This document shows, in pieces, positions 1 to 64,000 of a stretch of 64,000 bases of DNA (the first letter of the stretch is position 1; each line of letters begins with the position of its first letter). This DNA is from Massilia frigida. GTDB lineage: Bacteria > Pseudomonadota > Gammaproteobacteria > Burkholderiales > Burkholderiaceae_D. The stretch spans positions 186,001-250,000 of the forward strand of contig NZ_WHJG01000004.1 of assembly GCF_011682175.1 (NCBI RefSeq), written 5' to 3'. A program made the position numbers and the translations under genes. The notes beneath the pieces are model-generated. The model searched no databases, was not told the origin of the DNA, and saw nothing but the letters and a program-made list of their open reading frames with translations.

Positions 1-153
1 TGGAGCAACGGACGCTGCACGTAAGTACAATCGTGTCATAAAGTCCAGCGCTACTCGTCTGACATGTATCTTTTTTGTAAAGATTGTCAAAGTGCTTGCT
101 GAAATGTTGCTGGTTGGTCTAGGATCGACACTTTCCTCTCATTGGAGACGTCG
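1..153. other. left-edge non-coding stretch
   Basis: No convincing coding sequence ends or starts here before the small secreted protein at 154. The DNA is AT-richer than its surroundings around 60-120 and probably holds the promoter of that gene, but I see no -35/-10 pair good enough to call. Confidence 0.4.
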
Positions 154-531
154 ATGGCTCTCAGCAGAATTCTCCCGTCGCTGGCACTGGCCTGCGGTGC
201 AGCCTCGGCGCAAGCTGCCAGCTTCGACTGCGTGGCGCCCGAGTTTCCCGATAAATCGGTGTCGAGCCAGGCCGCGCGCCGGGTGGACGACCAGGTGCGC
301 GCGTGGGAAAAGTGCTATGCCCAGTTCCGCGCCGGCCACTGGAGCATCGATGCCGCGCGCCAGAACGACGAAGTGGCGGCCGGCCTGGAACGCTGGATGA
401 CGCTCACGCGCAGCCAGGGCCGGCGCAGCAGCGCCGATGGGCCGGCCCGGATCGCACGCGACAAACGCGATAGCCAGGCCGCGCGCTTCGTCGAACAGGC
501 TCCGGTTCAATACGCGGTAGAACTGCCCTGA
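154..531 (+). CDS. small secreted protein of unknown function
   Basis: A 125-residue protein. The first 22 or so residues form a signal peptide (LPSLALACGAASAQA, cleavage near AQA/AS), so the product should be periplasmic or secreted. The mature part has two cysteines (CVAPEF and EKCYAQF) spaced for a possible disulfide, then a charged helix-rich tail. ATG at 154 is preferred over an in-frame TTG at 142 because GGAG at 144-147 sits at good spacing before it. It converges on the oxidoreductase gene with only 12 bases between stops. I do not recognise the family. Confidence 0.7.
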   Translation: MALSRILPSLALACGAASAQAASFDCVAPEFPDKSVSSQAARRVDDQVRAWEKCYAQFRAGHWSIDAARQNDEVAAGLERWMTLTRSQGRRSSADGPARIARDKRDSQAARFVEQAPVQYAVELP

Positions 532-543
532 CCCCGGGCCGGG

Positions 544-2787
544 TCAGGCCAGCGCCCGCATCTCAATCGCAATCCCCGACAGCACCGCGTTGCCCGACAG
601 GGGATCGCGCAGGTTTTCATCCAGCAGGGCGTTCAGGTTCACGCCCGGCCGCTCGGCCGCCACCCGCATCCGCGTGCCTTCCAGGTTGTGGCCCCAGCCA
701 TGCGGCAGGCTGACCACGCCCGGCATCATCTGCGCCGAGATCTCCACCTGCACTTCGATCATGCGCCCGCCATTGCGGATCTGCGCCATGGCGCCGTCGA
801 CCAGGCCGCGCCGCGCCGCATCAATCGGATGGACCAGCGCCGTGCAGCGGTAGGCGCCCTTGGCCAGCACCGGCAGGTTGTGCATCCAGCTATTGTTCGA
901 GCGTAGCTGGCGCCGGCCCACGATGACCAGGTCCGGCGCCGGCGCTTGCAGGTCGGCCGCGGCGCGCGCCAGGTCGTCGAGCAGCGCCTGCGGCGCCAGT
1001 TCGATCTTGCCCGACGGCGTGCGCAGCGCTTCCGGAATGCGGCTGCCCATCGGCCCCAGATCGATGCCCGAGGGGGCCGCCTTCAGCCGCGCCAGGGTCA
1101 GCCCGTCCGGGTTCTTTCCGAACTGGTCGCCGTAAGGGCCGCTGCGCAGCGCCAGGTCGAGCATGCGTTCGGCGCCGCGCTGGCTGCCCAGGGCCGCCAG
1201 CAGCGCGGGGGCGGCCGGTCCGGCGGCGCGCGCCACTTCCTCCTGCAGCAGCTCGTCGTCGAGCGCGTCGATATCGGCCGTCGCGCCCAGTCCCTTGGCG
1301 ATGGCGGCGATGCGCATCAGGCTTTGCCACTCGTCCGGCTGCCCGCCCGCGCGCGCCAGCACGGGCGCGCTGAAACGCGCATGGTTACGGTGCGAGAACT
1401 GGGTGAAACTGACGTCGTAGTGCGCGTCTTCCAGCGGCGAGACGCCCGGCAAAATAACGTCGGCGTGGCGCGAGGTTTCGTTGAGGTAGATATCGAGGCT
1501 GACCATGAAGTCGAGCTGGTCGAGCGCCTTGGACAGGCGCGCCCCGTTCGGCGCCGACAGTACCGGATTGGCGGCGATGGCGATCAGGGCGCGGATCTGG
1601 CCGGGGCCGGGGGTGTCGATTTCCTCGGCCAGGCAGGTCACCGGCAGCTCGCCCGACACTTCGGCCGCGCCCGAGACGCGCGAACGAAAACGCCCGCTGA
1701 CCACACCGCGCCCGATGCCCGGCGCGCCGCGCGTATTGGCGGCGAAGGCGGCCGCTTTCGGGAACATGGCGCCGCCTTCTTCATCGAGGTGCCCGGTCAG
1801 CACGTTGATGACGTCGATCAGCCACGAACACAGGGTGCCGAACTGCTGGGTGCAGGTGCCGATGCGCCCGTAGATGGCCGCGCGCGGCGTGTTGGCCAAG
1901 CTGCGCGCGAGCTGGCGCATGGTGGCCGCATCGATGCCGCAGCGCGCTGCCACCAGTTCGGGCGCGTAGCCGCGCACCGCCGCTTCGACCTGTTCCAGGC
2001 CCACCGTATGGCCGGACAGGCGCCCGAGGCGCACCAGGTTTTCGTCGAACAGCGCGTGCGCGATCCCGAGCAGGAAGAAGACGTCGGCGCCGGGCCGGAT
2101 GAAGTGATGGGCGTCGGCCACGTCGGCCGTTTCGGTGCGGCGCGGATCGACCACCACCAGCTGGCCGCCGCGCGCGCGCAAGGCCTTGGCCTTGCCGCGA
2201 AAGTCCGGCACGGTCCACAGGCTGCCGTTCGAGACCATCGGATTCGCACCCAATATCAGCAGGAAGTCGCAGCGTTCGATGTCGGGCACCGGCACCGACA
2301 GCCAGCTGCCGAACATCAGCCCGACCGACAGCATCTTGGGAACCTGGTCGACGCTCGACGCCGAATACATATTGCGCGTGCCGAGGGCTTTTGCCAGGCG
2401 CGCGAAGTACAGCATCAGGCTCATTTTGTGGGAGACCGGGTTGCCCAGTACCGTGGCCACGGCATTGGCGCCGCCGGCGGCGATGACGGGCGGCAGGCGC
2501 TTGTCGATTTCGGCGTAGGCTTCGTCCCAGGTGGCCGGCTCGAACACGCCATTGCGCTTGATGAGCGGCGTGCGCAGGCGGTCCGGATCGTCGTGCAGGT
2601 CTTTCAGGCCGATCGCCTTGGGACACAGGAAGCCGTGCGAGAACACGTCATTGGCGTCGCCGCGGATGCGCACCACCTTGTTCTCTTCGAGGTCCAGTTC
2701 AAGTCCGCAGCAGGCTTCGCAGAACGGACAAATGCGGTGCGCGCTGGTGGCGGGTGGGGTGGTAGGCAGGGTGCTGGACAAGGTCAT
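544..2787 (-). CDS. molybdopterin-containing oxidoreductase (DMSO reductase superfamily)
   Basis: About 747 residues, the normal size for a catalytic subunit of the formate dehydrogenase/BisC-type superfamily. Near the N-terminus CPFCEACC gives C-x2-C-x3-C, followed by a fourth cysteine in FLCPK, the usual 4Fe-4S set. The middle carries the molybdopterin domain (LILGANPMVSNG, VVDPRRTETAD) and the C-terminus the dinucleotide-binding domain (SLPHGWGHNLEG). There is no twin-arginine or other signal peptide, so it is probably cytoplasmic. No partner subunit or cofactor gene is adjacent, so substrate cannot be inferred. An in-frame GTG lies 15 codons upstream, but the predicted -10 element overlaps that region, which supports ATG at 2787. 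Confidence 0.85.
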   Translation of the reverse strand: MTLSSTLPTTPPATSAHRICPFCEACCGLELDLEENKVVRIRGDANDVFSHGFLCPKAIGLKDLHDDPDRLRTPLIKRNGVFEPATWDEAYAEIDKRLPPVIAAGGANAVATVLGNPVSHKMSLMLYFARLAKALGTRNMYSASSVDQVPKMLSVGLMFGSWLSVPVPDIERCDFLLILGANPMVSNGSLWTVPDFRGKAKALRARGGQLVVVDPRRTETADVADAHHFIRPGADVFFLLGIAHALFDENLVRLGRLSGHTVGLEQVEAAVRGYAPELVAARCGIDAATMRQLARSLANTPRAAIYGRIGTCTQQFGTLCSWLIDVINVLTGHLDEEGGAMFPKAAAFAANTRGAPGIGRGVVSGRFRSRVSGAAEVSGELPVTCLAEEIDTPGPGQIRALIAIAANPVLSAPNGARLSKALDQLDFMVSLDIYLNETSRHADVILPGVSPLEDAHYDVSFTQFSHRNHARFSAPVLARAGGQPDEWQSLMRIAAIAKGLGATADIDALDDELLQEEVARAAGPAAPALLAALGSQRGAERMLDLALRSGPYGDQFGKNPDGLTLARLKAAPSGIDLGPMGSRIPEALRTPSGKIELAPQALLDDLARAAADLQAPAPDLVIVGRRQLRSNNSWMHNLPVLAKGAYRCTALVHPIDAARRGLVDGAMAQIRNGGRMIEVQVEISAQMMPGVVSLPHGWGHNLEGTRMRVAAERPGVNLNALLDENLRDPLSGNAVLSGIAIEMRALA

Positions 2788-2821
2788 GGGAGCGCTTTCC
2801 AAAAAATCGAACGGTCGTGCG

Positions 2822-2850
2822 ATTGTGTGCACTTAGTGCCCAACTGTCAA
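2822..2850 (-). promoter_or_regulatory. sigma-70-type promoter of the molybdopterin oxidoreductase, with palindrome in the spacer
   Basis: On the minus strand TTGACA (2845-2850) is followed after exactly 17 bases by CACAAT (2822-2827). A small palindrome GCAC-TAA-GTGC fills most of the spacer and could be an operator. Transcription would begin near 2815, leaving a leader of about 28 bases before ATG 2787. Confidence 0.6.
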
Positions 2851-2906
2851 CCGGAATGTCGGGCACGGGTGTATGCTATTGAGCAACAACAACCGTAGGG
2901 GAAATC

Positions 2907-3239
2907 ATGAAAATCACATCGCTCATCGGCTGCGCAACGATGGCCGTGGCGCTGGCCGCGCTGGCTGGCTGCCACAAGGACGAGCAGGGCATGGGACCGG
3001 CGCAGAAGGCCGGCGCCAAACTCGACAAGGCCGGCGACACCGTCGGCGACAATCTCAAGGCCAACGTCGACAAGGCCGAAGAGGCGGGCAAGAAGATCAC
3101 CGATGCGGCCAAGGCGACCGGCGACAAGATCAACGAGGCGACCCAGGACGCCAGCAAGGGCCTGAATCAGGCGACCGAGAATGTCGGCAAGAAGGTGGAA
3201 GAAGCGGGCGAAAAGATCCAGGAAGCGGCGCGCAAATAA
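2907..3239 (+). CDS. LEA-like repeat lipoprotein
   Basis: A 110-residue protein with a signal peptide ending in the lipobox LAGC (Cys at about 22), so a lipoprotein anchored in an envelope membrane. The mature part is almost free of aromatic residues and consists of amphipathic 11-mer-like repeats rich in Lys, Asp, Glu and Ala (AKLDKAGDTVGDN, DKAEEAGKKITDAAK, ENVGKKVEEAGEKI), like late-embryogenesis-abundant or apolipoprotein-type helices. AGGGGAAATC precedes ATG 2907. Such proteins are often linked to desiccation or envelope stress, but the role here is inference. Confidence 0.75.
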   Translation: MKITSLIGCATMAVALAALAGCHKDEQGMGPAQKAGAKLDKAGDTVGDNLKANVDKAEEAGKKITDAAKATGDKINEATQDASKGLNQATENVGKKVEEAGEKIQEAARK

Positions 3240-3245
3240 CAGCGG

Positions 3246-4049
3246 TCAGCCGTGGCCGCGCGCCGGCTCCAGCGGCGCCCGCACGGCCATGGCGCGCCAG
3301 TCGTCGACCGCCTCCGGGCTCACCACCAGCGCCACCATGTTCGGAAAGCGCTCCAGCATCCGGTCCAGCCACGGCATGTCCTGCATCACCTGATCGATGC
3401 CGGGCCGCGCCGGCTCGCGCAAGCGTGCCAGCACCCGGCGCCGCCGCGCCAGTGCCGGATGGCGCTGGGCGTTGAACAGCGCCAGTTCGGCCACGGCGCG
3501 GTCGACCAGCACGCCGGCCGCGCCGAAGCGCAGCAGCCGGCTTCTGTCGCCGGCCCAGTCGAACAGGCTGGCCGCCACCGGCAGCAGCGTTTCGTGGCCC
3601 GGCTTCCAGCCCGCAGCCAGCAGGTGTGTCATGACTTCCTCGAACAGGGTGCGCGCGCAGACATTGACCATGGCCTCGCCGTCGAGGATGCGTTCCAGCT
3701 CGCGCCGCCAGGAGGCGTCGTCGCCGGCCACGTGCGCCTGCGTCAGGCGCGGCAGCGCCGCGCCATACTGTGCGATGGCCAGGTCGCACAGGTGCTGCGG
3801 GTCGCTGCGGTCCAGGTCGGGCTGCAAGGGCTGCTTGCCGCTGGCGGCGGACACCGGCATGAGCCGCTCGGCCGCCTGCGCCGCCCACGCCAGCGCCATT
3901 TCGTAGGCTTCGCGAAGGTACTGGAAGCCGGCGGCGTCGCCTTCCTGGTCGATCTGTTTGAGTTCGCGCGCGTAGGCGCGCCGCACCGCGCGCGTGTCGG
4001 CGTCCTGGCACAGGCCCAGCCGGGAAAAACAGGGATGGGTGTGGGGCAT
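3246..4049 (-). CDS. J-domain-like protein lacking HPD
   Basis: A 267-residue soluble protein. Residues 8-50 (FSRLGLCQDADTRAVRRAYA, then ELKQ and YLREAYE) have the helix pattern of a DnaJ J domain, but the HPD tripeptide that stimulates Hsp70 is absent. The rest is helical, rich in Ala and Arg and unassigned. Its start lies one base beyond the stop of the diguanylate cyclase gene (ACTGA-C-ATG arrangement), so the two are probably cotranscribed. It may be a scaffold or degenerate co-chaperone; function unknown. Confidence 0.7.
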   Translation of the reverse strand: MPHTHPCFSRLGLCQDADTRAVRRAYARELKQIDQEGDAAGFQYLREAYEMALAWAAQAAERLMPVSAASGKQPLQPDLDRSDPQHLCDLAIAQYGAALPRLTQAHVAGDDASWRRELERILDGEAMVNVCARTLFEEVMTHLLAAGWKPGHETLLPVAASLFDWAGDRSRLLRFGAAGVLVDRAVAELALFNAQRHPALARRRRVLARLREPARPGIDQVMQDMPWLDRMLERFPNMVALVVSPEAVDDWRAMAVRAPLEPARGHG

Positions 4050-4050
4050 G

Positions 4051-6141
4051 TCAGACGATGGTCAGCTTGGGCGGCGCGGGCGGGTTCTTGCTTTCCGGCC
4101 AGGTGCCCAGCACGATCGACATGTCGACGTAGCCGGCGCCCCAGGCGCGTTCCAGGTCTTGCTCGATGTCTTCCATCGTGGTCTGCTCGAAGTTGGCGAA
4201 GCCGCGCACGCCGTAGGCGCGGTTGCGCCCGTGCGCCTTGGCCAGGTACAGCGCCATGTCGACCAGGTTGACCGCGCGCTCCCACGGCAGCGGATTCGTG
4301 CCCGGCACCAGCGGGAAGGGCGCGAAGCCGATCGAGACGTTCACCGACAGCTTCTTGTCCTGGTAGTCGATGCTCTGGTTCGAGATGCCGGTCAGCAGGC
4401 GGCGCGCGATTTCCTCGACGCCGCTGCGCGGGATGGCCGGCAGGAAGGCGAGGAATTCTTCGCCGCCCCAGCGCACGATCATGTCGGTTTCGCGCAGGAT
4501 CTCGCGCAGGCTTTCGGCGATCATCTTGAGCACGGCGTCGCCGGCGGCGTGGCCGTGGCCATCGTTGACGTGCTTGAAGTGGTCGACGTCGAGCAGGAAC
4601 AGGGCGCCCACGATTTCTTCGCCCGAGGTGCCGGCGCCGCGTTTTTCCACCTGCAGGTGGGTGCGCATGAATTCCTGGAAGTGGCGCCGGTTGTACAAGC
4701 CGGTCAGCGGGTCGCGCGAACTTTGCTGCTTCAGTTCCAGGTTCTTCACCTTGAGCTGGGCATTCGCATGGCGCACCTTGCGGTACAGGATGCCGACCAC
4801 CAGCGCGGCCAGTGCAAACACCACCGCCAGCAGCCACCACACGCGCTGCTGCAGGCGGCGGTTGTCGATTTCGGTCGACTTGAGCTGGTTCTCGCGGCTT
4901 AAGAGTTCGATCTGGCGCTGCTTCTTTTCGGTGTCGTATTTTTCCTGCAGCTCCAGCGTGGCTTTCTGGCGCCGTTTTTCAAACAGTTCGTTCGACAGCG
5001 CCCGCTCGCGGTGGTAGGCCCTGACCGCGCCCGCCATGTCGCCGGCGCGTTCGAGCGCGGCGCCGTATTCCATCAGCACTTCCTGCAGTTCCGGCTTGTC
5101 GCCGACTTTTTCGTACCACGCCAGGCCCAGCTCGAAATGGCGCTTTCCCTCGGCCAGGCTGCCCAGGCCGAGGTAGGCCTGGCCCAGGTTCAGGTGCGCG
5201 GTCGCTGCGGTGCTCTCGTCGTTCAGGCTGCGCGCCGCCTGCAAGGCCTGGTTTGCGTAGGTCAGGGTGCGCGCGTAATCGCGCTGCTTGAGGTAACTGT
5301 CCGACAGGTTCACCAGGGTCCCGGCGATCATCGCCTCGGCGCCGATCTGGCGCTCGTACGCCAGCCCGGCGAGCAGGGCGCGCAGGCCGCGCTGCGGCTG
5401 GTTGGTTTCGACCGCCAGGCCGTATTCGGTATCCTTCAGGGTCGCCAGGCGGCCCGGCGAATTGGTCTGCTCGGCCAGCGCGGTCGCTTCTTCGAGGGCC
5501 TCGAAGCCCTTGTCGTGTTCATTCAGTTGACCGTACAGGAAGGCCAGCGCGTTGAGCGCCTGGACTTTCGGAATCGGCTGGCCGTACTGGCGCGCCAGGG
5601 TCAGCGCGGTCTGCATCTTGGCCATCGCCGCCGGAAAATTGCCGTCTTCGGAGTAGGCCTGGCCCGAGGTGATGGCCGCCTGCACGCGCAGCGCCAGGTC
5701 GTCGGTGGTGTTGGCGATCTTTTCGCCTTCCCACGCCAGCTGGTGCGACAGGGCCAGCTGGTCCATGCGCGAGACGACGTACGCCTTGGTCAGCAAGCCT
5801 TTGGCGCTGACCACATTGTCTTTCTTGTCGCGCCCGAACGCGATCAGTTCTTCGGCCGCAGCCAGCGATTCAGGCACCTTGTTCATGCCGCGCAGGGCCA
5901 GGCATAGCTGGACCAGGAAGTCGGCCTTGGTGCGCATCGGGGCCGCGCGCGCCTCGCTCTCGATCTGGCGCAGCGCGGCGAGCGCCTTGGGCGGCACGTA
6001 GCGGTTCATCTCGCGGATCTCGACCAGGCGCGCATCGAGCACCGGGTGCTGGGCATGCGCCAGACCCGACCCCAGGCATAGCGATGCCAGCAGCACGCGG
6101 ACCTTGCGGCCATGCGAGGTGTCTGATAAACCTGCCAACAT
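4051..6141 (-). CDS. membrane diguanylate cyclase with periplasmic TPR sensor
   Basis: A 696-residue protein: signal peptide (VLLASLCLGSGLAHA), a long helical TPR-like region to about residue 390, a coiled coil, one membrane segment near residues 424-444 (WWLLAVVFALAALVVGIL), then a GGDEF domain. The active site reads GGEEF (about residue 556), and RETD sits five residues upstream as a canonical inhibitory I-site, so an active, product-inhibited cyclic-di-GMP synthase is expected. ATG 6141 with AAGGA at good spacing is chosen over GTG 6144. A -10-like TATAAT (6194-6199) lies upstream. The TPR part should face the periplasm and sense a protein or peptide partner. Confidence 0.9.
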   Translation of the reverse strand: MLAGLSDTSHGRKVRVLLASLCLGSGLAHAQHPVLDARLVEIREMNRYVPPKALAALRQIESEARAAPMRTKADFLVQLCLALRGMNKVPESLAAAEELIAFGRDKKDNVVSAKGLLTKAYVVSRMDQLALSHQLAWEGEKIANTTDDLALRVQAAITSGQAYSEDGNFPAAMAKMQTALTLARQYGQPIPKVQALNALAFLYGQLNEHDKGFEALEEATALAEQTNSPGRLATLKDTEYGLAVETNQPQRGLRALLAGLAYERQIGAEAMIAGTLVNLSDSYLKQRDYARTLTYANQALQAARSLNDESTAATAHLNLGQAYLGLGSLAEGKRHFELGLAWYEKVGDKPELQEVLMEYGAALERAGDMAGAVRAYHRERALSNELFEKRRQKATLELQEKYDTEKKQRQIELLSRENQLKSTEIDNRRLQQRVWWLLAVVFALAALVVGILYRKVRHANAQLKVKNLELKQQSSRDPLTGLYNRRHFQEFMRTHLQVEKRGAGTSGEEIVGALFLLDVDHFKHVNDGHGHAAGDAVLKMIAESLREILRETDMIVRWGGEEFLAFLPAIPRSGVEEIARRLLTGISNQSIDYQDKKLSVNVSIGFAPFPLVPGTNPLPWERAVNLVDMALYLAKAHGRNRAYGVRGFANFEQTTMEDIEQDLERAWGAGYVDMSIVLGTWPESKNPPAPPKLTIV

Positions 6142-6193
6142 CACGTTCCTTAATGTGAAAAGCGCTGTTTTCCGGAGGGGAAAACTGCAATCA

Positions 6194-6199
6194 ATTATA
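6194..6199 (-). promoter_or_regulatory. candidate -10 element of the diguanylate cyclase gene
   Basis: TATAAT on the minus strand, about 50 bases upstream of ATG 6141. No good -35 hexamer is seen at 16-18 bases. A small hairpin (GTTTTCC...GGAAAAC, 6167-6185) would fall in the leader. Confidence 0.35.
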
Positions 6200-6389
6200 T
6201 TCTTGTTGCAGTCTGGAAAGTCCTAGTTGCACTCAGATTGTGCCTCTAAATGCACATTTTTGTGGCAGGCGCGTGCGTTTCGATGCCGCTTTGGCATGGA
6301 AGTGTTGGTGCCATACGACGCCATCGCGGCACTTGAGGACCCCGATCTTGCCGCCCGTCGCATTTGCGAGCCGGCGCCGTGCGCTTCCC

Positions 6390-6431
6390 TTATATTTCCT
6401 GCAAGCCCATCAATAATGTCAGGAAATACAA
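6390..6431 (+). promoter_or_regulatory. inverted repeat overlapping the ribosome-binding site of the ABC ATPase gene
   Basis: TTATATTTCCTG (6390-6401) pairs with CAGGAAATACAA (6420-6431) at 11 of 12 positions, loop 18 bases. The right arm contains the Shine-Dalgarno AGGA and the A of the start codon. It can be an operator in DNA or a hairpin hiding the ribosome-binding site in RNA. Confidence 0.45.
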
Positions 6432-7297
6432 TGCTTGAGCTATGCAATGTGGTCAAAACATTTGGCAAGGATGTCCGCGCGGTGGACGGCGTGAGCCTGA
6501 CGCTCGGGCCTGGCGTGGTCGGCCTGATCGGCCACAATGGCGCCGGCAAGACCACCCTGATGCAGATGATCGCCACCCTCACGCGCCCCAGCAGCGGCCG
6601 GATCCTGTTCGACGGCGTCGATATCGCCGCCCGGCCGCAGGACATCCGGCGCCGGCTCGGCTACCTGCCGCAGGATTTCGGGGTCTATCCGAACCTGTCC
6701 GCGCTCGAATTCATGCAGTATTTCGCCGCCCTCAAGGGCGTGCGCGACCCGGCCCGCATCCGCTATCTGCTCGAACTGGTCAACCTGCACGAGCAGGCCA
6801 GGCGGCCGGCGGCCTCGTTCTCGGGCGGGATGCGGCGCCGCCTCGGCATCGCCCAGGCCTTGCTGAACGACCCCGACATCCTGATCGTCGACGAGCCGAC
6901 CGCCGGCCTCGATCCGGAGGAGCGCCTGCGCTTTCGCAACCTGCTCGGCGAACTCGGATTCGACAAGCTGGTGATCATGTCGACCCACATCGTGTCCGAC
7001 GTCGAGAGCATCGCCGGCCAGCTGGCCACCATGGATGCCGGCAAACTGATCGCCTGCGAGATGCCGCGCGTGATCCTCGACCGGGCGCGCGGACGCATCT
7101 GGTCGGCCAAGGTGGGCGCGGCCGAATACGAGCAGTTGCGCAAGCGGGTCAGCGTGCTGCATGCGCAGCGCGAAGGCGAGCATGTGGCGCTGCGCATGGT
7201 CCATGCTGCTTCGCCCTGCGATGGGGCGCGCGTGGCCGAACCGACCCTCGAAGAAGCACTGATGGCGCAGCGCCACGCGCTCAGGGAGGCCGCATGA
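6431..7297 (+). CDS. ABC transporter ATP-binding protein (ABC-2 type)
   Basis: A 288-residue nucleotide-binding protein with Walker A GHNGAGKTTL, signature FSGGMRRR, Walker B ILIVDEPTAGLDPEE and a His switch (MSTHIVSDVES). It resembles the ATPases of ABC-2 type exporters and drives the permease that follows with an ATGA stop/start overlap at 7294-7297. The start at 6431 has AGGA six bases upstream; a longer reading frame reaches back to 6227 but has no conserved sequence. Substrate unknown. Confidence 0.88.
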   Translation: MLELCNVVKTFGKDVRAVDGVSLTLGPGVVGLIGHNGAGKTTLMQMIATLTRPSSGRILFDGVDIAARPQDIRRRLGYLPQDFGVYPNLSALEFMQYFAALKGVRDPARIRYLLELVNLHEQARRPAASFSGGMRRRLGIAQALLNDPDILIVDEPTAGLDPEERLRFRNLLGELGFDKLVIMSTHIVSDVESIAGQLATMDAGKLIACEMPRVILDRARGRIWSAKVGAAEYEQLRKRVSVLHAQREGEHVALRMVHAASPCDGARVAEPTLEEALMAQRHALREAA

Positions 7298-8874
7298 AGC
7301 GGCACGTGCTCAGGGCGCTGGCGCTGGCCGAAGTGCGCCTGCGCATGCGGCGCGCCTCCACCATGGTCGCGCTGCTGGCAGTGGTGGCCCTCTGCTGGGC
7401 GATGATCGCCGATCCGGCCGGCGGCGAAGCGCTGCTGGTCTTTAACAAGGCGCGCGTGCTTTACACCAGTTCCGCACTGGCGCTGGGCAGCGCCACGCTG
7501 GGCGCCGTGCTGTTCGGACTGGGCGGTTTTTACCTGGTACGCGGGCGCATGAGCGAAGACCTGCGCAGCGGGGTCGGCGGCGTGATCGGCGCCACGCCGG
7601 TCGCCAGCGGCGTGTTCCTGGCGGGACGCTGGCTGGGCTGCGTGGCGTACCTGGGCGCGCTGGTGGCCGCCTTCATGCTCACCATGCTGGTACTGCACGC
7701 GCTGCGCGGCGAAGGCCCGCTCGAGCCGCTGGTCTACCTGCAAACCTATGCGCTGTTGCTGCTGCCGATGGTGTTTTTCGCGGCCAGCTGCGCCATCCTG
7801 TTCGACAGCTGGGCGCCGCTGATGGGCAAGGGCGGCGACCTGCTGTTCTTCCTGCTGTGGGTGGCCCAGCTGGCGCTGATGACGCAGGCCGGGAGCAGCG
7901 AACTGCCGGCGCTGATGGTGTTCGATTTTTCGGGACTGGCGGCGGCGGTGGCGACGGTCCAGGGCTTTGTCAGCGGCGCCAATTTTGCCATCGGTTCCAG
8001 CAAGTTCGATCCGGCCGTGGCGCCCGTGATCCTGCCGTCGCTGCTGTGGAGCGCGCGCATGATGGCGTTGCGCGGCGCCTCAGGCCTGATCGCGATCCTG
8101 CCGCTGCTGCCCGCGTGGTGGCTGTTCCACCGCTATTCGCCGGACCGGGTCAAGCCCGGCCGCGCGCGCGTGCGCCGCTCGCCGCTGGCGCTGCTCAACG
8201 CCGCCCTGCGTCCCCTGGCCGCGCTGGCCGCGCCGCTGCTTGGCCTGGCCGCGCACCTGCCCGGCGTGGCCGGCCAGGTGCTGGCCGATATCGCCCTGAC
8301 CTTCATCATCGCCCCGTCCGCGCTGCTGGCGGTGCTGCTGTGCGCGGGGGGCGCCATGCTGGCACCGGCGGCCGCGCTGCCCGCAGTGCTGCTGGCCGGG
8401 GTGGCGTGCTGGGGCATCCTGGTAAGTGACATGAGCACGCGCGACTTTGGCGCCGACACCGAGGATTTGACCGGTGTGGTCAGCGGCGGCGTGGCGCGCC
8501 GCTACCTGCGCCAGTACGCGGCCAGCGTGCTGCTCGGGCTGATGTTCACGGGGGCGGTCGCGCTGCGCTGGTCGCTGGCGCAGCCGCTGCGCGCGCTGGC
8601 GCAGCCGCTGCGCGCGCTGGCGCTGGTGAGCGGCGTGGCCTGCCTGGCGGCGCTGGCCAGCCTGTTCGGCCGATGCAGCCGCAGCGCGCGCCTGTTCCTG
8701 TCGCTGTTCCTGTTCGGGTTGTACGTGGCGCTGAACGCGACCAGGGCGCCGCTGCTCGATGCCGTCGGTTTCAACGGCGCGGCCAACCTGCATTCGCTCG
8801 GCATGTATGCGCTGGTGGGGGCGCTGGCGCTGGCGGGCGGCTACCTGTGGAACGCCAGCCGCCCGCAGCGCTAG
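7294..8874 (+). CDS. ABC-2 type transporter permease
   Basis: A 526-residue, strongly hydrophobic protein with roughly twelve membrane segments (for example VALLAVVALCWAMI near the N-terminus and LFLSLFLFGLYVAL near the C-terminus), partner of the preceding ATPase. Its start overlaps the ATPase stop. A perfect 21-bp tandem duplication (8578-8619) repeats the peptide AQPLRAL just after a membrane segment. Its stop codon overlaps the convergent stop of the MdlB-like gene. Substrate cannot be told from sequence. Confidence 0.82.
   Translation: MKRHVLRALALAEVRLRMRRASTMVALLAVVALCWAMIADPAGGEALLVFNKARVLYTSSALALGSATLGAVLFGLGGFYLVRGRMSEDLRSGVGGVIGATPVASGVFLAGRWLGCVAYLGALVAAFMLTMLVLHALRGEGPLEPLVYLQTYALLLLPMVFFAASCAILFDSWAPLMGKGGDLLFFLLWVAQLALMTQAGSSELPALMVFDFSGLAAAVATVQGFVSGANFAIGSSKFDPAVAPVILPSLLWSARMMALRGASGLIAILPLLPAWWLFHRYSPDRVKPGRARVRRSPLALLNAALRPLAALAAPLLGLAAHLPGVAGQVLADIALTFIIAPSALLAVLLCAGGAMLAPAAALPAVLLAGVACWGILVSDMSTRDFGADTEDLTGVVSGGVARRYLRQYAASVLLGLMFTGAVALRWSLAQPLRALAQPLRALALVSGVACLAALASLFGRCSRSARLFLSLFLFGLYVALNATRAPLLDAVGFNGAANLHSLGMYALVGALALAGGYLWNASRPQR
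8578..8619 (+). repeat. perfect 21-bp tandem duplication inside the permease gene
   Basis: Units 8578-8598 and 8599-8619 are identical and in frame, adding one extra copy of the heptapeptide AQPLRAL. A recent slip-duplication is likely. Confidence 0.9.
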
Positions 8875-10655
8875 ACGGCCAACTGCTGCAACAGGTACAG
8901 GCGCTGGTACAGGCCGCCCTCGACCAGCATCAACTCGTCGTGCGAACCGGCCTCCGAGATGCGCCCGTGATTGAGCACCACGATGCGGTCGGCCTCGCGG
9001 ATTGTCGACAGGCGGTGCGCGATGGCGATGATGGTGACCCTTCCGCGCAGTTCGTTGAGCGCTTCCTGCACCACCTGTTCGGTGGCGCTGTCGATGTGCG
9101 AGGTCGCTTCGTCGAGCAGCAGGATGCGCGGCTTGCCGGCCAGCGCGCGCGCAATCGCAATGAGTTGCTTCTGGCCGGTCGACAGGCGCGAGCCACCTTC
9201 GCCGAGCGAGGTGTCGTAGCCCTCTTCCAGCGCGGCGATGAAGTCGTGCGCGTGCGCCGCGCGCGCCGCCGTCTCGATGGCTTCCTGCGACAGGCCGCGC
9301 CCCATGTCGATGTTTTCGCGCGCCGACGCCGCCAGCAGGAACGGGTCTTGCGGCACCAGTCCCACCTCGGCGCGGAAGCGCTCGTTGTCGATCGCGGCCA
9401 GCGGCTGGCCGTTGATCTCGATGCAGCCCGGGGGTGACGGGTAGTAGCGCAGCAGCAGCGACAGCAGGGTCGATTTGCCGCTGCCGGTGTGGCCGACGAT
9501 GCCGAAAAAGGCGCCCTGCGGCACGTCCAGGTTCAGCTCATGCAGCACATCCTGGCCCGGCGCATAGCCGAACGTCAGGTCGCGGATGCGCACCGCCGGC
9601 GCGTTGGGCGCCGCATGGTCGGTGGGCGCCGCGCGCCCGGCCGCGTGTTCTGGCGCGCCGGCTTCGTCGAGCAGGGCCGCCACGCGCGCGGTCGCCACCA
9701 CGGCCTGCTGCAAACCGCTGAACTGCATCGTGATCTGGATCATCGGTTCGACCACGCGAGCGATGTAGCTGATGAAGGCGTACAGCACCCCGACTTCGAC
9801 CGCGTTCATGTCGCGTTGTCCGAAACTGTAGATCACCACCGCCAGCAGGATCACGTTGAGCAGGTCGAGCGCGGGGCGCAGCAGGAACGCGTTGGCGCGC
9901 AGCTCGGCCAGGCGCGCCTTGTAGTGCGCCTGGTTGGTGGCGGTAAAGCGCGCGCCGAAACGCTGTTGCGCGTTATTCGCCTGCAGCACGCTCATGCCGC
10001 CGATCGATTCGGCGATCTGGCCGTTGATGTCGCTGCGCAGGGCGCGCGCGCGCGTCACCGCCGGCGCCGACAGGCGCTGGTAGACGACCACGATGACCAC
10101 CACCGCCGGCACCAGGGCCAGCACGATCAGCATCAGGCGCCAGTCCAGCCAGGCCATGGCGATCATGGTCCCGACCAGCACGATGCTGCTGTCGAGGATT
10201 ACGAACAGCACCTGGATGTACAAGGTCTTGACGGCTTCGGTGTCGTTGGTCACGCGGCTGATCAGCTGGCCGGTGATGGCGCGGTCGAAAAAAGCCATCG
10301 GCAAGCGCAGCACATGGCCGAACACCCATTCGCGCAGGCGCTGCACCGAGCGCATGGCCAGTCCCGACAGGCGCACCAGTTGCAGGTAGCGCAGCCAGCT
10401 GGCGATCCAGCCGCTCACCAGCATGGCGCCGAGCAGCATGGCCATGCGCGGAAAATCCAGGTGGCGCGGCAGCAGGTGTTCGTCGATCAGGGCCTTGCCG
10501 AGGATCGGGCCGATCACTTCCAGCGCGGCGGCGAGAATCAGCCACAGGGTGGCCCACAGCAGGTGGCGGCGGTCGGGATGGGCGGCGCGGCGCAACAGGC
10601 CAATGGCTTGCGCGGCCTGTGCGCGCATCGGCTTGGGAGTGGTATCAGAGTGCAT
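8871..10655 (-). CDS. mdlB: MdlB-like heterodimeric ABC exporter subunit
   Basis: A 594-residue fused membrane/ATPase half-transporter: six-helix exporter domain to about residue 320, then a nucleotide-binding domain with Walker A GHTGSGKSTL, signature LSTGQKQ and Walker B ILLLDEATSHID. The order and sequence match the MdlA-MdlB (SmdAB) type of heterodimeric exporter; this subunit keeps the catalytic glutamate. ATG 10655 lies 11 bases inside the end of the upstream mdlA-like gene, with GGAGG before it. An upstream in-frame extension is unlike the family. Exported substrate unknown (multidrug or lipid-like by homology). Confidence 0.85.
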   Translation of the reverse strand: MHSDTTPKPMRAQAAQAIGLLRRAAHPDRRHLLWATLWLILAAALEVIGPILGKALIDEHLLPRHLDFPRMAMLLGAMLVSGWIASWLRYLQLVRLSGLAMRSVQRLREWVFGHVLRLPMAFFDRAITGQLISRVTNDTEAVKTLYIQVLFVILDSSIVLVGTMIAMAWLDWRLMLIVLALVPAVVVIVVVYQRLSAPAVTRARALRSDINGQIAESIGGMSVLQANNAQQRFGARFTATNQAHYKARLAELRANAFLLRPALDLLNVILLAVVIYSFGQRDMNAVEVGVLYAFISYIARVVEPMIQITMQFSGLQQAVVATARVAALLDEAGAPEHAAGRAAPTDHAAPNAPAVRIRDLTFGYAPGQDVLHELNLDVPQGAFFGIVGHTGSGKSTLLSLLLRYYPSPPGCIEINGQPLAAIDNERFRAEVGLVPQDPFLLAASARENIDMGRGLSQEAIETAARAAHAHDFIAALEEGYDTSLGEGGSRLSTGQKQLIAIARALAGKPRILLLDEATSHIDSATEQVVQEALNELRGRVTIIAIAHRLSTIREADRIVVLNHGRISEAGSHDELMLVEGGLYQRLYLLQQLAV

Positions 10656-12396
10656 CGAGGCTGGCCTCCAGTTGTTGATAGCGCCACTGGCTGGCGTACC
10701 AGCCGCCCTGTTCGAGCAGGGCGTCATGGGTGCCCGATTCGACGATGCCCCCGTCGCGCAGCACCACGATCAAGTCGGCGTTGACCACGGCCGAGAGCCG
10801 GTGGCTGGCGATGATCACGCTGCGTTCGGGCCGCGCGCGCCGCAGTTCTTCCAGGTGTTCCAGGATCCGCGTTTCGGTGCCGGTATCGACCGCCGACAGG
10901 GCGTCGTCGAGCAGCAGCAGGGTGCTGTCGGCCAGCAGCGAACGGGCAATCGCCACGCGCTGGCGCTGGCCGCCCGACAAGGTGATGCCGCGTTCGCCCA
11001 CCGGCGTGTCGTAGCCCTGCGGGAAGCGCAGGATGTCGTCGTGGATGGCGGCCATGTGGGCCGCGTGTTCGATCTGCGCGCGGGTGGCGTCGGGGCGCGC
11101 CAGCGCGATGTTCTCGGCGATGGTGGCCGAGAACAGGAACGATTCCTGCGCCACCCAGCTGATCGCGGCGCGCAAGGTCGCCAGCGTATATTCCGCCAGC
11201 GGGCGGCCGCCCCAGCGGGCCTCGCCCGTTTGCGGCGTGGCCTGGCGCAGCAGCACGCGCAGCAGGGTCGATTTGCCGGAACCGGTCGGTCCCACCAGGC
11301 CCAGGGTCTGGCCGGGCGCGACGCTGCACGACACGCCGGCCAGCGCCGGGACGGTTTGCCCGGTATAGGTGTAGCCGACCTGCTCGAGCACCAGCGCGCC
11401 CGGGGCCAGCTCGGCCACCGTGCCATGGTCGTCCACGCTCAGGGGCGTGTCGAGCAGGGGCTGCACGCGCGCCAGCGCGGCGCGTCCGCGTTCGATCAGC
11501 GAGAGCACCCAGCCGGCCGCGAACATCGGCCAGATCAACTGGCCCAGGTACATCGTAAAACTGGTCAGCGCGCCGATGGTCAGCTGGTTTTGCCAGACCA
11601 GGTAGCCGCCCAGGCCGAGCGTGAGCGCGCTGGCGGCGGTGAGGGTCAGGCCGACGGCCGGCTCGTAGGCCGCTTCCCATTTCTGGGCGCGCAGGCTGGC
11701 GTCGGCCGCGCGCGCGGCCAGTTCGCCGAACTGGGTCGCGCTGCGCTGCTCCAGCCCCAGCGCGCGCAGGGTGCGCACGCCCGACAGGGCTTCCTGCACA
11801 TGGTCGTTCAGGCTGGAAAAGCGCTTGAGCGAGTCGGTGGCCGCCACGTGGATATGGCTGGAGATGCGCCAGAACGCGAACGCCATGAAGGGGAAGGGCA
11901 GCAGGGCGATGCAGGCCAGGCGCCAGTCGACGCCGAGCGTCATGATCCCCAGCACCATGACCAGGGTCAGGGTGCCGTCGAAACCGGCCAGCATGGCTTC
12001 GCCGGCCGCCATTTCGATGGCGTCGATATCGTTGGTGGCCAGCGCCATCAGGTCGCCGGTGCGCTGCTTCTGGTAGAACGCCGGTCCCTGTGCCGACAGG
12101 CGCGCGTAAAAGCGCGTGCGCAGTTCGACGCCGAGCCGGTAGGCGGCGGCGAACAGGCGCAGGCGCCAGCCGACCCGCAGCAGGTAGATGGCCACGCCCA
12201 TGGCGAGCAGTTGCAGCAGTCCGCGCAGCAGGTCGCCCGGTGCCAGGCTGTGCGTGGCCAGGCCGTCGATCAGCGCGCCGATCTTGCGTGGAATCCAGAC
12301 CGTGAATGCGGCCACGCCGGCCAGCATGAAGGCCGACGATATATACGAGCGCCAATGGCGGCGCACAAAGCTGCCGACGAGCTTCGATAAACTCAT
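10645..12396 (-). CDS. mdlA: MdlA-like heterodimeric ABC exporter subunit
   Basis: A 583-residue half-transporter very like E. coli MdlA, including the RTGDLMA loop, the SSLNDHVQEAL segment and the C-terminal WRYQQLEASLD. Walker A is GPTGSGKSTL and signature LSGGQRQR, but Walker B ends LLLDDALSAVD, with Asp in place of the catalytic Glu. That is typical of the degenerate site in asymmetric heterodimers. AAGGAACGT precedes ATG 12396. It is first in a two-gene operon with mdlB and is separated from the phasin gene upstream by a terminator. Confidence 0.9.
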   Translation of the reverse strand: MSLSKLVGSFVRRHWRSYISSAFMLAGVAAFTVWIPRKIGALIDGLATHSLAPGDLLRGLLQLLAMGVAIYLLRVGWRLRLFAAAYRLGVELRTRFYARLSAQGPAFYQKQRTGDLMALATNDIDAIEMAAGEAMLAGFDGTLTLVMVLGIMTLGVDWRLACIALLPFPFMAFAFWRISSHIHVAATDSLKRFSSLNDHVQEALSGVRTLRALGLEQRSATQFGELAARAADASLRAQKWEAAYEPAVGLTLTAASALTLGLGGYLVWQNQLTIGALTSFTMYLGQLIWPMFAAGWVLSLIERGRAALARVQPLLDTPLSVDDHGTVAELAPGALVLEQVGYTYTGQTVPALAGVSCSVAPGQTLGLVGPTGSGKSTLLRVLLRQATPQTGEARWGGRPLAEYTLATLRAAISWVAQESFLFSATIAENIALARPDATRAQIEHAAHMAAIHDDILRFPQGYDTPVGERGITLSGGQRQRVAIARSLLADSTLLLLDDALSAVDTGTETRILEHLEELRRARPERSVIIASHRLSAVVNADLIVVLRDGGIVESGTHDALLEQGGWYASQWRYQQLEASLDAL

Positions 12397-12424
12397 TACG
12401 TTCCTTGGAAGTTGCGCCCAGATG

Positions 12425-12446
12425 AAAAAAACGGGCCGAAGCCCGT
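12425..12446 (-). terminator. Rho-independent terminator of the phasin gene
   Basis: On the minus strand ACGGGC-TTCG-GCCCGT is followed by a run of seven T. It lies between the phasin gene and the mdlAB operon and should make them separate transcripts. Confidence 0.9.
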
Positions 12447-12502
12447 CAATTTACTACTTTTGGCAACTTGGCGCAGAGGCCGGCCTTGTCTGGCGCTCGC
12501 CC

Positions 12503-13204
12503 TTACTTCTTGCGCGCGCCTTTCGACGCGGACGCATCGGCCAGTTTGCCGATGCCCGGCCTGCCCGAATGCGGAGCCGGTGGCGGCGCGGCGTCGACCG
12601 GTTTGATGCCGGAGACGTCGATCTGGATCGCGTCGTCGGCCGCCAGCGGCGCGGCGGAGGGCGCGTCTTGCGAGGCGCCGGCGACGATGCCGGCGACCGC
12701 GCGCGCGATCGGCGTGGCGTCGGCCAGCGGCAGCGGATCGGGGTCGGACTGGCCGATCGGGTTCATGCTGACGATGATGGGCTCATCGTCGGTGTCGGGT
12801 TCGGCCGGGGCAGCGCTGGCGGCGGCTTGCTCGTCGTCGCCGTGCGCTTCATCGTTGGCGGACGCGCGCGCCAGGCTGGGCGCGGACAGGGACGTCACCT
12901 TGGCGGCGTCGGTGCCCACGCTGCCGGCGATGCCGAACAGGGCGCGGCCGTAGTCGAGAATGGTGTTGAAGCTCTCGTGGCTGTGCGCGGTCAGCGCCAG
13001 CAGGTCGCGCGGGTCTTTTGCTGCCAGCAACTGCTGGAAGGCGGCGGTGGACTTTTCAACGCTGGCGCGGGTGGTGCGCAGGTTCAGGGCAATCAGCTTC
13101 TCGGTATGTTCGACCGCCTTGCCGGAAAAGTGGCGGAAAGCGTCGAACTGGGCTTCGAGCTGGGCTTTGCGTGCTGCGGAAAACTGTTCTGGAAGGTTGC
13201 TCAT
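12503..13204 (-). CDS. phasin family protein
   Basis: A 233-residue protein. Residues 1-110 have the phasin pattern: EQFSAARKAQLEAQFDAF, then the helix with EKLIALNLRTTRASVEKS, and AAKDPRDLLAL. Phasins coat polyhydroxyalkanoate granules in the cytoplasm and control their size. The C-terminal half is low-complexity, acidic and Ala/Pro-rich (ANDEAHGDDEQAAAS) with a lysine-rich end. ATG 13204 with AAGGAACCC is chosen; upstream in-frame residues look non-coding. No PHA synthase is near. Confidence 0.85.
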   Translation of the reverse strand: MSNLPEQFSAARKAQLEAQFDAFRHFSGKAVEHTEKLIALNLRTTRASVEKSTAAFQQLLAAKDPRDLLALTAHSHESFNTILDYGRALFGIAGSVGTDAAKVTSLSAPSLARASANDEAHGDDEQAAASAAPAEPDTDDEPIIVSMNPIGQSDPDPLPLADATPIARAVAGIVAGASQDAPSAAPLAADDAIQIDVSGIKPVDAAPPPAPHSGRPGIGKLADASASKGARKK

Positions 13205-13427
13205 GAGGGTTCCTTGGAAGTGTTTTATGACGCGCTGCAATATTGCTAAGTCTATCCATGATTGCCTGCCTTGAAAAGCAATTTTTCAACCGTGCTCACG
13301 AAAATATCTTGCATCGCAGCATTTACCCGTTTGGCATGATCGTGACATGGAAAAGCTGCGTCGGCGCGACCCAAGCGCGGCCGAACTCGCTACAATCGGG
13401 CGACACCCCTTTTCCAAGGAGCCATCG

Positions 13428-14705
13428 ATGGATCTCGTTATCCGCAACGCCAGCCTGCCCGACGGACGCCTACTGATTGATATCGCGCTCGAGGGTGGGC
13501 GCATCGCCGCCGTCGGCCCGCGCCTGGCCGTGCAGGGCGCGCGCGAGATCGACGCCGGCGGCGACCTGGTGACGCCGCCCTTCGTCGACGCCCACTTCCA
13601 TATGGACGCCACGCTCAGTTACGGCTTGCCGCGGGTGAACCGGAGCGGCACCCTGCTCGAAGGGATCGCCCTGTGGGGCGAACTGAAACCCGGCCTGACC
13701 CAGGATGCGCTGGTCGAGCGCGCCATGCAGTATTGCGACTGGGCGGTCGCGCGCGGCTTGCTGGCGATCCGCTCGCACGTCGACATTTGCGACGACCGCC
13801 TGCTGGCGGTCGAAGCGCTGCTGGAAGTGCGGCGCCGGGTGGCGCCCTATCTGGACCTGCAGCTGGTCGCGTTTCCGCAAGACGGGATTTTGCGCAGCGC
13901 CAGCGCTTTCGATAACCTCAAGCGCGCCGTCAAGATGGGGGTGGACGTGGTGGGCGGGATTCCCCATTTCGAGCGCACCATGAGCGAAGGCGCGGCCTCG
14001 GTGCGCCTGCTGTGCGAATACGCGGCGCAGCAGGGACTGCGGGTGGACATGCACTGCGACGAATCGGACGACCCCCTGTCGCGCCATATCGAAACGCTGG
14101 CCTTCGAAACCCAGCGCCTCGGCATGCAGGGCAGGGTGGCCGGCTCGCACCTGACCTCGATGCACTCGATGGACAACTACTATGTCAGCAAGCTGCTGCC
14201 GCTGATCCGCGAGGCGGGCGTGGCGGCGATTGCCAACCCGCTGATTAACATCACCCTGCAGGGCCGCCACGACACGTACCCGAAACGGCGCGGCATGACG
14301 CGCGTTCCCGAGCTGATCGCGGCCGGCGTCGACGTCGCCTTCGGCCACGACTGCGTCATGGACCCCTGGTACAGCCTGGGCTCGGCCGACATGCTGGAAG
14401 TGGCGCATATGGGCTTGCACGTGGCGCAGATGACCGGGCAGGAAGCGATGCACCAGTGCTTCCTGGCGGTGACCGAGGTCCCGGCCCGCATCCTTGGGCT
14501 GGAAGGCTACGGCCTCGCGCCCGGCTGCCACGCCGACCTGGTGCTGCTGGACGCGGCCAGCACGGTCGAAGCGATCCGCCTGCGCGCGGCGCGGCGCATG
14601 GTGATCCGGCGCGGCGTGGCGGTGAGCGAAGCGCCGCGCGCGCGCGCCACCCTGAACCTGCCGGGGCGCGCGGCCGCCACCGATTTCCGCCTCGGGCCGA
14701 GGTGA
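13428..14705 (+). CDS. CodA-like cytosine deaminase / amidohydrolase
   Basis: A 425-residue metal-dependent hydrolase, collinear with E. coli CodA (about 427 residues). Visible landmarks are the metal-binding HFHMD, the substrate Gln in VAFPQDG, HCDES with the catalytic Glu, the metal/zinc His in GSHLTSMHS, and GHD near the C-terminus. CodA has GHDDVFDPWY; here it is GHDCVMDPWY, so the residue after the metal Asp is Cys. That position influences base selectivity in CodA, so the true substrate may be another aminopyrimidine or related ring. AAGGAG precedes ATG 13428. No permease or codB partner is adjacent. Confidence 0.85.
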   Translation: MDLVIRNASLPDGRLLIDIALEGGRIAAVGPRLAVQGAREIDAGGDLVTPPFVDAHFHMDATLSYGLPRVNRSGTLLEGIALWGELKPGLTQDALVERAMQYCDWAVARGLLAIRSHVDICDDRLLAVEALLEVRRRVAPYLDLQLVAFPQDGILRSASAFDNLKRAVKMGVDVVGGIPHFERTMSEGAASVRLLCEYAAQQGLRVDMHCDESDDPLSRHIETLAFETQRLGMQGRVAGSHLTSMHSMDNYYVSKLLPLIREAGVAAIANPLINITLQGRHDTYPKRRGMTRVPELIAAGVDVAFGHDCVMDPWYSLGSADMLEVAHMGLHVAQMTGQEAMHQCFLAVTEVPARILGLEGYGLAPGCHADLVLLDAASTVEAIRLRAARRMVIRRGVAVSEAPRARATLNLPGRAAATDFRLGPR

Positions 14706-14709
14706 AGGC

Positions 14710-14740
14710 TTGACGGGCAGGGCGCCATCGGTGCTACACT
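14710..14740 (+). promoter_or_regulatory. candidate promoter of the GNAT pair
   Basis: TTGACG (14710-14715) and an extended -10 TGCTACACT (TACACT 14735-14740). The 19-base spacer is long, so this is tentative. Confidence 0.35.
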
Positions 14741-14800
14741 CGGCAGCGGTCAACCTTGCCAAAACATGAACATGGCGCGACGTTCAACCAGGAGGGGCGC

Positions 14801-15337
14801 GTGAGCCAGCATCAGATCCAGATCCGTCCAGCCGCCGATACCGATATCGGCGCGATGTGGACGATTTTCGACGCCGTCATCGAGGCCGGCGAATCCTATC
14901 CTTTCGCGCCGGGCACTTCCAGGGCGGCTTGCGCCGACTACTGGTTCAACCCGCGCTCGACCAGCTTCGTGGCCGTCGATGCCGACGGGTGCGTGCTGGG
15001 CATGTACAAGCTGGTGCCGAACCAGATGGACCTGGGCGCGCACGTGGCCAATGCCTCGTACATGGTCAGCCCGGCCGCGCAGGGCGCCGGCGTGGGGACC
15101 CTGCTCGGCAGCCACAGCCTGGACGAAGCGCGCCGCCAGGGCTACCTGGCGATGCAGTTCAACTACGTCATCAGCAGCAACCTGGCCGCCGTCGCGCTGT
15201 GGAAAAAGCTCGGCTTTGCGATTGTCGGCACCCTGCCCAAGTCGTTCCGCCATGCGCGCCTGGGCTATGTGGACGCCTACGTGATGTACCAGCTGTTGAT
15301 GGAGCCGGCCGGCTGGCCGGCGCCGGGGGGCCGATGA
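14801..15337 (+). CDS. GNAT family N-acetyltransferase
   Basis: A 178-residue acetyltransferase. Residues 2-160 show the GNAT fold: N-terminal beta-alpha unit IRPAADTDIGAMW, beta strand ASYMVSPAAQG, the acetyl-CoA loop QGAGVGTLLG, and the later ALWKKLGF motif. The GTG start at 14801 is favoured because AGGAGGGG ends just upstream; the longer frame has no such site. Its stop overlaps the start of the next GNAT gene. Substrate unknown; neighbours in this subfamily often acetylate small amines. Confidence 0.85.
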   Translation: MSQHQIQIRPAADTDIGAMWTIFDAVIEAGESYPFAPGTSRAACADYWFNPRSTSFVAVDADGCVLGMYKLVPNQMDLGAHVANASYMVSPAAQGAGVGTLLGSHSLDEARRQGYLAMQFNYVISSNLAAVALWKKLGFAIVGTLPKSFRHARLGYVDAYVMYQLLMEPAGWPAPGGR

Positions 15338-15855
15338 ACATCCTCGCTACCCCCCGGCTGGCGCTGCGCACGGTGGAAGCGGCCGATGCGCCGTTTTACC
15401 TGGAGCTGGTCAACGATCCCGATTTCATCGACCACATTGGCGACCGCGGCATCCGCACCCTGGAGGCGGCGCGCCTGCACATCGAGAACGGCCCGGTCAA
15501 GATGCAGGAAGCGCTCGGCCATGCGATCTGGCTGGTGGCGCTCAGGGACAGCGGGGTGGCGATCGGCATGTGCGGGCTGATCAAGCGCGACACCCTGCCC
15601 GGGGTCGACATCGGCTACGCCTTCCTGCCAGCCTGGCGCGGCTGCGGCTATGCGCTGGAAGCGGCCACTGGCGTGCTCGCCTACGCGCGCGATACGCTCG
15701 GCCTGGGGCGCTTGCTGGCGATTGCCTCGCCGCAAAACAGCGCTTCGCAGGCCTTGCTCGAAAAACTGGGCCTGCGTTTCGAAAAGATTGTCCACCTTAC
15801 ACCGGAAGATGCGGGCACCCGGCTGTACGCGATGGAACTGTGTGCAAGCGCCTGA
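15334..15855 (+). CDS. RimJ/RimL-type GNAT acetyltransferase
   Basis: A 173-residue acetyltransferase of the type related to ribosomal protein acetylases: LATPRLALRTVEAADAPFYL at the start, DIGYAFLPAWRGCGYALEAA carrying the acetyl-CoA loop, and NSASQALLEKLGLRF near the end. ATG 15334 overlaps the upstream stop (ATGA), so the two enzymes are translationally coupled. Substrate unknown. Confidence 0.85.
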   Translation: MNILATPRLALRTVEAADAPFYLELVNDPDFIDHIGDRGIRTLEAARLHIENGPVKMQEALGHAIWLVALRDSGVAIGMCGLIKRDTLPGVDIGYAFLPAWRGCGYALEAATGVLAYARDTLGLGRLLAIASPQNSASQALLEKLGLRFEKIVHLTPEDAGTRLYAMELCASA

Positions 15856-15968
15856 AATACTTGTCGTGAGTTAACTGATACGTATTTCTTTTTATCTTGA
15901 GCGGGTTCATGATGAGTTGCACAGCAAGCGTCTTTACAGACGTCAACGCAACTATCCCGAGAGAGACC

Positions 15969-17687
15969 ATGAAACTCGCCAACCTCCGAATTGCCGTGCG
16001 CCTTGGTGCGCTCGGTGTCTTCTTCTTTGCCGCCTTCCTGCTGGTCGGCCTGGGCGCCTGGTCGGCCCTGTCCAGCGCCGATGCCCAGAGCGCGCTGGCC
16101 ATGCAGCGCGCCGCCAAGCTGACCGACGCGGTCGACATGGCGCGCAGTGCCCAGGTTGAATTCAAGATCCAGGTGCAGGAATGGAAAAATATCCTGCTGC
16201 GTGGTTCGGACGCGGCCCAGCTGGAAAAATACACGGTCTCGTTCCGCAAGAGCGGCGAGACCACGCGCGCCGAACTGGGCAAGGTCAATACCATTCTGGG
16301 CGAACTGGGGCTGCGCACGCCGCTGGTCGACGAGGCCATCAAGGCCACCGACGAACTGGGCAAGAACTACCTGGGCGCGCTGAAAAAATTCGATGGCGCC
16401 GATCCGGAGAGCTACAAAGCCGTCGATAAGCTGGTCAAGGGCATGGACCGCGAGCCGACCCAGAAGATCGACGCCATTGTTGCCTTCATCGGTACCGAAT
16501 CGCGCGCGCTGACGGTTGCCATGGCCAAGGAGCAGGCCGCCGTCGAACGCTCCGCGACCATCAAGTTGCTGGTGATCGTGCTGGTGACGGTAGCGGTTGG
16601 CGCGGCCATCATGGTGTGGCTGGTACGCAGCATTACCGGGCCGCTCAACGAAGCGGTCAACATCGCGCGCACGGTGGCCAGCGGCGATTTGTCGACCTTG
16701 ATCGTGGCGCGCGGCAGCGATGAAATCGGCATGCTGCTCAAATCGCTCAAGGATATGCACGATAGCCTGGCCGAGATCGTCGGCAAGGTGCGCGCCGGCA
16801 CCGATGCGATCGCGGCGGCTTCCAGCGAAATTGCCGATGGCAACCTGGACTTGTCAGCACGCACCGAAGAACAGGCCAGTTCGCTCGAAGAAACCGCCTC
16901 GGCCATGGAAGAGCTGACCTCGACCGTCAAGCAAAATGGCGAGAACGCCAGCCAGGCGAGCAAGCTGGCCAGCGACGCCTCGGTGGTGGCGGTGCGCGGC
17001 GGCGATGCGGTGGCACAAGTGATCCACACCATGGGGTCGATCAATGACTCGTCCAAGAAGATTGTCGACATCATCGGCGTGATCGATGGGATTGCCTTCC
17101 AAACCAATATCCTGGCCTTGAATGCCGCCGTGGAAGCGGCGCGGGCGGGCGAGCAGGGGCGCGGTTTTGCCGTGGTCGCCTCCGAAGTCCGCAACCTGGC
17201 GCAGCGCTCGGCGGCGGCGGCCAAGGAAATCAAGACCCTGATCGGCGACTCGGTCGACAAGGTCGAAACCGGAAGCAAGCTGGTCGGGCAGGCGGGCAAT
17301 ACCATGGAAGAAGTGGTGGCAAGCGTGCAAAGGGTGACGGCGATCATTGCCGAGATTGCCATTGCCAGTGGCGAGCAAAACGTGGGGATCGACCAGATCA
17401 ACGATGCCATTGGCCAAATGGATGCCGTCACGCAGCAAAACGCGGCCTTGGTGGAGCAAGCGGCGGCGGCGGCGGAAGCGATGAAGCAGCGGGCGGCCAG
17501 CCTGGCCGAAGCGGTCAGCGTGTTCAAGATCAGTGACCGGCACGTGGCGGCGGCGCCGGCGGCGCGTGCACTGCAGCGGGCCGCGCCGGCTGCGCACCGG
17601 GCCGCTCCGGCCGCCCGTCTGTCCGCGAACAAACCATCCCCGGCGCGCCCGGTACCGGCCGGCGCAAACGACTGGGAAGAATTCTAA
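15969..17687 (+). CDS. methyl-accepting chemotaxis protein with CheR tether
   Basis: A 572-residue chemoreceptor: membrane segment about 13-34, a helical periplasmic sensor of four-helix-bundle type to about 195, second membrane segment about 197-217 ([20 protein letters not shown]), HAMP about 218-270, then the MCP signalling domain with the conserved tip [19 protein letters not shown]. The end is an Ala/Pro-rich linker finishing in NDWEEF, fitting the x-W-x-x-F pentapeptide that binds CheR. Ligand unknown. ATG 15969 is chosen because it begins the membrane segment correctly; earlier in-frame starts add an unlike leader. No other che genes are adjacent. Confidence 0.9.
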
Positions 17688-17712
17688 ATCCCTCCCACAA
17701 CATTTCTCAATC

Positions 17713-17773
17713 GGGGTCAGAGCTCTGACTCGAAACATTTCTTCATTGGGGGCAGAGCTCTGACTCGCAACAT
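17713..17773 (+). repeat. REP-like palindromic repeat, forward pair
   Basis: Two direct copies with starts 35 bases apart: 17713-17740 (GGGGTCAGAGCTCTGACTCG and AAACATTT) and 17748-17773 (GGGGGCAGAGCTCTGACTCG and CAACAT). Each contains the palindrome CAGAGCTCTG. The same unit occurs in reverse at 17879-17941. Confidence 0.9.
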
Positions 17774-17780
17774 CTTGCTC

Positions 17781-17809
17781 GCAAAGCCGGCGCCGGCCGC
17801 CGGTTTTGC
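17781..17809. repeat. GC-rich hairpin between the repeat pairs
   Basis: GCAAAGCCGGC (17781-17791) pairs with GCCGGTTTTGC (17799-17809), 11 pairs with one G-T. It sits between the mirrored repeat pairs. It may act as a weak terminator for the chemoreceptor gene; a T-run follows only at 17863-17877. Confidence 0.5.
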
Positions 17810-17878
17810 AGCATGCAAGCTCACTTCCCCCTTCACGTCATCGCTGCACCAGGCCATCGCCCCTTTTTTCTTTTTTTG

Positions 17879-17941
17879 AAATGTTTCGAGTCAGAGCTCT
17901 GACCCCGATAGGGAAATGTTTCGAGTCAGAGGTCAGACCCC
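17879..17941 (-). repeat. REP-like palindromic repeat, reverse pair
   Basis: Two copies in reverse orientation, again 35 bases apart: 17879-17906 (exact reverse complement of 17713-17740 over 28 bases) and 17914-17941, in which the core reads GTCAGAGGTCAGACC and so is partly degenerate. Together with 17713-17773 they form a mirrored two-plus-two block. Confidence 0.9.
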
Positions 17942-18041
17942 GGTTGGGTAAGTCGTTTTCCTGCGGATACGGGGCGCGCGGGCGCGCGGATTCGGAGGGG
18001 GAACCGGTGCTAATTGTGCACGGTTGCTTGTCGAGTATCTA

Positions 18042-18047
18042 TATAAT
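18042..18047 (+). promoter_or_regulatory. -10 element of the stressosome operon
   Basis: A perfect TATAAT, preceded by CTA (CTATATAAT), 80 bases before the RsbR start. No -35 hexamer is seen at normal spacing, which would suit an RpoS-type or activator-dependent promoter. Tentative. Confidence 0.4.
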
Positions 18048-18126
18048 AAGTGGAAGATTGCCGCGACCACAACCGGTCCGTCCATTGCCTTCCCATACTC
18101 AGCCGTACTATCCCTAAAAGGATCCA

Positions 18127-18993
18127 ATGAGCACCGACAAAAGCCCGCAGTTAGCGTTGATTATCACCAAGTTCGAAAATGAGCTGCTGGAAGTGTGGTT
18201 GTCGGGACTGATGACGCGGATGATTCGGCGCGACAAGAACGCCGAGGCCGAACTGCGCCAGCAAGCCACCCGCTTCCTGCCCTTGCTGGTGCAGGCGCTC
18301 GGACGCGGCGCCACCAACGATATCGAAGGCGCGGCCTGGGATGACACCCGCCACATGCTGACCGAAATCTCGCAGGCGCGCGTGCGCCAGGGCTTTTCGT
18401 CGATCGACACCGCCAGCTTCATCTTCGCGCTGAAAGAGCCGCTGTTCGCTTACCTGCGCACCGCGCTGGCCGACGATCCGATCCAGCTGGTCGAGGAAAC
18501 CACCTCCACCAGCGCCCTGTTCGACCGCCTCGGCCTGTTCACCATCGAGGTGTACCAGAAGGCGCGCGAACAGGTCATCCTGCGCCAGCAGCAGGAATTG
18601 CTGGAGCTGTCCACGCCGGTCGTCCAGCTGTGGGACGGCGTGCTGGCCCTGCCGCTGATCGGTACCCTCGATAGCGCCCGCACCCAGGTGGTGATGGAGA
18701 ACCTGCTGCAGAAAATCGTCGACACCGGCGCCTCGATCGCAATCATCGACATCACCGGCGTGCCGACCGTCGACACCCTGGTGGCCCAGCATCTGCTCAA
18801 AACCATCGCCGCCGCGCGCCTGATGGGTGCCGACTGCATCATCAGCGGCATCCGCCCGCAGATCGCGCAGACCATCGTGCACCTTGGCGTGAACCTGGAA
18901 GACGTGGTCACCAAGGCCACCCTGGCGGACGCCTTCGTGGTGGCCCTCAAACGCACCGGCTCGACCATCACCCATCCGCAGAACGCGCGCTAG
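18127..18993 (+). CDS. RsbR-type stressosome protein (STAS domain)
   Basis: A 288-residue protein. Residues 1-150 form the variable N-terminal sensor of RsbR paralogues (globin-like helical); residues 165-280 form a STAS domain (ELSTPVVQLWDGVLALPLIG, then IAIIDITGVPTVDT). The Thr residues in IDITGVPTVDT and near LIGT lie where RsbR is phosphorylated by RsbT. In Bacillus and Vibrio, RsbR and RsbS build the stressosome that holds RsbT. It opens a six-gene operon on this strand. Confidence 0.88.
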   Translation: MSTDKSPQLALIITKFENELLEVWLSGLMTRMIRRDKNAEAELRQQATRFLPLLVQALGRGATNDIEGAAWDDTRHMLTEISQARVRQGFSSIDTASFIFALKEPLFAYLRTALADDPIQLVEETTSTSALFDRLGLFTIEVYQKAREQVILRQQQELLELSTPVVQLWDGVLALPLIGTLDSARTQVVMENLLQKIVDTGASIAIIDITGVPTVDTLVAQHLLKTIAAARLMGADCIISGIRPQIAQTIVHLGVNLEDVVTKATLADAFVVALKRTGSTITHPQNAR

Positions 18994-18996
18994 ACC

Positions 18997-19353
18997 ATGG
19001 AACGCATCCCCATCCTGAAAATGGGCCGGCTGCTGCTGGTGACGATCCAGGTCGACATGCACGACCGCCTGGCCATGACCCTGCAGGACGACCTGACCGC
19101 GCGCATCGTCAAGGACCGCGCCACGGGTGTGCTGATCGATATCTCGGCGCTCGACATCGTCGACTCCTTCATCGGCCGCATGATCAGCCACACGGCCGCC
19201 ATGGCCCGGATTCTCGACGCCCGCACGGTGCTGGTGGGGATGCAGCCGGCCGTGGCGATCACGCTGGTGGAACTGGGCCTGACGCTCGAGGGCGTGAGCA
19301 CCGCCCTCAATGTGGAACGCGGCCTGGCCCTGCTTCAGCAGGAACGGGAATGA
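18997..19353 (+). CDS. RsbS-type STAS protein
   Basis: A 118-residue single STAS domain, second component of the stressosome core. DISALDIVDSFIGRM matches the RsbS segment that carries the serine phosphorylated by RsbT (Ser in ISALD). It starts three bases after the RsbR stop. Complex formation with RsbR and the following RsbT is expected from the family. Confidence 0.9.
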   Translation: MERIPILKMGRLLLVTIQVDMHDRLAMTLQDDLTARIVKDRATGVLIDISALDIVDSFIGRMISHTAAMARILDARTVLVGMQPAVAITLVELGLTLEGVSTALNVERGLALLQQERE

Positions 19354-19381
19354 CCGCCGCGGTTCAACGGCAGGGCGTGCC

Positions 19382-19795
19382 GTGAGTGCCGCCGATGGCC
19401 TGGTTCACGCCCCTCTGGTCACCGATGAAGACGTGGTCCGCCTGCGCAAGCTGGTGCGCGATGAAATGGTCGCGCTCAAGTTCTCCCTGATCGAACAAAC
19501 CAAGATGGTCACCGCGGCCAGTGAACTGGCGCGCAATACGCTGCGCTACGGCGGCGGCGGGCGGGCCGAACTCGAACTGGTCGAGCGCGGCGGCAAGCGC
19601 GGCGTGAGCGTCAGCTTCATCGACGAGGGACCAGGCATCGCCGATATCGAGCTGGCCCTGACCGATGGCTACACCAGCGGCGGCGGCATGGGGCTGGGCC
19701 TGTCGGGCGCGCGCCGCCTGGCCGACGACTTTATCCTCGATAGCGTGCCGGGCAAGGGCACCACCGTCACGATCGCGAAATGGAAGCTGTTTTGA
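19382..19795 (+). CDS. RsbT-type serine/threonine kinase
   Basis: A 137-residue GHKL ATPase. ASELARNTLRYGGGG provides the N-box, DEGPGI the G1 box, and GMGLGLSGARRL with GKGTTV the later nucleotide-binding loops, all in RsbT order. In the known system RsbT phosphorylates RsbR/RsbS and, once released, activates a phosphatase or cyclase partner. The GTG at 19382 is the only reasonable start, 28 bases after RsbS; the ribosome-binding site is weak, so translation may depend on coupling. Confidence 0.88.
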   Translation: MSAADGLVHAPLVTDEDVVRLRKLVRDEMVALKFSLIEQTKMVTAASELARNTLRYGGGGRAELELVERGGKRGVSVSFIDEGPGIADIELALTDGYTSGGGMGLGLSGARRLADDFILDSVPGKGTTVTIAKWKLF

Positions 19796-20808
19796 ACAGA
19801 TTTGGTAGGCAAACGGCGTTTCACGTAGGCGAATTGAGCGAAATCGCATCGGCCCGGCGCGCCGGCAATACCCTGGCGCGCCAGCTGGGCTTCGACGAGA
19901 CACGCGCCGGCCAGCTGGCCATCGTGATCACCGAGGCGGCCACCAACATCGTCAAGCATGCCCGCGAAGGCGAGATCCTGCTGCGCGCGCTGCATGCGGG
20001 CGAGCGCGCCGGCGTGGAAGTGATCGCGCTCGACCGCGGTCCCGGCATGGCGAATGTGGCGCTGCGCATGGAAGACGGCAATTCGACCGCCGGCACCTAC
20101 GGCGTGGGACTGGGCGCCATCAGCCGCCTGGCGCCGGAATTCGATATCTATTCGGTCGAAGGCCAGGGCACGGTGCTGCTGATGATCGTCTGGAGCGGCG
20201 CCGCCGGTGCTCCGCTGCCGGACTGGGAAGCGGGCGCGGTGTGCCTGCCGCTGCCGGGCGAGGACGTGTGCGGCGACGCCTGGGACTTCGGGCTGGCCAA
20301 CTGGGGCCTGACGGTCGGCATGGCCGATGGCCTGGGTCACGGCCCGCAAGCGGCCGTCGCCTCGGAGGCGGCTGTCGCGCTGGTGGCCGAACGTCCCGCC
20401 GTGGGCGTGTCCGAACTGATGCAGCTGGCGCACGGTGCCCTGCATGGCACCCGCGGCGCGGCGCTGGCCGTGGTCGCCATCGATTGCGACGCGGGCGAAC
20501 TCACGTTCGCCGGCATCGGCAATATCGCCGGCTGCATTTTCGATGGCGGCGCGCGGCGCCACCTCATGTCGCACAATGGCATTGTCGGCAGCAATCTGCG
20601 CAAGGTGCAGAAGTTCACCCATCCCTGGACACCCGGGGCCATGCTGATCATGCATTCCGATGGCTTGGGAACGCGCTGGGACCTGGATGCCTATCCCGGC
20701 TTGATATTCCGCCATCCGGGCTTGATCGCGGCGGTGCTGTACCGCGATTTCGCGCGCCAGCGCGACGACGCCAGCGTGCTGGTGATCCGCGAACGGGAGC
20801 TTCGGTAA
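19780..20808 (+). CDS. RsbT/RsbW-like ATPase fused to RsbX/SpoIIE-type phosphatase
   Basis: A 342-residue fusion. Residues 10-140 form a GHKL ATPase (ITEAATNIVKHA, DRGPGMANVAL, YGVGLGAISRL); residues 150-340 form a PP2C-like phosphatase (GEDVCGDAWDFG, MADGLGHG, IGNIAG, HSDGLGTRWD) with the metal-binding Asp residues in place. It probably resets RsbR/RsbS phosphorylation like RsbX, using its own ATPase as a sensor or tether. ATG 19780 overlaps rsbT by 16 bases; a TTG at 19792 with GGAAG in front and a 4-base overlap is an equally possible start. Confidence 0.85.
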   Translation: MEAVLNRFGRQTAFHVGELSEIASARRAGNTLARQLGFDETRAGQLAIVITEAATNIVKHAREGEILLRALHAGERAGVEVIALDRGPGMANVALRMEDGNSTAGTYGVGLGAISRLAPEFDIYSVEGQGTVLLMIVWSGAAGAPLPDWEAGAVCLPLPGEDVCGDAWDFGLANWGLTVGMADGLGHGPQAAVASEAAVALVAERPAVGVSELMQLAHGALHGTRGAALAVVAIDCDAGELTFAGIGNIAGCIFDGGARRHLMSHNGIVGSNLRKVQKFTHPWTPGAMLIMHSDGLGTRWDLDAYPGLIFRHPGLIAAVLYRDFARQRDDASVLVIRERELR

Positions 20809-22178
20809 TGTCGCTGCGGATCCTCAAGATCGCCATCGGCACCGAGCTTGATGTGGTAGGCGCCCGCCAGCGGGCGCGCGAGATCGCGGTGCTGTGCGGC
20901 TTCGCCATGCAGGACCAGGTGCGCATCGCGACCTCGGTGTCCGAACTGGCGCGTAACGTCTTCAATTACGCGCACGGCGGCAAGGTCGAGTTTTCGATCG
21001 AGGACGCCGGCGGCGTGCAGGCGCTGCAAATCCGCATTGACGACCAGGGCCCCGGCATCGCCGACCTGGAGCTGGTGCTGTCCGGGCGCTATCAGTCGCC
21101 GACCGGCATGGGCCTGGGCATCCTGGGTGCGCGCCGCCTGATGGACCGTTGCGACATCAGCACGGCGCCCGCCAGCGGTACCCACATCGTGCTGCAAAAG
21201 CGCTTCGCCAGCGATGCGCCGCGCATGACGGCGCGCATGGTGGGCGACATGTGCGCGCACCTCAATGCGCTGGCGCCCGATTCGATGCTGGGCGAAGTGC
21301 AGCAGCAGAACCAGGAACTGCTCGGCACCCTCGATGAACTCAAGGCGCGCCAGGAAGAGCTGCTGCAGCTCACGCGCGAACTCGAAGAGAACAACCGCGC
21401 CGTCAAGATGCTGTACGCGGAGCTGGACGAAAAGGCCGAGCACCTGCGCCGCGCCGACCAGACCAAGTCGCGCTTCCTGTCGAACATGAGCCACGAATTC
21501 CGCACGCCGCTCAGTTCCATCCGGGCGCTGGCCAAGCTGCTGCTGGCGCGCGCCGACGGCGAACTGTCGGACGAGCAGGAAAAGCAGGTCAACTACATCT
21601 TGCAGGGCACGGTCGCCATGAACGAGATGGTCGACGACCTGCTCGACCTGGCCAAGATCGAAGCGGGCAAGGTCGATGTGCGGGCCGAGCGCTTTTTGGT
21701 AGCCGACATGTTCAGCACCTTGCGCGGCCTGATGCGGCCCTTGCTGCATGGTCCCGACCTGGCCTTGATCTTCCTGGAGCCGGCGGCGCTGGCGCTGCAC
21801 AGCGACCAGGGCAAGCTGTCGCAGATCCTGCGCAATTTCATCTCAAATGCCATCAAGTACACGGAGCGGGGAGAAATCACGGTCCGTGCGACCGTTCTGC
21901 CCGAGCAGGGTATGATGCACTTCAGCGTGGCCGATACCGGGCTGGGAATCGCCAAGGCGGACCAGACCTTCATATTCGAGGAATTCAGCCAGATCGAAAA
22001 CCGCTTGCAGACGCGTGTCAAGGGCACTGGCCTGGGCTTGCCGCTGTGCCGCAAGCTGGCCGACCTGCTGGGCGGCGCGGTCGGTGTCGACAGCGTGCCG
22101 GGCGCCGGTTCCGTATTCTGGGTGTCGATCCCGCTCACTTGTGCGCAAGAGGGCGGCGCCGCCCCCGTATCGCCATAA
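20808..22178 (+). CDS. RsbT-like domain fused to a histidine kinase
   Basis: A 456-residue soluble protein. Residues 1-130 form a second RsbT-like ATPase (VVGARQRAREIAVLCGF, SVSELARNVFNYA, DDQGPGIADLE, GMGLGILGARRL). A coiled coil follows (about 160-220), then HisKA with phospho-His in SNMSHEFRTPLSSIRAL and a HATPase_c domain (RNFISNAIKYTERGE, DTGLGI, GTGLGLPLCRKL). There is no membrane segment. The fusion links a stressosome switch protein directly to two-component output. ATG overlaps the upstream stop (TAATG). The following hybrid regulator is the obvious phosphotransfer partner. Confidence 0.88.
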   Translation: MSLRILKIAIGTELDVVGARQRAREIAVLCGFAMQDQVRIATSVSELARNVFNYAHGGKVEFSIEDAGGVQALQIRIDDQGPGIADLELVLSGRYQSPTGMGLGILGARRLMDRCDISTAPASGTHIVLQKRFASDAPRMTARMVGDMCAHLNALAPDSMLGEVQQQNQELLGTLDELKARQEELLQLTRELEENNRAVKMLYAELDEKAEHLRRADQTKSRFLSNMSHEFRTPLSSIRALAKLLLARADGELSDEQEKQVNYILQGTVAMNEMVDDLLDLAKIEAGKVDVRAERFLVADMFSTLRGLMRPLLHGPDLALIFLEPAALALHSDQGKLSQILRNFISNAIKYTERGEITVRATVLPEQGMMHFSVADTGLGIAKADQTFIFEEFSQIENRLQTRVKGTGLGLPLCRKLADLLGGAVGVDSVPGAGSVFWVSIPLTCAQEGGAAPVSP

Positions 22179-22204
22179 CCATACCAACCGGATTGAGGTC
22201 CACC

Positions 22205-23725
22205 ATGCAGTCCATGCCATTTGCCGATTCCCTGATCCTGAACGTCGACGACAGCGAAGGAGCACGCTACGCCAAGTCGCGCATTCTCACGCGTGCCGGT
22301 TTCAAGGTGATCGAGGCCGCCGACGGCAACTCGGCCCTGCTGCGCGCGCGTGAAGACAAGCCGGACCTGGTCCTGCTCGACGTCAAGCTGCCCGACATTA
22401 ATGGCTTCGAGGTGTGCCGCCTGATCAAGGCCGATCCCGACACGCGCGCCGTGCTGGTGCTGCAAACGTCGGCGTCGTATATCGGCGTGGCCGACAAGAT
22501 CCGGGCGCTCGAAGGCGGCGCCGATAATTACCTGTTCGAGCCGATCGAACCCGAAGAACTGGTGGCCAACGTCAAGGCGCTGCTGCGCCTTGGCCAGGTT
22601 GAGCGCGAGCTGCGCGATGTCGACCGCCGCAAGGATGAATTCCTGGCCACGCTGGCGCATGAACTGCGCAATCCGCTGGGGCCGATCCGCAATGCGGTCG
22701 AACTGCTGTGCCGCCTCGACCCGAACGTGCCGGAGCGCCAGGACAAGGCGCGCCTGACCATCCTGCGCCACACCGGCCACCTGGTGCGGCTGGTGGAAGA
22801 CTTGCTCGACGTGGCCCGTATTTCGCAGGGCAAGATCACGCTGCACGAAGAGCGGGTGGAGCTGCGGACCTTTATCGGCAGCGCGCGCGAATCGGTGACG
22901 CATATCGCCGAGAGCCGCAACCAGCGCCTGGAGGTGACCATGCCGGCGCACGAGGTGTGGCTCAGCGGCGACCATGTGCGGCTGGGGCAAATCGTCGGCA
23001 ACCTGCTGCACAACGCCTTCAAGTTCACGCCGCCGGGCGGCGTCGTCAAGCTCTCGGCCGAGGTGACCGGGGCGGAAATCCTGATCCGCATTTCGGACAA
23101 TGGCATCGGCATTGCTGCCAACAAGCTCGATTACATTTTCGATCTGTTCGCCCAGGACGGCTTCACGCCGGACCGGGTGCAGGATGGCCTGGGCATCGGC
23201 CTGTCGCTGGTGCGCACGCTGGTCTCGCTGCACCATGGGACGGTCAGCGCCTTCAGCGCCGGGGTGGGCGAGGGCAGCGTGTTCGAGGTGCGCTTGCCGA
23301 TCGATGCGGTGGGCAGCGGCGCCCAAGGCATCGTGGCGCCGGGCGCTGACGATGCAGCCGCCGCGCGCATCCTGGTGGTGGACGATAACGTCGATGCGGC
23401 CGACATGCTGGCCGAACTGCTCGGCATCAGCGGACACGATGTGAAGGTGGCGTACAGCGGCCAGCAGGCGCTCGACCGCGCGGCCGAGTTCAGGCCGACC
23501 TACGTGTTCCTCGATATCGGCTTGCCCGACATGAGCGGCTACCAGGTGGCGGCAAAAATGCGCGAGCTGCCCGGCATGGACGATGCGGTGCTGGTCGCCC
23601 TGACCGGCTACGGCCAGGCGCGCGACCGCGAGGAAGCGATGGAAGCCGGCTTCGACGACCATATCGTCAAGCCGATCGATTTCGCCAAGGTCACCTCGCT
23701 CGACCTGCAGCGCCGCAAGCGCTGA
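22205..23725 (+). CDS. hybrid response regulator / histidine kinase (REC-HisKA-HATPase-REC)
   Basis: A 506-residue soluble hybrid: receiver about 10-125 (phospho-Asp in LVLLDVKLPDINGF), HisKA with ATLAHELRNPLGPIRNA, HATPase_c (GNLLHNAFKFTPPGG, DNGIGI, GLGIGLSLVRTL), and a second receiver about 388-500 (ILVVDDNVDAADM, VFLDIGLPDMSGY, KPIDF). No DNA-binding or enzymatic output domain is present, so its output must be further phosphotransfer or protein contact. Last gene of the stressosome operon, 26 bases after the RsbT-kinase fusion, converging on the esterase gene. Confidence 0.9.
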   Translation: MQSMPFADSLILNVDDSEGARYAKSRILTRAGFKVIEAADGNSALLRAREDKPDLVLLDVKLPDINGFEVCRLIKADPDTRAVLVLQTSASYIGVADKIRALEGGADNYLFEPIEPEELVANVKALLRLGQVERELRDVDRRKDEFLATLAHELRNPLGPIRNAVELLCRLDPNVPERQDKARLTILRHTGHLVRLVEDLLDVARISQGKITLHEERVELRTFIGSARESVTHIAESRNQRLEVTMPAHEVWLSGDHVRLGQIVGNLLHNAFKFTPPGGVVKLSAEVTGAEILIRISDNGIGIAANKLDYIFDLFAQDGFTPDRVQDGLGIGLSLVRTLVSLHHGTVSAFSAGVGEGSVFEVRLPIDAVGSGAQGIVAPGADDAAAARILVVDDNVDAADMLAELLGISGHDVKVAYSGQQALDRAAEFRPTYVFLDIGLPDMSGYQVAAKMRELPGMDDAVLVALTGYGQARDREEAMEAGFDDHIVKPIDFAKVTSLDLQRRKR

Positions 23726-23732
23726 CCGTCCC

Positions 23733-24791
23733 TTACTGCCAGGGGAAGAACCAGGTGAGCGGCTTGTCGACGCGCGCGGCCCACGATTTTTCGTTGTGGG
23801 TGGCGCCTTCGGCGACGTGGTAAAACAGGTCGGCGTCCTGGCGGTAACCCTGCTTGAGCATCGCGTCGCGCATCTTGAGGGTCTCTTCAAGACCATCCTT
23901 GACGGTGCCGGCATCCAGATAGAACCGGACCGGCAGGCGTGGCGGCAGGCTTGTGACGAATTCCTGCCTGTTCCACCAGAACGAGCCGGACACCGATGCG
24001 GCCTTTGAAAACACGGCCGCATTTTTCTGCGCGATATAAACCGAGGCGATGCCGCCCAGCGACGAACCCATGATGGCGGCCGATTCCTTGCCGGGCATGC
24101 TGCGCAGGGTGCTGTCGATATACGGCTTGACGGTGTCGACCACGAAGCGCTGATAGGTATCGAGCTGGCCGCCGCCGTACTGCGGATCGCAGCAGGTGGT
24201 GTATTCGGCGATGCGTTCGGGCGAGTTGTCGATGCCGACCACGATGATCTCTTCCATGATGCCGGTGGCGACCAGCCGGTTGACCGTTTCGTCGATGCCC
24301 CATTCAACGCCGTAGGCGGCGGTTTTCGCGTCGAACAGGTTCTGGCCGTCGTGCATGTACAGCACCGGATAGCGCTTGGCCCGGTTTTCGTCGTAACTTG
24401 GCGGCAGGTAGATGCGCAGGCTGCGGCTGTTCTTGAGCTGCGGCGAGGCGAAGCCGGGAATGATCTTGACCTTGCCGAACGGCGCGCCGAAGAAGGGATA
24501 GATGTCGCGCGTGCTGCCGGCGGCGAGTTTGTAGGTGCCGCCGATGGCGATTTTCTCATCGCCCAGCACCGGTTTCATGACAACGTCGCCAAGTTCGTCG
24601 GGCCAGGTATACGTCCATACCTTGCCGTCGTCGCTGGTGGCCGCGGCGCCCTTCGACCAGGACATCGGCCCCTTGTCGCCGCGGATGGCGACGCCGCCCT
24701 TGCCGCTCTCGTAATGGACGCGTACCGTGGTGGCGTGTGCGACCAGCGGCAGCAGGCTTGCCGCGAGCAGCGTGACTCGTGCCAGTGTCAT
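23733..24791 (-). CDS. secreted esterase-D-type alpha/beta hydrolase
   Basis: A 352-residue protein with a signal peptide (LLAASLLPLVAHA). Residues 20-100 look like a small beta module of starch-binding type (VRVHYESGKGGVAIRGD, VWTYTWPDELGDV). From about 105 on it is an esterase-D/Fes-like hydrolase: YLPPSYDENRAKRYPVLYMH, nucleophile elbow GSSLGG, and a C-terminal catalytic His in ATHNEKSW. It is last in the secreted glycosidase operon, 14 bases after the six-hairpin enzyme, with AAGGAAAACGC before the ATG. It may remove acyl groups from polysaccharide or sugar; substrate unproven. Confidence 0.8.
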   Translation of the reverse strand: MTLARVTLLAASLLPLVAHATTVRVHYESGKGGVAIRGDKGPMSWSKGAAATSDDGKVWTYTWPDELGDVVMKPVLGDEKIAIGGTYKLAAGSTRDIYPFFGAPFGKVKIIPGFASPQLKNSRSLRIYLPPSYDENRAKRYPVLYMHDGQNLFDAKTAAYGVEWGIDETVNRLVATGIMEEIIVVGIDNSPERIAEYTTCCDPQYGGGQLDTYQRFVVDTVKPYIDSTLRSMPGKESAAIMGSSLGGIASVYIAQKNAAVFSKAASVSGSFWWNRQEFVTSLPPRLPVRFYLDAGTVKDGLEETLKMRDAMLKQGYRQDADLFYHVAEGATHNEKSWAARVDKPLTWFFPWQ

Positions 24792-24805
24792 TGCGTTTTC
24801 CTTTT

Positions 24806-27643
24806 TTATTTCAGGTGCAGCAGGCGCGCGCCATACACATCGAACTTGTTGGATGGACCTTCGGCGCCACCGGCCGCGCTGAAGGTGCTGTTACTTTGCA
24901 GGTAGCTCATATTATAGAAGTCGCTCATCTCCAGCGCGTACAGGCCGGGCTTGAGGCGTGTGCGCAAAGGCGTGGACAGCACCCCCGTCTTGCCGGTGCG
25001 CGCGTGCGGCAGCTGCACCACGCCCTGCGCCGCAATGCGGCCGGAGGCGTCTTTCAGGACCAGCCATTTTACGCCGCCGCTGATTCCCAGGTTGATCTGG
25101 TTGGCGCCATTATGGTAACGCACCTGCGCGCCGTACTCGCCGGCCTGCGCGATCCGCACCGCGCCGAAACGCAGGCGCTCGCCCGGCTTGCCCCAGTCCT
25201 TCACGTGCGGCTGCGCCACGCCGTCGACCATTGCCGGGACCTCGACCGCCACTCCGGTGCAGCGCGGCACGCTGTGGTGGCTGCGGTTGCCGGACACGGA
25301 AAACTGCGCCTCGATCGCGTAGCACGCGGCCGCCGGCGGGGCGCGGTCGCGCCACTCGCCGGCCGCCACCCCGGCCGCAACCAACTTGCCGTCGCGGTAG
25401 ACGTTGTACACGGTGCCGGCGCCATTGCCGTTGGCATCGATCCGCAGCGTGGCCGCTGTGGCCTCCTTGGCGATGGACGGCTCGCGCGGCCCGAAGACAT
25501 CCGGTCCTTCGGCGCAGGACGCCGCGTCGACGCGGCGGATTCGCTGGTCGCCTTGTTGCAGTGGGCCGAGCGCGATATCGATGGTCGCGTTGTCGGGCAA
25601 CTGGTCCCAGGCGATGGACTGCGCCGTGGCGGCGCCGTTCAGCGTGATGGTCTTGAGCGGGTAGTAGCCTGTTTCATTCGTCGCATCGGGCAGCGCGATG
25701 CGCACCGTGATGCGCTTTCCGCGCACGCTCAAGTTGTCGAGGGTGATGGCGGAGGCCGCGCCGAACACCTCGCGCCGCAGCTTGGCGGTGATGAAGGGGC
25801 GCACTTCCATGCCGCTGCCTGTCACGCCGACGCCGAACACGTTCCCGATCACCATGCCGAGATAGCCGCCGACCGACCATAGTTGGCGCTTCGAGTTGAT
25901 CACGGGGCCGATCAGGGCCGGCTGCTGTTCGTCGAGCAGCAGCGGCTGGCCCGAGATCCACTCCAGGTTTTCCATGTTCGACAGGTTCAGGGCGGCGCCG
26001 CGCATCAGCGTGTCGTACGCGGCGTCGGCCACGCTGACGTTGGCATGCAGGCTGGCGGCCTTGAGGCCGTAGGCGGTCACGAACGGCCAGATGGCGCGGT
26101 TGTGGTACACCGGCATGCCTTGCTGCTGCGGGTAGATCACGGGCGCGCCCATCGGGCCGTGCGGATAGCTGGCGAGGATGCGGCGTGCGCGTTCGCCATC
26201 GGCCACGCCGGTGACGATGGCCAGCGCCTGTCCGAGCCAGTCGAATTTATGCGTCGGCGCGCCGTCGAAGTGGGGCGCCGTCAGGCTGCTGTACATGCCG
26301 GCGTCTTCCAGCCACAGGCGCTGGTTGATGCTGCGCTTGAGAGCCGCCGCCCAGCCGGCGTATTTTGCCGAGCGCGCAAGGTCGCCGCTGTCATGCGCCA
26401 GCGACGCGGCCAGGGTCAGCGCCTTGTAGTGCAGGACGTTGGTGGACAGGGCTTTGGAGCTGGCCAGCGAGGCCAGGTCGCCCACGATCCATGCGGCGTA
26501 GCTCTGGTCGCGCCAGTCGAGAAAGGATTGTTCGCCCATGTACAGGCCGGAGGCGGCGTCGAACGCGGCGATGCGGTCGTTTTCCAGCGTGTTGACCAGC
26601 GCCTCCAGCGCGCGTGCGGCGAACCGTGCGCGCTGCGCCGGCGGCAAATGATTGAGCGCCGCTTCGGCGCCGAGCACCCAGGCCACGCGGTCGGTGCTGA
26701 CCGGCCAGCTGCCGCCGCTGCCGGTATCCTGGATGATCTGCAGGCCATCGGCGCTGCCAGCCACCTGCGGCACGCGCGCGATGCCGGGCCGGTAGCCGGA
26801 CAACTTGAAGTCGAGCGAGTTGCGCACCCGCTCCGGGTCGAGCATTGCAAGTCCCAGGTCGGCCGCATACGACAGGTCGCGCGTCCACACGTAATGCCAT
26901 TTTTCGCCGGTCTCGAAGCAGTCGCAGTCGATGGCATTCGCGCCGTTGTAATTGCCATCCTTGATCTGTGCGACCGCGTTCTGCTTCATTTCATCGAGCG
27001 CCAGCGCAAACAGCGCGTCGAAGGCAAGGCTGCCGCTACGCACCGTTGGCCTGTCCGCAGCTTCGCGGTAAGTCGTCGATGGCGGGCCGGGGTCGCGCAG
27101 CGGCATCGTCGTCGACTGGGTATAGCTGCGCAGGATCGCCCCCGTGTCTGGTGTCGAAAAGCGCACCGTGTCGCTACCGTACTTGATGGCGACGCTGAGC
27201 GCGTGGCCCTGGTGCGGATCGTCCGTGCTGGCGGGCGGCATGCCGGTCTGCGTCACGCGCAGCAGTGGCGCCGCAGGGTCGGAGGCGTCGACGGAAAAGC
27301 GCCAGATGGACGTCTTTTTGATGAGCAGGTAGTCCTCGGGCCCGGCCTTGGCCTGCATCTTGTAGCTGGTGCCGGCGGATACGGTGACGCTGGCGCTTGG
27401 GTCGATCACCCATTCGGCCGACCAGTCCTTGCTGCCGACCTTGAAGCCGTGGTAGCCGGGACTGGCCAGGACCTCCGCTTCGTACACGCCGTTGCCCTTG
27501 TAGGCCAGCGGATGGTCAAGGCCCCAGCCATTGAAGCCGCCGCGCAGGTACATGGGCGTAGCCAGCGTGCCGCTGTCGGCGATGCCGGCGGCGCTGGCCG
27601 AGAACAGGGCGGCGGCCGCCAGCAGGTGGGTGGACGTGAACAT
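24806..27643 (-). CDS. secreted six-hairpin glycosidase with N-terminal starch-binding-like module
   Basis: A 945-residue protein with signal peptide (LLAAAALFSASAAGIA). Residues 28-115 form a beta module similar to pullulanase N-modules (MYLRGGFNGWGLDH, GYHGFKVGS). The catalytic part (about 200-720) is an alpha/alpha-barrel: YVWTRDLSYAADLGLAML, GGSWPVSTDRVAW, GEQSFLDWRDQSYAAW, NLEWISGQPLL. This resembles glucoamylase (GH15) and GH63-type six-hairpin folds, but I cannot fix the family. C-terminal beta modules follow. TGATG overlap with the debranching enzyme gene shows cotranscription. Likely an exo-acting alpha-glucosidase on maltodextrin in the periplasm. Confidence 0.75.
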   Translation of the reverse strand: MFTSTHLLAAAALFSASAAGIADSGTLATPMYLRGGFNGWGLDHPLAYKGNGVYEAEVLASPGYHGFKVGSKDWSAEWVIDPSASVTVSAGTSYKMQAKAGPEDYLLIKKTSIWRFSVDASDPAAPLLRVTQTGMPPASTDDPHQGHALSVAIKYGSDTVRFSTPDTGAILRSYTQSTTMPLRDPGPPSTTYREAADRPTVRSGSLAFDALFALALDEMKQNAVAQIKDGNYNGANAIDCDCFETGEKWHYVWTRDLSYAADLGLAMLDPERVRNSLDFKLSGYRPGIARVPQVAGSADGLQIIQDTGSGGSWPVSTDRVAWVLGAEAALNHLPPAQRARFAARALEALVNTLENDRIAAFDAASGLYMGEQSFLDWRDQSYAAWIVGDLASLASSKALSTNVLHYKALTLAASLAHDSGDLARSAKYAGWAAALKRSINQRLWLEDAGMYSSLTAPHFDGAPTHKFDWLGQALAIVTGVADGERARRILASYPHGPMGAPVIYPQQQGMPVYHNRAIWPFVTAYGLKAASLHANVSVADAAYDTLMRGAALNLSNMENLEWISGQPLLLDEQQPALIGPVINSKRQLWSVGGYLGMVIGNVFGVGVTGSGMEVRPFITAKLRREVFGAASAITLDNLSVRGKRITVRIALPDATNETGYYPLKTITLNGAATAQSIAWDQLPDNATIDIALGPLQQGDQRIRRVDAASCAEGPDVFGPREPSIAKEATAATLRIDANGNGAGTVYNVYRDGKLVAAGVAAGEWRDRAPPAAACYAIEAQFSVSGNRSHHSVPRCTGVAVEVPAMVDGVAQPHVKDWGKPGERLRFGAVRIAQAGEYGAQVRYHNGANQINLGISGGVKWLVLKDASGRIAAQGVVQLPHARTGKTGVLSTPLRTRLKPGLYALEMSDFYNMSYLQSNSTFSAAGGAEGPSNKFDVYGARLLHLK

Positions 27644-29946
27644 CAGCGGTATTCCTTACGTTCGATGATGCCTTGCAAGGCATCCTTCGATTCGAGCATG
27701 GGGAAGCCGCCGGCGCGGTAGCGCCTGGGCGTCTGGAAAACGAGCTCGCCGATGTCGCCGGCGTAGCTGGCCTGGCGCGCACGCACCGCAAGCGGCTTGC
27801 CATCGACCGTGGCCTTGCCGCCGCCGGTCACCAGCAGGGCCGTCTTGCCGGGAGCGAGATCGAACGCGAGCTGCGAACGGCGCTTGTCGTCTTCCAGGAA
27901 GTTGAACGACACCTTGCGCGGCGTGGCGCCATTCAGGCGCAGCTTCCAGTGCTGCTGTTTGCCGACGCGGCGGAAATCGACGTCGATATTGTCGGCCGCG
28001 CCGAAGGGCAGGGCCGCATAAAACGTGCTCCATGCGGCGGGGATGGCGGGCGTGAAGGCCAGCGTGTTGTCGAGCAGGCGCGGGCGAAAGCCGACGTAGT
28101 CCTGATAGCCGTTGCGCGCATATTCGGCCACGCTCCATGATTGCGCCCAGGTGCCGGATGGTTTGAGCTTGCCGTCGTCGCCGGGCAGGGCGTCGAGCAG
28201 TTCGCTCATGTTCCCCAAGGTGCCCAGGCCGAGGATTTGCCGGCCCAGGTTCTGGCTCAGTTTCCACGCCAGGTCCTGGTAGCCGAACTTGTTCAGGGCC
28301 GTGACCGTGAAGCCGGCATTCCAGCCCCAGATGGTGCCCTGATGGTAGGCCGCATCCTTGTGGTGAAAGGCGGGATTTTCATGGCGCGGGTGGAAGTAGG
28401 GATCGTCCTGGCTCAGCGAGGCGATGCCGTAGGGGTAGAGCAGTTCGGACACCGCGTTGCGCGTCACGCGCGCCTGTACCTTGGGCGGGATGAAGTCGTC
28501 GAACGGGATCGACACCAGCATCAGCTGGTTGGGGCGGACCTTGGTATCGCGGCTGGCGTCGCCGCGCAGGCGGTCGGCCATGACGCTGCCATCCCAGTAC
28601 AGCTGGAGGAAGCTGCGTTGCGCCTTGGCGGCCAGTGCGTTCCACTGGCGCGCGCGGGCGTCGTCGCCCGCCTGCGTGGCCAGCCAGGCGCCGGTCTTGA
28701 GGGCGGTATGCCACAGGGCCTGGATTTCGACGGCGCGCGGGCCGCGTGCGGACCACGGGTCCTTGTTGTCGATGCGCGCGTCCATCCAGGTGTCGGCCGA
28801 ATCGTGCGCCAGCAGGCCATCCTGGTCGGCATAGTTGGCGATGGCGCCGTCGAAGTAGGGCAGGGCGAGCTGGTACATCTGGCGCGCAAACGCCTTGTCG
28901 CCGGTGTACTGGATGTACTCGAAGGCTTCGCGCAGCATCCACGGGGTGCCGTCGACGGTGTTGTAGATGATGCTGTCGCCAGCCGCGACGCGGTTGGGAA
29001 TGCGGCCGTACTCCCTGTCGCGCGGCTCGCGCAGGTTCTGGTAGCGCGCGAAGTTCGACAGCACGGCTTTGGCGTCCTCGAACTGGCCCGCTACGAGCAA
29101 GGTGCCGGGCAGCGCGATGAAGGTGTCGCGGCCCCAGTTGTCGCGGAACCAGGGCAGGCCGGCCCAGATGCCGGTGCCGAATTCCTCCACCACGAACATG
29201 CGGCTGGCCGCCTTGGCCCAGTTGAGCGCCTTGTTGTATTCGGCGTCGCTGGTGGACAGGTAGCTTTTGGTCAGCGCTTCATATAGTGCCCTGCGTTCGG
29301 CGCTGATCGGCTCACGCTTCACCAGCGCCAGTGCGCGCTCGCTGGCCTGGGCGGCGCTGTCGCCAAAGGCCACGACCACGGTCATCTCACGCGCCGCTTG
29401 CGCGCTGCGCAGGGTGAGGCTGTCGCCCAGCACGAAGGGGCGGTCGGCGGCGATGGCCGTGAACGGGCCGGCACCGCTTGGGTCGACCACCACCACGTCG
29501 CCGTCGCGGTGGATGGCGCCCGGCGCCTTGCGCAGCGCCTGCACCGTCAGTTCGGCGTCGGCCGGGTTGGTCAGGCGGATCGCGAGCGCGTGCTTTTTCG
29601 ATAGCAGCGCCATTTCCTCGGTGGCGCCGCCGGCGTGGCGCACGCGGTGGCCGTAAGGGAGTACCTGTTCGCTGGAGCGGGTGCGTTCGTTGCGTGCGCC
29701 GTTGACGAACGTGGCGTAGCCATCGAATACGGAGGCGTTCCTGATCGTGTAGCCGGCGCCCCTGGCATTGTTCTGGGTGTAGCCCTCGAAGTAGCCCGCC
29801 AGGTTGTCGCCCACCACGAACTGCGATTGCTGCCCGGGTGGGACGCTGATGGCCATGGCGTCGAAAAAGGCGTCCACGCCAGGTTTGCCGGCAATTGCGG
29901 TCAACGGCATGGCGATGGCGGCGGCCAGTGCGATCAGGGTCTTCAT
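27643..29946 (-). CDS. exported amylo-alpha-1,6-glucosidase (GH133-like debranching enzyme)
   Basis: A 767-residue protein with a clear signal peptide (LIALAAAIAMPLTAIA). An N-terminal beta region is followed by the C-terminal catalytic domain of glycogen debranching enzyme: AGLPWFRDNWGRDTFIALPG, GRIPNRV, YNTVDGTPWMLREAFEY, DTWMDAR, YHQGTIWGWNAGF. It hydrolyses alpha-1,6 branches after trimming. Relatives are mostly cytoplasmic; export here places it with the amylase in the periplasm. Its ATG overlaps the amylase stop (ATGA) and its stop overlaps the next start. Confidence 0.88.
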   Translation of the reverse strand: MKTLIALAAAIAMPLTAIAGKPGVDAFFDAMAISVPPGQQSQFVVGDNLAGYFEGYTQNNARGAGYTIRNASVFDGYATFVNGARNERTRSSEQVLPYGHRVRHAGGATEEMALLSKKHALAIRLTNPADAELTVQALRKAPGAIHRDGDVVVVDPSGAGPFTAIAADRPFVLGDSLTLRSAQAAREMTVVVAFGDSAAQASERALALVKREPISAERRALYEALTKSYLSTSDAEYNKALNWAKAASRMFVVEEFGTGIWAGLPWFRDNWGRDTFIALPGTLLVAGQFEDAKAVLSNFARYQNLREPRDREYGRIPNRVAAGDSIIYNTVDGTPWMLREAFEYIQYTGDKAFARQMYQLALPYFDGAIANYADQDGLLAHDSADTWMDARIDNKDPWSARGPRAVEIQALWHTALKTGAWLATQAGDDARARQWNALAAKAQRSFLQLYWDGSVMADRLRGDASRDTKVRPNQLMLVSIPFDDFIPPKVQARVTRNAVSELLYPYGIASLSQDDPYFHPRHENPAFHHKDAAYHQGTIWGWNAGFTVTALNKFGYQDLAWKLSQNLGRQILGLGTLGNMSELLDALPGDDGKLKPSGTWAQSWSVAEYARNGYQDYVGFRPRLLDNTLAFTPAIPAAWSTFYAALPFGAADNIDVDFRRVGKQQHWKLRLNGATPRKVSFNFLEDDKRRSQLAFDLAPGKTALLVTGGGKATVDGKPLAVRARQASYAGDIGELVFQTPRRYRAGGFPMLESKDALQGIIERKEYR

Positions 29947-31823
29947 TCGATTTCCAGGATCAATGCCGAGCGGGCCGGCAGGGTCAGTGTGCTTGCGAGG
30001 GCGTGGGTGGCGCCGCTGATGGCGTCGACGCCGGTTTTGGCGCCCTTGAGCATTTCGTGAAAGCGCTCCAATGCCAGGACGGCTTCCTTGTCGCCTTTGT
30101 TGAGCGCCACCATGACCTTGTTCCTGCCGTCGTGGCGGAAGTAGACGTAGGTGCCGTTTTCGGCGCCGTAGTGCATGGTCTTCCCGTGGTGGATGACGCT
30201 GTGCGACTTGCGCCAGTTGACCAGCTTCTTGACGTAGGCCTGGGCTTCGCGCTGCTGCGCGTTCAGTCCAGCGCCGCTAAAGGCGCTGGCTGCGTCGGCG
30301 CGCCAGCCGCCCGGGAAGTCCTGGCGGAAGCTGGCGTCGTCGCGGATCTTGGTTTCGCTGGTCATGAGCACCTCGGTGCCGTAATAGAACTGGGGTATGC
30401 GCGGCAGTGTCATGAGCATGGCGAGGCTCATCTTGTACAGCTTGAGGTCTTCGCCGACCACGCTGAAGGTGCGCGCGATGTCGTGGTTCCCCTCGAACAG
30501 CACCAGGTTGCCGGCGTCCGGATACACGTGGTCTTGCGCGAGCATTTCGTAGACGTCGGTGAAGCCGCTTGCGGGACCGGTGGCGGCGAGGGTGGCGCGG
30601 ATCGTCTCTGCCATCGGAAAATCCATCAGGCTGGGAAGGTAGCTGACGTAGCCGTCGAAGTTGACTTTGCCGCGCTGCCAGTGCGACACCACTGCCGGCG
30701 ACTTGTGCCATTCCTCGCCCACCAGGTTCAGATTGGGATATTCGGCCATCAGGCGCCGCGTGTACTCGGTGAGGAAGGCGCTGTGGGAGTAGCCGTACGT
30801 ATCGATGCGCAGACCGGACAGGCGGGCGTACTCGATCCACCAGATATTGTTTTGAATGAGGTAGTTGGCCACCAGCGGGTTGACCTGGTTCAGGTCGGGC
30901 ATGCTGCTGTCAAACCAGCCCCTGGTGAAGTTGGCGCGGTCCTGCTGCGATCCGTACGGGTCCTGCACCGACACGCGATGGTGCCGGGTGGGCGTGAACG
31001 TGCCGCCGTTGGTGATCCAGTCGGGGCCGGGGAGGTCGTTCATCCACCAGTGGTGGCTGCCGATATGCGACAGCACCACGTCCTGGATGATGCCGATGCC
31101 TTTCTTGCGCGCCTGCGCCGAGAGCTGGCGGTAGTCCTCGTTGCTGCCGTAGCGCGGGTCGATGCGGTAATGGTTGGTGGCCGCATAGCCGTGGTAGGAG
31201 TAGGCCGGCATGTCGTTTTCGACCAGCGGCGTGGGCCAGATCTGGGTGAAGCCCATGGCCGCGATGTAGTCGAGATGGTCGGCCACGCCGCGCAGGTCGC
31301 CCCCGTGGCGCCCGCTGCCGGCGGCGCGGTTGGCCTGCTCGGCCATGCCGGCGACGCTGTCGTTGGCCGGATCGCCGTTGGCGAAGCGGTCGGGCATGAT
31401 CTGATAGATGGCGTCTTCGCTGCCAAAGCCCTTGCGCTGGGCCGATCCGGCTTCGCGCGCATGCAGCTGGTAGGGGTAGCGGATCGTGCGGGCGCCGTCC
31501 TTGAACAGGATGTCGAAGGTGCCCGGTTTGGCGTCAGGCCCGATCAGCAGGTCGATAAAGAGGTAGTTGCGGCTCGCGACCTGGGTCAGCGCGTCGATGC
31601 GCACGCCCGGGTAGTCGATGGCGGGGCGGGTGTCGCCGATGCGCTCGCCGTGGACCATCAGCTGGAGCTTATCGTGCCGCATGCCGGTCCACCAGGATGG
31701 TGGTTCGAGATGGGTGATGCGGCCCGGCGGCGTCGGTGCCGCGCCGGCAAGGGCGGCGGCGCTCGCCAGGGCAGCCAGGGCGAACAGTCGGAAGAGGGGC
31801 GTGCGGCGGCCTGCTGGGGTCAT
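29943..31823 (-). CDS. exported GH13 alpha-amylase / neopullulanase (SusA-like)
   Basis: A 626-residue enzyme: signal peptide, N-terminal cyclomaltodextrinase-type beta domain (about 35-125), then a GH13 barrel. The four conserved regions are DVVLSHIGSHH, GLRIDTYGYS (nucleophile Asp), VGEEWH (acid/base Glu) and FEGNHDIAR (third Asp), followed by a C-terminal beta domain. It should cut starch, pullulan or cyclodextrins in the periplasm. First gene of a four-gene secreted enzyme operon; GGAGACCGC precedes ATG 31823. Two 15-bp operator-like palindromes (31864 and 31964) lie just upstream. Confidence 0.9.
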   Translation of the reverse strand: MTPAGRRTPLFRLFALAALASAAALAGAAPTPPGRITHLEPPSWWTGMRHDKLQLMVHGERIGDTRPAIDYPGVRIDALTQVASRNYLFIDLLIGPDAKPGTFDILFKDGARTIRYPYQLHAREAGSAQRKGFGSEDAIYQIMPDRFANGDPANDSVAGMAEQANRAAGSGRHGGDLRGVADHLDYIAAMGFTQIWPTPLVENDMPAYSYHGYAATNHYRIDPRYGSNEDYRQLSAQARKKGIGIIQDVVLSHIGSHHWWMNDLPGPDWITNGGTFTPTRHHRVSVQDPYGSQQDRANFTRGWFDSSMPDLNQVNPLVANYLIQNNIWWIEYARLSGLRIDTYGYSHSAFLTEYTRRLMAEYPNLNLVGEEWHKSPAVVSHWQRGKVNFDGYVSYLPSLMDFPMAETIRATLAATGPASGFTDVYEMLAQDHVYPDAGNLVLFEGNHDIARTFSVVGEDLKLYKMSLAMLMTLPRIPQFYYGTEVLMTSETKIRDDASFRQDFPGGWRADAASAFSGAGLNAQQREAQAYVKKLVNWRKSHSVIHHGKTMHYGAENGTYVYFRHDGRNKVMVALNKGDKEAVLALERFHEMLKGAKTGVDAISGATHALASTLTLPARSALILEIE

Positions 31824-31863
31824 GCGGTCTCCATTGCATCAGGGATGACTGCGCGTGCAGTCG

Positions 31864-31878
31864 CGTAGTATGGCTACA
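31864..31878. promoter_or_regulatory. HexR-like palindromic operator S1
   Basis: CGTAGT-ATG-GCTACA, 10 of 12 arm positions as in the best site at 32159. It is 41 bases from the amylase start, over the likely minus-strand promoter. Confidence 0.6.
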
Positions 31879-31963
31879 TGGTCTTGTTATCGATAAAGCA
31901 TACTACAGAAGAGGATGCCTATCAAACGCCGCCGACAGGAAGATATCTGTTCGGGCTTGCGGT

Positions 31964-31978
31964 GCTAGTTTAGCTACA
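31964..31978. promoter_or_regulatory. HexR-like palindromic operator S2
   Basis: GCTAGT-TTA-GCTACA, 9 of 12 arm positions; exactly 100 bases from S1. Confidence 0.5.
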
Positions 31979-32158
31979 TGACGTGTCGATGCGGTCTTTA
32001 TTGCACCGCCGTGAGCGCTTGCGGGGCGAAAATGCGACGCATGCCCTCGTTTTTACTACGGAATTTGCTACAAAAATGTAGTAACGATGAATTTCCAAAA
32101 AGGAGGATTGCACTTGTTTGGTGCGAAAATAACCCAAGGCAAGGAAAAAGATGGTTCA

Positions 32159-32173
32159 TGTAGTCGGACTACA
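32159..32173. promoter_or_regulatory. HexR-like palindromic operator S3 (perfect)
   Basis: TGTAGT-CGG-ACTACA, a perfect 6-3-6 palindrome and the reference for the other sites. Confidence 0.75.
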
Positions 32174-32191
32174 GTCACCTTTGCCATGTTC

Positions 32192-32206
32192 TGTAGCTGA
32201 AATACA
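32192..32206. promoter_or_regulatory. HexR-like palindromic operator S4
   Basis: TGTAGC-TGA-AATACA, 10 of 12 arm positions; 33 bases (about three helical turns) from S3. Confidence 0.6.
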
Positions 32207-32276
32207 ACGAGAATGCCCTGCGTGACGGGTAAGAGATGTAAAAACCGCACTTTTCCGTAGTCGTGCGCAACTCACG

Positions 32277-32304
32277 TTGACAGTGCATCTAGTTTTAGTA
32301 CAGA
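32277..32304 (+). promoter_or_regulatory. promoter of the TonB-dependent receptor gene
   Basis: TTGACA (32277-32282), 16-base spacer, TACAGA (32299-32304). The leader would be about 95 bases. Confidence 0.5.
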
Positions 32305-32406
32305 ATCGGCTCAGAGCGTCTTAGAACGTTGCCTTTGGAACCCGTGCAGTCGCCGCCATGCTGAAGATACGGGAAATGTGTAGTAATGATGAGATGAGGG
32401 GACAGA

Positions 32407-35139
32407 ATGAAATTTTTCGCCAATACCCGTAGCAAGAGTGCCGCATTCCCACTGAGCCCGGTCGCTGCCGGTTGCGCGCTGTTCGTGTCCGCCATGTCGG
32501 GCAACGTCTATGCGCAAGCGTCCGCTGCGCCGCAAGCGAGCGATCAACCGATCACAACGGTCAAGGTGTCGGGCATTCGCCGCGGTATCGAGGACGCGAT
32601 TTCGGTGAAAAAGGATTCGTCTTCCATCGTCGAGGCTATCTCCGCGGAAGATATCGGCAAGTTGCCGGACGTTAGTATTGCTGAATCGATCGCCCGTCTT
32701 CCCGGCCTGGCGGCGCAGCGCGTTGGCGGCCGCGCCCAAGTCATCAGCGTGCGCGGCTTGTCGCCGGACTTTTCGACCACCTTGCTCAATGGCCGCGAAC
32801 AGGTCAGCACGGGCGACAACCGCAGCGTCGAATTCGACCAGTATCCATCCGAGCTGCTCAGCGGCGTGACCATTTATAAGACCCCGGACGCCGGCCTCGT
32901 CGGCCAGGGCTTGTCCGGCACCATCGACATGCAGACCGTGCGACCGCTGTCGTTCGGCAAGCGCACCATCGCGATGAATGTGCGCGGCGAGAAAAACTCG
33001 CTCGGCGGCATCGCCAATGCGAAAGCCACGGGCAACCGCTTCAGCGTCAGCTACATCGACCAGTTCGCCGACCGCACGATCGGTATCGCGATCGGTTACG
33101 CCCACCTGGCCTCGCCGGTGTTGTCCAACGAAACCGGGCTGTACGAGCCGTGGAAAACCGATGCGCGTCCTGGCGTGCCTGGCGGTACCTATCTGATGGA
33201 TGGTTTGAAGTCGGTTGCGCGCAGCGGCACCAACAAGCGCGACGGCGTCATGGGCGTATTGCAATATCGTCCCAACAAGACCTGGACCAGCATGATCGAT
33301 GTGTACGCATCGAAATTCAAGCGCGAAGAAACGGCCAACCAGTTTGAAGTGAACCTGAGTAACTACAACGGTGGCTTCCAGCCGGGCCTGATGTACACCC
33401 CGGCAACCACCTCGAACGGGGTGTTGACGGGCGGCTCGGCCAGCGGCGTCTATCCGCTGGTGCGCGGCATGTACAACAACCGCAAGGATGAAATCAAGGC
33501 GATCGGCTGGGGCAATACCTTGCGTTTCGATGGCTGGTCGCTGTTGGCCGACGTCAGCTACTCGAAGGCGAACCGCGATGAAGTGAGCCTGGAAAACAAC
33601 CTGCAACTGAGCAATGCTGCCGGCGATCCCTTCCTCGACACCGTCAACCTGAAATTCGCCACCGGCGGTTTTTCGCAAATCGGCGGCCGCCTGAACTATA
33701 GCGACGCCAAGAACCTGTACGTGCGCAACACGATTTACGGTTCCGGCTACGGCAAGACGCCGCAGATCGAGGATGAGCTCAAGGGCTTCAAGCTGGTCGC
33801 TTCGCTGCCGATGCCGACCATGCTGCAAAGCTATTTCTCTGGTGTGGACGTGGGTGTGAACTATGCCGACCGCAACAAGAGCAAGGTGCAGCCGGAAGGC
33901 GCGATCACCTTGCGCGGCGCGCCGGGTCCGGTTCCGGGCGAATTGTTGTATGACCAGGTCGACCTCGGCTTTGCCGGAACGGGCATGATTCCTTCGTGGA
34001 ATGTGCCTGGCGTTGTCGGCCAGTACATGAACTTCAACCCGAGCTCGACCCATTCCTACCTGATTTCCAAGGCGTGGACAGTGCAGGAAAAGATCACGAC
34101 CAGCTTCGTGAAAGCCAATATCGACAGCGAAATCGGTTCGGTAACGGTCAAGGGCAATGTGGGCGTGCAGGTCCAGCACACCGAGCAATCGTCGCAAGCG
34201 AACTATTTCGATGGCACGGCGCCGGCTGGAAGCCAGATCAAGCCGGTCGACGATGGCATGAAGTACACCGACTACCTGCCGAGCCTGAACCTGGCGTTTG
34301 GATTGAGCAACCAGCAGACCGTGCGTTTCGCGGCGGCCAAGCAACTGGCGCGTCCGCGGATCGATCAGCTGCGCTCGGCGCTCGACTTCAACGTCGGCAC
34401 CACCGACTTCAAGCCGGGCGCCAGCGGTGGCAATGCGCGTCTCGATCCGTGGCGCGCCAAGGCACTCGATTTGTCCTACGAAAAGTATTTCGGTAACAAG
34501 GCGTATTTTGCAGTCGCGGCTTTCCACAAGAAGCTCGATACGTACATCTTTACCCAGACCAAGGAATACGATTTTTCGAAATATATTCCTGGCACCGACG
34601 CGATCACGGCGACTGGTAACTACAAGGCGCCGTACAACGGCAACGGCGGCAAGCTCAAGGGCCTGGAACTGTCGGCATCGCTGCCGCTGAGCTTGCTCAC
34701 ACCCGTGCTCGATGGGTTTGGCGTGTCGGCCAGTGCCACGCACAGCAAGAGCTCGATCGCGATTGAAGATCCGGACAGCAGCATCGGCAAGAACATTCCG
34801 CTGCCGGGCTTGTCCAAGCGCGTGACCAACCTGACCTTGTACTATGAAAAGAACGGTTTTGAAACCCGGGTCAGCCAGCGCAAGCGCTCCGATTTCGTTG
34901 GTGAAATCGGCAACTTTGCCAATGAGCGCAGCTTGCGTTACGTGGTCGGTGAGGATGTGGTCGACTTCCAGATCGGTTATAACTTTACCGAAGGCAGCTT
35001 TAAGGGCCTGGGATTGGTGTTGCAGGTTAATAACGTTGGCGATACGGCGTACGAAACCTACGCTGGCGACCGCAACAAGCCGCTGGAATATCAGAAGTAC
35101 GGCCGCACCTTCCTGATGGGCGCGAACTACAAGTTCTGA
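32407..35139 (+). CDS. TonB-dependent outer-membrane receptor, maltodextrin type
   Basis: A 910-residue receptor: signal peptide (cleavage after VYA), a short TonB-box region (ITTVKVSG), a plug domain about 55-180 (EDIGKLPDVSIAESIARLPG, RGLSPDFSTTLLNGREQ), then a long beta barrel ending in Phe (MGANYKF). It has the features of the Xanthomonas/Caulobacter-type carbohydrate receptors. The context of amylases and sugar carriers suggests it imports maltodextrins across the outer membrane. ATG 32407 follows GAGGGGACAGA. A terminator follows at 35176. Regulated by the upstream palindromes, by inference. Confidence 0.9.
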   Translation: MKFFANTRSKSAAFPLSPVAAGCALFVSAMSGNVYAQASAAPQASDQPITTVKVSGIRRGIEDAISVKKDSSSIVEAISAEDIGKLPDVSIAESIARLPGLAAQRVGGRAQVISVRGLSPDFSTTLLNGREQVSTGDNRSVEFDQYPSELLSGVTIYKTPDAGLVGQGLSGTIDMQTVRPLSFGKRTIAMNVRGEKNSLGGIANAKATGNRFSVSYIDQFADRTIGIAIGYAHLASPVLSNETGLYEPWKTDARPGVPGGTYLMDGLKSVARSGTNKRDGVMGVLQYRPNKTWTSMIDVYASKFKREETANQFEVNLSNYNGGFQPGLMYTPATTSNGVLTGGSASGVYPLVRGMYNNRKDEIKAIGWGNTLRFDGWSLLADVSYSKANRDEVSLENNLQLSNAAGDPFLDTVNLKFATGGFSQIGGRLNYSDAKNLYVRNTIYGSGYGKTPQIEDELKGFKLVASLPMPTMLQSYFSGVDVGVNYADRNKSKVQPEGAITLRGAPGPVPGELLYDQVDLGFAGTGMIPSWNVPGVVGQYMNFNPSSTHSYLISKAWTVQEKITTSFVKANIDSEIGSVTVKGNVGVQVQHTEQSSQANYFDGTAPAGSQIKPVDDGMKYTDYLPSLNLAFGLSNQQTVRFAAAKQLARPRIDQLRSALDFNVGTTDFKPGASGGNARLDPWRAKALDLSYEKYFGNKAYFAVAAFHKKLDTYIFTQTKEYDFSKYIPGTDAITATGNYKAPYNGNGGKLKGLELSASLPLSLLTPVLDGFGVSASATHSKSSIAIEDPDSSIGKNIPLPGLSKRVTNLTLYYEKNGFETRVSQRKRSDFVGEIGNFANERSLRYVVGEDVVDFQIGYNFTEGSFKGLGLVLQVNNVGDTAYETYAGDRNKPLEYQKYGRTFLMGANYKF

Positions 35140-35175
35140 TGCGTGCTCTGCCGGGGGGCGATCCCGGCGCTGACG

Positions 35176-35214
35176 ACAACCCCGGCGCATGCGAATGTGG
35201 CGGGGTTGTTTTGT
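35176..35214 (+). terminator. Rho-independent terminator of the TonB receptor gene
   Basis: ACAACCCCG (35176-35184) pairs with CGGGGTTGT (35201-35209), followed by TTTTG. It is about 40 bases after the stop. Confidence 0.8.
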
Positions 35215-35329
35215 GTTGGGGCGACCGCGAACGGCGCGGCAGGCGGCGCGAACCGCGACATCGCGTGGCGGCAAAGCGGAACAGATTGCACGAATAGCCT
35301 CAATTCCCGCCCACTTGCACGCAACTCCG

Positions 35330-35358
35330 TTACAAAAAATCGCATTCTGGACTACAAG
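35330..35358 (+). promoter_or_regulatory. candidate deaD promoter
   Basis: TTACAA (35330-35335), 17 bases, TACAAG (35353-35358). Plausible but not strong. The rest of 35215-35415 shows nothing else I can assign. Confidence 0.3.
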
Positions 35359-35415
35359 AGAGTAAACTGCAGGATGCTTTCCCGTCGGGCTAGCTAGTCA
35401 AATTGTGAGTGTCCT

Positions 35416-37260
<1,845 letters not shown>

Positions 37261-37275
37261 AGCGGCGGGCAGGTG

Positions 37276-37306
37276 AAAAAAAGGGCAGCTTCGGCTGCCC
37301 TTTTTG
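37276..37306. terminator. bidirectional Rho-independent terminator
   Basis: GGGCAGC-TTCG-GCTGCCC (37283-37300) is flanked by A-runs on the left and TTTTT on the right, so it can end deaD on the plus strand and the unknown gene at 37370 on the minus strand. Confidence 0.92.
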
Positions 37307-37369
37307 CTTAGGTGTTCCTGCACAAGCGCGCTGGGGATAATCCGGCCAGGCCCATCGTCAAACCCTGCG

Positions 37370-37921
37370 CTAGCTCTGCAGAGCTGAACCGCCGTTGACG
37401 CGTTCACCAGTGCGTGTTGCGAGGATAAACGGCTCCCATCCGCCTGGCGGGTCCCACTCCCCGCTGCCTTTGATATGCGTCCCGGTGGCGCTGTGCACCA
37501 TCACTGCGTCAATGGCGAGCTGGGTGGTTTTCCATAGAAGCGCACCGTCAGAACCGAATGCGAACAGCTCGGACGCGGAACTTGCGAGTACGCAGAAATC
37601 CTCGCCGGACGTTTCCAATTCCTCGGCATCGAAGAATTCGCAAAAATATCCATCCATCTGGTACATCACGACGTCCTCTGTCACGCAATCGACGATGAAA
37701 ACGCGCGCTCCATAGCCGATATATGCTTTGGTACCGGCCAGTCGGATCGCCTGGAAGCAGGTGGCTTCGACAGCATCGGCCACATCAATTCGCAAGAGGC
37801 CGCCCGGGCTGGAGTCTACGGCGACGCACGTAGCGATCGCAGCGCCAGGTCGAGCGGCGCCTACCAGAAGGGATCTGGTAAAAGATACTCCCTCGTTTTC
37901 TCTTAAAAACCAAATCGCCAT
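37370..37921 (-). CDS. hypothetical protein, beta-rich, unknown function
   Basis: A 183-residue soluble protein with no signal peptide or membrane segment. It looks like a run of beta strands with propeller-like phrases (ELFAFGSDGALLWKTT, AIRLAGTKAYIGYGARVFIV). I do not recognise the family; standalone proteins of this appearance are sometimes immunity proteins, but no toxin gene is next to it. ATG 37921 is taken as start; an in-frame TTG at 37951 is possible. Codon use looks less GC-biased than its neighbours, so recent acquisition is possible. Confidence 0.6.
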   Translation of the reverse strand: MAIWFLRENEGVSFTRSLLVGAARPGAAIATCVAVDSSPGGLLRIDVADAVEATCFQAIRLAGTKAYIGYGARVFIVDCVTEDVVMYQMDGYFCEFFDAEELETSGEDFCVLASSASELFAFGSDGALLWKTTQLAIDAVMVHSATGTHIKGSGEWDPPGGWEPFILATRTGERVNGGSALQS

Positions 37922-38012
37922 GTTTTTTTGCTCATGAATTCTTGCAATCAAATTTGGCCGGAGTTCGATTCTACCGGTGCTATCTTGCCGGTCAGCGAGG
38001 GCCGGGTTGGCA

Positions 38013-39287
38013 TCAGTGTACAGGACCGGGCATCGCAGGCTGGGTAGCTGGCGCCTCGTCCTTCACCAGGCACCACAGGGCCGCAGAGATGGCCAGCGAA
38101 GTGCCGCAGATGACATACAAGATGCTCTGGTCGGCCACGCGTTTGAGCACGAAGCCCACACCGGTGGACATCAGCTGCGGCAGCACCACCGACAGATTGA
38201 AGACGCCCATGAAAAAGCCCATGCGGCTCTTGTCCACCTTGTCGCTCATGATCGCGAACGGCAGGCTGACGATGGCGCTCCAGCCGATGCCGACCACCGC
38301 CATCAGCGCGTACAGCATCATCGGCGTGCGTGCCATGGTGGCGATCAAAAAGTACCCGAGCGCCATGATGGCGATGCAGCCCGCTTGCGTATGGACGCGC
38401 CCGATCCTGCGCGCCAGCGGCGCCAGCACCAGCGCCGGCAGCAGGAAGCCGACCGTATTGAGCACGGCAAAAGCGTAGGCGATCACCTGGCCGCTCATGG
38501 CGTTCGCCGCCTTGGTGTCCAGCCCCACCGGTACCAGCTGCTGCTGGATAAAGCCGTAGGTGTAGACGAACATCGCCTGCACCCCGAGCCACGCAAAGCC
38601 GTGCGCGATGTAGATGCGCCACAGCTGGCCCCAATCGGCTTTGGTGGCGGCCGCCGTCTCATTCTTTTTCACCAGCTCGCGTTCTTCCTTGATGAAGAAC
38701 ATCGGCACCACCGAGAATACGAACACGATGCCGGCGCCGACCGAAATGAGCACGTCGTTGCCGAGGGTCGCGCCGATGATGTACGCCGCCACCCCGAAGA
38801 AGCCCGAGATGGTCTGCATCCACGTGTAGCCGCGTGTGCGCGTTTCCCCTTCCGGGGTGAGGTCGGCGATGATCGAGCGGGTCGGGTTGAAGCTGATGTT
38901 GATCGACAGGTCCAGGGTCAGCGCAATGATCACCGCCACGATGACGATATTCTTGATGCCCAGGAGCTGGCTGACCACATCGATGCGCGGCAGCAGGAAC
39001 ACCATCAGCGCGGCCAGTGTGCCGCCGATCAGGATGAAGGGCCGGCGCCGCCCGCCCCAGAACCAGGCATCGTCGCTGATCAAGCCGATGATCACCTGGC
39101 CGAAGATGCCTGCCAGCGGTCCGGCCGCCCAGACGATGCCGATCTGGTGAATTTCGAGGTTGAAGCGCGTACTCAGGATCCAGCTCAGCGCCGAAATCTG
39201 GATACACAGCGCGAAACCCATCGCCGTCGCGGGAAGGCTCAGGGTCGCGTAAAAAAGGTGATTCAGGCGCTTCTGCATGTCCAGCAT
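38013..39287 (-). CDS. SLC45-type MFS sugar transporter
   Basis: A 424-residue inner-membrane carrier with about 12 hydrophobic segments. ISDDAWFWGGRRRPF after the second segment is the hallmark loop of the sucrose/maltose SLC45-like MFS branch, and DLSINISFNPTRSIIADLTP matches the fifth-segment motif. Likely a proton-coupled importer of maltose or a related sugar. GGGGACACG precedes ATG 39287. Divergent from a second carrier of the same branch, with palindromic operators between them. Confidence 0.85.
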   Translation of the reverse strand: MLDMQKRLNHLFYATLSLPATAMGFALCIQISALSWILSTRFNLEIHQIGIVWAAGPLAGIFGQVIIGLISDDAWFWGGRRRPFILIGGTLAALMVFLLPRIDVVSQLLGIKNIVIVAVIIALTLDLSINISFNPTRSIIADLTPEGETRTRGYTWMQTISGFFGVAAYIIGATLGNDVLISVGAGIVFVFSVVPMFFIKEERELVKKNETAAATKADWGQLWRIYIAHGFAWLGVQAMFVYTYGFIQQQLVPVGLDTKAANAMSGQVIAYAFAVLNTVGFLLPALVLAPLARRIGRVHTQAGCIAIMALGYFLIATMARTPMMLYALMAVVGIGWSAIVSLPFAIMSDKVDKSRMGFFMGVFNLSVVLPQLMSTGVGFVLKRVADQSILYVICGTSLAISAALWCLVKDEAPATQPAMPGPVH

Positions 39288-39304
39288 CGTGTCCCCATCT
39301 TGTC

Positions 39305-39319
39305 TGTTATTTGACTACA
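39305..39319. promoter_or_regulatory. HexR-like palindromic operator S5
   Basis: TGTTAT-TTG-ACTACA, 10 of 12 arm positions as in S3; 17 bases upstream of the minus-strand carrier start. Confidence 0.55.
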
Positions 39320-39374
39320 AAATTCGCGATTTCGTCTGCCTTATTGCGGCGATTTTACTATGGAACTGTTTAGA

Positions 39375-39403
39375 TTGACACTTAGAAATCGACATGTTAT
39401 TTT
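39375..39403 (+). promoter_or_regulatory. promoter of the plus-strand MFS carrier
   Basis: TTGACA (39375-39380), exactly 17 bases, TATTTT (39398-39403). Leader about 35 bases. Operator S6 covers the -10. Confidence 0.7.
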
Positions 39404-39409
39404 CCTACA
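39395..39409. promoter_or_regulatory. HexR-like palindromic operator S6
   Basis: TGTTAT-TTT-CCTACA, 9 of 12 arm positions; exactly 90 bases from S5. It overlaps the -10 element, a repressor position. Confidence 0.55.
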
Positions 39410-39444
39410 AATATAATGCGTGGCAAAACGCTTGGAGATTCCCG

Positions 39445-40773
39445 ATGCAGATGCAATTCCCGGTAATAAAACCACGCCTGAGTTTCTGGCAGTTGTGGAA
39501 CATGAGCTTCGGCTTCTTCGGCATCCAGTTCGGTTTTGCGCTGCAAAACGCCAACACCAGCCGCATCTTCTCGACCCTGGGCGCGAATGCGGACCAGCTG
39601 CCGCTGTTCTGGCTCGCCGCGCCGGTCACCGGGCTGCTGGTGCAGCCGGTCATCGGCTACCTGAGCGACAATACCTGGCATCCGTTCTGGGGCCGGCGCC
39701 GTCCCTTCTTCTTCCTCGGCGCGTTCCTGGCGACCGTCGCCATGTTCCTGATGCCCAATTCCACCTCGCTGTGGATGGCCGTATTCGTGCTGTGGATGCT
39801 GGACGCGTCGATCAACGTGTCGATGGAACCGTTCCGCGCGTTCGTCGGCGACAAGCTGCATCCCACCCAGCAGACCTCGGGCTTCGCGATGCAGACCTTC
39901 TTCATCGGCTGCGGCTCGGTGATCGCCTCGCTGCTGCCGACCATGTTCACCGATTGGTTCGACGTCAGCAATGTGCCGGTGGGCGGCGGCATTCCGGATA
40001 CGGTGCGCTACTCGTTCTATGCCGGCGGCCTGGCCTTTATCGGTGCAGTGTCGTGGACCGTCATCACCACGCGCGAGACGCCACCCGAAGACATGAAGGC
40101 GTTCCGCGCCGACGTGGAAAAGCGCAAGGGCACCTTGACCGCCCTGCGCGAAATCCTTGGCGGCTTCACCACCATGCCGCGCACGATGGTGCAACTGGCG
40201 AGCGTGAGCTTCTTCTCGTGGCTGGCGCTGTTTACGATGTGGGTCAACACCACGCCGGCCATTGCCGAAAACGTCTTCGGCACGGTCGACGCGCAGTCGG
40301 CCGCATTCCAGAGCGCCGGCAACTGGGTCGGCGTGATGTTCGCCGTGTATAACGGCGTGTCGGCGCTCGCCGCCTTCATCCTTCCCGTGATCGCGCGCCG
40401 CACCAACCGCAAGATGACGCACCTGGCCTGCCTGGTCATCGGCGGCATCAGCCTGGCCAGTATTTTCTTCATCACCCAAAAAGAGATGCTGCTCATTCCG
40501 ATGGTCGGCGTCGGCATCGCGTGGGCCAGCATCCTCACCGTGCCGTATGCGATCCTGGCGGGCGCGCTGCCGCCGCAGCGCATGGGTTTCTACATGGGCG
40601 TCTTCAATTTCTTCGTCGTGATCCCGCAGATCGTTGGCGGCATGGTTCTCGGCCCGATCAGCGTGGCCCTGCTGGGCGGGCGTCCGGTGGCGACCTTGCT
40701 GCTGGCCGGTGCATGCATGGCCATCGGCGGGCTGCTGACCGTATTCGTGGCCGACAAGGGCGAGCAGACCTAA
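39445..40773 (+). CDS. SLC45-type MFS maltose/sugar transporter
   Basis: A 442-residue carrier with about 12 membrane segments. LSDNTWHPFWGRRRPFFFLG carries the SLC45-like loop, and DASINVSMEPFRAFVGDKL the matching fifth-segment motif. The closest known bacterial relatives carry maltose. It should bring maltose or maltodextrins from periplasm to cytoplasm. ATG 39445 with TGGAG in front is chosen; an upstream in-frame ATG at 39394 lies within the promoter. It leads pgm and the GH13 gene that follow with short gaps, probably as one operon. Confidence 0.88.
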   Translation: MQMQFPVIKPRLSFWQLWNMSFGFFGIQFGFALQNANTSRIFSTLGANADQLPLFWLAAPVTGLLVQPVIGYLSDNTWHPFWGRRRPFFFLGAFLATVAMFLMPNSTSLWMAVFVLWMLDASINVSMEPFRAFVGDKLHPTQQTSGFAMQTFFIGCGSVIASLLPTMFTDWFDVSNVPVGGGIPDTVRYSFYAGGLAFIGAVSWTVITTRETPPEDMKAFRADVEKRKGTLTALREILGGFTTMPRTMVQLASVSFFSWLALFTMWVNTTPAIAENVFGTVDAQSAAFQSAGNWVGVMFAVYNGVSALAAFILPVIARRTNRKMTHLACLVIGGISLASIFFITQKEMLLIPMVGVGIAWASILTVPYAILAGALPPQRMGFYMGVFNFFVVIPQIVGGMVLGPISVALLGGRPVATLLLAGACMAIGGLLTVFVADKGEQT

Positions 40774-40815
40774 CGCGGCGTCAGAATTTTTCCACCTGTC
40801 GTATCGTATTGTTAA

Positions 40816-42462
<1,647 letters not shown>

Positions 42463-42496
42463 CAAACCACTTTAACCTTTAGCCAACAGGGAATAC

Positions 42497-44149
42497 ATGA
42501 AATTTTCCGCACTTGCAGTCTCACTGGCGCTCACTTTCGGCGCCGCCCACGTCAACGCCGCGCCGCCGGTGGCGCGCACCCCGTTTGTGTGGGAAAACGC
42601 GACTGTGTATTTCCTGTTGACGGACCGCTTCAACAACGGCGACAAAACCAACGACCTGGCGTACGGACGCAAGGCCGATGCCGCGCCGCTGCGCGGTTAC
42701 ATGGGCGGCGACCTGGCCGGCGTAACCGCGAAAATCAAGGAAGGCTACTTCAAGGAGCTGGGTGTCGATGCGATCTGGATCACGCCGCCGGTTGAGCAGG
42801 TTCACGGCAGCACCGATGAAGGCAGCGGCAAATCCTACGGCTTTCACGGCTACTGGGCGCGCGACTTCACCAGCATCGACGCCAATCTCGGCACCGAAGC
42901 GGACCTGCAGGAACTGGTCGACACCGCGCACGCCAACGGCATCCGCGTGCTGCTCGACGTGGTGATGAACCATACCGGCCCGGTCACCGCGCTTGATCCG
43001 GTGTGGCCCAAGGAGTGGGTGCGCACCGCGCCGGTGTGCGCTTTCAAGGATGCGCGCACCACCATCGATTGCACGCTGGTGAAGAACCTGCCTGACTTCC
43101 GCACCGACGTCGACCGGCCCGTCGCGCTGCCGCCGGCGCTGGTGGCAAAGTGGAAGGAAGAAAAGCGCTACGAGCGCGAAGTGGCCTCGCTCGATGCCTT
43201 TTTCAAGGAAACCGGCTACCCGCGCGCCCCGCGCTACTACCTGATGAAATGGCACGCGGACTGGGTGCGTAAATATGGTTTCGACGGCTTCCGTGCCGAC
43301 ACCGCCAAGCACGTCGAGCCGCGCGTGTGGAAGGACCTGAAAAAGGTCGCCAGCAAGGCGTTCGAGGACTGGAAGCGCGACAACCCGGCCAAGCGCCTCG
43401 GCGACGGCAAGTTCTACATGACGGCCGAAGTCTATAACTACTCGCTGCGCCACGCGCACCAGTTCGACATGGGCGGCGAAACCTTCGTCGACTTCTACGA
43501 CAATGGCTTCGATAGCCTGATCAATTTCAGCATGCCGTCCGACGCCAAAGGCGGCTACGACGCCATGTTCGGCCGCTACGCCGCGCTGCTGGCCGGACCG
43601 CTGCGCGGTTATTCTGTGCTCAATTATCTGAGTTCGCACGACGACGCGGCGCCGTTCGACCCGACGCGCACGCGTCCTTTCGATTCGGCGGTGAAGCTGC
43701 TGCTCTCGCCTGGCGCCGCGCAGATTTATTATGGCGACGAGACCGCGCGCCTGCTCACGCACGACGGTGCCAAGGGCGACGCGGTGCTGCGTTCCTTCAT
43801 GAACTGGGATGAACTGGCCAACAACGCCCAGCGCGACGGCTACCGTATCGCCGACGTGCGCAAGCACTGGGGCCTGATCGGCCGCTTCCGCCAGGCGCAT
43901 CCTGCGGTGGGCGCCGGCGAGCACCGCAAGCTGCAAGCGACCCCGTACATTTTTGCGCGCACCTACGAGAAGGACCGGGTCGTGGTGGCGCTCGATCTGC
44001 CGACCGACAAGTCGACGCCGGTCGTGGTGGGGCCGGTGTTCCGGGATGGCGAGTCGGTGACCGATTACTACTCGGGCAAGAAGGCCGTGGTGGCGGGGGG
44101 GAAGGTCGATTTCCACACCAAGAACGGGATCGTGCTGATCGCGAACTAA
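42497..44149 (+). CDS. exported GH13 alpha-amylase family enzyme
   Basis: A 550-residue enzyme with signal peptide (ALAVSLALTFGAAHVNA). The GH13 regions are DVVMNHTG, GFRADTAKHV (nucleophile Asp), TAEVYN (acid/base Glu) and SSHDD (third Asp), then a short C-terminal beta domain. Size and periplasmic export are like MalS-type amylases. AGGGA precedes the ATG, 34 bases after pgm. It would trim long maltodextrins before MFS uptake. The gene is followed by a REP-like hairpin. Confidence 0.9.
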   Translation: MKFSALAVSLALTFGAAHVNAAPPVARTPFVWENATVYFLLTDRFNNGDKTNDLAYGRKADAAPLRGYMGGDLAGVTAKIKEGYFKELGVDAIWITPPVEQVHGSTDEGSGKSYGFHGYWARDFTSIDANLGTEADLQELVDTAHANGIRVLLDVVMNHTGPVTALDPVWPKEWVRTAPVCAFKDARTTIDCTLVKNLPDFRTDVDRPVALPPALVAKWKEEKRYEREVASLDAFFKETGYPRAPRYYLMKWHADWVRKYGFDGFRADTAKHVEPRVWKDLKKVASKAFEDWKRDNPAKRLGDGKFYMTAEVYNYSLRHAHQFDMGGETFVDFYDNGFDSLINFSMPSDAKGGYDAMFGRYAALLAGPLRGYSVLNYLSSHDDAAPFDPTRTRPFDSAVKLLLSPGAAQIYYGDETARLLTHDGAKGDAVLRSFMNWDELANNAQRDGYRIADVRKHWGLIGRFRQAHPAVGAGEHRKLQATPYIFARTYEKDRVVVALDLPTDKSTPVVVGPVFRDGESVTDYYSGKKAVVAGGKVDFHTKNGIVLIAN

Positions 44150-44171
44150 GCCGCTCGCCCGCGCCCAACCA

Positions 44172-44201
44172 CCGTCGTTCCCGCCTGCGCGGGAACGACG
44201 G
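44172..44201. repeat. REP-like perfect hairpin
   Basis: CCGTCGTTCCCGC (44172-44184) and its exact complement GCGGGAACGACGG (44189-44201), loop four bases. No T-run follows, so more likely a dispersed intergenic repeat than an intrinsic terminator. Confidence 0.75.
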
Positions 44202-44270
44202 ACCCAAGGGCAACGCCAAATCATCTGCTGTCGGATCTAGCCAGTTCTACATCCAGCGTGACCATGGCCC

Positions 44271-44301
44271 ATTTCATACATTTCATACAATAGGGTATGC
44301 T
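44271..44301 (+). promoter_or_regulatory. candidate promoter with 10-bp direct repeat upstream of the first glucokinase-RpiR gene
   Basis: ATTTCATAC occurs twice with 10-base period (44271-44290). TTCATA (44273-44278), 17 bases, TATGCT (44296-44301) forms a weak promoter. No S3-type palindrome is present here. Confidence 0.35.
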
Positions 44302-44337
44302 ACGCGCGAACTGCCCGAACCGTCCCAAGCGACTGCG

Positions 44338-46191
44338 ATGACCAAAGAACACGATTCAGAACAAAAGTATAGCCGTACCGCTTATGCCGACGGCCCGCGC
44401 CTGCTGGCCGATATCGGCGCGACCCACGCGCGCTTTGCCCTCGAAACCGCGCCCGGCGTGCTGCGCGCGGTGCGTGTGCTCAAGTGCGACGACTTCCCCG
44501 GCATCGTCCCGCTGCTGCATACCTATCTCGCCGACCACGCCGGCATCCGCATCAACCACGCCGCCTTTGCCCTCGCCAACCCGATCAGCGGCGACATGAT
44601 CCGCATGACCAACCGCGACTGGCAATTCTCGACCGATGAAGTGCGCCGCGAACTGGGCCTGAACACCCTGCTGATCGTGAACGATTTCACCGCCCTGGCG
44701 ATGTCGCTGCCCGGCCTGTCGGGCGACGATCTGATGCAGGTTGGCGGCGGAACGCCCGCGACGAACGCCGTGATCGGCGTCGTCGGGCCGGGCACCGGCC
44801 TTGGCGTCTCCGGCATGATCCCGACGGTCGACGGCTTCGTCACCCTCGGCAGCGAAGGTGGCCACGTCAATTTCGCCCCGGCCGACGAGCGCGAATTCGC
44901 CATTTTGCAGTACGCATGGAACGAGTGGTCGCACGTCTCGAACGAGCGCCTCATTTCCGGCCCCGGGATGGAACTGATCTACCGCGCGCTGGCCCAGCGC
45001 AACGGTGTGCAGGCCGCGCCACGCACCTCGCCCGAGATTATCACCGGGGCCCTGGAAGACAACGACGCGCTCTGTCTCGAAGTGCTCGACTGCTTCTGCG
45101 GCATGCTTGGCGGCGCGGCCGCCAACCTGGCCGTCACGCTCGGCGCCTTCGGGGGCATCTTTATCGGCGGCGGCATCGTGCCGCGCATGGGCGAGTGGTT
45201 CGCCACGTCGGCCTTCCGCGCGCGCTTCGAGGCAAAGGGCCGCTTCAGCTCCTACCTTGGCCAGATCCCGACCTACGTCATCATGATTCCCAACCCGGCG
45301 TTCATCGGCGTGGCGACGATCCTGTCCGAACACCTGCGCGGGCGCAGCGGCGCCAATACGCTGATGGAGCGCGTGCAGCATTTGCAGCACGAACTGTCGC
45401 CCGCCGAACAGCGCGTGGCCGCGCTGGTGCTGGGACACCCGCGCAAGGTGCTGGGCGAGCCGATTGCGGAAATCGCGCGCCTGGCCGATGTCAGCCAGCC
45501 GACCGTGATCCGCTTCTGCCGCTCGCTGGGCTTTCTGGGCCTGGCCGACTTCAAGCTCAAGTTCGCCAGCAGCCTGACCGGCACCATCCCCGTGCGCCAC
45601 AGCCAGGTGCGCGTATCCGACAGCACGCACGATCTGTCGGCCAAGGTGATCGACAATACCGTGTCGGCGATCCTGAAATTCCGCGACCAGCTCGACGTGG
45701 TGTCGATCGACCGCGCCATTGCGCTGCTGCGCAAGGCCAACCGGGTCGAGTTTTACGCCATGGGCAATTCGCGCGTGGTGGCGCTGGATGGCCAGCACAA
45801 ATTCTTCCGTTTCCGTATTCCCACCTCGTCGTATGGCGACTCGCATTTATTCACGCTGGCGGCCGAACTGCTCAAGCCGGGCGACGTGGTGATCGCCATT
45901 TCCACCTCGGGCCAGTTGCCGGAGCTGCTGGCGGCCGTGGATGCGGCGCGCGCCACAGGCGCCGACGTCATTGCGATTACCAGCAGCAAATCGGCGCTGG
46001 CGAAACGGGCGACTATTTGTCTGGCGGTCGATCACAGCGAAGACAGCACCAGCTTCCTGTCGATGATCTCGCGGGTGCTGCAACTGCTGCTGATCGATAT
46101 TCTGTCGGTCGGTATTTCGCTCGGCGCGCAAGGCGCCGATCCGGCCGATCACGAGAAAAAGCGCTCGCTCATCTCGCACCTCGATATCTGA
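44338..46191 (+). CDS. glucokinase fused to RpiR/HexR-type regulator
   Basis: A 617-residue bifunctional protein of the type known in Burkholderiales. Residues 20-335 form glucokinase (LLADIGATHARFAL, catalytic VNDFTALA, GPGTGLGV, SEGGHVNFAP); 345-420 form an RpiR helix-turn-helix (EIARLADVSQPTVIRFCRSL); 450-600 form a SIS sugar-phosphate domain (FYAMGNSRVVALDGQ, ISTSGQLPELL). It should make glucose 6-phosphate and sense a downstream phosphosugar to control transcription. Relatives have GGTNARFAL; both copies here have GATHARFAL. A likely binder of the TGTA-N7-TACA sites. Confidence 0.92.
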   Translation: MTKEHDSEQKYSRTAYADGPRLLADIGATHARFALETAPGVLRAVRVLKCDDFPGIVPLLHTYLADHAGIRINHAAFALANPISGDMIRMTNRDWQFSTDEVRRELGLNTLLIVNDFTALAMSLPGLSGDDLMQVGGGTPATNAVIGVVGPGTGLGVSGMIPTVDGFVTLGSEGGHVNFAPADEREFAILQYAWNEWSHVSNERLISGPGMELIYRALAQRNGVQAAPRTSPEIITGALEDNDALCLEVLDCFCGMLGGAAANLAVTLGAFGGIFIGGGIVPRMGEWFATSAFRARFEAKGRFSSYLGQIPTYVIMIPNPAFIGVATILSEHLRGRSGANTLMERVQHLQHELSPAEQRVAALVLGHPRKVLGEPIAEIARLADVSQPTVIRFCRSLGFLGLADFKLKFASSLTGTIPVRHSQVRVSDSTHDLSAKVIDNTVSAILKFRDQLDVVSIDRAIALLRKANRVEFYAMGNSRVVALDGQHKFFRFRIPTSSYGDSHLFTLAAELLKPGDVVIAISTSGQLPELLAAVDAARATGADVIAITSSKSALAKRATICLAVDHSEDSTSFLSMISRVLQLLLIDILSVGISLGAQGADPADHEKKRSLISHLDI

Positions 46192-48924
46192 TCACTCCAC
46201 GAACACGACGGCGGTGCGCGCGGGGATGGTAAAACGCCCGGTGGCGCTGTCGAAGGTGCTCGCCGCGGCGCGCTGGTCGGCCGCTGACGGTGCCGTATGC
46301 ACCGGATGCAGGCGCAGGCGCCTGCCGCGCATCCCGGCTAGATCGAGCGTGTGCGCTACCTTGTCCACATTGATGAAGTACGCCACGTCCGTGAATCCGG
46401 CGCCGGCGTAGCCCGTGCCGTCGATGTGCGCCGCGATCACGGTGGGAACCTGTTTTGACCCGGTGTTGTGGAAGCGCAGGCGCTGGCCGATGTCCTGCGC
46501 GCTGCGCATCCGGAACAGCGTGGAGCTGGCGCGGATTGCCAAGAGGTCGCGAAAGGCGTCGCGCGCGAAGGCGATATCTGCCGGTGCGGGCTTGAGCGCG
46601 GCATTGGCCAGCAAGGGTTTGATCAGCGCGTAATCCCTGGCGTTGTCGTCGGCCGGCGGCGCACCGGTGCCGAAGTAATTGTCCTGGTAGCTCCAGTCGA
46701 TGCGGTTGAACCAGTCGCCGGAATTGAAGCTGTTGCGGTCCATCGACTTCGAGCGCAAGGTGTCGATCCCGGCATGGAAGTAGGCCACGCCCTGGCTGAA
46801 AGCGTTGATCGCCGCGCCCAGCACCTGCACGCGCGCGCGCTCGGCGCTTGATGTGGCCAGCGGCAGCTTGAATACGTTCATGTCGTACAGGGTCTGGTTG
46901 TCGTGGTTTTCGACGTAGTTGACCGCTTCCCCGGGTTCGCTGGCGTATCCCGCTGGCTGGCCGTTGTAATCGATGGCCTCCAGGGCCAGGGTACTGTCCT
47001 TGTATGTCGTCATGGCGTAGCTGCGCACCGAACCGGCCAGCCCGACGCGCACCATGTCGGCCGCCTGCATCAGGTCCGTCAGCGGCCGTTCGCCGGCCAG
47101 CGCATTCGGGTCGTACACCAGGCCGTTGATGTAGCCCTGGCGCCGGATCATGTCCGCGCCGGCATCGGCCGCCGAACCGCCGCGTACATGGTCGCGCGCG
47201 CGGTCGCTGAAGGTGCCGATGCCGCTGCCGTTCAAGGACAGTTGCGACGCTTGCACGAAGCGCGCGCCGTCGGCCACCTCGCCGAAGTTCCAGCCTTCGC
47301 CGATCAGCTGCACATGCCGCCCCGCCGCCGCGTTCACGCGTGCTTGCAGCCGCTCCATCGCCGCGCGCGGCTGGTGGCCCATCAGGTCGAAACGGAACGA
47401 GTCGATCTTGTACTCGCGCGCCCACAAGGCGGCCGAATCGATCATGAGTTTGGCCATCATGCGGTTTTCGGTCGCGGTATTGTCGCAGCAGGTCGATTGC
47501 TCGACGCCGCCGGCCGCATTCAGTCTGTGATAGTAGCCGGGCACGATGCGGTCGAGGACCGATTTTTCCTTCTGGCCGGAGGCAAACGTATGGTTGTAGA
47601 CCACATCCATGCCGACCCGCAGGCCGGCCCGGTGCAGGTTCATGACCATGCCGCGCAATTCGATGATGCGCGTGGCGGCGTCAAACGCATCGCTGGCGTA
47701 GCTGCCTTCCGGCGCGTTGTAGTGATACGGATCGTAGCCCCAGTTGAAGCAATCGGTCGCCGCTGTCTGCTTGATCAGTGCCTGCTGCGCTTCGCTGTCC
47801 GCCGCGCCGGTGGGAGCGGGCTGCGCGCAGCCGCGTTCCGGAATGCTGGCGATGTCGTACACCGGCAGCAGGTGAACGTCGGTCATGCCGGCGCTGGCCA
47901 GGGCGGCCAGGTGCCGCATGCCGTTCGACCGGCTGTGCGAAAAGGCGGCGTACTTGCCGCGCGCCGGCGCCGGCACGGTCGCGTCGTTGATCGAAAAATC
48001 GCGCACATGCAGCTCGTAGACGGCCATGTCCGTCTGCGCCTTGACTGTCGCCGGTGGCGCCGACTTGTCCCAGCCGGCCGGCTTGAGTCGCGGCGATGCC
48101 AGGTTGGCGATGTAGCTGCGTTGCGAGTCGGTGGTCAGGCTGACCGAATACGGGTCGGTCACCATGTTGCGTACCAGGCCCGTGCCATCGGCCACGACGT
48201 CAACCGCGTATTTGTAGTATTTGCCGGACAGGTCGCCTTGTCGCGTGGCGCTCCAGATACCGGTTGCGCGGTCGAACCGCATCGTATCGATCGCTTTCGC
48301 GCGTCCGCTGCCGCTGTCGTAGGTGCAGACGGACACCTGGCGCGCGGTCGGCGCCCACAGCTTGAAGGTGGTGCCCCGGCGCGCAGGGACTGCACCGAGA
48401 TCGCTCGCCGATTCCGCAGCCGCGTACAGATCGTCGAGCGCGCCCGCCGCCTGTAGCCTGGTCGCCGCGCGCACTTTTCCGTCAGCGTCTTCCCGCACCA
48501 ATACCAGCTGCTGCCGGTGCAGGCCGGGCAGGCGCGCCAGATCGGCTGCCGCCACGGCCAGCATCACGCCCTTGCCGACGTACTTGAAGCGCTGCGCCAG
48601 TGTGTCGCTGGAGGCGGCAAGTACCAAGGCGCCCGATGCGCCGCTGACCGTGCCGCCGCTTGGTGCCGCAATGGTCCCGTCGGGCGAGTGATAGAGTTTG
48701 AACCGGCCCGTATTTTCCATGCCAGGCCATTGCGCAAGGCGCCGGTCCAGCCAGACGGCGCGCGCATCGATACTGGCGGGCGATAGCCGCACGATGGTTT
48801 GAAAGGCGCCGCTGTCGCAGACCGCCGCCATCGGCGCGGCCGAAGCCGACGCGCTCGCGCCGGCGAGAACTGCTGCCCTGAAAAGTGAAAAGGTCATCTG
48901 GCGTCCGGTGTCGTCGTTGTGCAT
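46192..48924 (-). CDS. pulA: exported pullulanase (type I, alpha-1,6-glucosidase)
   Basis: A 910-residue enzyme. After a signal peptide ([15 protein letters not shown]) come N-terminal pullulanase modules including a CBM48-like domain ([16 protein letters not shown]), then the catalytic barrel: [38 protein letters not shown] (nucleophile Asp), IGEGWNFGE (acid/base Glu), VENHDN (third Asp), and a C-terminal beta region. It debranches pullulan and limit dextrins. ATG 48924 has AGG at good spacing; 48897 is an alternative that starts closer to the signal peptide. It lies only 11 bases after dctD, and its stop abuts the convergent glucokinase-RpiR gene. Confidence 0.9.
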
Positions 48925-48935
48925 ATTATCGCCTG

Positions 48936-50267
48936 CTATTTTTTGCCGGGTGCCAGCTGGTATTTTTTGAGCTTGTCGTACAGGGTTTTACGCGGCACGC
49001 CGAGTTGGTCGGCGGCGGTTGACACATTCCCGTCGACTGCGTCGAGCGCATTGGCGATCAGCTCGCGCTCATAGGCGTCGAGCTGCTGCGGCAGGCTCAA
49101 GGCGCCGCCCGGAGCGGCAGCGGCGTCTGGCGCCGGTGCCGCAACGATGCCAAGCACCAGCCGCTCGGCGAAGTTGCGCAGTTCGCGCACATTGCCCGGC
49201 CACTCGGCCGCCTGCCACTGGCTCATTTGCTGGCTGCTCCACTGCGGCACCGGCCGCCCGTAGCGTTGCGCCGCATCCTGCGTGAAGTGCGCCATCAGCG
49301 GCGCGATGTCGTCGCGCCGTTCGTTCAGTCGCGGCAGGTCGATCGTGGCCACCCCGATGCGATAGTACAGGTCTTCGCGGAAGCGGCCCTCCGCGCTCAG
49401 TTCCAGCAAGTCGGCCTTGCTGGCCGCGATGATGCGAAAGTTCACCGCGATCGCCTCGTTGCCGCCCAGGCGCTCCAGCCGGCGTTCCTGCAGCGCCCGC
49501 AGCAGCTTCACTTGCAGCGCCATCGGCATGCTCTCGATCTCGTCGAGGAACAGGGTGCCGCCGTTGGCGTATTCGAGCTTGCCGATGCGGCGTTTGTGGG
49601 CGCCCGTAAACGCGCCGGCCTCGTGCCCGAACATCTCGCTCTCGAACACCGATTCGGGCAGGGCGCCGCAATTGATCGCGACAAAATTGCCCTTGCGCGC
49701 GCTGGCCGCGTGGATCAGGCGCGCCACCACTTCCTTGCCGGTGCCGGTCTGGCCGTTGATCAGGATGTCCACGCCGGCCGGCGCGATATTGCGCACCAAC
49801 ACCTTGAGCCGTTCGATGGCGTCGGAGCGTCCCACCAGTTGCGGCGTATCCGGATGCAGCGCCCACGCCGTCTTGAGGTGGCGGTTTTCCAGCACCAGGC
49901 TGCGCCGCTCCTGCGCACGCCGCACCGCGTCGAGCAGGCGTTCGGCGCCGAACGGTTTTTCGATGAAGTCGTACGCGCCGGCGCGCATGGCGCCGACCGC
50001 CATCGCCACGTCGCCATGGCCGGTGACCATGATCATGGGCAGTTCCGCATCCAGCGCCACGACTTGCGCCAGCAGGTCGAGGCCGGAGCGCCCGGGCAGG
50101 CGCACATCGCTGACGATCACGCCATCAAACGCCGCGTCGAGCGCCGCCTGGGCTTCCTCCGCGCTGGCGAAGGCGCGCACGGTAAAGCCGCCCAGTTCCA
50201 GGGTCTGGGTGGTGGCCAGGCGCAGCGGCGCTTCGTCTTCCACCAGGATGGCTTGCATGGTTTTCAT
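48936..50267 (-). CDS. dctD: sigma-54-dependent response regulator DctD-like
   Basis: A 443-residue activator: receiver 5-120 (phospho-Asp in VIVSDVRLPG), AAA+ domain about 145-375 with Walker A GQTGTGKEVV, the sigma-54 contact GAFTGA and Walker B GGTLFLDEIE, then a Fis-type helix-turn-helix (NVSTAADQLGVPRKTLYDKL). Its start overlaps the dctB stop (ATGA). The natural target is the sigma-54 promoter at 54710 in front of the ABC operon. Confidence 0.92.
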   Translation of the reverse strand: MKTMQAILVEDEAPLRLATTQTLELGGFTVRAFASAEEAQAALDAAFDGVIVSDVRLPGRSGLDLLAQVVALDAELPMIMVTGHGDVAMAVGAMRAGAYDFIEKPFGAERLLDAVRRAQERRSLVLENRHLKTAWALHPDTPQLVGRSDAIERLKVLVRNIAPAGVDILINGQTGTGKEVVARLIHAASARKGNFVAINCGALPESVFESEMFGHEAGAFTGAHKRRIGKLEYANGGTLFLDEIESMPMALQVKLLRALQERRLERLGGNEAIAVNFRIIAASKADLLELSAEGRFREDLYYRIGVATIDLPRLNERRDDIAPLMAHFTQDAAQRYGRPVPQWSSQQMSQWQAAEWPGNVRELRNFAERLVLGIVAAPAPDAAAAPGGALSLPQQLDAYERELIANALDAVDGNVSTAADQLGVPRKTLYDKLKKYQLAPGKK

Positions 50268-52024
50268 TCATTCCCCTTGTCCGGCAGCGGCAGGCGCACC
50301 TCGAATTGGGCGCCGCCGCCGGGGCGGTTGCTGCCTTCGAGGTGCCCGTTCATGGCTTGTACGATCGATGATGATATCGCGAGCCCGAGCCCGAGGCCCT
50401 TGCCCGATGGCTTGGTGGTAAAAAACGGTTCGAACAGGTGGGCGGCCACGCTGTCGGACATGCCCGCGCCGCTGTCGGCGATACGTACCACGGCGTAGCC
50501 ATCCTGCTGCGCGAGCGTGACCGACACCTCGCGCACCGGCGCCTCGTCGACGGCATCGAGCGCATTGCGCAGCAGGTTGATGAACACCTGTTCGATGCGC
50601 ACGGCGTCGCCGGTGATCAGCAGCGGCGCGGGCGGCGGCAGCGCCAGCGCCACGCCCAGGCGTTTGAATTCGCCCGCCAGCAAAAATGCCGAGGCGGCGA
50701 GCGACTGGGCGATATCGACTGTCGCCACGGCGTCGCTGCGCCGCGCAAAGCCCTTCAACTGGCCGATGATGGCGCCCATGCGCGCGCTGGCATCGCTGAT
50801 GTGGGTCAGGTTGGCGCTGGCCTGCGCCTGCTGCCCGCGTTCGAGAAAGGTGCGCGCATTGTCGGCAAATGCGCGGATCGCGGCCAGCGGCTGGTTCAGT
50901 TCATGCGTTACGCCGGCCGCCATCTGCCCCAGCATCGCCAGCTTGCCCGCCTGGACCAGCTGGTCCTGGGTCGAGCGCAGTACATGTTCGGTTTGTTTCA
51001 GGGTGGCGTAGCGCGCTTCCAGGTCGTCGTTGGCCTGGCGCAGCAGCGCGGTGCGCTCGGCCAGTTTTACATCGAGTTCGCTCGCCGCACGCTGCAACGC
51101 GGCATTGGCGGCCTGGCGTTCTTCGAGCCGGCGGCGGCGCTGGTACAGGGCCCAGGCGCCAACGGTGGTGCTGGCCGCGACGAGCGCGGCGGCCAGCGCC
51201 CACAGGGCCGCCATGCGCCGCACCCGCCCCGGCGAAGGGAACAGCATCAGCTGCCACCCCAGGCGGCCCGTCGTGCGGGCGGCATGCGGCGCCGGCTTCC
51301 CGTCGATGGGCGTGATGGTGCGGCGCGCGTACTGGTCGGTGCTGGCCAGCTCGCGCTGGGTAGCGGCGCTCAAGGCGTGCAGGCTGCGGTACTTCCATTG
51401 CGGCCGGTTGGACAGGAACACCACGTCGGCACGGTCGGCCAGCACGATGGTGTCCTCGGCGCCGGCCCAGTTGCGTTCGAATTCGTCGAGGCTGATCTTG
51501 ACCGCGACCACGCCGCTCACGGTGGCGCCAGTCATCACCGGCTGGGCGATGAAGTAACCGGGTTCGCTGGTGGTGCTGCCGATGCCGTAAAAGCGCCCGG
51601 CGCGCCCGGCCAGCGCCTCATGAAAATACGGACGGTAGCCGAAGTTCCTGCCCACGAAGGTGAGCGGCAGGTCCCAGTTGCTGGCGGCGAGCGTGTTGCC
51701 GTCGCGGTCCATCAGGTAAATGGCGCCCACCTTCGACTGGCGCTGTATCGCCTTCAGGCTGCGGTTGACCTGGTCGATGCGCGCGCGCTCGCCGGGATGG
51801 GCGAGCAGCGCGGCCACGTTCTCTTGCAGGCCGACGACGTAGGGCAGGGTCTCGAACTTGTCCAGCGCCGATTCCAGTTCGGGCGCCATCAGCTGCAACT
51901 GGCGCGCGCCGCGTGCGAGTTCGTCGGCCGCGCCCTGGCGCGCCGCCCACTGGTAGGCGGCCATGATCAGCCCCGCGCTGGCGAGCAGCGCGAGGAGCCA
52001 GGCGAGTTGTCGTTTTACGTGCAT
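50264..52024 (-). CDS. dctB: DctB-like sensor histidine kinase
   Basis: A 586-residue membrane kinase: membrane segment about 9-27, periplasmic double-Cache sensor about 40-270 (AIYLMDRDGNTLAASNW, GRNFGYRPYF), second membrane segment about 283-305, a coiled coil, then HisKA with phospho-His in GVTHELNQPLAAIRAFADN and HATPase_c (NLLRNALDAV, DSGAGM, GKGLGLGLAIS). DctB proteins sense C4-dicarboxylates, but here it follows an ABC importer rather than DctA or DctP, so the ligand may differ. Forty-five bases separate it from the ABC ATPase gene on the same strand. Confidence 0.92.
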   Translation of the reverse strand: MHVKRQLAWLLALLASAGLIMAAYQWAARQGAADELARGARQLQLMAPELESALDKFETLPYVVGLQENVAALLAHPGERARIDQVNRSLKAIQRQSKVGAIYLMDRDGNTLAASNWDLPLTFVGRNFGYRPYFHEALAGRAGRFYGIGSTTSEPGYFIAQPVMTGATVSGVVAVKISLDEFERNWAGAEDTIVLADRADVVFLSNRPQWKYRSLHALSAATQRELASTDQYARRTITPIDGKPAPHAARTTGRLGWQLMLFPSPGRVRRMAALWALAAALVAASTTVGAWALYQRRRRLEERQAANAALQRAASELDVKLAERTALLRQANDDLEARYATLKQTEHVLRSTQDQLVQAGKLAMLGQMAAGVTHELNQPLAAIRAFADNARTFLERGQQAQASANLTHISDASARMGAIIGQLKGFARRSDAVATVDIAQSLAASAFLLAGEFKRLGVALALPPPAPLLITGDAVRIEQVFINLLRNALDAVDEAPVREVSVTLAQQDGYAVVRIADSGAGMSDSVAAHLFEPFFTTKPSGKGLGLGLAISSSIVQAMNGHLEGSNRPGGGAQFEVRLPLPDKGNE

Positions 52025-52069
52025 GGGCGGCCCACGGTGAGTGGCCTCGATTCTACTGCACGCGCACCC

Positions 52070-52867
52070 CTAGTCGACAGCGGCCATCCTTATTTCATCG
52101 TTGTGGTGGCGCTGCTGCTCTTCCATCACCAGTGCCCCCAGCTCGCGCTTGAGTTCATTGAAGGCTGCCGACGACGGGTCGCGCATGCGCGGCAGTTCGA
52201 CGATGATGTCGCGCTTGACGGTGCCGGGCCGGTAGGTCATCACGATGATGCGGTCGGCCAGGTAGATCGCCTCTTCGATGCTGTGGGTGACGAACACGAT
52301 GGTCTTTTTCAGGTCGGCCCAGATGCGCAGCAGCTCGTCCTGCAGGTTGCGCCGGGTGAGGGCGTCGAGCGCGCCGAACGGTTCGTCCATCAGCATGATG
52401 GGCGAGTCGAGCGCCAGCACGCGTGCAATCGCCACGCGCTGGCGCATGCCGCCCGACAGGTCCTTGGGAAAGCGCTGCCGGAATTCCGACAGCGACAGCA
52501 TCTCCAGCAGGGCGCCGACGCGCTTGTCGATCTCTGCCGCTTGCATGCCCTTGATGCCGAGGCCGAAGCCGATATTCTTCTCGACCGTCATCCAGGGGAA
52601 CAGGGCGTATTCCTGGAACACCATGCCCCGGTCCGGCCCGGGGGCCGTGACGCGCGCGCCGTTGGCGTGGATCTCGCCGGTGGAAGGCAGCGAGAAGCCG
52701 GCGATGGCATTGAGCAGGGTCGACTTGCCGCAGCCCGATGGCCCCAGCAGGCAGACGAACTGGCCGTCCGGGATGTGCAGGTTGATGTCGCGCAGGGCGG
52801 TCACTTCGCGTTCGCCCGCGTTGAAGATCTTGCTGACGTTCGCAACGTCGATGTGGGAGGAAGTCAT
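52070..52867 (-). CDS. ABC importer ATP-binding protein, nitrate/taurate type
   Basis: A 265-residue ATPase like SsuB/TauB/NrtD: Walker A GPSGCGKSTL, signature LSGGMRQR, Walker B IMLMDEPFGALD, and VTHSIEEAIYLADRI. It powers the permease encoded just upstream (stop and start separated by one base). ATG 52867 is chosen over a GTG 18 bases upstream that lies inside the permease gene. Substrate undetermined. Confidence 0.92.
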   Translation of the reverse strand: MTSSHIDVANVSKIFNAGEREVTALRDINLHIPDGQFVCLLGPSGCGKSTLLNAIAGFSLPSTGEIHANGARVTAPGPDRGMVFQEYALFPWMTVEKNIGFGLGIKGMQAAEIDKRVGALLEMLSLSEFRQRFPKDLSGGMRQRVAIARVLALDSPIMLMDEPFGALDALTRRNLQDELLRIWADLKKTIVFVTHSIEEAIYLADRIIVMTYRPGTVKRDIIVELPRMRDPSSAAFNELKRELGALVMEEQQRHHNDEIRMAAVD

Positions 52868-52868
52868 G

Positions 52869-53690
52869 TCAGGTCTCCAGGCCACGGTGCCAGCGCAGCA
52901 GATGGTTGTTCAGTTTATTCATGGCGATGTCGATGCCCAGGCCCAGAAGGCCGATGCTGATCATGCCGGCGACGATTTTGTCGGACCAGAAGTATTCGCG
53001 CGCTTCCAGGATGCGGAAGCCCAGCCCATTGTTCACGGCGATCATTTCGGAGACGATGACGACGATGAAGGCGGTACCGATCCCGATCCGCACGCCCGAC
53101 AGGATGTACGGCACGGCGGCCGGCAGCATCACGCGCAGGAACATGGTGCTCTGGCTGGCGCCCAGGTTGCGCGCGGCGCGGATGTAGATGCTGTCGACCT
53201 GGCGCACCCCGGCGATGGTATTCATCAGCACCGGGAAAAACGCGCCGATGGCGATCAGGAACACGGCCGGCGCATTGCCAAGGCCGAACCACAGGATCGC
53301 CAGCGGAATGTAGGCGATCGGCGGAATCGGGCGCAGCACCTGCATCAGGGGATTGAGCCAGGCGTACATGGTGCGGCTCGATCCCATCGCCAGCCCGAGC
53401 GGCAGGGCCAGGCCGGCGCCGATGACGAAGCCGACCACCACGCGGTACATGCTGCCCATGGTGTCGATCAGCAGTTCGCCCGAAAACATCCACGCCAGGC
53501 GCGAACTGGTGGCCGGGTCGAACGCGGTCAACGGCAGCGCGTATTCGATCCACTTGAGCAGCACCGCCCACGGCGAGGGCAGCACCTGCGGGTTGATCAC
53601 CCCCAGCATCGCCCCGGCCTGCCACAGGGCGACGATGACGACCGGTACGACGAATCCAACGGCGCTTTCGCGCCATGTAGCTTGGGTCAT
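52869..53690 (-). CDS. ABC importer permease, nitrate/taurate type
   Basis: A 273-residue inner-membrane permease with about six hydrophobic segments and the EAA-type loop (AARNLGASQSTMFLRVMLP). It belongs to the SsuC/TauC/NrtB group. It lies between the binding-protein and ATPase genes with a 12-base and a 1-base gap. Confidence 0.92.
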   Translation of the reverse strand: MTQATWRESAVGFVVPVVIVALWQAGAMLGVINPQVLPSPWAVLLKWIEYALPLTAFDPATSSRLAWMFSGELLIDTMGSMYRVVVGFVIGAGLALPLGLAMGSSRTMYAWLNPLMQVLRPIPPIAYIPLAILWFGLGNAPAVFLIAIGAFFPVLMNTIAGVRQVDSIYIRAARNLGASQSTMFLRVMLPAAVPYILSGVRIGIGTAFIVVIVSEMIAVNNGLGFRILEAREYFWSDKIVAGMISIGLLGLGIDIAMNKLNNHLLRWHRGLET

Positions 53691-53702
53691 GAAGGCCTCC
53701 GC

Positions 53703-54671
53703 TTATTGGACGGACAGGGACTTCTTGGCCTGATCGAGCAGGTCGGTCTTGACCCAGTCCTTGGCGAGCGGCGGCGTGCGCATCTTGCCGGTGCCGGTCT
53801 TGGCCATCACGTCGGTGGTGGTCTGGATATGCTCGATGCTGACGTCGTAGGTGTAGGGCGAGTTGGCGATCGCGTCCTCGAAATCGTCCTTGGTGATCTG
53901 GTTCTTGAACATCGATTCGCGCACGTATTTTTCGCCGGCCGCCTTGTTATCGATGAACAGCTTGGTGGCCTGCACGAAGCAGCTCATGAACTTGGCCGCG
54001 GTGGCGCGGTTCTCCTTGTAGAATTTTTCGCTCATGACGAGCGTGCGTACCGGCTCGCCGATCGGGGTGTCGTAGGGTTTCATCACTTCCATGCCGAAGC
54101 CCTTGTTGATCGCTTGCGACGATTGCGGCTCGCTTTGCATGATCGCGTCCAGGTTCTTGCCGAGCAGCGCCTGGTTCAGGTCCGCGAACGCGAGGTAAAT
54201 GACATGCACGTCCTTGCCGGCCGAATCGGACCAGGTGAGGCCATGCTTGGCCAGTTGCGCGTACAGCAGCACTTCGTGGATGCCGCCGCGCGTCACGCCG
54301 ACCTTCTTGCCCTTGAGGTCCTTGACCGACTTGATGCCGCCGTCGGGGCGCGCGACCAGGCGCGCGCCACCTTTAGCGAAACCGGCCACGATGTAGATCG
54401 GCGCACCGTTGGCGCGGCCGGAAATGGCCGCCTCCGACGCGGTGGCGCCGACGTCGAGGTCTCCCGAGAGGATCGCCTGCATCACGTCGGGGCCTTTGGC
54501 GAACATGTTTTCTTCCACCTTGATGCCGCACTTGGGCGCGATCTCCTTGATGTACGAGACGGCGCCGTAGTGGGCGAATTTGAGGTTGCCGAGCCTGACG
54601 ACATTGTCGGCCGCCTGGGCGGACGCGGACAGGGCCGCCGCTGCCAGGATCAGGTGCTGGATGGTTTTCAT
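53703..54671 (-). CDS. ABC importer periplasmic binding protein, nitrate/taurate type
   Basis: A 322-residue binding protein with signal peptide (LILAAAALSASAQA). It has the NMT1/SsuA-like pattern: GDLDVGATASEAAISGRANG, IKSVKDLKGKKVGVTRGG, AFADLNQALLGKNLDAIM. Ligands of this group include sulfonates, thiamine precursors, aromatic or organic acids. First gene of a probable five-gene unit (binding protein, permease, ATPase, dctB, dctD). GGAG precedes the ATG and a sigma-54 promoter lies about 40 bases upstream. Confidence 0.9.
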   Translation of the reverse strand: MKTIQHLILAAAALSASAQAADNVVRLGNLKFAHYGAVSYIKEIAPKCGIKVEENMFAKGPDVMQAILSGDLDVGATASEAAISGRANGAPIYIVAGFAKGGARLVARPDGGIKSVKDLKGKKVGVTRGGIHEVLLYAQLAKHGLTWSDSAGKDVHVIYLAFADLNQALLGKNLDAIMQSEPQSSQAINKGFGMEVMKPYDTPIGEPVRTLVMSEKFYKENRATAAKFMSCFVQATKLFIDNKAAGEKYVRESMFKNQITKDDFEDAIANSPYTYDVSIEHIQTTTDVMAKTGTGKMRTPPLAKDWVKTDLLDQAKKSLSVQ

Positions 54672-54709
54672 TTTTCATCTCCGTTATGGTTTAGCTACAC
54701 CATGCCTGT

Positions 54710-54725
54710 TGCATCTTCCGTGCCA
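54710..54725 (-). promoter_or_regulatory. sigma-54 promoter of the ABC-dctBD operon
   Basis: On the minus strand TGGCACGGAAGATGCA matches the -24/-12 consensus TGGCACG-N4-TTGCA at every fixed position except one (A for T). GG and GC are ten bases apart as required. Transcription would start near 54698, giving a leader of about 27 bases to ATG 54671. Confidence 0.75.
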
Positions 54726-54780
54726 GCGCTGCGGGCGCTGTCCGCAGGGGCGCAGGGGCAAGGAGACGGGCGAAAACTGG

Positions 54781-54822
54781 CGGAAATCCGGAATGGGGAC
54801 GATGCGGCGTGCGGAAAACCGC
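54781..54822. promoter_or_regulatory. two spaced palindromes, candidate DctD enhancer sites
   Basis: CGGAAATCCG (54781-54790) and GCGGAAAACCGC (54811-54822), centres 31 bases apart (three turns) and about 55-95 bases upstream of the -24 element. The similar sequence CGGAAA-N-CCG and the spacing fit an activator of the NtrC family. Confidence 0.45.
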
Positions 54823-54830
54823 GAACAGGG

Positions 54831-54856
54831 CCGGGCGCCACGGCTGCGGCGCCCGG
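54831..54856. repeat. GC-rich hairpin after the Cache gene
   Basis: CCGGGCGCC (54831-54839) pairs with GGCGCCCGG (54848-54856). It lacks a T-run; it could end or stabilise the Cache-protein transcript on the minus strand. Confidence 0.5.
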
Positions 54857-54865
54857 GAGGGGTAC

Positions 54866-55330
54866 TTACTTGTAGATGCCGCAGTTGATGATCAGGTCTT
54901 CGTATTTTTCGAAGTACATCGATTTCGGTTCGATCTGTTTGGTGACCGGATTGACAAACTTGTAGTCCTGCCAGCCTTTGCCCTTGGCCTTGACCAGGTC
55001 GAGGCGCTCGCGCATGAAGGGTTTGCCGTCCGCGTCCTTGAGGTCGATCAAGTCCTTGCCCTGCATCTTGGCGTTGGCGCCATGGGCCAGGTTTTTCATG
55101 GTCATGTCGTTGATGGTCACGTACAGGTCGCGGTCGCGAAAGCGGGTGTTTTGCAGGTCGTTGATTTCGGCGATGGTCTTTTCGCGCCCATTCGCTTTCA
55201 TATAGGCGATCACCTTCTGCACCAGTGCCTTGGCTTCCTCGGCTGTGCCATGGTCGCTGGCGGCGGCGCCGCTGCTGGTGCAAAACACGGCGGCGCAGCA
55301 CATGAACGCTATCTGGAACAATTTACGCAT
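54866..55330 (-). CDS. secreted single-Cache-domain protein
   Basis: A 154-residue protein with signal peptide (IAFMCCAAVFCTSSGAAA). The mature part is a single Cache-type ligand-binding domain: TAEEAKALVQKVIAYMKANG, INDLQNTRFRDRDLYV, DADGKPFMRERLDL. There is no membrane anchor or output domain, so it may act as a free periplasmic binding protein presenting a ligand to a receptor. It lies directly upstream of the sigma-54 operon on the same strand, which suggests a link with DctB or the ABC importer, but this is inference. Confidence 0.75.
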   Translation of the reverse strand: MRKLFQIAFMCCAAVFCTSSGAAASDHGTAEEAKALVQKVIAYMKANGREKTIAEINDLQNTRFRDRDLYVTINDMTMKNLAHGANAKMQGKDLIDLKDADGKPFMRERLDLVKAKGKGWQDYKFVNPVTKQIEPKSMYFEKYEDLIINCGIYK

Positions 55331-55396
55331 GATGATCCCCTTATCGTTGTAGGGGCGGGGAAGCAGGCTGCTTTCCCGCCTTTGGCACGGCCAGTT

Positions 55397-57001
55397 TTAC
55401 GCCTTGGCCGGTGCGGCGTCGGAACGGTAGTTATCCATCATCTTGTAGCGCGTCGCATACCAGCCGAAGACGGCGGCGGCCACGAACGCAAAGCCGGCGA
55501 AGAAGTACATCTGGAAGGCGATGACGCTGAACCCGCTGGTGGCGATATGCGAGATCACCGCATCGTTCTTGATGCTGGCATTGACGATCAGTACCCACAG
55601 GCTGCCCACCGTGTTGGACAGGAACCAGAACGCCATGATCACGCCCTTCATCGATGGCGGCGACTGGCTGTACGCAAATTCGAGGCCGGTGGCCGACACC
55701 AGGACTTCGCCGAAGGTGAGCAGCGCGTAGGGCAGCACTTGCCACGCCATCGAGGTTGGCGTGCCGCCGTCCATCTGCACCTGCAGGGCGCCGATCACAA
55801 TCCACGACAGCGCGGAGAACACGATCCCGGTCGTCATGCGGCGCAGTGGGGACGGTTGGATGCCCATCTTGCGCAGCGCCGGGTACAGCACCAGGTTATT
55901 GAACGGGATCAGGATCATCACCAGCAGTGGATTGAGCGCCTGCATCTGGGCCGGCACGAAGGTGAAGTCCTTGCCGAACAGGGTGAGGGTAGGGGCAATC
56001 ATGGAGTTGGCCTGGACGATCCAGGTCGACGCCTTCTGGTCGAACAGCGAGTGGAACGGCGTCACCAGCGCAAACACAATCAGGATGCGCAGCACCGCGC
56101 GCACGCCGTCCACCGCCACATCCGAATGCAGGCCGCGCGCGCGTTCAAGCTGCATCGAGGTACCGATGCCGCCGAAGGCCAGCAGCAGCACCAGGGCGGT
56201 GCAGGCGGCGATCACGAAACCCCATTGCGGCGACATGGCCAGCGCTGCGACGGCGCCGGCCACGCCGAACATGGCCACCGCCAGTCCGCTGCGCGCCTGG
56301 CCCGGCTTGTGCGTCATGAGCGCGCTGCGCGCCACGCGGGTGAACGAGTCCGGGTCCGGCGGGGCGGGCGGAAGGTGGATGTATTTTTTGCGTCCCAGCC
56401 AGAACACGATGGTGGCGATGAACATCAGTACGCCGGGAATGCCGAAAGCGACAGCCGCGCCGTAATCGCGCAGGAAGATCGGCATCAGCAGCGAGGCGAA
56501 AAAGGAGCCGAAGTTGATCATCCAGTAGAACACGTCGTAGACGACTTTCGCCTTGTTCTTGTTGGTCTGGTCGAACTGGTCGCCCACAAACGACGAGATC
56601 AGGGGCTTGATGCCGCCCGAGCCGAGCGCGATCAGGAACAGGCCGAAGTAAAAGCCCTTGAGGCTATCTTCGAAGATGGCCAGGCAGGCATGGCCCGCGC
56701 AGTACACAAGACTGAGCCAGAAGATGGTGTCGTATTTGCCGAAGAAGCGGTCGGCCAGCCAGCCGCCCAGCAGCGGGAAAAAGTACACACCGATGACGAA
56801 GGTGTGGAACACGTGCTTGGCTTCGCCGGTGCGGTCGGCGACCGGCATGAACAGCAGCAGGGTGCTGATCAGGAAGGGGGTGAGGATGTTGCGCATCCCG
56901 TAAAAACTGAATCGTTCGCACCCCTCGGTGCCCACGATGTACGGAATCTGACGGGGCATCGGCCCGTTTCCGCTTTCTTTATCTTTATCCAACTGCGACA
57001 T
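55397..57001 (-). CDS. POT family proton-dependent oligopeptide transporter
   Basis: A 534-residue inner-membrane carrier with about 12-14 hydrophobic segments. EGCERFSFYGMRNILTPFLI carries the ExxERFxYYG-type signature and VFYWMINFGSFFASLLMP the FYxxINxGSL-type signature of the PTR2/DtpT family. It imports di- and tripeptides with protons. ATG 57001 with GGGAG in front is chosen over a longer frame that would have an unlike leader. Its upstream region contains palindromic operator S7, so it may belong to the sugar regulon. Confidence 0.9.
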   Translation of the reverse strand: MSQLDKDKESGNGPMPRQIPYIVGTEGCERFSFYGMRNILTPFLISTLLLFMPVADRTGEAKHVFHTFVIGVYFFPLLGGWLADRFFGKYDTIFWLSLVYCAGHACLAIFEDSLKGFYFGLFLIALGSGGIKPLISSFVGDQFDQTNKNKAKVVYDVFYWMINFGSFFASLLMPIFLRDYGAAVAFGIPGVLMFIATIVFWLGRKKYIHLPPAPPDPDSFTRVARSALMTHKPGQARSGLAVAMFGVAGAVAALAMSPQWGFVIAACTALVLLLAFGGIGTSMQLERARGLHSDVAVDGVRAVLRILIVFALVTPFHSLFDQKASTWIVQANSMIAPTLTLFGKDFTFVPAQMQALNPLLVMILIPFNNLVLYPALRKMGIQPSPLRRMTTGIVFSALSWIVIGALQVQMDGGTPTSMAWQVLPYALLTFGEVLVSATGLEFAYSQSPPSMKGVIMAFWFLSNTVGSLWVLIVNASIKNDAVISHIATSGFSVIAFQMYFFAGFAFVAAAVFGWYATRYKMMDNYRSDAAPAKA

Positions 57002-57141
57002 GGGTACTCCCACTATGTAAACAGATGGGATGCTAAGCCCAAGCCCGGAGGCTGGCAACAGGTATCGCTCGCCGTGGCGGGGTGCCACCTCCGGCCACCG
57101 GACGCGTCATTGCAACGGCAGGTGCAGTTGGTCGGCATGGC

Positions 57142-57156
57142 TGTAGTTAAACTACC
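57142..57156. promoter_or_regulatory. HexR-like palindromic operator S7
   Basis: TGTAGT-TAA-ACTACC, 11 of 12 arm positions as in S3. On the minus strand it overlaps a candidate -10 (TAGTTT, 57149-57154) lying 18 bases from TTGCCG (57173-57178), upstream of the POT carrier. Confidence 0.65.
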
Positions 57157-57242
57157 GAATGTACTCTATCTGCGGCAATATATATTGCATAAGTTGTTGA
57201 AATAAAAGGAAATTAATCGTTTTTTCCGTTTTCTCCTGTTCA

Positions 57243-57271
57243 TTGTAAAATCGGTGAGATTGATGTATATT
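57243..57271 (+). promoter_or_regulatory. promoter of the alpha-glucosidase gene
   Basis: TTGTAA (57243-57248), 17 bases, TATATT (57266-57271); leader about 23 bases. Operator S8 covers the -10. Confidence 0.65.
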
Positions 57272-57278
57272 ATGTACA
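57264..57278. promoter_or_regulatory. HexR-like palindromic operator S8
   Basis: TGTATA-TTA-TGTACA. It keeps the TGTA-N7-TACA core, though the inner positions differ from S3 (8 of 12 arm positions). It covers the -10 and expected start of transcription. Confidence 0.5.
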
Positions 57279-57300
57279 AAAACTCACATGGGCGCCCATC

Positions 57301-58941
57301 ATGAACAAAGACGTTTCGCTGCACTCCGAACAAAATACGCCGTGGTGGCGCGAGGCCATCATTTATCAGGTTTATCCACGCAGTTTCCGTGATACCAATG
57401 GCGACGGCATCGGCGACCTGCCCGGGATTACCGAAAAACTCGACTACATCGCGGGCCTGGGCGCCGACATTGTCTGGATTTCGCCCTTCTTTACCTCGCC
57501 GATGAAGGATTTCGGCTACGACGTCGCCGATTACTGCGACGTCGACCCGATGTTCGGCACCCTGGACGACTTCGACGCGCTGATCGCCAGGGCCCACAGC
57601 CTTGGCCTGAAGATCATGATCGACCAGGTGCTCTCGCACACCGCCGACATCCATCCGTGGTTTGTCGAGAGCCGCAAGAGCCGCGACAATCCCAAGGCCG
57701 ACTGGTATGTGTGGGCCGACCCGCTGGCGGACGGCAATCCGCCGAATAACTGGCTGTCGGTGTTCGGCGGCTCGTCCTGGCAGTGGGACAGCCGGCGCAG
57801 GCAGTATTACCTGCACAATTTCCTGGTCAGCCAACCGGACATGAACTTCCACCATCCCGAGGTGCAGCAGGCGCACCTGGACAACCTGCGCTTCTGGCTG
57901 GCGCGCGGCGTGGACGGCGTGCGCATGGACGCCTGCAATTTCCATTTCCACGATCCTGAACTGCGCAGCAATCCGGCCGCCACCAACCGCGACACCTCCA
58001 CCGTCACCGATGTGAACCCGTACGGCATGCAGGCCCACGTCTACGACAAGACGCGTCCGGAGAACCTGGCCTTCCTGCAAAAGATCCGCGTGCTGCTCGA
58101 CGAATTCGGCGCGGTCGCCATCGGCGAAGTGGGTGCGGACGATGCACTCGGCGTCATGGCCGACTACACCGCCGACGGCGACAAGCTGCATATGGCGTAC
58201 AGCTTCAACCTGCTCACGCCCGAATTCTCGGCGGCGCACGTGCGGCGCCAGGTCGAACAATTCGAGGCGCGCGTCAAGGGTGGCTGGGCTTCCTGGTCGG
58301 TCGGTAACCACGACAGCATCCGCGTCATGACGCGCTGGGGCGGCGCCGCGCCGACCCATGCGCTGGCCAAGCTGGTGCTGGCGATGCAGCTCTCGCTCAA
58401 GGGCACGCCGTGCCTGTACCAGGGCGACGAGCTGGCGCTGACCGAGGCCGACGTGCCGTTCGAACTGCTGCAAGACCCGTACGGCATCACTTTCTGGCCC
58501 GAGTTCAAGGGCCGCGACGGCTGCCGCACGCCGATTCCCTGGACCGCCGAACTGCCCAACGCCGGCTTCACCACCGGTACGCCGTGGCTGCCGGTGGCCG
58601 AGGAGCACATCGCCTCGGCCGCCAGCGCGCAGGAAACCGATCCCGACTCGCCGCTCAATTTTGCGCGCCGCATCGTTGCCTGGCGCCGCCAGCAGCCGCA
58701 GCTCACGCGCGGCGAGATCGTCTTCTTCGACGCGCCCGAACCGGTGCTGGCGCTGCGCCGCGACCTGGCCGGCCACGCCAGTGTGCTGGCCGTGTTCAAC
58801 CTTGGTCCCGAACCGGTGACGTACGAGTTTGCCGACGCCCTGGACGCGGTCTCGATGATCGGCCACGGCCTGCATGGCAGCGCCGAAGGCGGCACGCTCA
58901 CCCTGCCGGCCTATGGGGCCTGGTTCGGTACCAAGAACTGA
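57301..58941 (+). CDS. GH13 alpha-glucosidase (cytoplasmic)
   Basis: A 546-residue enzyme without signal peptide, opening with WWREAIIYQVYPRSFRDTNG as in oligo-1,6-glucosidase/alpha-glucosidases (GH13_23-like). The conserved regions are DQVLSHTAD, GVRMDACNF (nucleophile Asp), IGEVGADD (acid/base Glu) and GNHDS (third Asp). It should release glucose from maltose and short maltodextrins, feeding the glucokinase encoded next (TGATG stop/start overlap at 58939-58943). Confidence 0.92.
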   Translation: MNKDVSLHSEQNTPWWREAIIYQVYPRSFRDTNGDGIGDLPGITEKLDYIAGLGADIVWISPFFTSPMKDFGYDVADYCDVDPMFGTLDDFDALIARAHSLGLKIMIDQVLSHTADIHPWFVESRKSRDNPKADWYVWADPLADGNPPNNWLSVFGGSSWQWDSRRRQYYLHNFLVSQPDMNFHHPEVQQAHLDNLRFWLARGVDGVRMDACNFHFHDPELRSNPAATNRDTSTVTDVNPYGMQAHVYDKTRPENLAFLQKIRVLLDEFGAVAIGEVGADDALGVMADYTADGDKLHMAYSFNLLTPEFSAAHVRRQVEQFEARVKGGWASWSVGNHDSIRVMTRWGGAAPTHALAKLVLAMQLSLKGTPCLYQGDELALTEADVPFELLQDPYGITFWPEFKGRDGCRTPIPWTAELPNAGFTTGTPWLPVAEEHIASAASAQETDPDSPLNFARRIVAWRRQQPQLTRGEIVFFDAPEPVLALRRDLAGHASVLAVFNLGPEPVTYEFADALDAVSMIGHGLHGSAEGGTLTLPAYGAWFGTKN

Positions 58942-60786
58942 TGGACGAGCAGCCAGATCCCGCGAAATTCGGCCGCACGGCCTTTGCCGACGGCCCGCGC
59001 CTGCTGGCCGACATCGGCGCGACCCATGCGCGCTTCGCGCTGCAAACCGCGCCCGGCGTATTTCGCTCGGTGCGGGTGCTCAAGTGCGATGACTTCGAGG
59101 GCATCGTGGCGCTGCTGCGCTTTTACCTGGCTGACCATGCCGGCATGCTGCTGAACCACGCGGCGCTGGCGGTCGCCAATCCGGTCAATGGCGACCAGGT
59201 GCGCATGACTAACCGCGCCTGGGAGTTTTCCACCGATGCGGTGCGGCGCGAGCTGGGGCTGCACACGCTCTTGATCGTCAACGACTTCACGGCGCTGGCG
59301 ATGGCGTTGCCGGGCCTGACGCCGGACGACCTGATGAAGGTCGGCCCCGGCATGGCCGCCGGCAACGCCGTCATCGGCGTGCTCGGTCCCGGCACCGGCC
59401 TGGGCGTGTCGGGCGTGATTCCGACCGTCGATGGCTTCGTCACGCTCGGCAGCGAAGGAGGGCACGTCAATTTCGCCCCGGCCGACGAGCGCGAATTCGC
59501 GATCCTGCAGTTTGCCTGGAAGGAGTGGGCGCACGTCTCGAACGAGCGCCTGATCTCCGGACCGGGCATGGAAATCATCTACCGCGCGCTGGCGCAGCGC
59601 AACGGCATCACGGCGCCTGCGCGCGCCTCGCCCGAGATCATCGCCGCCGCCATCGACGACCAGGATCCGCTGTGCCTGGAGGTGATCGACTGCTTCTGCG
59701 GCATGCTGGGCGGGGCCGCAGCCAACCTGGCGGTGACCCTGGGCGCCTTCGGCGGCATCTTCATTGGCGGGGGGCATCGTGCCGCGCATGGGTGAGCTGT
59801 TTGCCAGCTCGCCGTTTCGCAGCCGCTTCGAGGCCAAGGGGCGCTTCTCGACTTACCTGGCCGATATTCCCACTTACGTCATCACCACGCCCAATCCGGC
59901 CTTCCACGGCGTGGCGACGATCTTGTCGGAGCACCTGCGCGGGCGCAGCGGCGCCAATACGCTGATGGAGCGCGTCCAGCACCTGCAGCACGAACTGACG
60001 CCCGCCGAGCAGCGCGTGGCCAGCCTGGTGCTGGAGCAGCCGCGCCTTGTGCTCAATGAGCCGATTGCCGATATCGCACGCCTGGCGGAAGTGAGCCAGC
60101 CGACCGTGATCCGCTTTTGCCGCTCGCTCGGGTTTTTGGGACTGGCCGACTTCAAGCTGCGCTTCGCCAGCAGCCTGACCGGCGCCATTCCCGTGCGCCA
60201 CAGCCAGGTGCGCGGCGGCGACAGCACGCACGACGTGTCGGCCAAGGTGATCGACAACACCGTTTCGGCCATCCTCAAGTTCCGCGACCAGCTCGACGTG
60301 CGCGCGCTCGACCGCGCCATCGACCTGTTGACCCACGCGCACCGGGTCGAGTTTTACGCGATGGGTAATTCGCGGGTGGTGGCGCTGGATGGCCAGCACA
60401 AGTTTTTCCGCTTCCGCATTCCGACCTCCTCGTATGGCGACTCGCACCTGTTCTCGCTCGCGGCCGAATTGCTCAAGCCGGGCGACGTGGTCATTGCGAT
60501 TTCCAATTCGGGGCGCTTGCCCGAGTTGCTGGCGGCCGTGGACGTGGCGCGCGCGGCCGGCGCCGATGTGATTGCGATGACCAGCAGCGGTTCGCCCCTG
60601 GCCAAGAAGGCCACGGTGTGCCTGGCGGTCGACCACGCCGAGGATAGCACCAGCTTCCTGTCGATGATCTCGCGCATCATGCAGCTGCTGCTGATCGATA
60701 TCCTGTCGGTCGGGATTTCGCTCGGCGCCAGCGGGGAGGCCGGCGGCGCCAGTCAGCACACCCAGATTTCGCACCTGGGCGGGTAG
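58941..60786 (+). pseudogene. second glucokinase-RpiR fusion, interrupted by +1 frameshift
   Basis: Paralogue of the gene at 44338 with the same domain order and close similarity throughout. Residues 1-276 (to FIGGG) read in one frame; the glucokinase C-terminus, RpiR helix-turn-helix (EVSQPTVIRFCRSL) and SIS domain (FYAMGNSRVVALDGQ) continue in the next frame. The break is a G6 run at 59769-59774 where the intact copy needs the equivalent of five. The first frame ends at 59795 after about 284 residues; the second can start at ATG 59797 as a free regulator. It may be a real null, phase-variable, read through by slippage, or a sequence error. Coupled to the alpha-glucosidase gene. Confidence 0.85.
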
Positions 60787-60805
60787 GGCAAGCCTGCCCG
60801 TGGCC

Positions 60806-61321
60806 TCAGGGCGCCGGTGCCGGCGCCGCCCCGGGCTCTGCCTTTTTGATGATGCGCTCCATCGGGCGCATTTCGGTGCGCCATTGGGCCAGGGTCAGCT
60901 GGCGGTCGTCGTTCATGTCGTCGACCAGGATCTCATCGCCTGTGGTGGCGACCAGAAAAGTCTCCCAGCGATGCGCCGCCTCCTTGCTGTCCTCGACAAA
61001 GCTCAGGCTCCAGTAACTTTTTCCGTGGATGAGCTTTGTCGCGCTCTCGTCGTCGAGCACCGCGCCGTGCGCGCTGCCGCCCGAGACCTTGTCGATATGC
61101 GCCGACCAGGCTTTCAATTCCGGCAGCGCCATCAGCGCATCGATGGCTTGTTCTTTCGTGCGCGTCAGCTGCGCCGCCGGCTTGGCCGCGGGCGTGGTCC
61201 TGGCGGCGGCCGAGGCCGCTGCCTGGACCGATTCATGGTGATTGTGGTACAGCACGGCGCCTACGCCGACCAGGGCGATCAAGGCAAACAGCAGGACTAC
61301 TTTTTTGGACGATCCGGACAT
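60806..61321 (-). CDS. membrane-anchored protein of unknown function
   Basis: A 171-residue protein with one N-terminal membrane segment (VVLLFALIALVGVGAVLY, about 8-25), a low-complexity Ala/Thr/Pro linker, and a compact domain about 50-155 (ALPELKAWSAHIDKVSGG, YWSLSFVEDSKEAAHRWETF). The domain would lie in the periplasm. I do not recognise it with confidence; the WxTFLV pattern looks like small peptidase-inhibitor-type or PepSY-like folds. Its stop faces the glucokinase-RpiR gene with a 19-base gap. Confidence 0.65.
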   Translation of the reverse strand: MSGSSKKVVLLFALIALVGVGAVLYHNHHESVQAAASAAARTTPAAKPAAQLTRTKEQAIDALMALPELKAWSAHIDKVSGGSAHGAVLDDESATKLIHGKSYWSLSFVEDSKEAAHRWETFLVATTGDEILVDDMNDDRQLTLAQWRTEMRPMERIIKKAEPGAAPAPAP

Positions 61322-61360
61322 AGAGATGGGCAGCTGGGACGCGTTGATGTTCCGGTCATA

Positions 61361-61990
61361 CTACGCCAAAACTATACTGGCAGCAACATGACCGGCGGCC
61401 CAGGCCACGCCATCCTCCAGGCGGTCGTTCCCCCAGAACATCTCGTCCCCGGCAAAGAACATGGGCGCCCCAAAAACGCCGCGCCGCACCGCTTCCTCGC
61501 CCTGGGCGCGCATGGCCAGCTTGTTTTCGTCGGTGCCGGCGGCGGCGATCAGGGCGGCGCCGTCCAGGCCGAGCGCTGCGAGCACTTCGCCGACCAGGGC
61601 CGCGTCGTCGATCTCGCGGTCCTCGACGAAATTGCATTCCATGATGCGCCGGCAAAACGCGCCGATCCACGCTTCGCCGGCACCGAGCAGGGCGACCCGC
61701 AGCGGCAGCAGCGCGCGCCGTGGGAAGGTGCGCGGCTGGGTCCATGGCAAGCCGTATTTATCGCACTGGCGCTGCATGTCGCGCCACACGTAGGCGCCTT
61801 TTTCCTTTTGCAGCACGAAGGGCGAGGTGTTCCAGCCGAAGGACTTGAACACCGGTCCCAGCAGAAACGGCTTCCACAGCACGCGCACGCCCTGGGCGGC
61901 GGCCAGCGCCTCGATGCGCATGGTGCTCAGGTAGCTGTAATTGCTGCCGAAATCGAACCAGAATGCGAGTTGCGGATCATTGTCGGGCAT
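61361..61990 (-). CDS. 2-hydroxychromene-2-carboxylate isomerase family (DsbA-like, kappa GST)
   Basis: A 209-residue soluble protein of the thioredoxin-fold NahD/kappa-GST family: LAFWFDFGSNYSYLS with the Ser replacing a redox Cys, VLWKPFLLGPVF, and the C-terminal RGVFGAPMFFAGDEMFWGNDR (substrate/glutathione loop). These enzymes isomerise aromatic breakdown intermediates or act as glutathione-dependent isomerases; the real substrate here is unknown, as no aromatic pathway genes are nearby. ATG 61990 with GGAGAAGCC is preferred over the start 15 bases upstream. Confidence 0.85.
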   Translation of the reverse strand: MPDNDPQLAFWFDFGSNYSYLSTMRIEALAAAQGVRVLWKPFLLGPVFKSFGWNTSPFVLQKEKGAYVWRDMQRQCDKYGLPWTQPRTFPRRALLPLRVALLGAGEAWIGAFCRRIMECNFVEDREIDDAALVGEVLAALGLDGAALIAAAGTDENKLAMRAQGEEAVRRGVFGAPMFFAGDEMFWGNDRLEDGVAWAAGHVAASIVLA

Positions 61991-62135
61991 GGCTTCTCCG
62001 TGCATGGGGCATCGGGATCGACGCCGCGTGCAGCAGTGTAGCGCGATCGCGGCAGCGGTACGGGAGGTCTCGCTTGTTAATAATACAAGATTGCGCTACA
62101 GTCAGTGTTCCTACTTCATCACGGAAATCTCCCCC

Positions 62136-62570
62136 ATGCGATACATCCTGACCGCGCTGTCCGTTTGCCTGGCATGCGCGCTGCCGGCCATGGTCCACGC
62201 CGACCCGGCCAGGATCCAGTTCGCCACCGAGGTGTTCTTCGACAGCGGCAGCGCGCGCCTGTCGGCCGATGCGGTATCGATCCTCGATCAGGTCATCAGC
62301 AAGAGCGGCGAGCTTGATCCCGAGCTGATCATGGCCATCGGCCATACCGATGAACTGCCGAGCGACGCCAAGGCGCAGACGCTGTCGGTCCAGCGCGCCG
62401 AAGCGGTAAAAGAATATCTGGCCGACAAAGGATTCGAGCGCATCCGCATCTACACCGAAGGCAAGGCCAAGCGCCTGCCGGCCGCCGGCAACGACACGCG
62501 CGAAGGGCGCGCCCGTAACAACCGGGTCGAAGTGCAACTGGTGGGACCGAGAGGCGCAGCCGGACACTGA
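62136..62570 (+). CDS. OmpA-family periplasmic protein
   Basis: A 144-residue protein: signal peptide (ALSVCLACALPAMVHA) followed directly by one OmpA C-terminal-type peptidoglycan-binding domain (VFFDSGSARLSADAVSIL, IGHTDELPSDAKAQTLSVQR, then GRARNNRVEVQLV). The Asp in HTDE and Arg in ARNNRVE are the residues that bind diaminopimelate. No barrel or lipobox is present, so it is a free periplasmic peptidoglycan-binding protein. GGA lies 11 bases before ATG 62136, a loose ribosome-binding site. Confidence 0.85.
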   Translation: MRYILTALSVCLACALPAMVHADPARIQFATEVFFDSGSARLSADAVSILDQVISKSGELDPELIMAIGHTDELPSDAKAQTLSVQRAEAVKEYLADKGFERIRIYTEGKAKRLPAAGNDTREGRARNNRVEVQLVGPRGAAGH

Positions 62571-62626
62571 CGATACCGGCGTCATACCGCCTGTAACGCC
62601 AAGGCGCGCGGCATGTTCCGGACCGC

Positions 62627-64000
62627 CTATGCGAGCGCCCGGCGCGGCGCGGCGGGACGGGCCAGATACCGCGTTTCCCGGCCTGGCGCGGCATCGGACA
62701 CCAGCCTGAAGGCGTCGACCAGCCGCGTCAGCTTGAGTGCCTGTTCCTGCATTTGCGCGGCCGCTGCAGCGGTCTCTTCCACGACGGCGGCGTTCCTCTG
62801 AGTGATTTCATCCATCTGCGACACGGCTTGGGTGACCTGGTCGATGCCCTCGCTTTGCTCGCGGCTGGCCAGACTGATGTCGTTGACGATGCCTGCCACC
62901 TGCTTGGCCGATGTCACGATCTGGTCCATGGTCTTTCCCGCACTGTCGACCAGCGCGCTGCCCGCATCGACTTTGTCGACCGAGTCATTGATCAAGGCCT
63001 TGATTTCCTTGGCGGCCGCGGCCGAGCGTTGCGCCAGGACGCGCACTTCGCTGGCCACCACCGCGAAGCCGCGACCCTGCTCGCCGGCGCGCGCCGCCTC
63101 CACCGCCGCGTTCAGCGCCAGGATGTTGGTCTGGAATGCAATGCTGTCGATGACGCTGTTGATGTCGACGATCTTGCGCGAACTGTCCCGTATCGATCCC
63201 ATGGTGCCAACGACCTGGGCGACGGCGTGCCCGCCCTGGACGGCAGTGGCGGCGGCGGCCGTGGCCAGCAGGTTCGCCTGGCGCGCATTGTCCGCATTCT
63301 GTTTTACCGTGCTGCTGATTTCTTCCATCGACGACGCCGTTTCTTCGAGCGAGCTGGCCTGGGCTTCGGTGCGCGCCGACAGGTCGGCATTGCCTGCCGC
63401 GATGTCGCCGGCGCCATGGCTGACGACGCCGGTCACTTCCTTGATCTGGCCGACCAGCAGCCTGACATTGGTCTGCAGTACCCCGAGCGCGCCGGGCACG
63501 TGGGCGAGTTGGTCGTTGCCGCCGGCATCGATGCGGCCCGTCAGGTCGCCGGCGCTCATGCGCTCGATATCGCTCCTGGCGCGCCGCAGGGGAGGCACGA
63601 CGGCGCGATACAGTAACAATCCCGACAGCAAGCTGACGCACAGTCCCAGTGCCGCTGCCGTCAGCCGCGCCGCGCCGCGCCGCCGTCCGCGCCCAGGCTC
63701 GCGATGAACAGCAGCGCCACCAGCAAGGTCGAGGCGCCGATGCGCGCACCCAGCGACAGGGTGGCGAACAGGTTCAGGCGGCGCAGCGCCGAGCGGCGCA
63801 GCACGGCCCCGGCGTGCACTTCGAGCCCGCCGCGGCCATCGTTGAGCGCCCGGTAGGCTTGCTCGGCGGCGGTGACGTGTGCACGGCTGGGCTTGACGCG
63901 AATCGAGGTGAAACCCACGATGCAGCCTTGCTCGATCACAGGCGCCGCGGTCGCTTCCACCCAATAGTGGTCACCATGCCGCGAATGTAAAAAGCCCGCA
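62627..64000 (-). pseudogene. Aer-like PAS chemoreceptor, frameshifted at a pentamer tract, partial at window edge
   Basis: The gene runs off the right edge. From 64000 to 63684 one frame encodes the end of a PAS domain ([40 protein letters not shown]) and a membrane segment ([17 protein letters not shown]). Below 63664 another frame gives a second membrane segment ([15 protein letters not shown]), HAMP and the MCP domain ([19 protein letters not shown]). The join is four tandem GCGGC units (63664-63683 on the plus strand as GCCGC); in this state the first frame stops at TGA just after. Removing one unit would make a continuous Aer-type oxygen/redox chemoreceptor. Upstream half is outside the window. 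Confidence 0.85.
63664..63683. repeat. pentanucleotide tract (GCGGC)4 at the frameshift
   Basis: Four perfect tandem copies of GCCGC on the plus strand (GCGGC on the coding strand). With three copies the two halves of the chemoreceptor gene are in one frame. Confidence 0.9.

Follow-up and report, generated by a model that had tools for sequence, protein, structure and literature searches.

HexR/RccR-type operators at the starch-uptake genes of Massilia frigida and glucokinase-RpiR fusions as their candidate readers

RccR of Pseudomonas is an RpiR-family KDPG sensor, for which the available text of PMC5489143 reports the operator TGTAGT-N3-ACTACA from ChIP-seq, SPR and footprinting, with two copies at aceE; the same text describes two related RpiR regulators of Pseudomonas that have a ligand in common and between which the targets are split. 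For Vibrio HexR, the site has been predicted as TGTAATTAAATTACA (PMC11906056, available text). An annotated family exists for glucokinase-RpiR fusions, and our literature searches on them found no paper testing such a fusion. We analyzed a stretch of 64,000 nucleotides from Massilia frigida (the window), in which the palindromic sites share the 15-bp HexR/RccR-type form TGTA(A/G)T-N3-A(C/T)TACA. Judged by its sequence, the motif is a HexR/RccR-type operator, identical to the RccR operator, and we interpret the palindromes as operator sites for HexR/RccR-like members of the RpiR family.

The starch locus encodes a cyclomaltodextrinase/maltodextrin glucosidase-like GH13 protein (29943..31823, minus strand), a TonB-dependent receptor (TBDR; 32407..35139, plus; TIGR01782), two MFS/GPH-type sugar carriers (MFS1, 38013..39287, minus; MFS2, 39394..40773, plus), a phosphoglucomutase (40831..42462, plus; 928.2 bits, cut-off 378), an alpha-amylase-like GH13 protein (42497..44149, plus), a glucokinase-RpiR fusion of 617 aa (44338..46191, plus; HTH_6 and SIS domains), which is the proposed operator reader, a pullulanase-type alpha-1,6-glucosidase (46192..48924, minus), a POT-family (PTR2) carrier (55397..57088, minus) and an alpha-glucosidase-like GH13 protein (57301..58941, plus). 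A second glucokinase-RpiR gene follows (58941..60786, plus). A previous sequence-only reading had counted two such fusions: the 44338 gene is intact, but the second, whole in relatives, is broken near 59770 in a G run and is not one open frame here.

That reading had listed eight 15-mers, all of which were found at the coordinates given for them. Upstream of the maltodextrinase, the candidate operator CGTAGTATGGCTACA (31864..31878) lies about 40 bp 5' of the ORF start (31823, minus strand), and two Rugamonas loci have GGTAGGCA(A/G)ACTACA where it aligns; GCTAGTTTAGCTACA (31964..31978) is a weaker candidate. The candidate TGTAGTCGGACTACA (32159..32173) is perfect (0 mismatches), lies about 248 bp 5' of the TBDR start and is followed by the candidates TGTAGCTGAAATACA (32192..32206) and TCTAGTTTTAGTACA (32288..32302), the latter flanked by a -35 TTGACA (32277) and a -10-like CAGAAT (ending at 32306). 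The 32288 site was absent from the earlier list though it is well conserved, taking rank 2 among 569 windows when aligned with four relatives. Between the two MFS carriers, the candidate TGTTATTTGACTACA (39305..39319) lies about 18 bp 5' of the MFS1 ORF start and was found in 10 of 10 aligned loci, identical in nine. The candidate TGTTATTTTCCTACA (39395..39409) occupies a core-promoter position, adjoining TCGACA (39389) and separated by 2 bp from TATAAT (ending at 39417). Since the MFS2 ORF start at 39394 overlaps this promoter, the true start is probably the ATG at 39445; the 39395 site aligned poorly, the regions having been cut at the ORF start, and similar sites are present in L076, L077, L078, L079, L080, L082 and L088. 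In the POT carrier/alpha-glucosidase intergenic region, TGTAGTTAAACTACC (57142..57156) is a candidate operator. The sequence TGTATATTATGTACA (57264..57278) is conserved; the TGTA-N7-TACA ends are all that it retains of the palindrome, and it overlaps a -10-like TATATT of the alpha-glucosidase promoter. Its status as an operator is uncertain and it may instead be a -10 box. Candidate operators here sit within or across promoter-like boxes.

With up to three mismatches, TGTAGTNNNACTACA matched the window 16 times, against a mean of 3.97 and a largest count of 10 in 100 shuffles. Seven of the eight listed sites, the 32288 site and eight matches outside the three promoter regions make up this number, so that the claimed restriction to three intergenic regions is true of the eight listed sites but not of all matches (8/16 outside). 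The neutral form TGTANTNNNANTACA gave 13 window matches at up to two mismatches (shuffle mean 2.79, largest 7), eight of them within the three regions. These regions (952 bp) contain 7 of the window's 21 exact half-sites TGTAGT/ACTACA, and TGTAGT is the commonest of its 60 permutations there (7, next 3). Genome-wide, raw counts showed no enrichment over the reversed-pattern control, either at one mismatch (20 vs 28) or at two (106 vs 348); 10 of the 20 one-mismatch sites lie at sugar-gene promoters, with 3 between other genes, 6 within called ORFs and 1 on C222, which is unassigned here. One of the three between other genes overlaps a gene end by 5 bases. The signal is the location of the sites, not their number. 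Related sites were found 5' of zwf, edd/pgi, glk and an amylase gene elsewhere in the M. frigida genome.

The starch-gene sites recur at orthologous promoters in related genera. With at most one mismatch allowed, and counted over distinct upstream regions (own genome included), they were present in 17/17 regions for TBDR, 11/11 for MFS1, 22/29 for POT, 24/56 for the alpha-glucosidase (Agl), 29/90 for MFS2 and 11/26 for the pullulanase (Pul), and among central-carbon sets in 30/36 for Edd, 28/49 for Zwf and 18/35 for Pgi, with a shuffled expectation of 0.0-0.6 per set. At the same threshold, no site was found upstream of DeaD (0/16), Tal (0/24), Amy (0/36), RR (0/11), HK (0/3) or HexR (0/42), and the maltodextrinase, with one-mismatch sites in 3/40 regions, forms the weak side of the operator set. 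Two rows of the locus alignments, L001 and L008, come from the same genome as the window and were not counted. Among 46 chosen HexR-bearing genomes lacking a full-length fusion, none of 12 alpha-glucosidase matches had a site (0/12). This conservation, together with identity to the RccR operator, upholds the earlier proposal of a shared sugar operator with HexR-like geometry.

The 44338 product carries PF01418 (HTH_6; 60.3 bits) followed by PF01380 (SIS; 70.8 bits), which places it in the RpiR family. It matched NF010701 (PRK14101) over nearly its full length (817.6 bits, below the 920-bit cut-off) and NF008451 (HexR) with 217.7 bits, under the curated cut-off of 296. In 18 aligned fusions, the recognition helix VSQPTV-x-RFCR showed no variation, and 58 of 277 residues in the RpiR half and 102 of 340 in the kinase half form invariant columns; this alignment indicates constraint on the RpiR half, weaker than that on the kinase half. 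In the tree, the RpiR domains of the fusions group together (100/100), and the starch fusions form a clade of their own within that group (100/99). The predicted structure of the 44338 fusion is of only moderate quality (pLDDT 67.4, pTM 0.45; residues 597-617 below 50). Some apparent fusions were rejected: L274 had been labelled as a fusion only because of a long open frame, and G377, G341 and G381, with an internal stop and RpiR frames of 284-292 aa, are unfused pairs.

Which protein reads the starch operators has more than one possible answer, and we lean towards the glucokinase-RpiR fusions, a reading that sequence comparison makes somewhat probable. The earlier view that there is no other evident candidate is not supported in that form, because a zwf-linked HexR with closely related sites is encoded elsewhere in the genome, on contig C144 (266.5 bits against NF008451, under the cut-off of 296); together with the 44338 fusion and the frame-broken second fusion it makes up the three strong RpiR proteins of the genome. 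It is possible, but rather unlikely, that this HexR governs a single regulon of central and starch sites and that the fusions act chiefly as glucokinases, their regulatory half being minor or vestigial. The HexR sites at zwf and edd/pgi have the ACTACA half and the 15-bp geometry in common with the starch sites, two arginines of the RFCR helix are kept in both HexR and fusion, and fusion-bearing relatives have HexR: every fusion-bearing genome among the 24 with RpiR genes listed has another HexR-scoring RpiR protein, so that no genome isolates the fusion as sole reader. Groups g32 and g42, considered as fusion-bearing without a stand-alone HexR, also contain another HexR-like protein, which in two g32 genomes fetched sits behind zwf. 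The constraint on the fused RpiR half (invariant helix, 58 invariant columns) speaks against a single HexR regulon, as does the persistence of TBDR sites (3/3) and an MFS2 site (1/3) in the g32 genomes G187, G063 and G104, which have starch-type fusions and in which no HexR match exceeds about 42% identity.

The arm pattern also differs. A-type arms occur in 28 of 32 distinct (genus, site) pairs at zwf-HexR genes against 7 of 37 at starch genes, where the counts ignore kinship, represent few independent site families and, for the starch genes, cover the genome set only, with overlapping named loci left out. Of the four A-free HexR-class sites, three (g28) are probably part of the neighbouring zwf2-fusion operon. 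A-type arms were found in 0/7 cases at zwf beside a fusion and in 7/14 beside unfused glk-hexR, and within M. frigida alone in 3/3 HexR sites and 2/8 starch sites; they are present in the MFS sites and in sites at a pullulanase gene on C177 and at lamB (C111). Two fusion genes of other lineages are preceded by A-type sites (G378, TGTAATTGCATTACA and TGTAATAGAATTACA; G001, AGTAATCTCACTACA) and other fusion genes by G-type sites (L102-L104, L106). The idea that Gln or Glu in the recognition helix sets a G- or A-type arm was rejected, as RccR has Glu yet TGTAGT arms; with Gln in the fusions and Glu in RccR, the helix letters alone cannot predict the arm. The segregation of arms suggests at least partial separation of the two site classes and makes it improbable that a two-input switch exists in which HexR and the fusions, each with its own ligand, contend for or jointly occupy one set of operators, even though the motifs overlap, sugar genes have mixed A/G and G/G sites, pocket residues differ between fusion and HexR, and a Pseudomonas RpiR pair with one ligand splits its targets (PMC5489143, available text). 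A non-RpiR reader, e.g., one of the eleven proteins with LacI-type HTH matches in the genome, is very improbable, even though LacI proteins are frequent at TonB-receptor sugar loci. All 11 are encoded outside the window, and the motif, which equals the operator measured for RccR, is seen again at zwf, edd and pgi, close to RpiR genes, in genomes across the Burkholderiales. The proposal of the fusions as candidate readers is thus supported indirectly by arm-type segregation, the single clade of fused RpiR domains and gene linkage, and is weakened by the existence of a rival HexR.

Most likely, operators of the HexR/RccR class came to starch genes through a duplicated glucokinase-RpiR fusion in Massilia and other Oxalobacteraceae related to it. 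By binding the 15-bp sites, the fusion would repress the genes for the TonB receptor and maltodextrinase, both MFS carriers with the phosphoglucomutase and amylase, the POT carrier and the alpha-glucosidase, and along with these the downstream fusion genes. Once starch sugars enter and are phosphorylated, a phosphosugar in the SIS domain would release the fusion. An RccR-like KDPG sensor was sought through nine KDPG-contact residues, of which R152, K270 and R277 are essential. In 26 starch-fusion rows, H148, R152, H164 and S183 are present in 26, S139 in 24 and S185 in 22, whereas S188 is absent throughout (Leu in 24), position 270 is Lys in 5 and position 277 is Arg in none, position 277 being placed by ungapped extension beyond RccR residue 273. 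The starch fusions thus do not qualify as RccR-like KDPG sensors. Because phosphate-binding residues of RccR are kept and KDPG-essential ones lost, another phosphosugar, possibly glucose 6-phosphate, is a plausible ligand. More speculatively, and with rather low probability, the fusion might be a one-polypeptide trigger enzyme, whose own SIS pocket is handed, or signalled, the glucose 6-phosphate that the glucokinase half makes; glucose-phosphorylation flux would then switch the starch regulon in a lineage that has abandoned KDPG sensing.

These results suggest that a central-metabolism operator was recruited to polysaccharide uptake, and since the operators are named, the promoters are conserved and the HexR sites form a contrasting class, both the DNA target and the ligand of the fusion are directly testable at this locus. 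Among known systems, RccR of Pseudomonas (PA5438; PDB 8K3B) belongs to the same RpiR family and has, in the available text on it, the same 15-bp operator as the window sites, and 8ju9/8k3b are the best PDB matches of both the fusion's RpiR half and the zwf-linked HexR; the 28-bp form of the RccR operator had no window match at two mismatches or fewer. RccR differs in having no fused kinase and in its targets, which are pyruvate, glyoxylate and gluconeogenesis genes. Gammaproteobacterial HexR resembles the system described here in its RpiR family, 15-bp palindrome and central-carbon targets, but it is stand-alone and has A-arms on both sides, no starch-uptake target being found in the available parts of the literature. 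The bifunctional transcriptional regulator/glucokinase NF010701 (PRK14101) has glucokinase and RpiR in the same order as the 44338 product; one of 200 sampled genomes scored above its cut-off, namely G310, in which the fusion lies behind zwf and TGTAGTTTAACTACA stands about 72 bp 5' of the zwf match.

All eight 15-mers of the TGTAGT-N3-ACTACA type described in the sequence-only reading (31864, 31964, 32159, 32192, 39305, 39395, 57142 and 57264) were found in the window (G000:C200:186001-250000; genome size 7.79 Mb), and a ninth site lies at 32288. In the window, these operator 15-mers are in clear excess over shuffles. Three promoter regions flank the gene pairs maltodextrinase/TonB-dependent receptor (TBDR), MFS1/MFS2 and POT/alpha-glucosidase, and in these regions, which are AT-richer and total 952 bp, the TGTAGT half-site is the most frequent of its 60 permutations. 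With promoter boxes taken as consensus matches only, site 32288 lies inside the spacer between TTGACA (32277) and CAGAAT, site 39395 occupies the gap from TCGACA (39389) to TATAAT, and site 57264 overlaps TATATT; an operator within the -35/-10 spacer would fit repression.

In other parts of the genome, closely similar sites are found upstream of zwf-hexR (TGTAAATTTACTACA), pgi (CGTAAATTCACTACA) and edd (TGTAGTAAAATTTCA, at 35 bp from the edd match). Others lie before a stand-alone glk, a pullulanase, a pair of lamB and sugar-binding-protein genes and, with two sites, a CBM20-bearing amylase. In other Burkholderiales families, many of the sampled loci have such sites upstream of zwf or edd, next to either glk-hexR pairs or fusions. 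At aceE, Pseudomonas RccR, an RpiR-family KDPG sensor, is described as binding TGTAGTTTTACTACT and TGTAGTAAAACTACA, as shown by ChIP-seq, SPR and footprinting (PMC5489143). Because of these genes and the RccR binding, the window sites are very probably HexR/RccR-type operators. In five loci (L095, L097-L099, ~6440-7200; L096, 12511-12660) TGTAGTAAAAATACA and TATAGTAAAACTACA are paired ~145-149 bp apart upstream of genes near the zwf2-fusion operon. The 15-mer TGTAGTGCAATTCCA has two genome copies (C192:21036 and C222:259178), possibly within a repeat. An NtrC-type response regulator and a histidine kinase (48936-52024) adjoin the window's pullulanase gene, and in the relative G148 a TGTAGTGAAATTACA site lies between the pullulanase and response regulator genes (L074:17178).

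Conservation was counted as a site at most one mismatch from TGTARTNNNAYTACA in the 350 bp upstream of homologues, with each distinct region taken once and the window's genome among them; these are related sequences, and the counts are not independent events. Sites preceded TBDR in 17/17 regions, MFS1 in 11/11, POT in 22/29, Edd in 30/36, Zwf in 28/49, Pgi in 18/35, Agl (alpha-glucosidase) in 24/56, Pul (pullulanase) in 11/26, MFS2 in 29/90 and the CBM20 amylase in 1/1 (shuffled expectation 0.0-0.6 per gene set). Weaker sets were Glk (5/23), GlkR (8/96), LamB (1/12), CD (3/40), GH27643 (1/4) and Pgm (1/25), and no such site was found in the 350-bp regions of Amy (0/36), DeaD (0/16), Tal (0/24), RR (0/11), HK (0/3) or HexR (0/42). 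By alignment, site 39305 is kept in 10/10 loci, and site 32288 ranks second in conservation among 569 windows aligned with four relatives. About 55 of the 61 MFS2 regions without a site belong to carriers of Bacteroidetes, Photobacterium or Vibrio; two Photobacterium regions have one. The closest named matches of the window's MFS2 are in Massilia rubra, M. aquatica, M. atriviolacea and M. mucilaginosa (93-95% identity), and relatives in Bacteroidetes (L192, L196, L201-L244) reach 71% identity and lack the operator; a transfer of the MFS2-type carrier between phyla is suggested.

The likeliest candidate reader of the operators is the fusion enzyme, to be weighed against the zwf-linked HexR. HTH_6 matches in the genome comprise three strong ones and a weak one below cut-off. 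The fused domains make up a single group of 48 (support 100/100) in a 91-row RpiR tree, and nested in it is a group of 26 starch fusions (100/99). An A at arm position 5 marks 28/32 distinct (genus, site) pairs at genes of the zwf-linked HexR (16 genera) vs 7/37 at starch genes (six genera), a difference with Fisher 8e-9 before any correction for kinship, and 3/3 vs 2/8 in the own genome alone (57264 excluded). At zwf, this arm is found in 0/7 cases beside a fusion and in 7/14 beside an unfused glk-hexR. The rule is not clean: A-type sites lie upstream of fusion genes in two genomes (G378, G001); G-type sites precede fusion genes in L102-L104 and L106. Agl sites occur in 24/38 regions from fusion-bearing genomes of the family and in 0/6 from other families; six Agl regions from a single genus, with CGTAGTTT(A/T)GCTACT, are more than one mismatch away and were scored as misses. 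In a chosen set of 46 genomes that lack a full-length fusion (canonical HexR in 45, divergent in one), the 12 with alpha-glucosidase matches had a site in 0/12, and the 11 matches at 51-55% identity (the other is at 63%) are probably not orthologues. Three g32 genomes, whose best HexR match is only ~42% identical, keep TBDR sites in 3/3 and an MFS2 site in 1/3. Among 24 genomes with RpiR genes listed, every one that bears a fusion also encodes a further RpiR protein with a HexR-like score, so fusion and HexR are not separable by genotype. The second glucokinase-RpiR gene (58941-60786) has a frame change within a G run (59764-59795), either a sequencing error or a recent mutation; the gene is intact in six relatives (G148, G192, G181, G138, G159 and G111).

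RccR contacts KDPG through S139, H148, R152, H164, S183, S185, S188, K270 and R277, and sensing is reported to be abolished by R152A, K270A or R277A (PMC10810197). The aligned 8ju9 chain has the named residue at all eight contact positions covered, and in other families the unfused glk-linked HexRs retain nearly all of the contact residues. In 26 starch fusions, H148, R152, H164 and S183 are invariant, S139 is present in 24, S185 in 22 and S188 in none (Leu in 24), and Lys occupies 270 in five; at 277, a position assigned by ungapped extension, none has Arg and the tail reads ISHL(D). The zwf-linked HexR (L036:9103-10101, G000:C144) has Arg at 185, replacing the phosphate-contact serine of RccR, Gln at 270, and Asp/Glu at the position of 277, likewise placed by ungapped extension; these replacements are common to all sampled family orthologues, and KDPG sensing may have been lost in this protein. 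Given these residue losses, neither the starch fusion nor the zwf-linked HexR looks like an RccR-type KDPG sensor. For the starch fusion, a phosphosugar without a C1 carboxylate, e.g. glucose 6-phosphate, might fit.

Among the matches listed in our literature searches, none reports an experimental test of a glucokinase-RpiR fusion. Leyn et al. 2011 is said to be the main HexR comparative paper and may cover betaproteobacteria. The available part of the comparative survey PMC5343134 names no starch-uptake target of HexR. The operator family is real and conserved and of known type, and its set of targets is apparently new.
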